Shown here in pieces: positions 1-64,000 of a stretch of 64,000 bases of DNA. Source of the DNA: Glomus cerebriforme (taxonomy: Eukaryota; Glomeromycota; Glomeromycetes; Glomerales; Glomeraceae); NCBI GenBank assembly GCA_003550305.1, contig QKYT01000075.1, forward strand, positions 155,226-219,225. The letters run 5' to 3'. The notes beneath the pieces were generated by a model. It was not told where the DNA came from and did no database searches. It saw only the letters and a program-made list of their open reading frames with translations. The stretch's first letter is position 1, and every line of letters starts with the position of its first letter. The position numbers were made by a program, and so were the translations under genes.

Positions 1-1017
1 TACAAAAAGATCGAATACATTTGGATTTGATTGTGAATGGCGAGTATTTCCAAAGCAATCCAAAATATCTTTAATACAACTATGTGATTCATCTACAATA
101 TTTCTTTTTCATATATATCACATGACAACTTTTCCAACTGTACTAAAAAGTATTTTAGAAGACAAAAATGTAATCAAGTTTGGATGTAATATACGAGGAG
201 ATGGTACTAAACTTTTAAAAGATTATGAAATTAAAAGCAGAAGTCTGGTGGAATTAAGTAGTTTATGTGTACAAGTCAGGGAGGATATATCTACTTCGAC
301 TTCCTCCACGAGAAGTATCGCATTGTCTAAAATGGTTGAGGTGTTGGTAAATAAATATTCAAATAGTTAATTCGCTTTTATTAAATAAATATATATATTT
401 TAACATTCTTTTAGTTGCAACATGAATTAGCGAAACCAAAGAAGGTGGTCTTGAGCAACTGGAATGCTTTTGATCTTAATGAGTCACAGATTGAATATGC
501 TGCAACTGATGCTTATGTATGTATAAGTTATAAGTTATACTGGCATGTTAATTTACAATATTTAACACTTTTTTATTCATAAGGCTAGCTATCACGTAGC
601 GCGTCAAATAAGCATTCTCCAAAATTATAAGAAAAACGTATATAAGATAAAAATATATGATATTGGAGAAGAAACTAAAATTAGAACTGTGACAAAGAAA
701 TTAGATGAATATTGTGATGATTTTGGTTTAGTTAAGCAACAAAATGACACAGGAAAGATAAATCTTGGAATTGGACAAGTAGATAATCTTTTCATACTTT
801 GTTTCTTTTAGGAAATTACAGAATTAATTTACATTTTTTTTTGATTCTGAAGGACTCGAAAGAAATTCATCAAGATTATGATAATTTATTACGACTAAAA
901 GATGGTGATTTATATTCTACTTCTACTATATATAATTCAGTTCATAATCAAATTGTAGGAACTTTGTACTTTTTATATTATGATGGTATAATTAAGAGCA
1001 GAAAAGGAAAAAAATAA
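1..1017 (+). CDS. Werner/RNase D-type 3'-5' exonuclease domain protein (5' partial, 3' end uncertain)
   Basis: This is a DEDDy-family 3'-5' exonuclease, the nuclease type of WRN and RNase D, which acts on DNA or RNA ends. The gene begins upstream of the window. I read exons 2-346, 415-516 and 584-778 or beyond. Motif ExoI is FDCEW (D and E metal ligands, near base 30). ExoII is seen as KFGCNIRGDGTKL. ExoIII is YAATDAY in exon 2, giving the Y-x3-D signature. The exon junction reads ...MVEVL/LQHELAKPKK, matching the usual LPKP region of the family. The 3' end is unclear: splicing at 779-811 gives a stop at 842-844, while a different donor near 726 opens a frame to 1017. Identity of the domain is firm; extra domains upstream cannot be seen. 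Confidence 0.8.
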
Positions 1018-1316
1018 AATTTGTTCTCACGTGATCTATTATCAATGTAAAGCACTAAAGCAGTAATGAATTCTTAAGACTATTACAAATATGATATAAG
1101 AACTGCGACTATTTATATAATCATCATTATTTGTAAGCCTCCACCGTAAAAGAGTTTACTTGTTCACTTCAGTAAAATCCATCCATCCTCAAAAAAACCA
1201 AATTTAAAACTCAACTCAACCAAAAGCCCATAAAACAGCGCAAAACAAGTTTACAACCGCTTTTTTCCAAACTTCTGTTATTTTTTTTTTTGTAAAGTTA
1301 TTAACCGTAGTTTTTT

Positions 1317-1958
1317 ATGTCCGAGATCCAAAATCTTCAAACTTACGGTATGGTGCTAACAATAAGATATGATTAGTTTCTTAAAGAAGTCTATTAATCC
1401 AAGTTTTTTTTAGACCCTTTCGCTGACACCGGTGAAGAAGACGCAGGACAACCCCAAGGGTATATTCGTATCCTTTTTTATATTATTATAATGAATATTA
1501 TTCTTCAAAGGTCATCTGTCAAAGATGACCAGTTACCATGTATATATATAACTCTATTTTTGAGTTATTTCAGGCTTCTCGGAAAAATTTAATTTTATTA
1601 TTTTTTATTCCTTGACTTCCTTTTTTTATTAATATAGATATTCGTATACAACAGAGAAACGGTAGAAAGACTTTGACCACTGTTCAAGGTTTACCTAGTG
1701 AATATGATCAAAAGAAATTGTTAAAAGCTTTCAAAAAGGTCAGGTTTAATAAATAATATAAAAATTTATTAATATTATTTACATAAAAATTAATTAGATT
1801 TATAATTTTTATAGGAATTCGCTTGTAATGGTACCCTTGTTCAAGATGAGGAACTTGGACAAATAATTCAACTTCAAGGAGACCAACGTCTCAAAGTCCA
1901 GAACTTCCTTGGGGACAATGGTATCGACCGAAATATCATCAAGATCCACGGTTTCTAG
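1317..1958 (+). CDS. SUI1: Translation initiation factor eIF1 (SUI1)
   Basis: eIF1 binds the 40S subunit near the P site and enforces AUG selection. Four exons: 1317-1347, 1414-1467, 1638-1738 and 1815-1958. The protein starts MSEIQNLQTYDPFADTGEED and continues with YIHIRIQQRNGRKTLTTVQG, the most conserved block of the family. It then has KKEFACNGT, IQLQGDQR and the ending KIHGF, all typical. Length is about 109 aa, the normal size for eIF1. The internal exon junctions are fixed by this conserved core: donor gtatcc after YI, acceptor atag before the codon pair encoding IR. The first ATG is the only one giving the canonical N-terminus. There is nothing unusual in the sequence; it looks functional. 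Confidence 0.97.
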
Positions 1959-2780
1959 AACTATTGGTATATAGAAATCATGGTCGCTCCAAGATTTTAA
2001 AGAGTTGAAGTAAAAGTATTTTATATAGAAAGAATTTGTTAAAAGTTCCTATAATTCGAGCTTTTCTTTTTATAAATTTTTTTGAGTGTCAGACTTAATA
2101 GTATTTATTTTATTTCTTCTTTATTACTTTTTTTTTAGTTTAAGGATTAATAAGCGGTGTTCTTTTTTAAAAGAGTAGTCAATCTTAGTCTATCTTTTCG
2201 TAAATAATTAAATCATTTTTTATTAAATAAAATACAATCCAATTATTCTTAAAGATCAAGTTGGTTATCAAATTTTTATTTTAAAATTTCACATTTAATT
2301 AAGTTTGAAATACATCATACATTAGTAATGAAATTGAAGTAAACTGCCAGAAATCCATCTGATATCAAAGTAGCTTATATATTGGTAAGAAAGTACTGTG
2401 TGCATTTGTTTATTATTTCAAAAACAAACAACAGACACATTTTCCATATATCACTTAATTTTTTTTCACGTTGAATTATCTTCTTACTAAACAAAGTTGT
2501 CCTTTAGGGTTAAAGAATAATGTTATTCAATCAGTCAATTATAAAGAATTTCATAATGTTATTATTTATGAAGTTACTTATTAATAAAATGCAGAGCCTC
2601 TCAAAAAGAAAAAAAAAATTAAGGAATCTCTATAAGATAAATAAATATTCGGTTCCTCTCGTTGCTTGCAGGATTAGGCAAGGTTCATTAATAAAATTCT
2701 ACCAGATTGAAAAATATTATTTCATTATAATAAAAATTATATTTAAATTGGTTTAATTGTTTCTATCTAATAATATATAA

Positions 2781-2815
<35 letters not shown>

Positions 2816-3009
2816 GAAATTATAAAAATTATTTCTAAGCGGTATAAATTTATTATTTATTAACTAGATATAATGGTTATTACGAATAACAGATAATTAC
2901 TAAGTTCTATAACTTATACCCAAAATCTTACTCAACCCATATAAACACGGAAATAAAATATATTGCAATAAAAACATTACGTGGACAAAGTTTAAAATCA
3001 CACACGATC
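1959..3009. other. Intergenic, 3' ends of SUI1 and the AVT-like gene
   Basis: AT-rich convergent spacer. It contains a palindromic T-run/A-run block near 2778-2814. I see no exon-like sequence; the 78-codon frame at 2520-2756 is low complexity and has no family features. Confidence 0.6.
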
Positions 3010-5390
3010 TTATTCGCCATCTTCACCACCCCACTTGCGAATGGTTACATGGGTAGTATAAAATAGAGAAAATATACCAAAAAGTAATATAAATACGTCT
3101 AACATTTGAGCACTTAAAGAACGAGCTACTTTATAATGGAAAAGAGGAGGATATATGAAACATAATGGCACACTAAAATATATAAACAGGTATTAGTTAT
3201 AAATATCAACTTACTATCAAATCAAAATAAGAATTTATAGAAATATTGCTTACCATGCAAACGAGCCTATCAAAGAAACAAATTTATCTAAATCACTAGC
3301 ACCACCCCAGGAAATTAGAGCACATGCAATTACCGTTAAGAAACGGAAAATGTTCTTTTGCCATTTAACATAAGGGTCATCTTTACCACTTTTTTCAAAT
3401 AAACCTTGTTCCATAATTCTAATCGCCGGGAACAATTGTAGTGGAATTGATAACAGAATGGCTAAAGCATATAGTAGCTGAATAGTCTGAACAAGTGGAC
3501 CATTTGGTAGATTGATAATCACCACTGTTTTTACAGAACTGCCAAAGGTAGCATACGACAAAGTTCCAATTGATGTGAAGAGAATACTAATAAAAATCAT
3601 CACACCTGTTAATACTTTGGGAAATTTCTCGGGCTCTTTCATAGATTCAGTGATGGGAATGATCTAAATTATACAATAAATAAATAACTATATTAATACA
3701 AGAAAAATATTATCACGTAACATACTATTATGAACTGACCAATCCAATTCCCTCGAAAGTGAACACAGCTGTACCGATAAATAGCGCAAAATCATCCGGA
3801 TTAAATGAAACAATATCACTTGTTCCATGTTGTATCAAATGACTTATATCATAATAATATAAATATAAAAGTCCAAACATAATAAAGGCATCTGCTATTA
3901 ATGCCGTAAAAGAAAGTCTTGATATACGCCGAATCATTGCGAGTGGCACGTAAACAAATAATTGTCCCGCAATATATATATGTGTCGGTAACTCGATACC
4001 CATAACTTGTCTCGCAACCGAATCGAGATTTTCAGCGACGAATATCATATAAGCACATACGAATCCAATCTACAGTTAAATTATATATGTTTAATATATT
4101 ATATTATAAACGTTACTTAATGTAAATCAAATCCATTACCTGAGAAATAGTTATTGAAAACAAGACTGCAAGTCTCATCCAATTACCATATAAAGCCGCA
4201 CCAATGTCTATTAACAAAAATCAATGAACGTTAACGTACAATCAACTCTATTATAATTATGTATTTAAGTTATTACATACCACCAAAACTGTATGGATAA
4301 TTTAAATGTGATCGTGTTCGTATCAGCAACAGGAAAGAGCATAAAGATATTACAGCTATAAAAACCAACACTATACAAGAAAAAGCCATGCCACCATTAT
4401 TGAATCTGTTAAAAGTATATTAAAAAGCAATTAGATAATATTTTGCTCATGATCAAGTTGAATTTTTTACATCCGATAATTATGATGTAAAAAAATAAAA
4501 ATTTAAAAAGATTATTATTATATGATAAATTATATTTACGCTTTTGGCAAGAACATAACACCAGTACCGACAAAAGATTTTAAAAGTAAAAACACAGCTT
4601 TAGAAGGAGTAGCAGTGCCTTCAGTAGTAGGTCTTTCTCTTGGAAGTAAAGGAGCAGATTCCAAGAGAATGGGCTCATATTCTTCGTCATAATCTTCTTC
4701 TTCATCATCAGACAAATCTTCACCAGCAAAATGACCATACATTGTCAAAAAATCAATGAAATTTCTAATCATAATTGGTGGCTCTTTGCCTGCTTTCCTC
4801 GCTTTCATTATAACATGATGGCGACGGAAACCTCCTGGCTCTCTAATATTAGATGTATCTGGATCAGTAGGTCGTGGTAAATATAAAGAACGGGAACGCG
4901 TGCGTTTCATAGGGGCATTTTCTACTTCTGCGTGCCACTTGTAAACTTCATGAGCTGCATCACCCCCAGGTAATCTATGTGAGGTAGAATAAAGAGCATA
5001 ACTATCCGCTTGCTGTTCGGAACTGCTAGCAAGATCATCTTCGGTGACAAGGTGCTTTTTCACAATTTCGGCTTTTTTTTGTTGAGGAATATCTATAGCA
5101 GCAGTTTCCGGAACCAGATTTAAAGATCCAAAGGAATTTGCAGTAGGAAATTTTCCCGAACTACTTAGATAGTTATCGTTTGCATTCTGTATACTAGAAA
5201 GAGGTTGAGACTTTGAGAGTTGCGAGTGCGATTGAGCTAACGGTCCAGGAGAAGTTACCAGACGGTTGATATTTTGACGGTTTCCAATTTCTTGTGCACC
5301 GCTACGGCTCGGAGACCCGACTTTTTTTCCACGTTTGATTTCTACAGGTTCGGTAGACGCTGAAGAAACCATATTTGATAATTTACTCAA
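3010..5390 (-). CDS. Vacuolar amino-acid transporter, AAAP family (AVT3/AVT4-like)
   Basis: Predicted proton-coupled amino-acid transporter of the AAAP/SLC36 type, by family expected at the vacuolar membrane exporting neutral amino acids. Six exons on the minus strand: 5390-4540, 4405-4281, 4207-4140, 4069-3740, 3663-3254 and 3172-3010. All phases agree, giving 648 aa. Residues 1-265 are a hydrophilic, Ser- and acid-rich cytosolic tail with an acidic patch (SDDEEEDYDEE). The first membrane segment starts with the family signature KSFVGTGVMFLPKAF. Later blocks include IGAALYGNW, FEGIGL and IPITESMKEPEKFP, all diagnostic of AVT3/4 and SLC36. The C-terminus after the last helix is short (RKWGGEDGE). 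The long N-terminal tail resembles yeast Avt3/Avt4. The gene is convergent with SUI1, with about 1 kb between them. Confidence 0.93.
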
Positions 5391-6367
5391 GAGTATCTAA
5401 ATTTTGAAAAATTATTATTAAACTTATAGTAAGAAGTTCTTTTAATAAGTTTAATAAAAGGACCTTTTTTATTTTATTTAGAATCTATAATAATATCGTG
5501 TATAATCTCCAGGAATAGAAATGTCGAAAAAAAAATATTGATCATGAGGCCGCATGCTGGTTGTTGTGTCACTCTCGTGACATATGAATTGTTTGAATTG
5601 TTTGAAAAAAGATGAAACCAAGAAACAAGTAAACAAGTTATTCATCTGAGATTTGTAATGTAATCTAGCAAACAAATTCTTGATTATTTCATTTTCCTAT
5701 TTTACCGAACGTTGTTAGGCTGAGAATTGTAGGCAAGGTATCAGCCTCAAATCATATTCTGTTCCTGCATATTGCAGAGCTTGTTCTATAATAGACTAGA
5801 TTATATGTATAAATTTATGATTCGACCTCGCTTTTATATTTTATTGATCCGTGACTTCCCGCTATCACTTGTAAATCATGAATTTTAGCCCAATTATTAT
5901 ATAAAGATCCGAAAGCATTTGTTGAGAAATTATATATACAAATCTCTTTTAATTATTTGCCTTTTACCTCGGTTATAAATATATTTTTATACAGTTTATA
6001 CTCAGAGTTAAGTTTAATTCGTCGCAATGTTCCGTCGTGGTAAAATTTTGTATACACTAATGCTTTATATTATGGTCGGATCCGGTTAAAAGGAATTTAC
6101 GGAAGCGACATGAACACATGAAGGACGAGAAAGATTAGAAAAAATATTGGTAGTTACTTTCTATAATAATTATAATGTCACAAAAGTCAAGTTAATTCTA
6201 GCCTTTTAGGGTGGCCAATTATTTCCTTATCCGTGTCAATAATTATTAAAATTAATTAAAAAAAAAATTCTTCTAATAATATAGCTATGTTTTAAAAACT
6301 GATTAACCTATTACAGTAAATATTTTGATTATTTCTAGTTTTTTTTATCCAAAATAATACAAATAAA
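5391..6367. other. Intergenic, upstream of the AVT-like gene
   Basis: Contains the promoter side of the minus-strand transporter. I see no gene, RNA or repeat that I can support. Confidence 0.5.
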
Positions 6368-6381
6368 CATATGCGCGTATC
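6368..6381 (+). repeat. Left 14-bp terminal inverted repeat
   Basis: catatgcgcgtatc, exact reverse complement of the copy at 9975-9988. About 200 bp lie between it and the transposase ATG. Confidence 0.55.
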
Positions 6382-6583
6382 TTAACACTAACCCTAATTT
6401 TTTTGGGGTTAACCCCAGATTTAACCCCAGATTTCATAATACACGGTCATTTAAATTGATGCTGTTTTGATTGGTTAATATAAAATCTCGTGNTATAAAA
6501 TTTGTTCTGTAAATCTGTGTTCGATTTTATTCATATCTTAAAAAAAATAAAAAACTTTTTGGCGCTCTTAATTAACCTTTAAA

Positions 6584-8865
6584 ATGTCTACTTACCCTAC
6601 TTCTAACACTATTATACTTAATCAAAATGGTACCCGATATAGTTATACAATCATTAAAGAAGGATATTATCCTCAAAATAACATACTTCGTTACACTTCT
6701 GCACGTTCTTGCAATAATATAAAGTTTAAAATTCCGGATGATTATTTAATACAAACAAGTTGGGGCAGAGGTACTTCTAAACACATAATACAATGTAAAA
6801 TTAATTACATAGAAAATGCACCAGTTTTTAAAATTTTATTTGGAGAAAATTTTCAAGAATGTATAGAATCTACACAATCAGCAACAAATGCAGCAAATGC
6901 TTATTTACAAGTAAGTATATTATATAAAATATATTGATATTATTTGTATATTTTAAATTAATGCTAAATTTTAAATAGATAAAGAAACCTAATACTCAAG
7001 CTCGTCTTTCTGGGATTCATGTATTTTGTCTTAATAGTCAGGAGTTGGAACAAGAGCGTGAAAAAAAACACAGATCTCATATTCTCAAACCTTTTAATAG
7101 GTTAAGCAACTCTATGAAAACTAAAAGAGTACATATGTTTAATGATCAGTTGGCAATCAATTTTACAAATATAACAGCTAAATATTTTCACCCTGATGAT
7201 TGTCTTTTACTTCAAGAAGTTCGCTTTTCTGTTCAAGATAAAAATTTTCAAGCTAGTTTTGGAATTCAAAGTAAAGAAAAAGAAAACCAACGAAATGAAG
7301 CATTTACTAAAGTAATAGATCAGGGACCTATTGCACGAGATTCATATCGAAATCTGGCTGCATTACAGCCTGAATTGCCTCGTGAAACTACTATATATAA
7401 AACAAAAAAAAGAATTAATGAGGAAATGATTAATGCAATTTCTATATCAATTTTAAATATATCAGACCAACCATCTCTTACTTCAATTAATGAAAATCCA
7501 GATATTAATGATCCAGAAGTTGTAGAGGAAGTTTTAAAATATATTGGTAAAGCTGGATATCGTAAAATTACAGATATTTTACTTTTTATACTTCCGGATC
7601 TTATAAATCGACATGTTGTTAATCCTGATAATCCAATTATTAATTTGCGCATTTCTGGTGATGGGAGAAATGTGGGGCGTAAAGTAAAACATGTTATTGT
7701 TACATGCACTATATTAGATGATATTGTAAATCTGTACAAAGCTGATCACCATTATACAGTTATTTTATATCCGGGAAATGAAAATTACGAATTATTACAA
7801 AGAATGATAACGCCACTGTCTAATGAATTAAATGATTTAGTATTGAATGGATTAAGTGATCAAGATGGTACAAATTGGAAAATTAATCCTTATTTCAGTA
7901 GTGATTGGAAGTTCATGGCAACTGTACTTGGTTTTAATGCGCCCAACTCAAAATATTTTTGTCCCTGGTGCCTTTGCACAAAAGAGAATATCGGAAATAA
8001 ATACAAAACCTGTACTATTGAAAAAAATATGGATCAAATTAAGCCATCTTTTTTTGATAATAATTCATCAGTAAAGCCACCACCAGGTCATATTAAACCT
8101 CCTTTACTTCAAATGATTCCTTTAAGTCATTATGTTCCGGATGAGTTGCATATTATGTTACGAATTTGGGATCGATTATGGGAATTAGCACTTCAAGAAC
8201 TCAAAACACAAAATCAATTTAATGATTCAATAAGAATGAAAATTCTTGCTGAAATGCGTAGAATTTCAGTTTCATTTCATTTTTGGCAAGAACAGGGAAC
8301 GCAAAACTGGTCTTACACATCACTAATGGGGGGAGATAAAGAGATTGTATTAAAAAGCTTTAATTTTGAAGTTGTTTTTAATGAGGAGCGTGCATCTTTA
8401 ATTAATCAATTATGGCGAAATTTTTATCAACTTTATCATATGATAAAATCTCAAAAAACTAATCCAACACAATTTGCAAATCAAGCAAAACAATGGTTAG
8501 ATTTATTTCTTACTCCCTCCCAAGGTGAACCTAATACTATTACTTTCAAAAAAGGTTTGTATCGTCCAAAGGATGTTACGCCATACATTCATGTCTTGGT
8601 TCATCATTTACCCGAATTTATGGAACAGCACCAGAAGTTTGGACTAGGTGCATTTTCCTGTTCCGCAGTGGAAAAAAAGAATCATGATCAAGTCTCTGCA
8701 TTTTTTCGAAAAACAATGAAAGATGGCGGAAAGGGTGTAGAAAGAAAATCAGCTATATTTGAGATTCTACATTATGAAAATAGGTCAATGTATTTTGCTC
8801 AAAAAGGTACTACAGATAAATACTCCAGGCCACAACATATTCACGTTAAAAAATTAAAAAACTAA
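6584..8865 (+). CDS. Transposase-like protein with FYR-like N-terminus and RAG1/Transib-like DDE core
   Basis: Two exons, 6584-6910 and 6979-8865, give 737 aa with uninterrupted frame. Residues about 20-135 resemble an FYRN/FYRC module: GYYPQNNILRY, then QCKINYIENAPVFKI and a LSGIHVFCLN ending. The rest fits a zinc-containing RNase-H-fold transposase. A candidate first Asp is D337 in LRISGDGR. A CPWC zinc-type pair is at C437/C440. D497 and H500 in PDELH match the C/DxxH signature around the second catalytic Asp. A candidate Glu is E674 in AVEKKNH, preceded by a HHLPEFMEQH helix. Order and spacing recall RAG1 and Transib transposases (D, CxxC, DxLH, E). The family call is inference from motifs. 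The frame is intact, so the gene may be recent or under selection. The neighbour at 8963-9664 probably belongs to the same element. Confidence 0.7.
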
Positions 8866-8962
8866 AATTCATGTATGTACAAAATGTTTTTTGTTTTATT
8901 CATGTAAATACAGTACAATAAAATTCTAAAAATCTATTTTAGTTATTCTAAACTATATACAT

Positions 8963-9664
8963 CTATGATAATAAAATTTGTTGAGTACAAAATCTTAAAT
9001 TAATATACCCTGCTGATGTTCTATTATTTTTTGCATCCTCTTTACTTTTTTTACATTTCCATTCAACCATTAATTTAGGTAGATTAAATTTTTTTAACCT
9101 ATTTTTTGGAATCCGATTACCATGTTGATCGAAGAGATTTTCCTGGTTAGCGTCTGCTTCAGCCTGTGCATCAAACAACACAACAAAAGTTTGCTGGTTA
9201 TTATTAAAAAATTTGCGCCCCCAATTTGGATTATCAAATAAATTAGCTACTTGTGTATACGCGTCTGGACCTTGGAAAAAACATTTATAACTACCAGTCT
9301 GATAATTATAATAGTGAATATAACCCTCAAAGGCTCCGAAAAATAAGCTTTCCAGACAAGGTAAAGAAATAGTTTGTTTACCCGACTGAGAAAAATGCCC
9401 CCTTAGTTTACCTTGAATAACATGAACAAGCTGTGCTTTGAACTCATTTATTGCCTCTAGAGGTAATATATACAATCCTTCACGTCGTATATTATATTTT
9501 TGTACAATAGTTTTGTGACGCGTTAATCCAGATTTACTTTTGTACGAAATTTTACAAACTGTACATTCTTGTGAAGTGGAAGTAACAGTTGGTGAAGGAG
9601 GCGGGGTGAGAGTAGAGTTTGTTTGATCGAAACTTTGAGAAAAGAAATTAATAAAAGTGTACAT
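8963..9664 (-). CDS. Lineage-specific protein with C2H2-like finger remnant, convergent to the transposase
   Basis: A single open frame of 233 aa from the ATG at 9664; the upstream in-frame extension to 9745 has no ATG. Residues about 4-25 are Ser/Thr/Pro-rich. Then comes CTVCKISYKSKSGLTRH, a Cx2C-x12-H arrangement like a C2H2 finger, but the expected second His is not at the usual distance, so it is incomplete or uses another ligand. A well-formed globular region follows (blocks RREGLYILPLEAINEF, LESLFFGAFEGYIHYYN, NPNWGRKFFNN). The C-terminal part is Lys/Asn-rich. I do not recognise a named family. Its stop lies 98 bp from the transposase stop and both sit inside the same inverted repeats. 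It could be an accessory DNA-binding protein of the element; this is inference. Confidence 0.6.
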   Translation of the reverse strand: MYTFINFFSQSFDQTNSTLTPPPSPTVTSTSQECTVCKISYKSKSGLTRHKTIVQKYNIRREGLYILPLEAINEFKAQLVHVIQGKLRGHFSQSGKQTISLPCLESLFFGAFEGYIHYYNYQTGSYKCFFQGPDAYTQVANLFDNPNWGRKFFNNNQQTFVVLFDAQAEADANQENLFDQHGNRIPKNRLKKFNLPKLMVEWKCKKSKEDAKNNRTSAGYINLRFCTQQILLS

Positions 9665-9761
9665 GTTTATTGCAAAAAAAAAGTTTAAGAAATTGTTAAA
9701 AATAGTAACGAAAACTTTTAACAATTTCAATTTCTTACTTGTCAAAAACGCTTGGTCAAAG

Positions 9762-9840
9762 GTTGGAACGATTGGTTAGACGTCGGAACGATTGGTTAGA
9801 CGTTAGAAAACATTAAAATACGTTAGAACGATTGGTTATA
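9762..9840 (-). promoter_or_regulatory. Repeated CCAAT boxes upstream of the minus-strand element gene
   Basis: The unit gaacgattggttaga occurs at about 9767 and 9787, and a variant at 9827, at periods 20 and 40. On the minus strand each reads ctaaccaatcg, a CCAAT box about 100-180 bp before the ATG at 9664. The same gattggtta core is at about 6470, before the transposase ATG. Co-regulation by the CCAAT-binding (HAP) complex is inferred. Confidence 0.5.
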
Positions 9841-9974
9841 TCATAAAAAAAAACAAAAAATTTCCTCCTCCTCGTGTATTTAGGGGGTGCAAAGCATCAG
9901 CCGATAAATCAAGTCGCAAATCACAGCTGCAGGAGTCAGCTGATTGGTGTCCTTAAAAAAGGCCCAATTACAAT

Positions 9975-9988
9975 GATACGCGCATATG
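9975..9988 (-). repeat. Right 14-bp terminal inverted repeat
   Basis: gatacgcgcatatg, pairs with 6368-6381. It lies about 310 bp upstream of the start codon of the minus-strand gene. Confidence 0.55.
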
Positions 9989-11349
9989 ATAAGGGGTTAT
10001 ATAATTGATTACCTTAGATAGGATTTATAAATTATGTATTTATAACAATATCATATGATCTGGGTGATATATTTGCCGCTGACAATTCTGTAATCTGTAG
10101 TAATGTATACTTGTAATTAATTTCATATTTAACCACTAATGATATTTTCTATATTTTCTACCAGGTATTGAGGATATTTTTTATACTTACAATGCGTAAA
10201 AATACACATATGTTGTTGGGACTCTCAGGATTTTCCAACTTGGGAGTTAAATATTTCTCTTCACTTGAAGTATTATTCATCTGTTTTAAGTTAATGTATT
10301 TCTATTTATCAAATCTCCCTTTGGAATAGCATTAAAATATATAATTCATAATATCGGTTATGTTTTTCTTTTGAGATCAACTGCATAAGGAATACGAACA
10401 GCCCATTGAGAGCTCTTCATCCGGTTTGACTATACTGAGTTTATCATATAATGTAATAACTATAGTTTATATATACTTCATTAAATACGGATTCATTTTT
10501 TTTGTATTGCGAGAAGAATCAAAGATTTCACATTATGCTAATACTATATAGGCATAGGTAGGTTATCACTACATGTGTTGTAGCACAGATCATTTTGGTA
10601 TGGATGCACATTTATTAGTTCCGCTGTTCCGGATTGTTGCGAGGCTGAAAGAAAAATCCGGAATTTGGATCAGGAAATATTAGTATACAAACACAATCCT
10701 GCAACCCATGCCATACAAGCATACACATGCACATCTCACATTTATTTGTTTTTTTGCATAATATCGCAAATAGATATTACTTTATTAAATAATAAGCATG
10801 CTAATATAAAACTCTATATAAGGCTACAATCTAGCTAGCTTATAGTATTTGTATATTTGCATATAGCAATCTAATAAACGGGATAATTCAGACCTCTCTT
10901 GAAGAAACAGGTCCTTTTGACGTTTGACGAAACGGCTCTTCATAATCAATTATCAATTTGAATTGAAATTAAAATGAGATTCCCTCAGTGGCAAAGTGAA
11001 TTTGCTTCTAAGATGGCCTAATTCTTCAAACAATGTTGCGACATTCTTCAAAGATCTTTACTTTGTTTCATTCACATTCAAATACACATCCTTTTTCGTC
11101 ATATTTTCCTCGCGAATATCATTGTGGAGAACTTTAAATCATGAATTTTCTTTAATGCTGTGACTGCCCTATTCTTTTGATTTTAATAAAACTTCGCCAT
11201 GTAAACTAATCTAATAACTTATGGTCGGTCATTTATAACATAATAATTTAATACTTCTGAATTCTCTTGCATATGACAAGACAATTATCTTTCCACGACT
11301 TCACATTCAAGTACCTTTTTATTTTCTCCAGTGCCTAATTATTTAAGTC
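9989..11349. other. Intergenic between the element and the decayed gene
   Basis: AT-rich. No supported gene or RNA was found. Confidence 0.5.
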
Positions 11350-12370
11350 CCCATTTGTGCTTCTATATTTCGTTTCTTAGCTTTTTTCGAAGATTTGGAG
11401 GATGATTGTTATATTCCAGAGATACCGGAAGATAATTGTTTGGAAGATGACATTCAACTTTTTCTAGAGGAGGCCTAACTTGAACTAGAATCATATAATC
11501 ATCATAATCATCATGTGGAGATTTTCGATGATTATTTTTTGAATCATCATCTTGCGGAGTAATACATTTGCATGAGGTGGTGTCCATCTTTTGTTAACTT
11601 AGCCAGATATGCGTAAATCTTGAGAACCGTTGGGAGTGTTGAAAGAGCATAGATGTTTATGACCTCTTTGACACGACAATCATAAATGGAAAATATCCCA
11701 TATTTAAGTCTGTTTTCTGACAAGTAGTTGTAAATATAACCATCTTTGTTGTAAAATTCGGTAACGTTTGATCAGGGTTAATATGTTTTAAAATGTGATC
11801 TCTCTTGGCAATCACCTACGAAGAATTAGAAAACAAAATCTGAGTTTCCAACAGCCTTAATTATTCGCGTTGAAAACTTATAACCAGGAATTAGCCTTGT
11901 TCAACGCCAAAAAACATTGACACTCATAATTTGTCGGACAGCTTTTTCATTGGTTGGCTCAAAAAACCCAGCCTTGAATGTACAGTATATCCATTTAAAG
12001 TTTCGAAGAGTCTTTCACCTTACCGGTTATTTTCTTAGAACTTTTCAAAGTAGTACCATGCGGAGAATATGCGATAAATGGAAAATGGAAAGAGATTATA
12101 TGATAAATATTCTCCTGGATCTAAAAATCAAAAAAAAAAAAAAAAACGGGTTGAGTAAATAAATATTACGAAAATAACTGCCTTAAAGACATGCGTTGAA
12201 TAATATGTAAGGCGTCAAACTATTTTATGATAAACCTACTTTGGCTATTCAAACTATTCGATCACTTTTGCAAGTTTTAGAGCTTTTCCCAAAGGAAAAT
12301 TAACATGCTGTTCATAAGTCAAATCGACGAAGGAATCATGTCAACTTCTTGAAGAATTTGATCTACTTTT
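11350..12370 (-). pseudogene. Decayed unidentified coding region
   Basis: Reading the minus strand gives several sensible protein-like stretches broken by stops and frame changes. Examples are FVDLTYEQHVNFPLGKALKL near 12,330-12,280, VIAKRDHILKHINPDQTLPN near 11,800, and a 74-codon frame at 11,363-11,587. No family is recognised and no continuous spliced model could be made. It may instead be a gene with introns I failed to place. Confidence 0.25.
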
Positions 12371-12795
12371 TCACTACTTTCGCCCAAATTAATTAATTCT
12401 AAAAATGTGATATTTAAAGTTGTAATGTTGTATAATCAGGTAAGTGTTAGTCGATAGTCGTACAGTTAATCGTTTAAAATCACATGAAATTAATTAAAAA
12501 AAGTTAGTGCTATTTTTTTTTTTTTTAAAAAAAAAAAAATTGGATACTTCAAAAATCAAAACAAAATAAAAAAAATACAATTGAAAATGATGAAAAAGAC
12601 CTTTCAATAAAGGATTTGTTATCTGGTAAATTAACTATTATAATAAAACGTAAATTTCAAAATATTAACTATGGGTCCTTTATTTAACAGCCTTATATTA
12701 CAGTTTCTTCTGTTAATTCAACCATCATATCAGATATTAACGAAACAAAAATAAATAAAGGTAGTTTTTATAGATTAGTTAGAAAAAGAAAACTG

Positions 12796-13345
12796 AGGAG
12801 CATATGGTATATGCGGAGAATGTAATCTAGAGAATTTTAGTATCAACCTTGTAACTCTAAAAGATTAAAGGAAAACTTTAAAAATTGGCAATTTAATGTT
12901 GTATATTAAATCATGTCTAAAATGGATATCTTAAACAGCTAACTGCCCGAAATATTTATTATTTCTTGGAATAATAAAAATCAAAAATGGATAGAATTAT
13001 TAAATACCAAAGTCGTATTAAAAAGAATTTTAAAAATTTAATAAATTATATTAGGTCAAATCTTATATTTCAGTTGATTTTACCAATATTATTATTACAT
13101 GTTATGGAATAATTCAAGATAGATTAAAATAAAAATTGATATACCAGTAAATGATAAAAATAAATCAGATGGAGTATTACCTTATATTGGATCAAGAAAA
13201 GCAGTGGATATTTCATTTGGAATAATGAATATCAGAAGAAATTTCTTGATCAAAAATTTCTGAAGATATGATTATTAAATGTTGGGATACTAAACCAAAA
13301 AATAGATCAACTGCTAAAGAATTATTAAGAAAAATGATGATGATG
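12796..13345 (+). pseudogene. Truncated protein kinase relic (AM-fungal CxxC-headed type)
   Basis: Fragments in different frames match, in order, the kinase family expanded in Rhizophagus. The Cys-rich head gives CGEC, then YQPCNSKRLKENFKNW. The lobe before the hinge reads FTNIIITCYGIIQDRLK. The activation-segment region gives GVLPYIGSRKAVDISFGIM. The C-lobe end reads MIIKCWDTKPKNRSTAKELL. The glycine loop, VAIK lysine region and HRD catalytic loop are missing or unrecognisable, and stops and frameshifts separate the pieces. It is a dead copy. Confidence 0.75.
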
Positions 13346-14303
13346 AAACTTATTAAAAAGTGTACCCGTTATACCTTTTTTCTTATTTACTTTATTAAGT
13401 AGTGAAAACTGCAATTAAAATTTTTTAATTTTTATCACGTGTTGTGATACAATTTTAATTTTCCGTATGCAAGGTTTATCTTAACTGGGTGGATAAACGG
13501 TAAGATAAATTTCGGATTATGATTTGCGTTAAAGGAAATCTTTTTTCTGCCTAAAGTAGGGTTATTCCATTTATAAACATGAAATTTTACATTCTTGTTA
13601 AAATAACTGTTCCCGATTTTAATAATTACCTGCTAAACTCGCTAAACTTAATCGAGTAGTTTGTTTGATTATTAACAACCATTACAATCGAAAGAATCGA
13701 AAGTAATGAAAATGTCGTTAGTTAACATTCTTTGTGTGTTTTTTAATAATAATTTGTTAGTCAGTTAACATTCTTTGTGTGTTTTTTAATATAATTTGTT
13801 AGTCATTAAGAGAGTTATTAAGGTCTACATGAAACCTCCAATAATTTCCTTTTTAATAACTTTCAATAATAAAAAATTTATATAATCAATTTAGGCAGAT
13901 TATCTACCAATACAAGGAATAAAAGATCTTAAAATAGAGAGATTGTAACTCAACATAGCATCACGTACTACTTTAATCTGCTAATATAAAATTTCCCATC
14001 GAATTGCAATTTTGCTTGAGTAACAATTTACTTGACATCGATTAAATTTTTAACTTCAAATGTTTTTATTTTCCCCAAATTTTTTTATCTATTTGATACA
14101 CACTTAATAATTTGTACAATTATTTGTTTACGGTAGGTAGTAAAAAGTTTCAACGGCCAAATCACCGGTATTTTTATTACTTAGCCACAGTTAGGATTTT
14201 ATCAATGGGTACCTTCACAATCTGTTGTTTTCAAAATAACTTATTCATTTTGAATGCATTTCTTACTAATCTTTATTCTTTCGCTTTCTCTTTCATTTAA
14301 ACT
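13346..14303. other. Intergenic upstream of PLC
   Basis: Contains the 43-bp tandem repeat and probably the PLC promoter and leader. The short frame at 14112-14300 has no family features. Confidence 0.5.
13720..13804 (+). repeat. Two-copy 43-bp tandem repeat
   Basis: Two adjacent copies (13720-13762 and 13763-13804) both begin agttaacattctttgtgtg and differ by a 2-base indel. They lie in the spacer before the PLC gene. Confidence 0.8.
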
Positions 14304-17300
14304 ATGTTCGTTTCTACCGTGTTGGTTGGTTCTGGTTTACGAAAAAAGTGGTCAAAAAAACAAAAATCTAACAACCAAGTTATTGACACAAAATCTGAAT
14401 TTTTCCCCGACAATCAAAACTTGGAGAAGCATATTATCTCTTTTAAACCAGAAAAGGAAACTTTGAAACCTAGACACAAAATGGAACAACCAAAAACATC
14501 ATTACATAATAGTGAATCTGTCGACCAACCTTTTAAAACGGACGCGTTTGAAAACAATTCTTATCACAAAGACGCGAAAATGGATTCAAACGAAAGCGAA
14601 AAGAAAGAACCCTCATTAAAAAGTAATCTTTCGCTTGCTTTTAATGTTGATCAAAATAATAAGGTAGATAATGAAGATGTTTTAAACTCTAATCAAGCTA
14701 CCAACTTGATGAACAATGAAGCGAACATTGTCAATTCAGAAACAGATGATGCTGATTTTGATCACATGGCTAAGGCTGATGATACATCAGCATCTGAAAA
14801 TAATGTGATTATTCAAAGAAAAAATGCTATATATTATCATTCAAAATCAAATTACAGTTTAACTAGATCTCGTGCTAGTTCTTTTAATTCGCCAGCGGAT
14901 ATAAAACCGATGGTTTCTCCTACTTTAACTTCACAATCATTACATCATTCTCATACTTTCCCATTAGATAAGTCATCATATCGTGAGTTAGATATCAATC
15001 AATCATCATCTGATTTGATTAGAAAACCTTTAATAGTTTCTGATGAAAAATTAAATAGTATTATGACAAGCAGAACGAACATTACAAACATTAATACTAT
15101 TAATACTACTTATAATAATAATAATGTTCTTCAGATAACTGGTACCAAAATAACAGCTTCAAATGACAATGAATCTGCAAACAAAGTCAATAAAGAGACC
15201 AAGCCAAATATTCTTTCTAGAGATATACCGGTTTCTTCACCTATTGAGTTTCATTCTCACACTGAAGAGATTATTGTAGATCCATGTATCGCGCAGGGTA
15301 CCACTCTTATAAAAGTCTCGGCGAAAAAGAAGCAACAGCGAACATTTAGAATTGATGTTGATCAAGGTCGTATATTATGGGATTCAAGAAAATCTGGAAA
15401 AAGTATTGAAATTTTCATTTAATATTGATTAGGTTAAATAGAATAATTACTTATGCAAATTTCTTTTTATAGTCAATATCGAAAATATCAAGGAACTTCG
15501 AATTGGTGATGCGATCCGTAATTATCGGATGCATTTCAAGATCAGCAGTGATTATGAAGCTCGATGGTTTACAATAATCTATGTTGAAGCAGGAAAATAT
15601 AAGTCACTTCATCTCGTTGCTGATACTGCTGATTTATTTAATAAATGGGTAGATAATTTGGAAAGGTTATATCTCCATAGAAAAGATATGATGGGAGGAT
15701 TGGGACAAATAAAAAAAAGACAGTCTATTTGGTTGAAACAGCATTGGAAACAAGCTAACAAGGATGGAGATTCAAAATTAATATTTGAAGAAGTTTCTAG
15801 ATTATGTCGACAATTAAATATAAATATGTCAAAGCAATTGTTAAAAACAAAATTTAATGTTGGTAAAATATTTTTTTATGCACATTATAAATTTAATCAT
15901 TTATTAATTCGTAATGATTTTGATTTGACAGGAAGCCGATGAAGGAAAAAATGGTTGGCTCGATTTCGTCGACTTTCAACGATTTGTAAAGATAATCAAG
16001 AGGCGACAAGAATTAGTTGACCTTTTTGATTCTCTTGCAAAAACTGATAAAGATATCTTGACCCCACAAGAATTCAAGGATTTCCTTTTAAATACACAAA
16101 AGGTATATAGACAATTACAACTAAGAATAAATGATGTTTTAAACTTACTATTTCATTATTTTACTATCGTATAGTTCAATTTGAAGGAAGAGGATTATGA
16201 TTATCTTTACTACAAATTCTGTGATAATGACCGCAATGAAATGAATTTGGAAGGATTTAATAGTTTTTTGATGTCTAGCGACAATCCTATTTTTGCTCCA
16301 GATCATGGCAAAGTTTATCAAGACATGTCACGTCCTTTGAATCATTACTTTATCAACTCCTCGCATAATACGTATGTTAGTATATTTATGCCTATATTAA
16401 ATATTTCTGAATAATTTAATTAAATTATTTTAAATTAGGTACCTTCTTGGTCACCAGTTGACAGGAGAATCTTCTATAGAAGGTTATATACGTGTTTTAC
16501 AACGTGGCTGTCGATGCGTTGAAAGTACGTTCAATAACTCATTTTTTATCTAAATAAAAATTTATGAATATTTTTTAATTTCACTAATTTATAATTACAG
16601 TTGATTGCTGGGATGGACCTGACGGACAACCTATAGTTACACATGGTCATACATGGTTCGTTATAAGAGCGACGTTTTAATTCTATTATAAATTTCTGTT
16701 TATGTAGCAAATTAAATTTTTTATAATAATTTATTACATATTTCTTTAAATAAGACTAAAATCATTATGACATTTTCTAATTGACTTTAAACAGGACTTC
16801 AAAAATTTTATTTCAAGATGCAATTGCTGCCATTCGCACTTATGCGTTTAAAGCAAGTCCTTATCCTTTAATTTTGTCACTTGAGGTCCATTGTTCTATC
16901 GAACAACAAAATCACATGGCTGAAATTTTAGTTAAGACCCTTGGTGATCATCTTGTTACCGAATTTTATGCAGAAGATGAAACCGAATTGCCTAGTCCTG
17001 AAGCTTTAATGTATAAAATTTTATTAAAAGTAAGATCGACCTTTTTTTAATAGTACGGGATATTCTAAATTTTTAAATTATTAATTCTTAAATCACTTGA
17101 TTTCTTTTGTAGGGAAAAAATCTTCCACCAGATGCATCGGAAGATTCTTTTGATTCTGCTACAGATACAGAATCGGCTACAGACCCCGAATCAGATGCTG
17201 AATCAAAAGGTAAGGCAATATTATTTTGTTATATATTCAATTAAACTATTAATTCTATTTTATTTAAAGATAACTCAGATAAAAAGTCACATACTCAAAA

Positions 17301-18493
17301 GGACAAAAAGGTTGCAAAGGCTCTCTCTGATTTAGTAGTTTATTGCTCAGCTGTCAAATTCAAAGGATTTGATCACGGTATTTCTAATATTAAGATTAAT
17401 TTTTTAATCCTTGGCTTATTTCAGTAGAATATTAATCAAAAAAAAATTTATCATAATAATAGAAAATAAGTTTTACCAAATGTCTTCGTTTTCCGAGAAA
17501 CATTCAACACGACTCAGTAAAACAGATAGGCAATCTTTTATTAAATATAATTCGCGATATTTATCACGTATCTATCCATCAGGATATCGTATAGCTTCTT
17601 CAAATTATGAACCACATCATCAATGGATGGTTGGAAATCAATTGGTCGCTTTGAATTGGCAGACATTTGGTTGGTTGTTATTTCTTTAACATGACTCAAA
17701 CTTTCACAATCATTAACCTTTGATGAACTTTTTATCAGATCTTGGTATGCAAATAAATCAAGCTATGTTTACTGTTAATGGGAGATGCGGATATGTTCTT
17801 AAGCCTGAACGTATGCGTAATACTGAACTTACAGTTTCTACAAAATCTCCAACACAAATGTTGGAAATTGAGGTAAAATAATAATGATAAACAATAGATA
17901 TTCATTGTATCTATATTAAGATAACTAATTTATTGTTTCATATACGTAAATAGGTTATATCTGCCCAACAACTCCCTAGACCTAAAGATTTGTTCATGGA
18001 AATTATCGATCCTTTCGTCGAAGTAGAATTATTGATTCCAGGTGCAGATGTCGTTAAAAAGAAGACAAAAACTATTGGTGATAATGGGTTTAATCCAACT
18101 TGGAAAGAAACTTTGACGTTTTCTATCGATTTTGAATATTTAGAGCTTGTGTTCTTACGGTAATATAATTTTATTACAAATAATTAACAAAAACAATATT
18201 ATTTTAATTTTTTATTTACTTTTGTTAAATTCATAAAGATTTATAGTATGGGATGAAGATGTAAGAACAAATGAATTCATTGCATCATATTGCATCCCGG
18301 TAGCTAGTTTACAACAAGGTAAGTTCTAAGGGGATTCTTTTTTATTTATGTATTTTTATTTAATTCATAAATTTATATATATATATAAATAGGTTATCGT
18401 CATATTCCTCTTAATGATGCAAATGGTGAACAGTATCTATTCACAACCTTATTCATTCGATTATCACTAATACCCGCCTCACCTACCTTGTAA
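14304..18493 (+). CDS. PLC1: Phosphoinositide-specific phospholipase C (PLC1-like)
   Basis: Hydrolyses PI(4,5)P2 to diacylglycerol and inositol phosphate at membranes in a Ca2+-dependent way. Fourteen exons: 14304-15402, 15473-15858, 15932-16102, 16175-16371, 16439-16524, 16601-16655, 16795-17029, 17113-17209, 17270-17377, 17463-17669, 17739-17872, 17954-18159, 18239-18318, 18393-18493. All phases close, giving about 1053 aa. Residues 1-330 are low-complexity and Ser/Asn-rich. A PH domain follows (about 331-455), then EF-hand-like repeats. The X box (about 600-745) has catalytic His in NSSHNTY and in VTHGHTW, and ligand Glu in LSLEVH. An acidic linker separates it from the Y box ([24 protein letters not shown]). 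A C2 domain is C-terminal ([14 protein letters not shown]). The exon 2/3 junction is ambiguous by one codon. It looks functional. Confidence 0.95.
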
Positions 18494-18908
18494 ATTTTTT
18501 TCAGTAAAAAATACATTAGACATTCTTTTATTTTATTAATTTATTTAGCGAGTTTTTTTTTCTGTAAAAATTTTTTCTCAATTAAATAATTTTTTGGTAA
18601 AGATTTTATTCGTACAAAATTAGTGTTTTATTCTATAATTATAATTCAAAATAAATCATTACTGTGTCATATCTATTTTTTGACAACATATATTTTTATT
18701 AAAGTTTTATTATAAGTAAATTTCAGGTTTAACAGACAAATGAAATTATCTCAGGGTGGCGTATTATAAAATATAATAATCAAATATAATCAGTAAAAAA
18801 ACAATTAAAAAATATTTTTATATACACTATTATTTTTTAAATTTACCAAATTTAGTAATGAGAAAATAAAAAGAAAAATCTTATAACTAAGCAATGGCAA
18901 TTCCATAA

Positions 18909-19678
18909 TTACGCAGTAGCTTGTGTCGAAGGTCGTTGACTAGTAGTATTATTGACATTTGGTGCTGATGAAGTGCGCTTACTCTTATAATCTTTGATAG
19001 CAGATTTAATAGCATCTTCCGCAAGCACTAAAATACAAATCAAACCAATTTTTTAAGTATTAACCCGATTTTGATTCTTTTGAACAACCAATTTTAAGAC
19101 TTACTTGAACAGTGAAGTTTGACAGGTGGTAAGCTTAACTCCTTTGCAATTTCAGTATTTCTAATTTTTCCAGCTTCTTCTAAAGACATTCCTCTTACAC
19201 GTTCTGTCATATAACTTGAAGAAGCAATTGCAGAACCACATCCGAACGTCTTAAATTTGACATCTACAATTCTATTAGTTCGTTCATCAACTCGAATTTG
19301 AAGTTTCATCACATCACCGCATGCTGGTGCTCCAACTAGTCCAGTTCCTACATCGGAATCTGTTCTAGGTAGTGACCCAACATTACGAGGATGTTCATAA
19401 TGATCAATAACCTATAATAAATTAGGAATTAATTTTCTTAATTAATCATTCTAATAAATGTCGAAATCAAGAAAATCGCTCAAATAATGGCTAATAAATC
19501 TAAAATATATAATCTTTCGAAATGATAAACAAACCTTTTCATGGTATGATCGTGTAAGATTAAATACTATAGGACGAGCAGTTGCATGTGTTGTAGGTAA
19601 TGTTATAGGATGGCCACTTGCACGAGTAACATTTTGAGATATCAAACCAAAGTTTCGTGTGAAGATTGAGCGCAACAT
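18909..19678 (-). CDS. ISU1: Mitochondrial iron-sulfur cluster scaffold ISU1 (IscU)
   Basis: Scaffold on which the cysteine desulfurase complex builds the [2Fe-2S] cluster in the mitochondrial matrix. Three exons on the minus strand: 19678-19535, 19411-19105 and 19027-18909, giving 189 aa. The first 45 residues are rich in Arg/Ser/Thr and lack acids up to about residue 46, as expected of a matrix targeting peptide. The mature protein has the three cluster cysteines in APACGDVM, KTFGCGSAI and KLHCSMLAEDA, the conserved Asp next to the first Cys, and the LPPVK motif read by the Hsp70 chaperone. The exon 2/3 junction falls between HCS and MLAEDA. The C-terminal tail is a short Ser/Thr-rich extension. 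It is convergent with PLC, 415 bp apart. Confidence 0.97.
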
Positions 19679-22596
19679 ATTAATAAATTTATTTTTATTT
19701 TGGAGAAAGGAAAAGAGTAAAAATTTATAAAATTTGAAATTTATGGAGAAAAATAGAAATTGAAAATTTTTTTAAAAAAATTTTTTACGGTCAAAGGTAG
19801 GAGGTCCTTATTTATATATTTTTTAGCCACAAAAAATTTTAATGGATTAGTAATATTTGTGATTATTACACAAAAAATCTGATAATATACAAATATGGTT
19901 TATCTGACCTTATTATCAGATTCCCACAATATCTGATATACTGTATCTATAAAATAATAATCACTGATGTATTATGAAGATCAGTCAACTCTACTATTTA
20001 TATTAATTGATTTTTTTAGCTCCGTTATTACTTTCAAACTTCTAAGAGGATCTCCAAAAAGTTAATTAACTTGCATTATTTTAATACCGTATAGTAATGA
20101 GCTATTTCTGCTTATTAATTTTGTAGCATAGTATATTTTTTTTTTAATACGTGTCAGCTGGTAAAAAAAAAAGGAATATTTAAATGTATTGTAAAATTAT
20201 CGTTTTTTTTTGAACTTAAGAAATGTTACACGATTAATAAAGAGATAGATAAATGATTGACATCATATTGTATGTAATATTGATATTATGATATTATTAT
20301 TAGCTATCATTGATAAAGCAGGATTAATGCAGATTTATAATCAGCCAAGAAATCATGAGAAATTATTTTCCTGTAAAGGTTAAATTTAAATCGGATTTTT
20401 TTTTTTTGAAAGCAATTTATTTACAAATATCAAATATTAAAAAGAATTTTTTTTTTTCAGTAAAAATAAAAAAAATAAAAATGAAAAAAAAATTTTTTTA
20501 TAATTTATATATATTTTTATTAATTTTATTATAACACTAAGTATTCACCATTTCTTTATTTTTATATATCATTCAAAACCATATATAAAGATGCAAAGTA
20601 TTCTAGTTTACTAATATACTAATTTATGAAAATTATATCTTTTATATAATACATTTAATCTAATTATTTTAATTCTTAAAATATTAATTTAAACTAAATG
20701 CAATACTTGCTTAACATAACATTAAATTAATCAGGAGCTGAATTATGGTATTTATTAAAGTAATTTTACTTTTAAAATTTATTATCATAATAAATTAATA
20801 AAAAAAAGTATTTAAATAAACTTGTGTAATAAAATTAATGTTATTTTCATATTCTCAAACTGTGCACATTTTTGAAATTCTTTTAATCGATATTTTTGGA
20901 ATAGTATACAAGGAATTCTTTATCTGTTTCTTTATCTATTTTATAAGGATTTGAATGTATTATTTATGCAATAATAAATATTTATGCATGTTGATCATTT
21001 AAATATCAGATAATATCTTAAACTAATCCGTATTAATCCAATTTGTGTGGATCGGGGATATCTGATTAAAATTTAATTTGAATTCGTATTAATTTGGTGG
21101 TAAATGATTTCTTTTTTAAGTATCAAAAAATTTTGGTTTTCTGAATAGCATTGACAGATATTTTTTTGAAAGAGTTTGTCTGTCTATAAAAATTTTATTG
21201 CGAAAAAGTGCCATTATTACACACCACTAGCTTTATAGTTTAGGAATTATTGAAAAGTGTTGATATTATTAACTTGATAGGTAGTATCAGCGGCCAAAGA
21301 ATTATTATTATGCAAAACCTAGATTTTTTCTTTATTGTTTCACTTTATTTCATTCTTATTTTTTTTTTTTGTATTTTAATTCTGCAAATTTAAGGATTTC
21401 TGATAAACAATCCAAATCTTGTAAGGTTTGATCTTGCGATTTGATTCTTCTGAATTATAGGTAAAACTGCCGCATATTCATCACTTTGTATTGATCTAGG
21501 ATCAAACTAGATGTATCAGCAGTTGCACTGTCATGTTTTTCGATAGGTGAAGGAATGTTATGATTTGGCAATGTTGAATTCATAAGATAAACCTGTCTTA
21601 AAAATTTCAGCATGGAAATTGTTTCAATAATTCTAATTCTTAATATTTAGATGGTTTAATATTACAAATTTATTTAAATTTTTAGTGATTCATTCTATCA
21701 AACACTCGTAATTTCCGATCAATGAGGTCGTAATCACACACCTATGAGATAAAATCACAGAAAATTACACGAACGTAATAAACATATTAGATAATTAGAA
21801 TGTGAAATCACTTATTTACATTTATTTCTGAAAAACAATACCCGCCTATTTCCTACCAACCTCCCGCTCATTCTCACCAAAACCCCATAAAAAGAATTGA
21901 AATAGAAATAGATCCTATAGCTAGAATTCCGGGGATTTAGTATCGACTTTCGAAGCAAAAGTTATCGGATCATATAAACGAAAAATCAAACACCTCCCTA
22001 CATCTTGACTTTTATGCTGCATTTGTATCAAGATCTGAGGCAGAAAGTAAATTTTTGTTTCGATTTTTGAATTTGTTGTAACGTAAGTAATCTTGTAATA
22101 TTACAGTAGTATTAACAACTGAGTGAACATGATGATGGCAAAAAGGTCGATATGTTGAACTTTTAGTTAACTAGATGTTTGGATATTTTATAAATAGAAG
22201 AGTATTTCGAAATACAGATTGAATAATTTTGAATATAAATAAGATCTAATCATCTAATGTGTAGTTAATTAAAGGTTAAAGGTATAAATAAGATTAAGTG
22301 AATATTTAAAATTCATATATTAATTACTTTTTTTTGATGATAAATTTCTCATTTATTTATAAGTACTTGAGAAGTTATAATTGTAGCTCGCTATATATAC
22401 ATATATATTTTTTTTTTGGTGAATTCATAAATTTTTTAAATTAAAAAAAAATCCATTAGCTTGTTTTTTTTCTAAATAGATATATATTTTTTAAATAGTA
22501 GTAGTCAAGTTTTTCATCTAATATGGTTTAATCATTCTAAATCATATTAAACCTTAACCATCATTAATTAACAAATTTTTCTCAAAAAATACGAAA
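19679..22596. other. Long AT-rich intergenic stretch
   Basis: About 2.9 kb between ISU1 and the mS42-like gene, with homopolymer runs and no supported gene, RNA or repeat. The ISU1 promoter lies at its left end. Confidence 0.5.
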
Positions 22597-23949
22597 TTAC
22601 ATAAAACTACTACGTTGCAAAGTTCTTTGTTGTACAATCTCCCAATTAATACAATCCCAAAAACTATCAATATAATTTTCTTTACCTTTAATACCAAAGT
22701 CTTTAATATAAGCGTGTTCCCACACATTTAAACATAATAAAGGAGTAAATCTACTTTTATGTGGAGGTCGTAAAGCCAATTTTATAGAAGGTGGTGGTGA
22801 TGGTCTATTTATAATACCATCGAATGAGTTTGTCTTTGATGAAGAAGATAAAAATGGTGAAGAGAATGATGTTGGCTGTGGATGATTATTTGGATCTTTT
22901 TCTTGAGTTCTTGTGACATCAAGTGTTGTTCCTATGATGACAAATTAATAAATTAAGATTAAAGGTTTCATTGTTTTAGGGAATATATTCAAAATTCTTT
23001 ACCTGCATTATAAGTGTTGACAACACAAAGAACATGATATTCCGTTTCTACAAGCCTAATAAGATGTCGTAATTAAAATTAAATTGAATTGGACAAAAAA
23101 AAATTCTCAATTTAACTTATAATAATAATTTTCTTACCATGTCCATCCTGAACCAAATATACCTAACGCCATATTTTTAAACTAATTACAATTTAATGTT
23201 ATGAATATAAAATCATAAAATTCAACACTAGAAAAAAAAAATGTTTATATATACTTTACATGTTCCTTAAATTTATCGATACTTGAAAAATCAAATTTAA
23301 TTCTTTCATGTAAGTCCGTACCCATACCAAGATCTTTATCGGATTTTTTTGCCTAGAAATATAAAATATTCCCAATTAGGAAAATAAATAACAAATAATT
23401 CATAATAAATAATTACAATAAAAAAAAAGTTTGATAACCTTACCAAAGATTGCAAGAAAAAATCATTATTCCATGCTTGAGAAGCATGATTAAATATTAA
23501 AGCATTTTCTGGTACTTGAGCAGTTTTACCAATTATTTCAAAAATAGAACTATCCCTAAATTCCGTGTCATCTAATGAAGTAATTTTGTTTAGATTTTAC
23601 TTTCAAATATTAAAATTAACAAGACAAAAGATTAACAAGGAAGTTAAATTCAACCAATAAGTTTATTTAATTCCTCAATAAGAGTTCCTTGATATTCGTA
23701 TAAATCTAGTAAAGATGAAGCACTAAACAAAGGTTTTAAACCTTCCTCGGTAGTGTAAGGAAGTGGGTTCAAATAATGGGTATTACGAATAAATAATTTA
23801 TTCTCAAAATGTCGTCGTTTTCTCGGTCGATTTATTTGTAATAATTGAGAATTTGTAGTTAAAAATGATGTATGAAAATTTTTTTTATAAATTATTGAAG
23901 GAGTTCTTTTAAAAAAATTTTTTGAAATGAAAACTTTACAAAAAACCAT
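22597..23949 (-). CDS. Mitochondrial small-subunit ribosomal protein with SOD fold (mS42/mS43, Rsm26/Mrp1 type)
   Basis: Six exons on the minus strand: 23949-23655, 23571-23444, 23352-23260, 23181-23138, 23055-23003 and 22931-22597, giving 315 aa with matching phases. The start at MVFCKV is chosen over an upstream Lys/Phe-rich frame because it gives a basic, hydrophobic mitochondrial presequence. The Fe/Mn-superoxide-dismutase fold is clear: LPYTTEEGLKPLFS, FNHASQAWNNDFF, MALGIFGSGWTWL and NVWEHAYIKDFG, ending in FWDCINWEIV. Of the four metal ligands, the N-terminal His is replaced in LLDLYEYQGT and the DVWEH Asp is Asn here, so it should not be an active dismutase. A Ser/Pro-rich insert of about 45 residues precedes the last block. 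This matches the SOD-like proteins of fungal mitoribosomes. Divergent from LSM7. Confidence 0.85.
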
Positions 23950-24410
23950 TTTTGAAAATTTAATATTTTTTTTTCCTTTTTTTTCTTTAAAAAAAAAAAA
24001 AAATTTTATCAATGTTAAGATTAGATGGGTGATGGGTGGCTTAGATAACAGACTGCATAGTTAATAATAATTCTGGCAATATTACGGCCGTATCTGTCGT
24101 GATTTTGTACGTTCCGAATATGAATTTAACTTATTTAACTTTGCCCCGATTACTTAAACATTAAACATGAATAAATACATTTCAAGGAACAATATAATAT
24201 AATAAAGTTTTTTAATAAAGTCAAAAATGGCAAATTATTATAATTAATCCGTATTTACGTCATTTGATAACATATTTATCATACAAATAATGAAAGCTTC
24301 AAATTTTCAACAAATATTTTTTAAATTATCATCGAAAAAGAATATAAACCATTATAACATTATAAAATTTTCTAATTTACTTTACAGAAAGTTAATAAAG
24401 TTAACACGAC
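23950..24410. promoter_or_regulatory. Divergent promoter region between mS42-like gene and LSM7
   Basis: The two start codons point away from each other across 461 bp. The segment holds a homopolymer stretch next to the left ATG and otherwise unique AT-rich DNA. A shared bidirectional promoter is inferred from layout alone. Confidence 0.45.
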
Positions 24411-24991
24411 ATGTATACAACAATTTCTGAAGAATCAGATAATTATCTTAATAAAAAAAGTGTTCATGATAGAAAAATACAAGGAAATATACAAACAAAT
24501 TTATCTAATGAAGAATTTAAAAATAATCCTTATACTAAAAATTATACGAAAAAAGAAGACATTCTTGATCTTAACAAGCATCTTGAAAAAAGAATTTTAG
24601 TTAAATTTCACGGTGGTCGTGAAGGTAATAATATCATTAGAGATTATATACGTATATTTATTCATTTATATTTATTTATTTGATTCTGTCGGAATAGTAA
24701 CTGGTATTTTAAAAGGATTCGACGCCTTGTTGAATCTCGTACTTGATGATGTGGCCGAACGGCTAAGAGGTAATATATTAATAAATTTACTGTACTTACG
24801 ATACAATTTATATAATATATTTAAATTGTTAAATTTTTTTAGATTATGAAGACTGGCACCTTTTAGATGAAACCAGATCTCTTGGATTACTCGTTTGTCG
24901 TGGAACAATTGTCAGTTTTATTGCACCAGTTGAAGGAATAAAAGAAATTCCTAATCCATTCTTGAAAGATTCTAATAAAGGTTCAGTATGA
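24411..24991 (+). CDS. LSM7: U6 snRNA-associated Sm-like protein LSm7
   Basis: Subunit of the LSm2-8 ring (U6 snRNA binding, nucleus) and the LSm1-7 ring (mRNA decapping, cytoplasm). Three exons: 24411-24624, 24698-24769 and 24843-24991, 144 aa. Sm1 motif: ILDLNKHLEKRILVKFHGGRE/VTGILKGFDALLNLVLDD, the slash marking the intron. Sm2 motif: LGLLVCRGTIVSFI, with the RG of the RNA-binding loop. The end, IPNPFLKDS, is typical of LSm7. Compared with about 103 aa in human, it has an N-terminal extension of about 45 hydrophilic residues (Asn/Lys-rich), unless translation starts from an unseen first exon. Confidence 0.93.
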
Positions 24992-25618
24992 GATGATGGT
25001 AATAGTAGCAATATTAAAGAAGAAAAATAAGAGGTTCTTTATTAATAAATTTTTATAAAGGAAGATTATATTTTAATAATAATTTTTGACAATATGTTAC
25101 TGAAGAAATTATAAATAAGATTTATTATCTGTTATAGAATGAATTGTATTGTTATAAAAAGGTTATCATAAGTAAATAAAAAAAAAAGAAAGAAATTTTA
25201 TTTCTACAAAAAAAAAGAGGAATACATCTAATTTTTGAAATATTTCATTATATTCTACATTATATCTATTTAAGAAAGTTGATATTTGGTGCGTTTGTAT
25301 TTATATGTCCCCTCCCCCGCAATTCTCTCACATAATTTTTATATAATTTTTACATATGAAGGAAAAAAAAGTCTTAATCATAAATATCATAAATAAAAAA
25401 TTGACATATAAAAGAAATCTATATATAAATTTAACATAAAAAGTGAAAAAAATCTTATCGTGAAACTTCTATAAATTCTATAAATTATATTCATAATATT
25501 CTACAAAGACTATAAAGAATTATTTATACTATACATTTACCAACAATTATACAAAAAAAAAAAAGAATTACAAAATTTACAAAATTTACATACGCATATA
25601 AAAAACAGGGGAATCGGA
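24992..25618. other. Intergenic between LSM7 and the Myb cluster
   Basis: AT-rich spacer, no supported gene. Confidence 0.5.
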
Positions 25619-27022
25619 TTAATGATTTATATAGTAAAATGACATTCTTATATCACGATCATGAGTTAAAATATAACTTATGGACATTCGGCTAATGTTT
25701 TGTCGTGTTATTAAAAAAGAATTCAGAGCTGCGATTTGACTACGAAAAAAGTGAATTAAATTACAATAAATACATGTATTTAAGCTTTTCCACAGAAAAT
25801 AAAGATATAAAACTTACATTTGATGATTATTATCAATTGTCAAAAACATTATTGTTAAATACTAATTCAAATATAGTCTAAAATGACAATAATAATGTAA
25901 TATTTACCTCTAAATCTTTGTCGAAGTCCATTAAATAAAATGTCTCTCCTTGAGTTAAAACTTATAGCTCTATTCGAGCGAGGAATACTCGCTAGTATAT
26001 TGGAACAAAAAAAAATTATTAAAATATAGTCTAAAATNNNNNNNNNNNNNNNNNNNNNNNNNNNNNNNNNNNNNNNNNNNNNNNNNNNNNNNNNNNNNNN
26101 NNNNNNNNNNNNNNNNNNNNNNNNNNNNNNNNNNNNNNNNNNNNNNNNNNNNNNNNNNNNNNNNNNNNNNNNNNNNNNNNNNNNNNNNNNNNNNNNNNNN
26201 NNNNNNNNNNNNNNNNNNNNNNNNNNNNNNNNNNNNNNNNNNNNNNNNNNNNNNNNNNNNNNNNNNNNNNNNNNNNNNNNNNNNNNNNNNNNNNNNNNNN
26301 NNNNNNNNNNNNNNNNNNNNNNNNNNNNNNNNNNNNNNNNNNNNNNNNNNNNNNNNNNNNNNNNNNNNNNNNNNNNNNNNNNAAAATGAATAATGAATAA
26401 TAATAACTGATTATTTACTTCTAAATCTTTGTCGTTGAAGTCTATTAAATAATATGTTTCTCCTAGGGTTAAAAATTATACCTCTATTCAAGCGACCAGG
26501 AATACGCGCTAGTACATTAGAATGAAAAAAAGCAGTTAAAAATGAAATACTTTTGCTCAAATGCGGGCACCTCATCCTCATGACAGTGAAAGAATAACGA
26601 AATAATGAGCCAAGTTAATGTCACCAGAATTCCATGGAATTTAGGGTGGCCCACACACATCTTTAAAGAGAAATATTACTTACTATAATAAAAAATTCGA
26701 CTCCACCTTTAGTATTCGTAAATTAAAGGAAGAAAAGTTAAAAATACAATTTATTCTGTAAATATATAATATAATGTAACATACATAATTCGACATTCCG
26801 CCGAACTTCGAGTTCTAACTTGACGAGAAATAAGATCCCAATTAGCAGTACCAAATCTGTTCACTGCGACGACCAATTGATTTAATTCCTATTATAAATA
26901 TCAAGTAAGTAACATAATTTTGCAATAATATAAAATATATCAAAGATATAGGAATTGTTTACAATAGACGCCCATGATAACGGATTTCTCATGAAAGAAT
27001 GTAATGGTTGTCGTGTATTCAT
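25619..27022 (-). CDS. Single-repeat Myb/SANT small protein, cluster copy A (interrupted by assembly gap)
   Basis: Exon 1 is 27022-26963 (20 codons, with ...RNPLSWASI). Exon 2 is 26888-26785 (104 nt) and carries the Myb helix region LVVAVNRFGTANWDLIS with TRSSAECR. The last exon, 25739-25619, encodes RMSISYIL, THDRDIRM and ends SFYYINH. The tail motif thus occurs twice at a 14-residue step. Two versions of the Arg-rich middle exon lie on either side of the N gap (about 26501-26415 and about 25992-25909). So this is either one gene with a duplicated exon or two genes whose missing parts lie in the gap. The micro-exon expected after exon 2 was not identified with certainty. Probable DNA-binding protein by domain; function unknown. 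Confidence 0.6.
26038..26382. other. Assembly gap (345 N)
   Basis: Run of N within cluster copy A. Both borders carry copies of the same exon, so the gap may be a collapsed or misjoined duplication. Confidence 0.99.
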
Positions 27023-27867
27023 TATATTAAATTCAAAAAAAAAAAAGATCGTTATTATATTTGACTGATATTTGAATCAGCGAAAAAGGTTAAATGGTAA
27101 AAAAGATTTTTAAAACGATTTAATGACGTATAAAATTTAAAAAAAAAGAAGGAAAAATCTATTTATATATTTGCGCGTAGTCTAATTTGAGTTTACATAG
27201 TTACGTAACAAAGTATATAAAAGTCCATTGATAAATAAATTTGTCTAGTGCATTTCCCCAACATAACTTTAAAAAAAAAAAATTGAACAAAATGAAATGA
27301 AAGCGGTTCAAAAGGGTAAATTTTACGGAATAAAAACAGATTAAATGAGGTTCATAAACAAAAAATAATAATAGTCTATTATAAACAGTTAAATTACTGG
27401 TGACTTACATTGTATTTTACTCCTTAATTTGGTAATTTTATGAATGGGAATGATTTAAGCTTGAACTAATACTGATTCATTTAAATGATAATAGAATTTA
27501 CCTACCCCATTATACAAAATTCTGGGTAAATCGCGATAAAATCTATTATTTTATTTTGAGATCAACACAAACAATACACAGATTAAGATTTATAATTATT
27601 TATACAAATTTGTTTCCTTTTGATAAAAAAAAAACAATGTATTTATTGTTTGTGATGCAAAATATGACGAAATTTTTTTTGGGGGGACCGTAAATAATAA
27701 CGATAAGATTTTCTATTATCATTATTTTTCTTGTTTTTGAAGGTGCAACAAAAATGCATTAAAAAATCCCTACGAAATGAAGGATTTACAGAATTTTGAT
27801 TAATTGGTGATAAATATAAATATGTCTCTTTGATTTGATCAATGTTTTGATATCAGAATCATTAAAT

Positions 27868-28421
27868 ATGCCGCCATTAAAAAAAGTAAATTCTCAACAA
27901 CGAAAAGGAAGGTGGACTCGAGCCGAGGATAATTTACTAAGAAGTCTTGTCGCTGAATATAATGTTAATGAAAATGTTATCATTAATTGGGCACAATTCG
28001 AAAGTCATTTTAATGGCACGAGAAATTCTAAACAGATTCGAGAAAGATGGTGTAATCATATAAATCCTACAAGTACAGTATTCTTTTTAATTTAAATTTA
28101 ATTTTATTAATGATTATCCAGTAAAGTAACGTATCATTAAATAAAATAGTTGAAAAGAGAAAATTTAATGACGACGAGATAAAAATGATTGAAAAAGAAT
28201 TTCTTACACATAAATTTCAATGGGCTAAAATTGCTAAAAGAATCCAAGGTACCAGCCCTCTTATGATAAAAAATTTTTATTATAATAATTTGAGAAAGAA
28301 AAATCCCGTCAAGCATGATAATGATGTTACCATTGCAAAACTTGCCACGATTCCTCTTATTGGTCCTCATCATGATTCTAGAAAATCCGAAAAAATGTCT
28401 CTATCTACAATTCTTAATTAA
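27868..28421 (+). CDS. Two-repeat Myb-like protein (cluster copy B)
   Basis: Two exons, 27868-28072 and 28150-28421, join in phase 1 to give 158 aa. The acceptor after aaaatag is chosen because it aligns NPT/IEKRKFNDDE with NET/INKSPLSEDE of copy E; the nearer ccag acceptor runs into a stop. Repeat 1 has RWTRAEDNLL, INWAQFESHF and KQIRERWCNHI, with the W-W-W core of a Myb repeat. Repeat 2 has FNDDEIKMIEKEF, FQWAKIAKRI and LMIKNFYYNNLRKK. The protein ends KMSLSTILN, the same kind of tail as the single-repeat genes around it. Nuclear DNA binding is expected from two adjacent Myb repeats. Targets are unknown. Confidence 0.8.
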
Positions 28422-29688
28422 CTCTTAATATCTTTATTTTTTTTTTTATTCGCTATACCATTTTTTCTTGTTAAATAACTTTATAGAATAGACTAATCCT
28501 TATCCTTTTTTTTAAAAAAAATATCGATATAAAAGATTAGTATATACAGTATATTTATTATATACAATATATAAATTTATAGTTAATAGATTTACCGAAT
28601 AGAACTTTATTTTGCTTAAAAATTTTTTTTACTAGAAATAAAATTCGATTTTTTAAAATTTTATAACTACAATGGAAATTAATTAATTGGTCCCATATTT
28701 TAAGTTGTATACGGATCGTCAAATTAACAATAGGAAAAGATATTAGTATTATAATTTAGTATTATAATAAACAATGGGTCATTTTGTTTAATAATCGTGT
28801 GAAATTTTACTTTATCCTTTTTTAATAATGTACTTCTTCCCGCTCCCTCTATTATTAATTTAATTGTTTATATTTATATTAAATTTCCCCAAATTATAAA
28901 GAAGTTTTAGTCCTTATATGTTATAAATGTTATATGGAGTAATTGAGATGAAATATCATTCATTATTACGAATTGAAATATATAAAAAAAAATTATATTG
29001 ATTGGAAATACTGTAAATTGAAATTAAAAAAAAATTTTTTTCAAATATTCGGTAAATTTACATATTTCAATTCTTCTATTTTTATGTAGAGCTATACCAA
29101 AAATATAACAGAATGGTAGAAATTTGTGATATTGTGACGTATTTCCTATTATTTCTATTATTACACAACTTCCAAAAAAAAAAAAAAATTTCTTTGTCAA
29201 ATCTGTTGCGTAGACAACTTTGTGTCAGATGACAGCTAACCAGTAAATTTTTTGCATACACAAATATTTGTCCTAAATCTTAAATGGAATGATGGAATGT
29301 TCTGAAAGAACAATCTTTTATGGATAACTGCATCGACGGGTGGCTGATGAGTAAATCTCCTTTTTTTCTTTAGACAATTAGGAAATCACCGTATACAAAT
29401 GATCAGGGTGCACATCACCATTGGTAAAGTGCTTTTTGCAGTGTGGTTATCATAATTTAATCTAGCCACTAAGTCCAGCCACAAGTGGTTTCCCATTTAG
29501 ATTATTCATTGTAAACAAAATGTCGATTTAAAATTTTAATATAGAATTATAAATTGATTCACTACCCTCTATTACCTCTCACTTCTCTCTCTAATTTTTT
29601 TTCGTAGAATATCAAAAATATATACACACACATATATTATACATATAGCTTTTATAGCTTTAAAATTATATTTATACTGATAATAAAG
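28422..29688. other. Intergenic between copies B and C
   Basis: AT-rich; promoter region of copy C at the right end. No further gene seen. Confidence 0.5.
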
Positions 29689-30609
29689 ATGAGTGCACAG
29701 CTACCATTTTTTTTCGCGAGAAATCCAATATGGACACCTACTGTAATCTCTTTTCTGTTATAACTTATTTTTGTTAGAAAAAAAACTCCACCCAAAAGAG
29801 GGATACATTATTTTATTAAAACTTGATCGATATATTTTCGGAAAGGTTTTGCAAAAAAATTTTTTTTAAAAAAAAAAAAATTTTTTTTCTTTAATAAAAA
29901 TTTAGGAAGAAAGTCGTTTAATCGTTGCTGTGAGTCGATTTGGTATTCGTAATTGGCATAGTATTTCTCGTGAAGTCAGTACTCGTAGTCCGATGGAATG
30001 TCGAAACAGGTGCGTTGCATTATATTTGTTTAACGAGGTGGTGTTATAAATTTGCGGCGCAGTACCAGCTTAAACGTTAAAACGTTTCAAAAATTAAGTT
30101 AAACTAATGATACGTATATTAATTATATTTAAAAATTCTTTTTTTTTATTTCGACAAAGATGGAGACGGATTATTTACATTGGTAAGATACCGAGAACCA
30201 CAAAAACTTGTCACGTGATCACGAATGTAATTCTTTTTTTTTCCTTTTCAAATACTAGCATATATGCTTCTACAGATTAATCATAATGTTAGCTCGAGTG
30301 CTTCCATGCCTTCCAACTATAGACCAAGAATGGCTCGAAGACCTAGAGGTATTGTTTTTTTTTAAAAAAAATCTAGTAGTATATTTTTTAATTAATTCTT
30401 GTCTTACTTAATAATAGCTGCTAATTATCGATTCCTCAGGAATAGCATGTTGGTTTATTTCATTATTTCGACGAATAATTTTGTTGTAATTTAATTAACG
30501 TAGTTTAATTAACAAAAATTTTAATTCTCTTTATAGTCGAAATACAACTTCAAACAATGTACCATCCCGTCGTGATATTAGAATGACATTAGATTACATT
30601 CTAAATTAA
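29689..30609 (+). CDS. Single-repeat Myb/SANT small protein (cluster copy C)
   Basis: Exons 29689-29742, 29906-30009, 30160-30182, 30259-30348, 30440-30452 and 30537-30609 give 118 aa. The 13-nt exon is needed to keep frame and is the weakest part. Exon 1 ends ARNPIWTPT with the first Myb Trp. Exon 2 carries EESRLIVAVSRFGIRNW (second Trp) and TRSPMECRNR. The 23-nt micro-exon supplies RWRRIIYIG with the third Trp. Exon 4 is Ser/Arg-rich. The tail is SRRDIRMTLDYILN followed directly by the stop. Near twin of copy D, 4.0 kb downstream. Expected to bind DNA as a small nuclear protein; nothing else is known from sequence. Confidence 0.75.
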
Positions 30610-33600
30610 ATTTTAATATATAACGTAACATATAATTTTTTTATTTTGTAATACCTTGGGTAAATTATAGGAATCAGATTAATTTTTTGGTTACATATGT
30701 AATTATACTTGTAAAAACAGATTTTCTAATTGTCATTATCGTTTATTATAAAAAAAATCGGTTGATGCATTTTATTTATTTTTTTTTTAATCAGTAGTGG
30801 TTTATCATTATTATATAAATTGCTTCATCGAAGTGACAAATAGACAAACTGGTCAAAAAGGTTAATTTTTGTGGTACTGTACCGTACGAAAGTGTTGATT
30901 GCAGAACAGTCCCATATAAATCGGGCTATAATAATTCGGGCTGACACTATAAGTTTGGCCAAAAAATTTTTTTATAGGAGGATCGATGATCCGGTCCAAA
31001 ATTGGTCCTATAGTCAGACCATTAACTTTTTTGTAATGAAAAACGATAATTCATTTTTGTAGTACAACAATAAAACAGGTAAATCATAAGAATTATTTTT
31101 TTTTGTTCCGCTGTATATATCTCTTATACCTATAAACAAGATTTTTCTCATCCAAAAAAAAAATAATAAATTGTATTTTATTTATTAACATCGGTTTATT
31201 CGTCAATATATAAAAAGTAAGATTTTAACCTCAAAATTAATTAAATTTTAAAGTTTGATAAAGTTTATTAAGTTTGGATATAGAATATAAAATGTAATTT
31301 AGATGTTTATTGCCTCTCTTTTAAAATGTCGTTGTACTTATCTAAGTGTATCACACATTTCTTTGGAGAGCATTCTTTTTTTTTTTTATGAAAGATTTTA
31401 AAATTTAAACAGCGTAATGCGATTGGTATAATGAAAATCAATTTCATAAACCTAATCAAATGTACAATTCATTTAATTTAACAAGAATTTTTGAATATTA
31501 TTGTAACAACTTCGTAGTGGAACGATAAAATTAACACAAGGAACATTATGAAATAAGAACTTACATACTAAACTATGTCATAAAACATCATATGTATAAT
31601 TACGTCATTTGATGTAAACAAAATTTTTTTACACGAAAAGAATTTTTTTATTTTCATTCATTCATTTATTTATTTATTTTTATACAAGATGACAAGTAAC
31701 TACTATATAATACTTATGAATGCTTTTGAAAATAATCTAGTCAAACCCCCAGATAATGTTCTAAATTTAAATTATAAAATTTATGGCGCATTCAATTCAA
31801 AATCAAATCCCGCCTTTAATTTATCGAACACGCAATATTCATGATACATGATTTTTATATGTTAGCTGTTTCAAAAGACTTTTGTGTAAATAGAATACAA
31901 AAGTATTTTATGAGTAAAAAATTAAAAAGTCTATGCTGATTGTTATATTTATCTTAAATTTTATAATTAAAGTAATTTTTTATTGTTAGTAAATTCAAAA
32001 TTTTCATTTGTGAAATCTAAATATGCAATAGTCAAATTTACTACGTCACATCATCAGCTAATCTAATCAATCTATCTATTCTATCTATGCGGTAAATGTT
32101 TTAATATCGATAAAGTATTAGGCGCGAAATTAATTAACCTAATAATCTAGAAATACCAGAAAATGCCTCGCAATAATTCTTTCAATAAAATTTAGTAAAA
32201 AAAAAAAAGGTTTAAAAAGAAAGTTTTTGTTCGCTATTATGCAAGTATTTTGATTAAGAGTGTTTCTCCTTATTTAGATTGATTATAGTTATTTATTAAT
32301 CACTGATGAGTAGTAAATATTCAGAAATGCAAATTTAAACTTTCGATATGAGAATCAATGGAATCGAAAAGGGAAACTTTTACCGAACTATTTGGTTTGC
32401 CAATTAAAAACAAAAAGGATGAGCTTATGTAAATGAATTATGGTTATGCAGAATGCTGATTGATCAAATGTTTCACAAAGTTCAGCGGAGACCAGGAGTT
32501 ATTTGGAAATAGCGCAATCAAGAACAAAACATACTTTTTTCAATATAATAGAAATGTGAAGAAATTTGTTAAAGAGTATGAGCATTATAGCAAAACTCCG
32601 TCGTGAATAATGTTAATAGCTTAAAATTTAAAATAAAATGCCATTGAGATTTAATCATTATGTAAACAGATTATGTTATTGATAAAATTGTGCAGATAAA
32701 ATTTCAAATTGAGCGATCTTATTCATTTTCATAAAATTAATGACAAACATTTTCCCAAAAGATATCAGATTTTATTAAGAGATTTTTCCAAAAAAGGTTT
32801 CTTTTAAGCGTAACTTCCGACATATGTACATTATTTGTTTATTCTTTGTAAAACAGTATGACAATGATTGTGACTGTTGAATAACCATCTAGCCATACAT
32901 GAAATAGTGCACTGTTTCAATTGTTGTAGCTATTAATTAGTTCTATGTTGTCTAATAACACTATAAAATGAAATCGATTAAACTGCATAAGTGCATATGG
33001 TATTTTTTTTTTTCACTGAATTTTTTTTATTACGTGTTCTTTTTCACACGTATTTTAGTTGGCTACTTCCGCCACCAATATCAAAAGTACAATATATATA
33101 TTATATATTCGTCATTTTAAAAAAGAATAATCTTAATTAGCTGATCTCTCCAGTTTCATAAACAGCGTAAATTTTGAAATCCGATTATTATTTAAAAAAA
33201 CAAATTGGTTTAAATTGGTTTGTAACATTAATTGCAAAAAAATGTTTATATGTCGTATTCGCAATAATGATTATTTGTTGTGAACTGATCGAGACTGCCA
33301 AAATGGTTAAGGAACTCCTATTTTTCAACGGGGGGTGTGCATAAATTAGTAGTATTATTGTAATATAATATATTATATATATATATATATATTCTTTATT
33401 TAATTTGTTTATATGTCACTTGTAGACATTGTGACTTAAAAAAAACATTATGGCGATTAGTTTATTCTTTGCGTGACTTAAAAAAACATTGTTTATTCTT
33501 TGCGTTACTTAAAAAAACATTGTTTATTCTTTGCGTTACTTAAAAAAAACATTATGGCGATTAGTTCCGATCGGCATTTTGTGGCATTTTGTGTTGGAAC

Positions 33601-33711
33601 CTATTCAATCTTGAATATAAAAATAATCAAAATTTCTCTCCTTCAATATAATTTTTTTTCCACCGAAATACATTTCAAATTGTATTTTATTCTTTTTTGA
33701 CGGAAATAAAG
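30610..33711. other. Intergenic between copies C and D
   Basis: About 3.1 kb. It begins with 3' flank shared with copy D (30,800-30,860 resembles 35,345-35,400). It contains a fragment near 30,925-30,970 resembling part of 35,665-35,705 in inverted orientation, and the 31-bp minisatellite near its end. No gene supported. Confidence 0.5.
33434..33564 (+). repeat. 31-bp minisatellite with flanking direct repeats
   Basis: tttattctttgcg starts at 33461, 33492 and 33523 (period 31, three copies). The block is bracketed by acttaaaaaaaacattatgg copies at about 33434 and 33539. Confidence 0.85.
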
Positions 33712-34891
33712 ATGAGTGTACAGCTCCCAAATTTTTTCGCTAGAAACCCGTTATGGTCACCTATTGTAAAAATGGGTTTCTCTTTTCTGTTGTAAATTAT
33801 TTTTTATGTATAAAATTACTAAAAATTATTTTATTAGGAAGAAAGTCGTCTAATAGTTGCAGTGAATCGATTTGGTATTCGTAGTTGGAGTCGTATTTCT
33901 CGTGAAGTTAGAACTCGTAGTTCGATAGAATGTCGAAACAGGTGTGTTGTATATATTATATTTGTTATATTATGACTAGCGTTTAGGCTGTCCCACCTTA
34001 TAAATTAGTTTAATGTCTGGCCAAATCGGAAAGATAGATATTTTGCGGTGAAAATATGTTTATCTTTACAAGGAATGATTCGTCATCCCTTTAAAACTTC
34101 CCCAAAAAATAATTTGTGACAAATAGAATTTCATATACTATACTGCTGTTTTGACAGTAAAAAATGAAAAAGCAGAGAGAGACGGAATGAATAACTTTAA
34201 TCACGTGATTTAGTTGTTTTTGCAAAATTTTTCCACCTCACGTGACCTTTAAAATGTCACATCCCTGTTTTCCATTTTTACTATGTACTCCAGGGACCGG
34301 TGTATTTGTCACACTTATTTGTCACATTGTTAATTTCTTAATGCCATAATGCCGGCCGAAATCACGTGGGGTGGAAATTTTTTGTGGCGATACTGGGGTA
34401 AATGTTTTTTGGTGATTTATCACGTGTAACTGACATTAATTGTGAACCAATTTTTTTTTTATTTTGATAGATGGAGATGGATTATTTACATCGGTAAGAT
34501 TACCTGCATAAATTCAGTTTTCATGTGATCACGTATGTAATTCTTCTATTTCAAAATACCAGCGTGTATGCTTCTACAGATTAATCGTAATATTAGCTCG
34601 AATGCTATACCAAGAAGAACTCGAAGACTCAGAGGTAGAATACTATTATTATTATTATTTAATTTTAAAAAGTTAATAATAATTCTTTTCACGTAATAGC
34701 TATCAATAATCGTCAATTAACTCGCTTCAGGAATAACATGTTAGTTTATTATCATTACTTCTACAGGTAATGTTTATATTGTAATATTTAATTAATAAAG
34801 ATTTAATTCTCTTTATAGTCAAAATCCTGCTTCAAATAGTGTACCATCCCGTCGTGATATTAGAATGACATTAGATTACATTTTAAATTAA
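33712..34891 (+). CDS. Single-repeat Myb/SANT small protein (cluster copy D)
   Basis: Exons 33712-33765, 33838-33941, 34471-34493, 34563-34634, 34731-34743 and 34819-34891 give 112 aa. It has the same exon plan as copy C, with first, second and third exons of identical length (54, 104, 23 nt). Myb core: ARNPLWSPI/EESRLIVAVNRFGIRSW, then TRSSIECRNR/WRWIIYIG. The middle is Arg-rich (IPRRTRRLRG) and the tail is SRRDIRMTLDYILN plus stop. The second intron is long (about 530 bp) and contains several TCACGTGA-like palindromes. Recent duplicate of copy C including 3' flank. Confidence 0.75.
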
Positions 34892-36627
34892 TTCTGGAAG
34901 ATTAAATAAAGCTATTCAACAGGTATTGAATTACTCAGATATTAAATTTCATCAAGTTTGCTTAGGTATTTGCGAAACTATGGGTACTTTTGTATTGATT
35001 GCTTTTTTATTATTTTACAACATAATTTTGGTATTTTGGTTAAATGAAATAGGTCTTAGAAGAATAATTTTAAAAAGTTGTTCACAGATGTAAAACTGCT
35101 CAATATTAATTTTCATCAAAGTATTCATGAAATTATAAGCATTTTTGTAATGAAACTACTGTTTTCACACATTTGTTTTCTCTACTTTATGTAACTTTAG
35201 TACTTTGGTTAAATGAAACAGAAAAGTTAAATAAAATTTTTCAGCAGTTTTTTAAAATTTTATCTATAATAAAACTACTTTTCAAATAATCATGATTGAA
35301 TATTTACCGGAAAGAAAGAAAATACTTTCTTTTTTTTTGACATCGGTTTATAAAATATAATATTATATAAATTGCTTCATCAAAGTGACAAATAGACAAT
35401 ACCAAAAAAAAAAACCTAATTTCTCCACGAAAAAAAACTTAAGATTACGAAAACCGGTTGATGTGGGTAATTCTGGCCAGAATTATGAAAATTTCCAAAT
35501 AAGGGATCGTCTAAAGCGGGGTAAATCGGCCGATTTAGACGGATTTTTGGCCGGCATTACGGCATTAAGTTTACACTCACCGAAAAATAGAAGTGGAGAG
35601 AGTGACAAATATTTTACTATGATCACGTGATTAGCCTCTCCCAAATAAGGAAATAAGGTGTGACGACGTAATTCGGGCCAAATTCATAGTGTTGCTGGCT
35701 CGAGTAGCCTCGAATTAGGGTTGGCAGGTTTAGATTTATTATGTTTCTTTTCTCATAATTTCTCATAATAATTTCTCATAATAATTTCTCATAATTTCTC
35801 AATAATTTCTAAAATATATTTATAATTATGGCTAGAATTTGGCCTGAATTACAGGAAAATTTCATAATTCGGATGCGCAAATCGGTTGCAACCGGTTTGT
35901 GTAAAACCGGTTTAAACTGAACGGGTTGGATTCGTTTAAACTTAGTTTCCTCTATATTAAAGATATTTGTAATTTTATAATTACTCTCTCACATTTTAAA
36001 ATATTATCACCTAAAGATAGATAGTACGGATATCGTGCAGCAATTCATTTTATAATAACAACAGGAACTATAACCGAAAAATTTTCTATAAATAGATCTA
36101 TAAATAAATTTATTTTCTTATTTTTTTAATCTTTTTTGTTATATGAATACTTATTATATTATGAAAAAATCTATAGAGCTTAAAAAAAAAAGTATGCTTA
36201 TTTCATCTTATCGTACGCTTAGTTGCTTATAAAAACCATATAAAATTACATAAATTATCGTACGCTTAGTTGCTTATAAATAAAAATCATATAAAATTAC
36301 ATAAATTATCGTACGCTTAGTTGCTTATAAAAATCATATCTAACTTATCTAAAATATATTTAAACACAGTATTGCAGCTATTGCAGCAATAGTCATAACA
36401 TACTTAAATCATAAATTTCTATAATTAAAAAAAACTTGTTGTAAAGGTTTCTATTTCTAAAACACGAAATACATGAGATGACATTTTTGAAATTTTCCGT
36501 ATATATAAATATATATGTAATATGTGTTTTGAGAAAAATTATACAAAATTTTGATAATAAAGTAGAAATTGTTCACAAGAATTTTTTTTTTCCTTTAAAC
36601 CCCCCTCCCATATTCTATTTCAAATTA
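34892..36627. other. Intergenic between copies D and E, with a foldback-like segment and repeats
   Basis: Holds an imperfect inverted repeat. Its left arm is about 35,450-35,495 (aaccggttgatgtgg ... aattatgaaaatttcc). Its right arm is about 35,849-35,920 (ggaaaatttcataattcgg ... aaaccggttt). It also has ttctcataa repeats (35,752-35,812) and the 47-51 bp repeat at 36,208-36,330. The 81-codon frame at 35,385-35,630 lies across the left arm and is probably not a gene. Confidence 0.5.
36208..36330 (+). repeat. Three-copy 47/51-bp tandem repeat
   Basis: ttatcgtacgcttagttgct starts at 36208, 36255 and 36306; the middle copy has a 4-base taaa insertion. Confidence 0.85.
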
Positions 36628-37555
36628 TCAGTTTAAAACGTATGACAATCTCATCCTCCTTCGAATTCTTAAAGCGGATTTTGGTTTTTTAAAATTATTA
36701 CGGTATATGAAGTTCTTCACAATCAATGGAGTTCTTCCTGGTAACATTTCAGAAATTTGAACATAGGTCAATTCAGGTTTTTGACGATGCATTTGTAATA
36801 TACGACGTTCTTCATCCTCGGATAATGGGCTTTTATTTACTGAATTTTATCAGGAAAAAAAAAAATGGGTTTAGTCCAAAAATGATTAAATGATATCAGA
36901 ATATAATAACAATGGATAACAAAGATTATATAATAAGTCCTGAGTTAAATCTGCATTCTTTGCGTCCATTGTATCAAATAAAAAATTTTAATTGGATATC
37001 AATTTTGAATGGGTTCAAAGAATACTGCAGTTTAAGGAATAGCAAGGGTTTAGGGTTTACGTATTGAGATGCATATTCAACATTTGGAAATATATATATA
37101 TATATATAACTTACTCGTTTCATTTAAATGGTTTATCCACCTTAATAAATAATATAGATATAAGTTAGTTTGATATGTATGATGACATTATTTTGCATAT
37201 ATCAAGAAATAGTTAAATTAAAAATCTACCGTTCTCTACATTGTTTTGCAGTACGTGTTCTCATTTGATGAGAAATTATTGCCCAAGAGATGGGTTCATT
37301 TATATGATTATTTCTATAATTTTTTACCAGGTAAAAGAGACGTTTGTCCTCCTGAAAAAATAATGTCAATGAAAAAAAAGGAATTTGAGTACAAACACAA
37401 CAACACGTGGAAAATCAAATTTTTCCGTGACAGATAACAACTAATTCTAGTTATATCAATTTACACAGCATATAACTAAATATAAATATTTTTATTTTTT
37501 ATATTTTTTTTTTTTTTTTTACCTGATCATTCCATGAACCTCTAACGTTAGTCAT
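36628..37555 (-). CDS. Two-repeat Myb-like protein (cluster copy E)
   Basis: Four exons on the minus strand: 37555-37523, 37351-37230, 37140-37115 and 36839-36628, 130 aa. Repeat 1: RGSWNDQ/EDKRLFYLVKNY, then PISWAIISHQMRTRTAKQCRER/WINHL, with three Trp. The slashes mark introns in phases 0 and 2, the same positions as in the single-repeat genes. Repeat 2: SPLSEDEERRILQMH, TYVQISEMLPGRTP, LIVKNFIYRNN. The end is Arg-rich and finishes RMRLSYVLN plus stop, the cluster tail. The shared intron positions suggest the single-repeat genes derive from this form by loss of repeat 2. Complete and apparently functional. Confidence 0.82.
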
Positions 37556-39707
37556 TTTAAGGTTTCTTGCAAGAAATCTAATTTAATATATATAATAAAA
37601 CAAATACGATTGATCGAAAATGAAATAATAACGGAATGAATTAATTCGTAGTAATAGTATTTCTTTTATAAAGAAATTTATTGAATAAACGATTTTTTTT
37701 TTAATTCGAAAAGTACCCAAAAAAAAAATTGAGTTATAAACTATTGAAATGAAAGTAAGAAATCGTAGCATTTATATAGAATTAAATTTATTAATTCTTT
37801 CAAGCCTTTCCAATTTTAATAATTTATTATTTTTTTAAAACGGAAAGAACCGATATAAATGTTTATCCTTTTTTTGATTTATTCTTTTCAATACAATCGT
37901 AATAAATAAAGTAATACTAATAATAAGATTCGTCAAGAAACATATTTTTTCTAAGCCACGTAAACTAATAACTGATCTGGAATTATTTTTGTTGTGTAAA
38001 AATAGTCAATTCATTATCATAATTAAAATATGAAAATTTTTTTTCAATCGGCTTGTCCCACTAAATCGACCGGAAAAAAGTAAGGTCGTTTATAGTAAGG
38101 TTGAACTTAACCAGAGTTGTCCCCATTATGTGCTAGAAAAAAAATCGCGGCTTACTTAAAAAGTTGAGTAGAACGGCTATTTAACATGTTAATAACGGAA
38201 ATTGTTTGTGATACAAAATATAAGACCAGCAAACGGTCAAGTTTATGATATAAAATCCATAATAGATTTACATTAATCTACCCAAATTTATGTACACCAT
38301 TATTTTAACTCTGATACAGGGGTGATTACATTTTAAAAAGACATATTAGTTTCAATATATTTATATATAAAAGTATATCTTTTTTTTTCCCTGCATGATA
38401 AAACCGAATTTCTAATATTTAGTGAAAGGTTTTATCATTTTACTTATGCTAAAAAGTAATTACGAAACAGAATGAAAGTTTGAGATAAATTCTATAAATC
38501 AAGATTGCTTTCAATACTTTCCTTTATTTTTCAATGATATTATGATTATCTCAATTTTTTTTTAAAAAAATCTTAATTTTAACAATTGAGCTCAATAAGC
38601 TCAATTTCAATGCTTGCATTCGTTCCAACCCATAATGTATATATTGTTTTTACTTTTAAAGATTACAAACAAACAAACGGAGTTTCATCTTTATGTTTCA
38701 TTATATAAAGAGCTATCAACAAAGAAACATAAATGTCACTACAGATTTATATAGACGGACTTTATAATCCTTCAGTAATAATAGTTAACGGGCGTAACTT
38801 GGAAATTTCTCTCCGAATTATCCCGTATGACAATTTTAATTTCCTGTTGGAGCTTAATAGTTCGGTTTTTACCGACTAAGTTACTGATTGAATTCCCAGT
38901 TGTAGAAATTTTTACCTACAATGATCAAAGGTAATTTTCATAATCTGCAGTTCTGATATTAGCAAATGTAGCAACATCATTAACTAATGAATTCTTTTTG
39001 AATGCATCCAGTCATGAATCGGACTTTGATCACCGGTAATCATCCTTTCTCAATCTCTTTCTTTGTGCATATAGTGTATATCCTTTTATGTAATACTGTA
39101 AGTATGACTTTTTATCGACAATGATGGCCAAATAATAACTGTTATATCTAAATTTAGAAAATCGGTATATCAAATATTTCACATTTCCAATTGGATTATT
39201 TTCTTCTGAAGGAACATCCAAGTTTAATAATTTAGTAATCAATTAACTTGTTCTGAGCATAAATTATTGAACATCGAAAATCGGCACGGAACATAAGATT
39301 ATCCGGAGTAATATCCGAAGATGATCTTTCTATCTGATCCGTAATGTCCGATGGCGATATCTGCGGTATCCGCAGATAATATTTAAAAACATTTAATGCA
39401 TTCTTTTCTATTAAGAAAATTTTCAAAATTTTTTTTTTTAATATATACAAGAAAAAATTTTACAACAGTAAAAAGAAGAAAAGAAAGAAAATACAACTGC
39501 GAATGTTTTTTTTAAGAAAAAATACATATTCTTTAGTATACAAATATTACCTTTTTGACCCTGTACAACTTACTTTTTTGACTCACATAAATATATTATA
39601 CAATAAGCTGGTCAAAAACATAACACCAGGAGAGCCAAAAAGTTAATTTTTGCCTTTTGGGTATACATAAATAAATGAAAAAGGAGAGAAGACGCTCTAA
39701 TTTAATG
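37556..39707. other. Intergenic between copies E and F
   Basis: AT-rich. Two adjacent 70-codon minus-strand frames at 39,030-39,450 show some protein-like sequence but no recognised motif or splice continuity, so no gene is called. Confidence 0.4.
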
Positions 39708-40651
39708 TTACGGTGCGTTTGAGTTAAAGAAATGCGGTACAGGGTTATTAATTGTATTTTCCAAAATATATCCCAATGTCATCCGAATATCTCTATCATG
39801 TGTTAAAATACGGTTTATAGACATTGCATTTTGAGTAACAGTCAATGTTTGACTAGAAAAAAAAATTTTTTTTTTTTTTTTTGTTTAATTAAATTGATTT
39901 GTTTGTTAAATATTTGTTAAATAATAAGTAAACTTACATTGTATTTGCGAATTGAGGCCGATTGACATTTACTAACAATGTGAATGTGTGATATTTTATT
40001 AAATTTTCATATCAACTCAAAAAAAAAAAAAAGATTAAACATCTTAAATTTTGGATCCTTACATGCACGTCTTTGAGGTCTAATACGATATCTTCTAATA
40101 GCTCCAGAACCGCCTGGAATTAATGCTCTATACAGCCGATTAAGATTATGCACTATGTAAAAAAAAGGTTACCCTTTTATTCATGGGACGTAATAATTAT
40201 CCAATCACTATACATATCTAATTATTTACCATGAAAATTTAACTGACGCCATCTTTAAAAAATATATATATATATATTTAAACGTAAATAATATAAATAT
40301 TTTTAAAATTACAATAATGCGATTATCTATAAATAAACAAACCTGGCTTGACATTCTCTTGGACCACGAGTTACAACACTTTGAGAAATACGATCCCAAT
40401 TACGAGAACCGTATTGCCATACAGCAGTAATTAATAGATTATCTTCCTATTATATTTTTTAAAATAGGTATTAGTTTATTAAATTAAATAAAATATTATC
40501 CTAAGTTATGCGCAGTATCACCAAATATACCATACTGGGCCTCTCTAGGATCTAAACATTTCGCGGTAAAATAAAATTATCTTAAAATAAAATAAAATAT
40601 ATTTACAGCAAGTGTCCACGGAGGTATAAGTAAAACAAATAACTGGCTCAT
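39708..40651 (-). CDS. Single-repeat Myb/SANT small protein (cluster copy F)
   Basis: Six exons on the minus strand: 40651-40607, 40446-40343, 40252-40230, 40152-40063, 39971-39938 and 39852-39708. Every phase closes, giving 146 aa. Myb core: LIPPWTLA/EDNLLITAVWQYGSRNW, TRGPRECQAR/WRQLNFH. Exon 4 (90 nt) is Arg-rich (SGAIRRYRIRPQRRA). The last exon has two tail motifs 14 residues apart, MSINRIL and RMTLGYILEN, and then about 16 further residues before the stop, so its tail is longer than that of its relatives. It has the same 104/23/90-nt exon lengths as copy C. The first exon is hydrophobic (MSQLFVLLIPP), unlike the other copies. Confidence 0.8.
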
Positions 40652-42224
40652 TTTTACTATTGATAATAAAAGCGGACAATAAAAAAAATATATATACAGT
40701 ATATAATCGCAAGCTAATAATAACTATCTTTTAAAAAATAAGAAAATGAATAAAGGAAAATGAGTTTTATTTCTTTAGAAAAAAAACAAACGGAGAGAGA
40801 GTTCTATTTTTTGTTATTGCAAAAAAAAAAAAGAAATAAAAAAAGGGCGACCCCTCAAACAATTTGTTGCATACTGATTACTGATTAATACTCTTATAGA
40901 AATATCTTCGATCTCTTAAAAGCTTTGTTAAGTTGCCAATTCGAGTTAACTTTTTACTCCGTAAATAAAGAACTGGAATTACCAGTTAGCCTAACTTTTT
41001 TTAGGTGATTTCTTGAATTTCTAAATATATATTTCATTAATATTAAAAAATTTTACTTTCCCTTTAAAGAAAAATTGAAAGGCATAAAACGACATTTTAT
41101 AGAGGATAATCTAACAGGCGTTTATATAATTCGCTGACGTAAATAGGGGACATAAAATATACTTGAATTACGCATATTTGATATAAATGCTAACGACACT
41201 TGCTATTTTAAAAATGAATAAGGGAGTGACTTTAAAATAAAAGTAGAATAAGCAATACAAATGAAACCTTTTGTCCATCACATTGTTCAGATTAAAATAT
41301 CATATTAAAGTATGTCATCTCAAATACTTTTTGAAAAAAAATAAAAAAATGGAAATGAGTAAAAAAAAGAAAACGTCAGTAAAAAAAGTAATTAAAATGA
41401 AAAAGTTGTACCACCATACAAAGGCTGAAAAGGCTGACTGGCTGGCGTGCATTTAACTGTCTAATTTGGATCTAACCTATTATGTATTGATAAGATCATC
41501 TATATCCGTTCCTTCCGAAGAGATTAGCTTTCCTATCAAAATATTTCTATCTCCACCCAAATATTACACCTTTTATGGATGTTTTTACTTATCAAAAATA
41601 ATTTGTTTTTATCGCCTTTGATTTATTATTTATTATTTGGTTTGCAAACCAGATTTATTGTTACTGATGAATGAATAATAAATGATATCAAAGACCTTCA
41701 ACTTGCATGCATTGGCCCACGAGTGAGAATTATAATCCGTAACTTATTTTAAGTTTATGTGTACCACTTCATACCTTTTTTGCTACATTTTAATAATAGA
41801 AAGATAAAGACTTAATACAAATTAATATTCTTTATTTGTGTATCAAATTTACCAAATGACTGGTTTTTCCTTTTCTCCCTTGACAGTTTTACCAGATTGG
41901 TATGATTTTATTTAACGATCGACATTAATCTATTCCCGATCAAATTTAATATTAAAGATGTTTAAATTACTGACGAAAGCTTCGTAACCGGAAGATCTCG
42001 TAACCGGAAGATCTTCATTGTGTAATATTTATGATTAAAGTAAATAGTCTTTGATTTTTGTGCTTTTGGAGTACAATGCATATCGAGTAAGAAAAGTTTT
42101 AATGAATCTATTTCCTCTTAAATTCATGATTTATAATTGTCAGTAAATAAATGATAAGAAATTATATTAAAAACAAATAAACAAGATTCGTAATAAAAAG
42201 GTCAATTTTTGAAAAGGTGAAAAT
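40652..42224. other. Intergenic between copies F and G
   Basis: AT-rich with a short direct repeat (ctcgtaaccggaagatc twice near 41,980-42,014). No gene supported. Confidence 0.5.
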
Positions 42225-42852
42225 TTATTTAAGAAGAAATTTAATACTCATTCTATAATCTGAATTTAAGATGAAGTTAATTGACATTCTATAATCACGT
42301 GGTGAAATAGATAACGGGGCGCTAATATAATTTTATCATTTAGTGATGATCATCAGTCATAATTTCATTCAAAAAAAAAACTTACATTGGAGGAGGAAGC
42401 GGTCTTCGTCGTTGTACAACTGTTAAATGTAAATACGCTCGTTAAACAATTTTTATTTGTTTCAAAATTAATTATAGTTTAGAAAACTCACAGTTTGCTA
42501 TTGCAAGTTGACGATACCTAAAGCGCATAAAGCGCATAAAGCGCATTGCAATAAGAAAATCAAATCGTAGCTCTTAATAATCGTATCACGTTTTTTTTAG
42601 CAAATATTGTTAAGAATAAAATGTTAAGAATTAAAATAAAAACCTCCTTCTGCATTGAGAAGCTGTCCTTGTCCCAATCCTAAGTGCGATTACTTGCCAG
42701 TTACCAATACCAAAAACATTAACATACGACATAAGATCACCCTCTTCCTATATAAACAAATTAAAATCTCACATTAATTATTAATAGATTTAAATTATAA
42801 GAAAATAATATACAGTATATACTTGAGGTGTCCAAGGCCTGCTCTGATTCAT
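42225..42852 (-). CDS. Single-repeat Myb/SANT small protein (cluster copy G)
   Basis: Five exons on the minus strand: 42852-42823, 42747-42644, 42517-42492, 42419-42386 and 42321-42225, 96 aa, all phases consistent. Myb core: MNQSRPWTPQ/EEGDLMSYVNVFGIGNW, TRTASQCRRR/YRQLAIAN, so the third aromatic is Tyr. The middle is VQRRRPLPPP. The last exon has two tail motifs 12 residues apart, RMSINFILN and RMSIKFLLK plus stop. The intron before exon 3 carries three copies of aagcgcat in tandem at about 42,521-42,546. Compact and intact. Confidence 0.82.
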
Positions 42853-45800
42853 ATCGTATAATCTGCATACAAAGATTTAAATTCTTGCGAGAAATTTTTT
42901 CAAAAAAAAAATATGTACAGCCAAACTTTCTATAAAACACTGGCTGTTCTTATAATAAAAAAAAAATTTCTAAAAAGTTCGTTATACAGAAATTTATTAT
43001 GTTTTATATACCAAACTTATAATAAATTTGAAGTTCGTTATAAGTTAATTATATATATAAATGAATATATTATAAAAAAATTCTTTTAAAATTTTTTTTT
43101 TTAAAAAACAAGCAGTCGTTAATTAATTATTTAAATACTTTTCAAAAAGTCCAACCTGAGCCATTTCGATGTATTACAGCATAATTCTGAAAATATTCTA
43201 GATTACAATAAGGATTCATAATATTCAGTAATGCATATAAACAAATTCAATTATTAAAGAATAAATGAATATATGGTAGTTTAATCATGCGATAACCCTA
43301 AAATTCTAGGGTAAAAACTATAAAATAATTGCAATTATTTAACTTTAATTTTCAATTTGGAGTTGGCGTTATTAAATTTTTAACTTAAATTTTATTTTGC
43401 ACAAATATAGCTAGTAATATTGGCGTATGTCTAGAATAATCGATGATGACGAATCTTATAACTCTAATACTCTATATAAATTATTAAATAAGTTGCTTAT
43501 CAATATTTGTTTTGTTTTTTTCTTTTTTTTTTCTTAGATTGGTATGATTATCCTAATGTAGAAATGACAAGAATTATTATACATTCCATATGTTCGTAAT
43601 TGACAATATTGATTAAGTTAATAAATGCTTATCTTACATTAGTATCATATGCTAATGATCAGTTTCTACTATTTGACTGCATAATATAGTTTGATAGGCA
43701 AAAATTACCCTCTTGGTGTTGACCAGCTTATTGTATAATATATTATGCGGGTCAAAAAATTAGGGTCAAAAGGGTCACATGTCTATCTCGGAATTATTTT
43801 TTAAAACCTCCGCAAATAGTACGGAGCTAACTTCCGATAATTTTTATTTTTTTATACATCTATTTACCGTTTTTTATTCCCATAACGTTAGCAGCAAGGA
43901 AAATCATCCTTCCTCTTATCTTTTGAATGCATCATCATTCTAACTCTATAATCGAAAATTTATTTATTTTCATATTTGTGTAACAACTAACAACAAGCGA
44001 ATAAATAAATGATATCAAAAAATAAACTTGATGATAATCAGGATTTATACCCCCACATAAACATTGACCTATTTTAAATGTTTCAGTATTAAGTGAAAGA
44101 AAAAAGGGGGGAAGGGCGAGTTAGTATGTAACAAAATATATAAAGTTCATTTCTTATCAATTTTAAAAATATCGCTTTCTTATCTATTATAATTTGTACA
44201 ACAAACCCCACAAAACATACGCCTTTTATAGATGTTTTGAAAGTTCAGTTTTCTTATCATTTAAATGTGAGATGTATTTATGGATATTTTTTTTCTGCAT
44301 GCATGCATTGTATCATGAGACGAAAGGCACATTCCGTATCTCGTCCGATTGTTTGCACTGACAACTAAACCTTCTTAATGTCTAATTATAATAAATCTTA
44401 GATCAAAACTGGTCATTCTTGTGCATCAATCATCCAACTTTTGTTAAATCAATGATTTAATTCTGTGCGGCGTATATGCGGCGTGCGTTATATCAAAATT
44501 TTTGGGGTTATGCAAATCAATCAAATTATATATTACTTAATCAAGTAGGTCAAAGTCCTTTGTTATTTCCCGCGGATTTTCTTGTCATTCCTATTTATGG
44601 TTTCATTTCAAATAATCGCTTTTTAAATTTAATTATTAAGTTGATACAAACCTATTTTTAAATTGTATATTTATTTATATTGGTAAGTAGTAGATAAATT
44701 GATACACAATTTCTTACCAAAATGGCAAAATTCACCTCTTCGTGTGACTAAACTTGATAGTATTATATAATGAAAGTCAAGAAAGTAACACGGTATGTAC
44801 AATTCAAGAATGCGGTTTTCTTCAATTGCTGTAGAACATCAATTTTTTACGTAACGGAAGTACAACTTAACGACTTGCGCATCAATAAAACTGTAACAGA
44901 GACGTGTATGTATTTATCATGTGGTTTTTCTTTGTCCAATCATAATATGGTTAAATTGCTGTTAGCGGAAATTTGATCGGCAAGTTACTTACCATCACTA
45001 AAATTTATCTTATCTGTTATAGAATAAACAGATGGTATCAGCTTATGTTTTGCAGCTACGGATCACATGATGTAACTGATTGGATGAGATATGAAATTTG
45101 TCGAAAACCCCAGGAAAAATGGTAACCGATTTATTTGCCAGTCAGTTATATTAGGGTTAAGACTTAGGATTAGTTAGGGTAAGGAAATTAGGATTAGGAT
45201 TAGAGTAAGGGATTAGGGTTGGAAATTTGTCACACAGCATCACATCCCGACTGTTCAATTATTCTGGGGACTTCAAAATTATTTTATGAGGTAAAAATGC
45301 TAATTGTCACCTATTAATTGTCATACCCTAATAGTATATGTGATCCGGCAAAATAAATCCGGCTATCATTTCGTCATAATATGCCCCAAATCAAAATATT
45401 ACTATATAAGGAAAGTATCGTTGGGTATGTCTTAAGACATTATAGAAATGGCCGATAATTTAGGCCAATTGTAAGCTTGTGACAAATTCCAAGTTGGGGC
45501 ACAACAATGCTAAGGTTGTTACAATTTGTCGTATGATTAATATTATGGAAATTTCATAATTAAGAACCGGTAATCTTTATTGGCGAAATTTATGAATGGG
45601 ATTGTAAAAAATTTAGTGATTAAACTTATTAGTTTAAGAAATAAATGATCGTATAACTTATTAATCTATATTAGAAATCTATATAAAAAATCTGTAAGAA
45701 ATCAAATTATTATATTAAATCATACTATATATATATAATAAAATTTCCATATAATTATGCTTATATTGTCATTATAAATCTATAATATCATCTTTTAGAA

Positions 45801-45926
45801 ACTTATTGTATAGAAAATTAGAAATTATTTCAAATTATTGATATATATATCTGTTCGACAAGTCGTGAGAACCAGAAAATTTTTTTTAAAAAAAATGACA
45901 TTTCTACGAGAAATTTAGAAATTTAG
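42853..45926. other. Intergenic between copies G and H
   Basis: About 3 kb, with telomere-like sequence at 45,151-45,221. Short plus-strand frames at 44,476 and 44,770 show no motifs. No gene supported. Confidence 0.5.
45151..45221 (+). repeat. Degenerate telomere-like TTAGGG/TTAGGATTAGG tract
   Basis: ttagggtt, ttaggattagttagggt, attaggattaggattag and gattagggttgg follow one another over about 70 bp. A loosely complementary tract (acacctaatccc ... taaccc) occurs at about 48,498-48,550. Confidence 0.55.
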
Positions 45927-46601
45927 TTATGGGAAACCCGACCATGAATTTATTATAAAATTAATATCCATTCTGTGGTCCGGATTTAAAAGGAAATTTA
46001 TTAACAACCTTGAACTGCGGGGAGTTAATGAAGTCGGTGGTACGAAATTGTTGTTGCTGGAAAAAATGTATGGTCAATTTTAGCATTATAAATAGCTAGT
46101 AAATCTCCCGTTTATTTTCTGAATTTAAAACACTTACTTTGAGGGAAAAAGCAGAAAAGGTCTTCTTGTGGCTTTAAAACAAGAAATATGCTTGTTAATA
46201 TTAATTGAGTTACCACGACATGTATTTATTTTATAAATAATAATTTATTTACTTACTATTTGCTCTCACAAGATGGCGATATCTATAGTTTTATATATGC
46301 GTATAAAAATGAATATATTATTTTTTATTTGCTTCGAGATTATTTGATTATTAAGGAAAGAAGATATGAACCTTTTTCTACATTGGTATGCGTTCCTTGA
46401 TCCAAGTAGAGATGCAATTTGCGGCCAATTACCGATCGGACCGAGTTGATTAACGAACGCAATAAGCCGACTTTCTTCCTAACAGATTGCGAGAATTATT
46501 AAAATAAATAAATTAAAAACAAAAATACAATAAAGTTTAATGCATGTTATACGTACATTCGATGTCCAAGGCCCTCTTTGTACTACACGCCGTCGAGACA
46601 T
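45927..46601 (-). CDS. Single-repeat Myb/SANT small protein (cluster copy H)
   Basis: Five exons on the minus strand: 46601-46557, 46478-46372, 46282-46257, 46171-46138 and 46056-45927, 113 aa, all phases consistent. Myb core: VQRGPWTSN/EESRLIAFVNQLGPIGNW, GSRNAYQCRKR/YRHLVRAN; exon 2 is 107 nt, one codon longer than in its neighbours. The middle is Thr/Arg-rich, then NNNNFVPPT. The tail has RLLINFLLN and RMDINFIIN 12 residues apart, followed by SWSGFP and the stop. The start codon context and basic N-terminus (MSRRRVVQRG) are plausible for a nuclear protein. Function unknown beyond expected DNA binding. Confidence 0.82.
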
Positions 46602-49600
46602 ATGTTTTGAGAGCAACAATATAAGATAAACGATTGTAATAATAATGAATGAATGAATGACTTTTCTGGTCAAGAAAAAGTTTCCCTTTTTTTTTTAAAA
46701 AAAAATAATACTTTATGAAAAATATTACTCTTTAAATACATTCGAAAAGTTTGTAATCGTTATGGTAATGCAATATTTTTATAACATAATAATTGTATAA
46801 CATACTTGATTTGATTTATGTTCTTTGTTAAGTTACTATTAAGGTATTGGCGAATTATAATTTAAATAAAAGTAAATTATAAATTTATCTTAGTAAAATA
46901 GAAAATTGCTAAATGTCGCTGCAGGTGATCATCATTGCACCAGCATTAGAGTAGAATTTTGGGCAGAGTTTCATTACATTTTTAATTCTGCCCGAAGGTC
47001 TATCCTAACGTTGGTGCGGTAACAATCACATTGGTGACACTTAGCAATACGTGAACTTTATTTCTTATTATAGAATAAATAAATAATCATTTCGTAACGA
47101 AGCTCTCCTTTTTCTATAATGAGATGATTGTGTCTGAAACCGTGTGTTCGTTATTTCATTATTGTCAAAAAATGACATTGTTGAACTAACCTGATATATA
47201 TATATTAAAACAAATAAGCCCATTGTACTAAAGTTATTAACTCTTTGTCGTACATAATTTAAATTCTGATTATCTTTGTATGATGATCATCATTCATTAT
47301 ACTGTATATACTGTATACATGTTAACAAATATATATGAACAATGGACACTTAAATACTTTCGTCCCGAGCAAAGAAATATTTGTAAATTTCCTCGCTCTT
47401 ATCTTTTAGAACTTACATTCTCCTCTAAAGTTTAGAGATAAGACCCTAAATTGAAATTCGTCTCCAAAAATAAAGCGTTTCGGATTTAATTTAATTTAAT
47501 TTGCATTCAAATAATTATATTTTCGCGTTTTCCGTACCTCCCCCCTATTCAATTATGTTACAGCGTCTGAGTTTTGCTTTTTATTACAAAGCATGCAGTT
47601 ATTTAATCTTTTATGAAGTTCCCGAATTAGACGAATATACAATTATCCCTTAATTCAGATTTGTCAAATTCGTACAACTTAAAAAAAAATAAGGGTCCAT
47701 GGGGTCATTTGATCAATTACATTTGGGTACTTTCCGGAATTCTTTTAACAAATATTTTGACACATGAGCTATTTCTGAAAGGCGGAATGTTACACGGGCC
47801 TTAAAGAATTAATTTCACGTAATACAATGATACTGTGCATAAATTTTCAATGTCCTAATCTAAATCCCAATTACTTAACCGTAAGAGTGATCTATGAACT
47901 TCTAAATATAAATAAAAAATTTGATTGAAATACCAATAGCTTGTGCTACAACTCCTCGATCTGATCAGTGACTCAAATGACCTCAAATGACGGGTCACGT
48001 GTTATTGGGAAAATTACCTCATGTGATCTCATAAAATTATTTCACAAATTTAAATTTATCCCAATCTATATTAAATCGTTGTTTAAACCTAATTCTGACC
48101 ATAAATGACCTTAAATGATCAGGTTATTCGAATATCATTCAAATGACCTGGTCATTTCCATTTAGAATCTAGCAATTTATTCAATTTATTAATAATCTAT
48201 TAGGTCCATGAACTTTATGATTATATAGAAGTATTGTAAACTAGACTTTTAAATATTTGGTTTACAAAAATATGTTCTTAGTAGTATTTCTGGTTTTTTT
48301 AAATCCAAAAAATTTTTTGCATTTCGTTATTTATACACGTAAGTTGAATACCCTAAGATTATTTTGATTTGTTCATTAAATAAAAATTACCTGATCATGT
48401 GTGATTTCACGTGATTCAATAGCATATCGCGGCAAATATTATTAAGTAAATTACACCATAACACCATATGTAATACGTAATAAAGAAACCTTCTCCTACA
48501 CCTAATCCCTTACTGCCTTATCGTAATCCCATTCTACGTAACTTTAACCCACACCAACAATTATTAAATTTTTTTTTGCCTTGATTAAGAACTGAACCTA
48601 AAATCTTTCAATTAATATACCACATCTTAATCACTCACTATACTACTCACATGTTAACCTAAATACTTAACAATATGCTGATATGCATATAGTGTGACAA
48701 TATCCTTAATAAAATACTTTCCATTTTATAGAGAATTCATTACAAGATTTCAATACATTAAAAAAAAATCGTGGTTTTTTTTGACAAATCCAGTATCGAT
48801 ATCAAAAATTGAAAATATTGAAGTGCTATATTGACGGTCAATGTTAGCCAACTTTTGAATCGAAATTATTTAATCATTCAAAATTTTCAGATCAAGATGA
48901 CATTTTGTCCTACCTTTGCGTTTTTGGCAAATTGAGACTCGATGAAAAAATATCGAATCAAAAAGTGGAAATTTTCGACAAGTACATAATAATTTACAAG
49001 ATAAAATATTGTAAAATAGGTGTTTTTTTAACAATATTAGAAGTATATATGACAGATCTGAAGTAGAAATAGGCATTTATCAAGCGTCGGTCAAATTACT
49101 ATATATTTAGATAAGAATAAATCTAACTTAACTCCGGGTTTTTGTTATAATTTTTATATTTCCACCTCTTTTTGGTTTCTAAATATCCACATTATTGAAT
49201 AAGCTACTTAGATTGGTTAATTTGGTAATGATAAGTCTTATTTCTCAGGAAAAATATCGTAAATGTTTTTTGTCAAAATCCTGCAAAAGTAAAGAATTCG
49301 ATAATAGGAACCTATTTTATTAATTTGTTTAATAATATGAAATCAGTTATAAAAATATTTTACATGGTTAACTTTTTCCTTGATTACTCGAATTAGCTTA
49401 TATAAAATATGGATGATTCAAGATTTTAAATAAAGTTGATTAAAAATTTTTTTTTTTTTTTTGAAAAAAATTGTCCATTTTGGAGAAATTAGGCTTAGAA
49501 TATTGCTAATATTGTTTTACGAGACTTTTGCAGTTCTAGCACTAAAAATATACAACTTTTAAATATTTTCTCTTCGCGTTAATTACTTTTTTTCATTTCA

Positions 49601-49604
49601 AATG
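46602..49604. other. Intergenic between copy H and relic I
   Basis: Contains the hairpin at 46,935-47,019, caaatgacc repeats around 47,973-48,150, and AT-rich DNA. No coding gene supported. Confidence 0.5.
46935..47019 (+). ncRNA. Strong hairpin, 36-bp arms, 13-base loop (RNA hairpin or foldback MITE)
   Basis: Left arm 46935-46970, right arm 46984-47019. Read as plus-strand RNA, 26 of 36 positions form Watson-Crick pairs and 7 more form G-U pairs, leaving 3 mismatches. The high share of G-U pairs fits an RNA-level structure such as a small-RNA precursor better than a fresh foldback transposon. Not supported by any expression evidence. A short MITE remains possible. Confidence 0.4.
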
Positions 49605-49870
49605 CCAGCGCGAATTATTCTATGGATCAATCATAATATTAGTGTTATTCCTAGAAAAACGTCAAAATCATAGAATTAATTATTTTTATTATTTTTCGGA
49701 ATGTATGTTTTAATTTTATTCGTCAATCATCTCGCTATTATCACTATATTTTATGTATAATTAATTTTATTGTAAACAAAAATTTAATAATATTTTGCTG
49801 TACAAACGTATCAACATTTTGTGATATTAGAATAGCGTTAGAACATGTTTTGATACCAATTCTAGCATGC
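49605..49870 (+). pseudogene. 3' relic of a plus-strand single-repeat Myb gene (copy I)
   Basis: aatgccagcg and ggatcaatcataatattag match the exon 4 start of copies C and D. After about 190 bp of similarly spaced sequence, tgtgatattagaatagcgtt matches the tail exon, with ATG changed to ATA in the RM codon pair and the YILN end lost. The Myb exons cannot be recognised upstream. A dead copy. Confidence 0.6.
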
Positions 49871-51334
49871 AATCTATGAATACGTATTTTTTTTAATATA
49901 AATTATAATAATAAATCCATTTATAACTTTAAATCCTCTTTTTGTTTAGAATAAACTTGATATTCTATCTGAATAAAAACAATTTTTCGGCAAAAAATAT
50001 GTAAATATATATGAATACGGTATATATCTTCTAATTGATCTTTCTTTATCGCTAATTTTAGTACTATTGGTCATTTATTACGGAATGTTTAGAATTATCA
50101 GAAAAAAAATCTAATAATAATCGAATTTCTTTTTGGTAGAACCCGAAATAATTCCTGTTGTCCGAATAATTTTTTTTTTCCAACTACCCAGTTATCGGGT
50201 TTTGGATCAATTATTGATAAAAGTGAATTCGATCTTGCCACATTTGTGATTTAATCAACTATATAATTAACTCATATTCAAAAATCCTATATTTGAACTA
50301 TTCGCATTCTTTTTGGCTTTATCTTATTCCTCTGCTTCTTCATGATATTTTAAAGTATAAAAACAAATCACATATAATGATGACGGCCCTGTAAATGTAT
50401 TTTTCAAGTTGCTGAAAGTATTTTGCTCATAACAAATACCAAAGCAGACAAGTTGTTAGAATTTTAACTGTAGAAAGTACCATGTATAAAATTTTTTGCC
50501 ATATAAATTCATTATTTGGTGACATATGAGATTCAATTTTTAGGGATATCGCGATTTGATAATCACATATTAGTCACATCTTTTGTAATGTAGACTTCTG
50601 ATTTTTAGTTTTTTATTAGGGCTTTTTTTATAAAATCCCAATCTAAAAAATGATGATTTTTTTCGTTAGTTTATCACGATTTGAGTTCATATCAATCCTT
50701 TAATAAAAATTTTTTTCCATGAGTTTAATGGTCGACATGCTGAGCAAAAATGTGCAATATTGTAAGTGGTACAATCATCCACTTTTTTTTTAATTAAGAG
50801 TAACGATATTTTATTTGATAATTTTATTATTAAAACATATCTTGGATTCTTTCTATTTTTAATTAACTGTACTAAACATTTCTTATCAACCTTTTTTGAG
50901 CCAAATTTTACATTTGAAAAAGAATGTCTATCTGAGAAAATATCCCATACGTTAAGAAAAAAGACCGGATTACTGCAATAACACATATTGTGAGACGTTT
51001 AAAAGATTTTCAGACATTACCTGAACGCCTCAAGCCATGAGTCATTACAAGATTTGGAATGTATTGAATGTAACAAATTTTCAGACATTTTCTGGATATG
51101 TGAACTTTTCATTTCCAATGATAATTATGCGTTATTAAACTGGAGTGGCCAAAATTTCAATTGATTAACGTATTTTTTGTCATAAAAAATGTACAATTTT
51201 AGCTGACATCACAATTAATAGTATGATAGGTGTAAATGAGTTAAATTTTAATAATGCTATGTATAATTAAAAATATCAATTTAAACAGTCTTTGAAATTT
51301 TAAATTATTACTAATATCACGTGATTTGATAAAC
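49871..51334. other. Intergenic between relic I and the 196-bp repeats
   Basis: AT-rich; overlapping frames on both strands at 50,687-50,986 show no family features. No gene supported. Confidence 0.5.
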
Positions 51335-52590
51335 GACGTACAGTATGATATTCAATTTTCATTTAACCAATTTCTCCAAATAAAACTCAAATTTTACTTT
51401 CTTAATTTACATTTTGTTACTAAGTGAAATTGTAGAGTCAATAAAATCACACATATATTCCAATTTTAAAGATTATATAATCAATAAATAAGTCTCACGC
51501 CAAATTTTTGTGTCAATTTTTACGTTCGATTTACGTCCTTGACAATTTCTCTACATAAAACTAAGAAATGCCTTTCTTAATCTACTTATCACTAAATAAA
51601 ATTGTAAAGACAATAAAATTACATATATCTTCCAATTTTGAGAATTATATAATCAATAAATAAGTCTCCCGCCAAATTTTTGTGTTTAATTATAAGAGTT
51701 GCGTCTAATTTTTACGTTCGTTTTAACGTTTTTGACAATGTCNCCATATAAAACTAAAAATTGCCTTTCTTTATCTACTTTTTGTTATTAAATAAAATTT
51801 TAGAGACAATAAAATTACACATATCATCCGATTTTAAAGATTATATAATTAATAAATAAGTCTCACGCCAAATTTTTGTGATTAATTATAAGAGTTGCGT
51901 CTAATTTTTACGTTCGTTTTAACGTTTTTGACAATGTCCCCATATAAAACTAAAAATTGCCTTTCTTTATCTACTTTTTGTTATTAAATAAAATTTTAGA
52001 GACAATAAAATTACACATATCTTCCAATTTTAAAGATTATATAATTAATAAATAAGTCTCACGCCAAATTTTTGTGTTTATAATAACAATTTTTATGTTC
52101 GATTTACGTTTTTTTGATAGTTTCTCTATATAAAACTCGGAATTGGCTTTCTTAATTTATTTTTTGTTTCTAAATAAAATTGTAGAGAATATAAAGTTAC
52201 ATCTCTTCTCCAATTTTGAGGGATTATGTAATCATAAATAAGTACCACGCCAAAATTTTGTGTTTGCTATAAATGATTTTCGTCCAATTTTTCGTTCCAT
52301 TTTGGCATTTTGATAGTTTCTCCATATAAAACTTAAAATCTACATTTTTTAATCCGATTATTATACTAAACAAAATTGTAAAGGCGATAAAAATTATACA
52401 TAATCCTTAATTTTGAGACTTTTAAACAAATATATAAGATTCACGCCCAAATTTTTAAGTTTCTCAATAAAAATTCGTCCTTTCTCTCACGATCGGCATT
52501 TCTTTACCTACTAAAGCTAGTCTAAAGCTAATACTAAATTGTGAAAAATTTTTATTATACAGTATATAGTTAGAAATTATTACCACATTT
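51335..52590 (+). repeat. ~196-bp tandem repeat, six recognisable units
   Basis: The anchor aagtctcacgccaaatttt recurs at 51490, 51662, 51858, 52054, 52240 and 52436, giving steps of 172, 196, 196, 186 and 196. The central units are nearly identical and identity falls outward. Each unit also has a ttacgttcgt stretch, a ctccatataaaact stretch and attacacatat. No ORF spans a unit. One N at 51743. Confidence 0.88.
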
Positions 52591-53756
52591 TTTTGTCCAT
52601 ATTTAAAAACAATAGAACTTAAAAATTATTTTAACCCATTGTTCATGATAAATAAAAGAAAATACGTAAATAGGTTTTCAGAGCGATATTCCAAAAGGTG
52701 CTATGCAAGTATTATCGAAATATATAAAATTTTGTATTTTATGAGAATGATTATTAAAACAATTCGTACAATAAAATTATATTATTATTTTGTAATTTTG
52801 TGCTGTTTGATTTCAAGTTTAGATACGAGATTACCAATTATTGAAATATAATAATAACTTATGGAATTATACATTTTAATATACAAGGTCAAGAATTAAA
52901 AGCCATTTTTTAAGTGCTGAAAAATTGGAACCCATTTTTTTTATTATGACAATTTTACTATGAATGCCAGATTCTAAATTTTCACTTTTAATAATCAAAT
53001 TTTGTAGTTCACTCGTGGATTACGAATTAAATAAGCAATAAATTCATTATAATTAACTTTTAAACGGGTTTACTATTATTTATTTTTTAATATACTGTAC
53101 AATATAAATGTATAATACAGTACACTTAAATTAGATCTTTTATTTATACTTGGAATATTTAGCCAAGCCCGATAATCAACAAACAAAGAGTTTTTCCGAC
53201 CAAAACATTGCGAAAAAAGGTATAGTGTATGTTGCATTAAAATAAAACTTTTTTTTAAGATGATATTTATTTTAAATTGGTAATCCAAAAACTTAGTGGT
53301 ATTATGTGAGGAAAGGTACTAATAAAGTAAAGTAAAAAAAAAATTTTTTCCACAACTCTCTCTTTGGTTAAAAAAAAAAAAAAGGAAAATCAGCATGCAG
53401 GTCACAAGTTCTTCGATATATTAATAAAGATCATTAACTATTACAAAATTAAAATTATAAGATCTAATATTTTCACTGAATCTGTGAAAGAGTATTTATG
53501 ATCCTCTATTCAATGCGTACGGTTTCGTATTATATATATAACGGATAAAAGATAACAACATTACATCATTACATAATAAAATTAGAATTTAATTAGGATG
53601 GTTATATTTTAAATTTAAAATTGATGATAACTAAAATTAAGATTTTTTTTTACACTTGTAAAATTAATGTACATATGATGGGAAAAAAAAATTTTTACAT
53701 TTGGAAATTAATGTACAGTACATGATGGAAAATACATATATATAATTTTGGAGTTA
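52591..53756. other. Intergenic downstream of copy J
   Basis: AT-rich; no supported gene. Confidence 0.5.
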
Positions 53757-54686
53757 TCATTCTACGTTCAAAATATAATTTATATTCATCCTTGGATCTT
53801 GAGGAGTATTTAGAATAAAATTCAGGTCCATTCTACGACCATTGGTATTTCTGAAATCAAAATATAGTATTATATTATTAAATTATAATTCGGATCAGTT
53901 GCTCAAACTTGTTAACTATTAAGATCTATCTAGATTAATATTAATTTAACGTCCCCCCTCAATCAAAAATAATATACTCGGGAAGAGTAATCAATTTTGA
54001 ATGACCTAACGGTCAAGCTGTTGTAATTGGTAGTTGTTATTGTTGTTGATATTGCTTCTATCGCTGTTTGATGCTAACTATATATATCATCATACAAAAA
54101 AAAAAAAAAAAAATAAAAGAACTTACTGTTGAGCTAAAAGTTGAATTCTTTGAAACATTCCTCCAATAGGTATTAAACGAAGTCTTTGACGGAATCTTCG
54201 GTTAACTCTCCTACGAAATATCCTTCGAAATCTTTCTGCGCCTATAAATAATTATTAAAGATCTGTTAATGTTAAAGAAATCGCTTTAAAATACTTTTAT
54301 CAAAAATGTAAAGACTTACTTCCAAGAGCTATAAGATTAAAATACCTATAATTTATAAATTTTATTTTACAAAAGGTGAATATTTTTGCGATAAGATAGC
54401 GAAAAAAAAATAATAAATAACATATATAGTACATACCTCCTCCTACATTGCGAAGGACTTCTTCCTAGTACATTGGAGATTTGTATCCAGTCTCCAATAC
54501 CAATAAAATGTACTAACATAATAAGTTCTGTATCCTCCTAATAGTTTTTTTTAATAAAATAATTATGGTATAAATATTTAAATTCTAAATCAACGAACGA
54601 AAAAAAAAAATTTAAATATATACTCTGACTCTCCAAGGATGTCGCGGTAGTTGTAAGTTCCATTGATTATTATTATTATTATCCAT
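53757..54686 (-). CDS. Single-repeat Myb/SANT small protein (cluster copy J)
   Basis: Five exons on the minus strand: 54686-54624, 54537-54437, 54345-54320, 54241-54127 and 53850-53757, 132 aa, all phases consistent. The N-terminus has an Asn run, then LPRHPWRVR with the first Trp. Exon 2 gives EDTELIMLVHFIGIGDW and LGRSPSQCRRR; the third aromatic is Tyr in RYFNLIALG. Exon 4 is strikingly basic (AERFRRIFRRRVNRRFRQRL), a likely nuclear-localisation or nucleic-acid contact segment. The tail has RMDLNFILN and RMNINYILN exactly 14 residues apart. Closest to copy N by exon lengths and sequence. Confidence 0.83.
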
Positions 54687-56551
54687 GGTAATATATAAAG
54701 AATAATAAAGCAGTTAAGACCGTAAAAAAAAATTTTTTTATATAATAAGCAGTTGAGGATGGTCGAAATGTAGATGAGAAATGCGTATATGTAAAGACGA
54801 AATTATGATCAACTGATCAATAAAATTGCCGGCTTTCATTATTTTTATTTACTCTATTAGATATAAGTTCTTAAATTTTACTGGGAAAAAAAATTAACTG
54901 TATATAAAAAAAACAAACGAGGGAAAGATGATATTCAACAAAGCAACACAACTCTAGGTGAATAATAGCTCATATAGCGTTCTTATATACTTGTTATTTC
55001 CTATTTTGTTTTTTTCTCACGCGCCCTCTATTTATATGTTGTACCAATTACGTTATTTTATTAAAAAAAGCAATAACCCATCTATAATATATGGAATATG
55101 GATCTGATAATCGTTTTTAAGAAACATTATATTATTGGACATACTTTATTGCACGCTACATATAAAAGTCAAGAAGAAATATTTTAAACCCTTTTTCTGC
55201 CTTTAAGTAAATTTGTAGAGCAGCCAAAAATACATATAGCATATGACTTTTTAAAGCATATAGAAAGTATATAAGATTTGCACAAAGTTTATTTAAAAAA
55301 TCTGATTTCAAATTACATAATAAAACTAATTTGTTTAACAGCATTATATAAAAATAAAGCTGTTTTAATTCTTTGTTCCAAGATTCTCATCAGACCAAAA
55401 AGTGAAACAGCTCTACTTCTATAATTTCTAACATTATAAGAATCTAATTTGATAAACTAAAATTCATTACGTAAATCTGATTTTTTTTTTCGTGAAAAAT
55501 CCGACAATCTGCAAATCCTCCCTGAAGACCCTGATAATTAACCATAGATGAATTAGATGATGTTCCAAAGCAGTTAGTTCTTTTTTCTGATATAATAAAT
55601 TTTCTTGGAATTCATTCAAAGTAATTCATATTGACTTTCAACTAGAATTCGGTACAATATTATTCTATGTTTAATATTTCCCACTCCAAAAATCAATTAT
55701 TATTAATATTATATACATAAAATAGGTTATTCTCATGAAAAAGTGTACAGTAACCTAGTAATCCAGATAATATGAGATTTGTGAAGTTTCCAAAAAAAAA
55801 GTTAGCATTTTGAATCGTTTAATGTTTAATAATGAAAAAAACTTCTCCTTTAGCTTGTAAAGGTTTGTCATTAAGAAAAAAGACCTCCTTCGATTTTGCC
55901 ATTTGCATATTCAATTCTTTAAATTCTATTTCATCTTTACATTTTTCACAAGTAAAATAAAACTTGGAGTGTCTGTAATAGAAATGGTGCATTAAAGTGC
56001 AACAAGTATTGAAAAACACAAACTCAATTTTGAAAATTTATTAAAAAATAATCAGACCTACAGTACATACAGTATATATACCAACAGACGAAATCTGACG
56101 ATCTAAATGATAAAGTTATAGACATTTATTATAAAAAAGATCTGATCTCTTACATAACAGGTCTAAAGGATCAATAATTAATAAAAATTACAGCTAAAAA
56201 ATACTGTATAAATAATTATAACTCTAAAATAATTATAATTTGTTAAATAAATGTATTGGTATCTCCCCATTTAATAAAAGTTTAGTCTTTTAGGTTTAAG
56301 TTATTGACGACAAAAATAACAGTCCACTAGAATTGACGATTTCCCAATAGCCTGACTAATAATTAAATAATTAAATATATTATTTCCAGAATAGACGGAA
56401 AAGACAGAATTGCTAAGTAGTGGTCAACGATGTCGTTCCTGAAATTAAAATAAAATTCAATTTAGCTTGAAAAAATGACAAAATTTGCAACTATTGTCTA
56501 TAGGTATTGAATTTTTTTTCTTTAACTTTTAGTAGATAATACTTACAATAT
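54687..56551. other. Intergenic between copies J and K
   Basis: A minus-strand frame at 55,819-56,019 contains FTCEKCKDEIEF (a CxxC) but has no relatives in the window and no support. Otherwise AT-rich. Confidence 0.45.
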
Positions 56552-57166
56552 TTAATGTCGGTCATGATGCATATGACGACAACCATGAACTCTTCGCATG
56601 ACTAAAAAAAAATTTTTTTTTTTTATTAAGATTAGTATTTATCATAAAAATAATAATAATGTAAAGTCCATCATAAATATAATAAATAGCATTATAAATA
56701 TTGATGTATTCTCCCGTAATTTAATTATAAATTATGCCGTTATTAATAGATCATAATACTTGAGTGTTATACTCACGTCCTCTTGCCAAGAGTTCAAGAT
56801 ATCTAAAAAATTTTCGTTTGTGAAAATAAAACGATTTAATATATTGTATAAAAAGTTATATTTGCATTAATATTGTTGATAAATAAAATTTTATAATTCA
56901 TACTTTTTCCTACATTCAACAGGTGTTTTCCCAACTTCCGGTCCGATTAACATCCACTTGGGACCATGTATATCCAAAGACTTACCGAGTTGAGTCACCT
57001 CCTATATAATTAAAAAAGGTTCTAAACTTATACATTACAATAAATTAAAAGTCCAAGAAAAACAATGTTAGCATACATAATTATTCCAAGGGCCCTTGCG
57101 ATATTGGAAATTATTTCTAACATTTCTAGGTTTCAGAGGTTTCGGGGAATTATTATAAGTTTCCAT
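56552..57166 (-). CDS. Truncated single-repeat Myb/SANT small protein (cluster copy K)
   Basis: Exons on the minus strand: 57166-57077, 57001-56904, 56802-56777 and 56601-56552, giving 87 aa. Exon 1 is longer than usual and ends QYRKGPWNNY. Exon 2 gives EVTQLGKSLDIHGPKW and GKTPVECRKK; the micro-exon gives YLELLARG. Exon 4 then reaches an in-frame stop a few bases before its donor site, so the RM/YIL tail of the family is not made. Downstream sequence at about 56,440-56,380 shows no tail motif either. The helix core is more divergent than in other copies. It could be a young pseudogene or a tail-less variant. Confidence 0.65.
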
Positions 57167-58719
57167 TTTTTAAAGATCGAAAAGAACAAAAAATTTTTCA
57201 AAATTTTAAGAGATTTAGAAGCAAAAGAAAAATCGCAAAGATAGAAAGAGAATGTCGTAAGATAAATCTAAACCTTTATAGGAACCCTTAATCATCACAA
57301 CAGAAATTCAAAGCGGAATAGCCGGACTTATAAAATGCCGAAGCATTACGGGGGTGTGAATTACATGTGATATTATATAGTCTTTGTAATTCGTCCAAAA
57401 TTGGTATAAACCCAAAAAACCCTATGGATTTTCGTCGGTTTCTTCGCGTGTTTTGATGAAATTTTCTATACTTTTCGAGAATTTTTAACTCATAATTTAC
57501 ATCTATGTATATAACTAGGAAAAATTGAGTTTAAAGAGTTTAAAAAATAATTTTTAAGTAAATTTCGAAAAAAAGAAACGAGTTTTGAAGGACGTTATTT
57601 ATATTCCAAGAATACTAATACAGTATGTACATTACTATTTATTCATTGATTTTATGAATAATTGATCACAGATAGATAATCTTTTGTTTAATATCTGTTT
57701 TTACACAAAAAGCCAAGTCATTACAAGTTTGATGCATTGCACTGACAATGCTAAACCTATAATACTAATACTCCGATACTCCGAGTCGTTTAACTTATCA
57801 ATGAAAGGTTGTACAGAAAAATATAAAAATCTTATGATGTTTATTTATAGCACAGAATCATTTAAAATATTTATGTTCCACAAAAATCAAGGTAGCGCAC
57901 ACATTTAGTTACTTTTTTTCCTTCCATTCTTCCATAAAAGATTGATAAAATGAAATTATGATTTACGCGTCGATAAGTCGATTACTCTACTTGATTTGAT
58001 ACTAACCTAAAATATGTAGATCAACGGTCTCGTGCATATCTTGAGTAACGCAAATTGATATGACGGGTATTAATGTTTTTGGTTAATAATAATAAATAGA
58101 AAACTAATAGAAAACTTATTAGTTAGTAAAAGAATCTATTATAGACTTGCATGAAGTCAAGTAATAAGAAGGAAACAAAAATATTTCAAGAGTTATATAT
58201 ACTGTATATTATAATGTCATCACCATTTCTTTTGTTTTGATAGAATTTAATGATTCATTAGTTGGAATATTTTTTTAAGTTTCTCGTCTTCATAAATTCT
58301 TGCATAAAGCTTTTTCCAGCGTTTCATAAATACCGATAATCTTATTACGAGTAATTGGAATAAAGCAATACTTTCTAAAAGTAGAATTAAATTGGAGGTT
58401 TCGGAGTCTGGAAATTATGGTATATACAGTCAACACTCTCTATAACGAACTGATGGTTCCGTTAGAAAAAAAAGTTCGATATATAAATTACTATGTTTTC
58501 TATTAAACCATTACACTTTTTAACTATAACGAGCTATTATTAAAATTTAGATTTTTGGGTTCGGTATATCCAGAGTTCGTTTTAAAGAGGTTCATTATAA
58601 TCAGTTTTGACTGTATTTTAATTCAAATATTTCGAAACTAGTATTAGATGTATTATTATCATTTTAAAATATAAATTAGTTCAGTAAATTACGATTATAC
58701 AGTATATAAGTAAAATTTG
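57167..58719. other. Intergenic between copy K and relic L
   Basis: AT-rich. The plus-strand frame at 57,684-57,908 has no motif support. No gene called. Confidence 0.5.
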
Positions 58720-59090
58720 TACAGCAGGACCGAATTCAATATAATCACTTATAGTCGTCCAAGATTCAACAAAAATCCTGAGTACTCTTCATTGATTTTT
58801 CAATTAAACTTTCTGCTGAAGACGACCTGTTTAAAAAGAATAAATTCTATTAAAAAAAACTTATTAGTTTAAGCAAATATTTAAAAGGAAATTATATTTA
58901 TACATAATTCTATAATCATGTGCCGCTCTTGTTGAAAATATAACTGAAATTGTTGTAATTAGTGACCTGTCATTGACATGTTCGTCAACCAACTCATTTT
59001 AAAGTAAAATTTTCTTCTAATATATATATATATATATTAATAATTAAAAAAAAAAAGTCAAGAACATACCTCGTCTTTGTAAAGAGGTTG
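58720..59090 (-). pseudogene. Relic of a single-repeat Myb gene (copy L)
   Basis: Reading the minus strand from about 59,010, EENFTLK is followed after a frame change by ELVDEH and then ISVIFSTRAAHDYR. This parallels FVDLIKEH and ISSILSTRTEKDCR of copy M. The second Myb Trp is replaced by Arg and the Cys of the xCR motif by Tyr. An exon 1-like piece ending in a gtatg donor lies near 59,070. A frameshift and lost core residues mark it as dead. Confidence 0.55.
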
Positions 59091-62080
59091 ATGTTTGAAA
59101 ACAAAATAGAACGAATTTAAAAGAAGAAATTTGACATTAATATCCACTTGATAATGTTTGCTAGACGTAGTAAATTTTACAATCAAATTTACATTCCTAC
59201 TTAGTGTTTCAGTATTCGCAGATTAATCTCTTAAAATTTCCAAAACAGGCAGCTACAAGGTCATTTCAATGATATTGCATATTTAATGCTAATTTTTTTC
59301 TCTATTAAATTAACAATTAGGAAAAGATAAGTCAGAATTTGCAAAATATTTAAAGAATATTTATATTATACAAAGATTCGGAGATATATAATTTTAGTAT
59401 CATTGAAACCGACATACAATGACTATTTGTGTAATGTTTGATTTATTGTTTTTCAATTTAAGTTAAATTAATTATTATGCAGGTTGATTAACATATACAA
59501 GAAAAAACAAGCCGAAAAAAAAGGAAGGAATGAATAAATAAATCGACGACATTCATGTAACATAAAGTTATAACCTGTAAGTCAATGAAAATAAATTTGT
59601 ATATTCATACAGATATATATGTTCAATACAAACATTAATAAATCACGCAAGTTTTCTTGGCAAATCATAGAGATTATCGATTATTTTTAATTCATAAGTT
59701 TATATAAATTTTATTTGGTACGCTGATGTAGTGTTATCCACATGTATCGACACATATATTGTATGTACAGTACAGCATACAATACTCGCAAGTATAATAT
59801 TTATAATTTAATCATTAAACGTCTCTTTAAAAAAAAAAATTTAATATATATATATTTATTTATTTATTTATTTAATTTTAAATAATTAAGGACGACGTAA
59901 CTTTTAATCATTTATCTCATTTATCCTGGAATACATTTAATTTTGCGACCATACTATCTAAAAATTAGAAAAGATGCCCCTTTAAGTACTCAACTATAGC
60001 TAAATTGAATATTTGTAAAGAAGTTGTTAACCTATCTCTTATTCTGAAATATTGTGTTAATATTTTGGAATCATTATTATATATAAGAATTAGAATTTTT
60101 TAAATAAATAGACTCATTTGTAAGGTTAAAAATTTCTTAATAGTCAAAATCAATTTAAAAATATCTTTTAAGTAAAAAATCTGAAATCAATTAATCATTT
60201 AATTGTGAATCTGGAACTGAAATAAAGTATTTTAAAACAAATATAATCGAAAAGATAATAATTATTAACAAACGTTATTTACCTTCTAGATTACATTACC
60301 GCCCAAATTCAAATCATTGGACTTCAAATCCCAAATTAAAAAATTAAAGTATTGTGTCCCAAATTCTAAATCCAGACAAATTTTCGTTGGCATGTATACC
60401 TCTGAATGTTACATTGTTTTAATCACTGACTGATTGTTGTTACCTTCACTTCATCATCATATGTTACATTTTTCTACCATTATATCATATGTGGGTTTCC
60501 ACCTAATGCTTCAGCCTTCAGTTGCTACATAAGAAAGTACTCCACTAACATCTGAAAAATAGAAGATTTGAATTATATTAATTATATTTTATTATGCAAA
60601 TTCCAAATCTGAAATTCGTTATATTATAAATATACTTGGACATTATTTAAAGATTCAAGATTACTTACAATAATTCATAAAAAAAATCTAGTTTGTGTTT
60701 ACACAGTCGAAATGAGAAAAATTGCTTTTAAGATACTCTCTTAAATTTGATTTGAGTCTTTTATTATACCATCAAAGCGTATAATTGAAACAATGATTAA
60801 GGATATTATCTAAATAAACAAAGTAGTTATCATAAATAATAATAATTATAAACTTAATTTTTTTTAAGAAAAATTACCTTATTTACCTTATTTAATAAAT
60901 ATTCTAATAATAATCTTGGGTGTACTATCTTAAATCACGGTCGAAAAATTTTGGTAAAATCGCCCAATAGGTTCGATATCTTGAAATTTATCATAAAGGT
61001 ATTCCTTTAAGTTGAGCCTCATGGATGAAATTATCTATTTAATGGTTCAACTTTTTTTTTCCTTCAATCATGATCTTATATCATGCAAGCCCAATATTCA
61101 GTTTTTATATAATCTTGACATACAGTACATCATTCCTTTTAATTTGTCTTTTCAATTATTATTGATGAAAAATAAGTTTCAAATTTTATTATTAATATTA
61201 TTTGGAATATTTTTTTCTTAAAATTATATTATAAAAATTATATATTCAATATAAAAAAAAATCAATTATTTTATTGTTTATGAAAAGTAAATTATGTTAC
61301 GAAGTTCGATACTCAAAGTTTCCGGAGACGTATTTATTTAAAATGATGTTACACGAGCAATTGACAGCCTAACGCCAGCCATTTGATCACGTGAATGCAC
61401 ATAACACTGCATAACTCTGGCCAAACTCGGGTAAATGTCCTGCCTGGATTTTGTCCTGTCGGGATATCGTCCCAAATAAAAGAAATACTGTAGCAAAGTG
61501 CTTGAAGAATTGATTAGCATATCTAAAATCTCAATATTTTATGGGAATTAAAACAAACTGGGATTTTTTTACAAAAAAAAAAAACTTAAAAACGCAAAAC
61601 CTGGAGATTTAAGATTTTTAATTTTGTGATTTCTTGAAAAAATTAGTAGACTAAAATAGTTAGCGGCGGGAATTTTTGTATTTGTCGTTATATTTGACTT
61701 TCAAACGCCTCAAATAAGGAGGTGCAAATAAAGTATCTTTTTAAAGCTAACTATATTTATGTCATTGTGCATCTCACATTTAAAGATAAGCATTGTTGTT
61801 ATAACAGTAAATCTTATATACCTCCTTATAATTTAGGGTGAGTAACCAGAAATCGATTGGGGTTATATATTCATTAATGTAATTAAAAAAAAAATGGCGT
61901 AATCGGTGCAGCAGGTTTCCAAATTAATACGTTTAATAGATATAAGATTATTAAAGAAAATTAGTTAAAAAATTTAATAAGATATGAAAAAAAAAAATAT
62001 TTAAATAAGAACAATAACAGAAAATAAATCCAATGTGGGAGGATTATTTAAAATATCTCCCTAGGTATTGTGAAAATAAT
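59091..62080. other. Long intergenic stretch between relic L and copy N
   Basis: About 3 kb of AT-rich DNA. Short frames at 61,012 and 61,338 lack features. No supported gene, RNA or large repeat. Confidence 0.5.
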
Positions 62081-62873
62081 TTATGGATCACGAGTAATAT
62101 GACAAACATAACCTATCTCCATTCTAGGATCACGAGAATCATTGCAAATATACTCTATCTCCATTCTAGGATCACGGGAATAATTGCGAATATACTCTAT
62201 CTCCATTCTAGGATCACGAGTTGTGATGTCATTTCTGTAATAAAGAAAATCCAGCGGAGCATCAATTTAAACAGTTTAGACGGTGAGCTGTGACATATTC
62301 ATAATCATAAAGAAAAAAACCTAACAGTTGATCTAAAAGAACTCTTTGAAGTATTCCTTGAATAACTATTGGACGATATCCTTGAGAAAATCTTTGGTTG
62401 ACTCTTCTACGAAAAGTTCTTCGAGCACTTTCTATACCTATGAATAAGAAACAAGCATATTAATGATTCGTCCATTATAAAGCGTAACAATACCCAACAA
62501 TACCCTTATCAAAATTGTACTTACTACTATCATGACCTACAAGATCCAAATACCTAAAATTTTATTGTGCAAAAGAGAAAATATGAATTTCCTATTCCAC
62601 TCAGAACTATAATGGAAAAGAAAAAAGATATATACCTCCTCCTACATTGAAAAGGACTTCTTCCAAGTGGGCGAGAAATTCTCGTCCAATCACGAACGCG
62701 AGAAATAATAACGAAAAGAAGCAGCAGCAAATCTTCCTGTAAATAATATAAATTAATATAAATGTATATTTTTTTTAAAAAAAGGGTATGGTAAAGTTTT
62801 GAAAGCAATTTTCTTAATATTATATAAATGTGTATACAAATAAGGTCCATTGGTATCGTGGAATCTGCGGCAT
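62081..62873 (-). CDS. Single-repeat Myb/SANT protein with amplified C-terminal tail repeats (cluster copy N)
   Basis: Five exons on the minus strand: 62873-62838, 62736-62636, 62553-62525, 62437-62326 and 62234-62081, 143 aa, all phases consistent. Myb core: RYQWTLF/EDLLLLLFVIISRVRDW, LGRSPFQCRRR/YLDLVGH. Exon 4 is basic (ARRTFRRRVNQRF) and aligns with exon 4 of copy J. The last exon encodes three tandem copies of the tail, each of the form RDPRMEIEYIRNYS, at an exact 14-residue (42-bp) step, then a final RDP and the stop. The third copy reads RMEIGYVCH, so it is drifting. This is the most repeat-rich tail in the window. Confidence 0.85.
62105..62222 (-). repeat. 42-bp intragenic tandem repeat in the tail exon of copy N
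   Basis: ctatctccattctaggatca starts at 62113, 62155 and 62197 on the plus strand. It encodes the RMEIEYI tail on the minus strand, so unit length is a whole number of codons. Confidence 0.92.
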
Positions 62874-63402
62874 GTCGAAATAAAGAATATATTTATAAAC
62901 AGTGTTAAGGTTGAAAGCTGTTAAAAAAAATCAAGCAATAAAAAATCAGGAATTGAACAAACCAAAGAAGGCACATCAAATATATGCTAAATTTCGGAGA
63001 CGAGTTAACTATTTCCTTGTTTTGTTTTACGCGATTTAATAAAAAAAAACTATTGTGATCGAGAAAAGTTTAGCTGGCAAAATTGCACTAAACTTTATTA
63101 GAATTTATAGCATTCAGAATTCAGGTAAAACTGACAAATCAGGAGTCCAACTGGAGAAACTGTTCCTGATTTGGTAGTTCAGGGTTAGCAACCATTACGT
63201 ATTTTACCGCTAAAAAAATAAATTCTTAAAATAGCTAAATAAACGCTGCCGACCGGAGTTAACCATTTAAGTTGAAATTATAAACTTGATTGATTTTTAA
63301 AAAAGGAAACTAATACAAAAATGTAATTTATTATTTTTTTTTTAAAAAAAACAATGATACTAAATGAATATTTTATATGTACTAAATGCGTGTATTTTTT
63401 TT

Positions 63403-64000
63403 TTAATTCAAAATGTAATCTAAATCCATCCTTTGATCTCGATTTAAAAGAAAATTTATTGTAAGCCTAGAATTTGGTAAAATTACCGAAACGGTTGAAA
63501 ATCCTGTATCATTGTCATTATTTCTGAAATTCAATAAAAAAAATATGTTATTGCAATACTTTAATACTTTTAAATCTATTATTAAATCTATTAAATTATA
63601 AAAATATTTACTGTTGAAGGACTCTTTTCATACCTGTAAAAATAGTAAAACAATTTGAAATTTGATTTATTAATGTAAAAAATTATACGATTTGATAAAA
63701 ATATTTAATGTACTTACTATTTGATTTTGAAAGTTCTTCGTACCTAAAAATTTTATTTTTTATAATTAAAAATCAAAATATTTTTAAATAAATTTTGAGG
63801 ATTTTTTTTTTTAAAAAAAAATATTATACTTGATTCTACAATCTTTTTCTGTTCTCGTTGATAATATAGATGAAATTAATTGCCAATTAGTGTTATGTTC
63901 TTTGATTAAATCAACAAATTGAATTTCTTCCTGTAAAAACCGAATAAAATATTAATATAAATAAAATAAATAGTCATGAATATATAAAATATATATACAT
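63403..64000 (-). CDS. Single-repeat Myb/SANT small protein (cluster copy M, 5' partial)
   Basis: Exons on the minus strand: 63930-63830, 63743-63718, 63633-63612 and 63523-63403, all phases consistent. The first exon lies at or beyond the window edge. Exon 2 gives EEIQFVDLIKEHNTNW and LSTRTEKDCRIK; the micro-exon gives YEELSKSN. Exon 4 is only 22 nt. The final exon has an Asn/Asp-rich start, then RLTINFLLN and RMDLDYILN 12 residues apart, ending at the stop. The tail end is identical to copies C and D (LDYILN). Confidence 0.78.

Follow-up and report, generated by a model that had tools for sequence, protein, structure and literature searches.

The stretch of the Glomus (Rhizophagus) cerebriforme genome analysed here, a window of 64,000 nucleotides, carries a genuine cluster of small Myb genes belonging to an array of 14 intact loci, three of them beyond the window, that spans ~59 kb and extends ~20 kb past the window. 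Judged by their sequences, the single-repeat members of this array look like the R2 half of an R2R3 Myb; they share a short C-terminal tail motif, and the position that reads bases in known Mybs is the most variable one of their repeat. The interpretation we favour, with a probability of roughly 45%, is that the array encodes R2R3-derived small nuclear regulators, in which diversified base reading would be combined with a constant cofactor-docking tail to give a set of repressors that compete or are alternatives to one another. The window contains nine single-repeat and two two-repeat genes (one of the nine is cut by the window end and another spans an assembly gap), together with one clear and one possible relic:

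25619..27022, minus strand: G1, single-repeat Myb; exons 26963-27022, 26785-26888, 26684-26706, 26419-26508 (4a) and 25908-25991 (4b), tail exon 25619-25728
27868..28421, plus strand: C2, two-repeat Myb, 2 exons, C-terminus EKMSLSTILN, Pfam match; public partial protein P0013
29689..30609, plus strand: E, single-repeat Myb, 6 exons, 124 aa
33712..34891, plus strand: F, single-repeat Myb, 6 exons, 121 aa, paralog of E; exon 1 differs from that of public P0007
36628..37555, minus strand: T37, two-repeat Myb, 4 exons, 130 aa, C-terminus RRMRLSYVLN
39708..40651, minus strand: H40, single-repeat Myb, 6 exons, 2 tail motifs
42225..42852, minus strand: J42, single-repeat Myb, 5 exons, 2 tail motifs forming a 36-bp tandem repeat
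45927..46601, minus strand: K46, single-repeat Myb, 5 exons, 113 aa, 2 tail motifs
53757..54686, minus strand: N54, single-repeat Myb, 5 exons, 132 aa, exon 4 rich in Arg, 2 tail motifs
56363..57166, minus strand: degenerate copy, exons 1-3 legible and the remainder broken; Myb profile 23.7 bits against a cut-off of 24.4
58897..58995, minus strand: possible relic of the central Myb exon, called by eye (tblastn E 0.076)
62081..62873, minus strand: P62, single-repeat Myb, 5 exons, 3 tail motifs forming a 42-bp tandem repeat; tail exon delimited manually as 62081-62234
63403..63930, minus strand: Q63, single-repeat Myb, exons 2-5; exon 1 not seen, the bases beyond the window being N

The introns of the hand-made models are all GT..AG, with constant phases (0, 2, 1, (1), 2), which bears out the proposal of the initial annotation that these genes form one family with common introns. 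That annotation had also counted at least 14 Myb genes and relics together; the cluster stands, the count does not, since the window holds at most 13 loci. The gene at 25.6-27.0 kb (G1) may have been counted twice, because an assembly gap (26038-26382) sits inside it, between the two versions of its duplicated exon 4; our route to its tail, which skips exon 5, is one among several in-frame paths. At least one of the predicted relics is confirmed by the degenerate copy at 56.4-57.2 kb. Searching the masked window by tblastn for further relics gave nine weak rows, two of which (E 0.026 and 0.032, lower than the 58.9-kb row) were rejected for want of a Myb exon.

Nor, for the most part, are the genes hidden from annotation by their short exons, as had been supposed: 12 of the array's 14 intact loci are represented in ten public proteins. 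Four of our models are identical in sequence to public proteins (E = P0004, K46 = P0003, N54 = P0002, T37 = P0012). Another four genes are fused into two public models, J42 with H40 in P0001 and P62 (exons 2-5) with part of Q63 in P0026; J42 has a stand-alone relative in R. irregularis, P0010.

Against an HMM of the central Myb exon, ten window copies reach 51-70 bits, and the maximum over 50 dinucleotide shuffles of the window is 14.1 bits. As the HMM was built from the same ten copies, a fairer test is provided by three members outside the window (L012, L009 and L013), which reach 36-39 bits, and by the curated Pfam profile for Myb; applied to individual exons, it picks out nine of the 11 genes in the window, the exceptions being G1 and P62. 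When ten proteins were scanned (G1 and Q63 not among them whole), nine passed the cut-off of at least one of the two Myb profiles, PF00249 and PF13921, and none had a non-Myb profile above cut-off, KRAB boxes and C2H2 fingers being absent; the degenerate 57-kb copy falls below the cut-off for both Myb profiles.

Contrary to the initial view that all copies are single-Myb proteins, C2 and T37 have two adjacent Myb repeats, as do U228 and V239; the single-repeat genes have no such pair and so are not filed as R2R3 Mybs. The best match of the two-repeat profile is c-Myb R2R3 (1h88, E 1.9e-41), over both repeats. In a tree of individual repeats, admittedly built on 51 columns and with long branches, the R3 repeats stand apart from the R2 repeats plus the single repeats (support 95/84), and the latter thus lie on the R2 side, unlike the repeat of plant CPC/TRY, which is of R3 type. 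T37 also has three intron positions in common with the single-repeat genes, and C2 has the third.

The tail motif, approximately RMxINxILN, is present in one to three copies per protein in all 12 single-repeat proteins, in C2 and T37 among the two-repeat genes (U228 and V239 do not match the pattern) and in the relatives P0005, P0006, P0010, P0027 and P0019, of which P0005 and P0010 are from R. irregularis. It is in frame with the Myb exons in the hand models and in public P0002-P0005, P0010, P0012 and P0027. The pattern matches 23 times in 16 proteins, against a mean of 0.27 and a maximum of 3 in shuffles (n=1000), but tails of this kind supplied the pattern in the first place, which makes the test circular. 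At the DNA level, a strict pattern of motif plus stop occurs at three places in 112 Mb, all within the array (reversed control 0), and a KMSxSxILN-like pattern had no match in the genome search; a regular expression derived from the window copies returned 22 rows, comprising 14 window family tails, three family tails outside the window and five elsewhere. In two comparisons, of K46 with the R. irregularis relative P0009 (7/25 vs 34/47) and of P62 with P0027 (21/46 vs 24/46), conservation is lower in the tail than in the Myb repeat. Its spacing resembles that of MNKIPIKDLLN in yeast alpha2, a likeness of spacing only; the N-terminal domain of alpha2 is described as binding Tup1 (PMC10163088), and the G. 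cerebriforme genome contains a Tup_N match. A Tup1-type co-repressor is thus perhaps the partner of the tail.

In a solved R2R3 Myb, K55 reads bases, and R52, R58 and R60 contact phosphates (PMC7145699). Among the 12 single repeats the column equivalent to the base-reading K55 is the most variable of 49, and the phosphate-contacting arginines are largely kept (R52 12/12, R58 8/12, R60 10/12); the fold residues, like the arginine at the R52 column, are invariant in 12/12. The base-reading lysine, which precedes the helix-3 Cys of R2 by two residues, is found in 8/8 two-repeat sequences and in only 1/12 single-repeat ones. In c-Myb the numbering is K128 and N136. The sample behind this argument is small and partly post hoc, and several other columns are almost as variable (2.8-2.9 bits); moreover, columns +5, +6 and +8 differ as well in three of four ortholog pairs, so the variability is not limited to the base-reading site.

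Relatives of the array genes occur in R. irregularis, R. clarus and R. diaphanus, and the two-repeat type in Funneliformis as well; the single-repeat type is so far confined to Rhizophagus. Likely R. irregularis orthologs exist for N54, K46, J42, P62, T37 and V239, and none was found for E, F or H40 although they were used as queries (G1 was left out of the query set). This agrees with the earlier suggestion that the copies differ in age.

The favoured interpretation would run as follows. The family would derive from an R2R3-type Myb, its single-repeat members having retained the R2-type repeat and lost R3, with the C-terminal motif retained and then multiplied in many of them. If expressed, as we infer, the proteins would grip DNA through the conserved helix-3 arginines and, as almost no copy retains the original base-reading residue, their preferred sites would be different or relaxed. 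Through the constant tail (phi-x-phi-x-x-phi-[LI]-N) they would recruit a common cofactor, most likely a Tup1-type co-repressor, and the copies would consequently act as alternative or competing repressors. NG86 dN/dS values under 1 in five paralog pairs speak for this reading too. The earlier idea of putative competing or combinatorial DNA-binding factors is compatible with the sequences, because the expected base-reading residue varies.

Alternatively, the single-repeat proteins could bind little DNA and mainly compete, CPC/TRY-like, with two-repeat Mybs for partners or cofactor through the tail. They do have one repeat each, both types share tail and array, and a lone Myb repeat is often a weak DNA binder; however, the retention of most phosphate-contacting arginines, and of R2 here as opposed to R3 in CPC/TRY, makes this rather unlikely. 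The tail might instead serve activation, oligomerisation or degradation, jobs that short hydrophobic motifs can do and in which repetition would suit a dose effect. We consider such non-repressor proteins improbable, though all that favours repression over them is the likeness to alpha2 spacing.

Could the variable column simply record the loss of DNA reading in duplicates decaying under relaxed selection? The relics, the other nearly as variable columns and the NG86 dN/dS of five paralog pairs (0.23-0.65, below 1 yet fairly high) would fit, but intact frames and splice sites, the invariant fold residues and R52-column arginine, and the retention of relatives across several species render this quite improbable. 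That the proteins are effectors delivered to the plant nucleus seems very improbable indeed: they are small, mostly basic and, in their single-repeat form, known so far only from Rhizophagus, but inspection by eye shows no signal peptide and their two-repeat relatives resemble ordinary nuclear Mybs.

Compared with R2R3 Mybs such as c-Myb and plant WER, the two-repeat array genes match both c-Myb repeats and keep the base-reading lysine, whereas the single-repeat ones have an R2-type repeat only, mostly without that lysine, and encode short proteins with a repeated tail. Plants have single-repeat MYBs of their own, CPC/TRY and MYBL2 (the latter with a C-terminal repression motif), which keep R3. 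These too are small, with a single repeat from R2R3 and a short C-terminal motif, but the array proteins group with R2 and are of independent origin. Vertebrate KRAB zinc-finger gene arrays likewise contain relics and join a constant module to a DNA-reading module in which the residue that reads bases varies. By analogy, this could be a fungal counterpart, a tandem array of small Myb repressors that couple a constant, multiplied cofactor tail to one DNA-reading unit in which selection keeps changing the base-contacting residue, perhaps because of a conflict with mobile elements or to mark the identity of strains or cell types; the domains are different and repression and mobile-element targets only hypothetical here, and we regard the idea as doubtful. 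The HMG-box families of arbuscular mycorrhizal fungi (AMF) are also numerous small regulators in the same fungi, several of them on one contig, with more than 100 HMG_box in Gigaspora rosea (PMC4771724) and at least 127 matches here (150 of 196 candidates scored), but their domain is different. As none of the 127 listed matches, nor any of six homeodomain places, lies on the array contig (C890), a mating-type link was dropped. Within the open-licence papers searched we found no account of such a Myb array, and "Myb" is absent from the main text of two AMF genome papers.

Most land plants have arbuscular mycorrhizal fungi as partners, and a role is known for few of the transcription factors of these fungi; in the Gigaspora rosea paper, one validated factor is named (PMC4771724). 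The array offers a compact natural set, in which copies and cross-species relatives differ at a position with a base-reading role in known Mybs and otherwise largely keep the helix, so that differences in binding sites could be assigned to one residue. Its sequences suggest a diversifying set of gene switches; if this is true, regulators would be diversifying here through gene birth and death, outside animals.

The window (G000:C890:155226-219225) lies within a 112.5-Mb genome of 1,117 contigs and, with the adjoining sequence, carries an array of 14 intact Myb loci between contig positions 180,844 and 239,749. The exon models of the window genes were built by hand, and the curated Pfam Myb profile gives exon-by-exon matches in nine of the eleven. 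A central-exon profile gave 51-70 bits for the ten window copies from which it was itself built and 36-39 bits for three family members outside the window; the top score in 50 shuffles of the window was 14.1 bits.

Family members and other features of the window
Window, complete single-repeat genes: E, F, H40, J42, K46, N54 and P62, plus G1 across an assembly gap
Window, single-repeat gene without exon 1 (bases beyond the window edge are N): Q63
Window, genes with two repeats each: C2 and T37
Window 56.4-57.2 kb: degenerate copy
Window 58.9 kb: possible relic
Contig 226 kb, past the window: one further single-repeat gene
Contig 228 kb, past the window: two-repeat gene U228
Contig 239 kb, past the window: two-repeat gene V239
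Contig C458, 204 and 238 kb: two genes of 76-77 aa, barely more than Myb and tail
Contig C458, 213 kb: broken copy
Contig C276: another single-repeat copy
Window 2-367: exonuclease-like gene
Window 3253-3663: amino-acid transporter
Window 19097-19411: IscU/NifU_N
Window 22600-22944: Fe/Mn superoxide dismutase, C-terminal part

Several in-frame paths are possible across the G1 gap, and the one chosen omits exon 5; exon 4 is present twice, flanking the gap (window 25908-26508), which could hold further copies of it. Between K46 and N54 there is a tandem array of 4.6 copies of a 196-bp unit (window 51508-52402). The C458 loci (L012, L013 and L028; 204-238 kb) form a second small array. Upstream of the Myb genes, five of the ten frames scanned in window 1-24700 had no match. 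HMG-box matches are also clustered, with 5, 6, 4 and 4 on contigs C711, C413, C351 and C308 among the 127 matches listed; another (G000:C87:43601-43804) sits in an open frame 14,733 aa long, which may reflect read-through of a stretch of N.

Both the reality of these genes and their descent from an R2R3 Myb are well supported. The single-repeat genes and the two-repeat T37 have in common a phase 0 intron after the first Trp block, a phase 2 intron before the third aromatic and, about eight residues further on, a phase 1 intron; C2 retains the third of these. The best match of the two-repeat profile is c-Myb R2R3 (1h88, E 1.9e-41), and in a 32-row tree (a short alignment with several long branches) the R3 repeats split from R2 plus the single repeats with support 95/84. 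The single-repeat genes most likely arose from a two-repeat Myb by loss of R3.

The hand models were compared with the public annotation. Model E matches Glomus cerebriforme C1645_817640 from end to end, which identifies the source as G. (Rhizophagus) cerebriforme, an arbuscular mycorrhizal fungus. E, K46, N54 and T37 are identical to public proteins, an agreement of models rather than transcript evidence. The public F has a different exon 1, the public C2 is partial, the 226-kb gene is cut short and U228 is public protein P0017. Since public models P0001 (window 39708-42852) and P0026 (window 62081-63930) merge J42 with H40 and P62 with Q63, respectively, domain counts based on annotation will be off. 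P0010, an R. irregularis relative of J42 that stands alone with its own tail, speaks for J42 and H40 being separate genes.

Three overlapping protein searches gave 11, 14 and 11 matches (E 0.001 or better); G1 and V239, neither of them a query, were absent from the results. The named single-repeat matches come from G. cerebriforme, R. irregularis, R. clarus and R. diaphanus, and the named two-repeat matches from these four and Funneliformis geosporum. In the tree J42, T37 and V239 each pair with R. irregularis proteins and N54 does so weakly, while the pairs K46/P0009 (no clear pairing in the tree) and P62/P0027 (outside it) are based on similarity. Neighbouring locus tags (RhiirA5_494421 and 494424; RclHR1_06850006 and 06850009) and three R. 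diaphanus proteins on a contig of the same size, 62,681, suggest that the array also exists in those relatives.

In the DNA complex of the plant R2R3 Myb WER, K55, two residues ahead of R2 Cys57, contacts bases and its loss lowers affinity more than 40-fold, while R52, R58 and R60 contact phosphates (PMC7145699). The K55 column is Lys in all eight two-repeat R2 sequences; across 12 single-repeat sequences its residues are A M I R S Y S F K Q L L, and it varies more than any other of the 49 columns (3.25 bits; runner-up 2.92). The C276 copy, left out of this count, has Lys. Arg occupies the R52, R58 and R60 columns in 12, 8 and 10 of the 12. Among the 220 subsets of nine sequences, the K55 column comes out top, alone or tied, in 194, and dropping three close paralogs makes it tie with one other column. 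Four pairs with R. irregularis were compared (N54/P0005, J42/P0010, K46/P0009 and P62/P0027); four further rows from these groups, P0006, P0030, P0031 and P0032, carry L, L, K and F at the K55 column and were not counted. Over ten core helix 3 columns, 5 of 40 cells differ, three at the K55 column and two at its neighbour (chance 0.0064 when one column is named, 0.064 when any of the ten will do). Two points count against this: the ten columns were our own choice, and columns +5, +6 and +8, just beyond them, likewise differ in three of the four pairs. In this small and partly post hoc sample, the pattern is what would be expected if specificity were changing with the grip on DNA retained.

All 12 single-repeat proteins carry one to three copies of an R-M-x-[IL]-[ND]-x-[IL]-L-N-like motif at the C-terminus or up to 25 residues before it, and C2 and T37 also terminate in this motif. 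The pattern is unmatched in U228 and V239, which end in TITINSFN and KMSVNNIK; R. irregularis P0027 has four copies and Funneliformis P0019 ends in KKMSISSILNI. The J42 and P62 copies form tandem repeats in the DNA, of 36 and 42 bp respectively. Tail conservation relative to the Myb repeat is mixed: 42/55 versus 62/91 for N54/P0005 and J42/P0010 together, 7/25 versus 34/47 for K46/P0009, 21/46 versus 24/46 for P62/P0027, and about equal to the repeats or lower in the two-repeat pairs. The tail resembles the start of yeast alpha2, MNKIPIKDLLN, in its hydrophobic spacing ahead of Asn, and the alpha2 N-terminal domain binds Tup1 (PMC10163088). A Tup_N match occurs on contig C663 (positions 1-33 of 77), and the alpha2-like spacing offers a lead towards a possible Tup1 connection.

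Selection on the paralog pairs is purifying overall, but not strongly (NG86 dN/dS 0.51 for E/F, 0.23-0.65 over five pairs). We infer expression, DNA binding, a change of specificity and repression for the array genes, which would constitute a set of small DNA-binding regulators combining diversified reading with a constant docking tail and, on balance, would probably be repressive.
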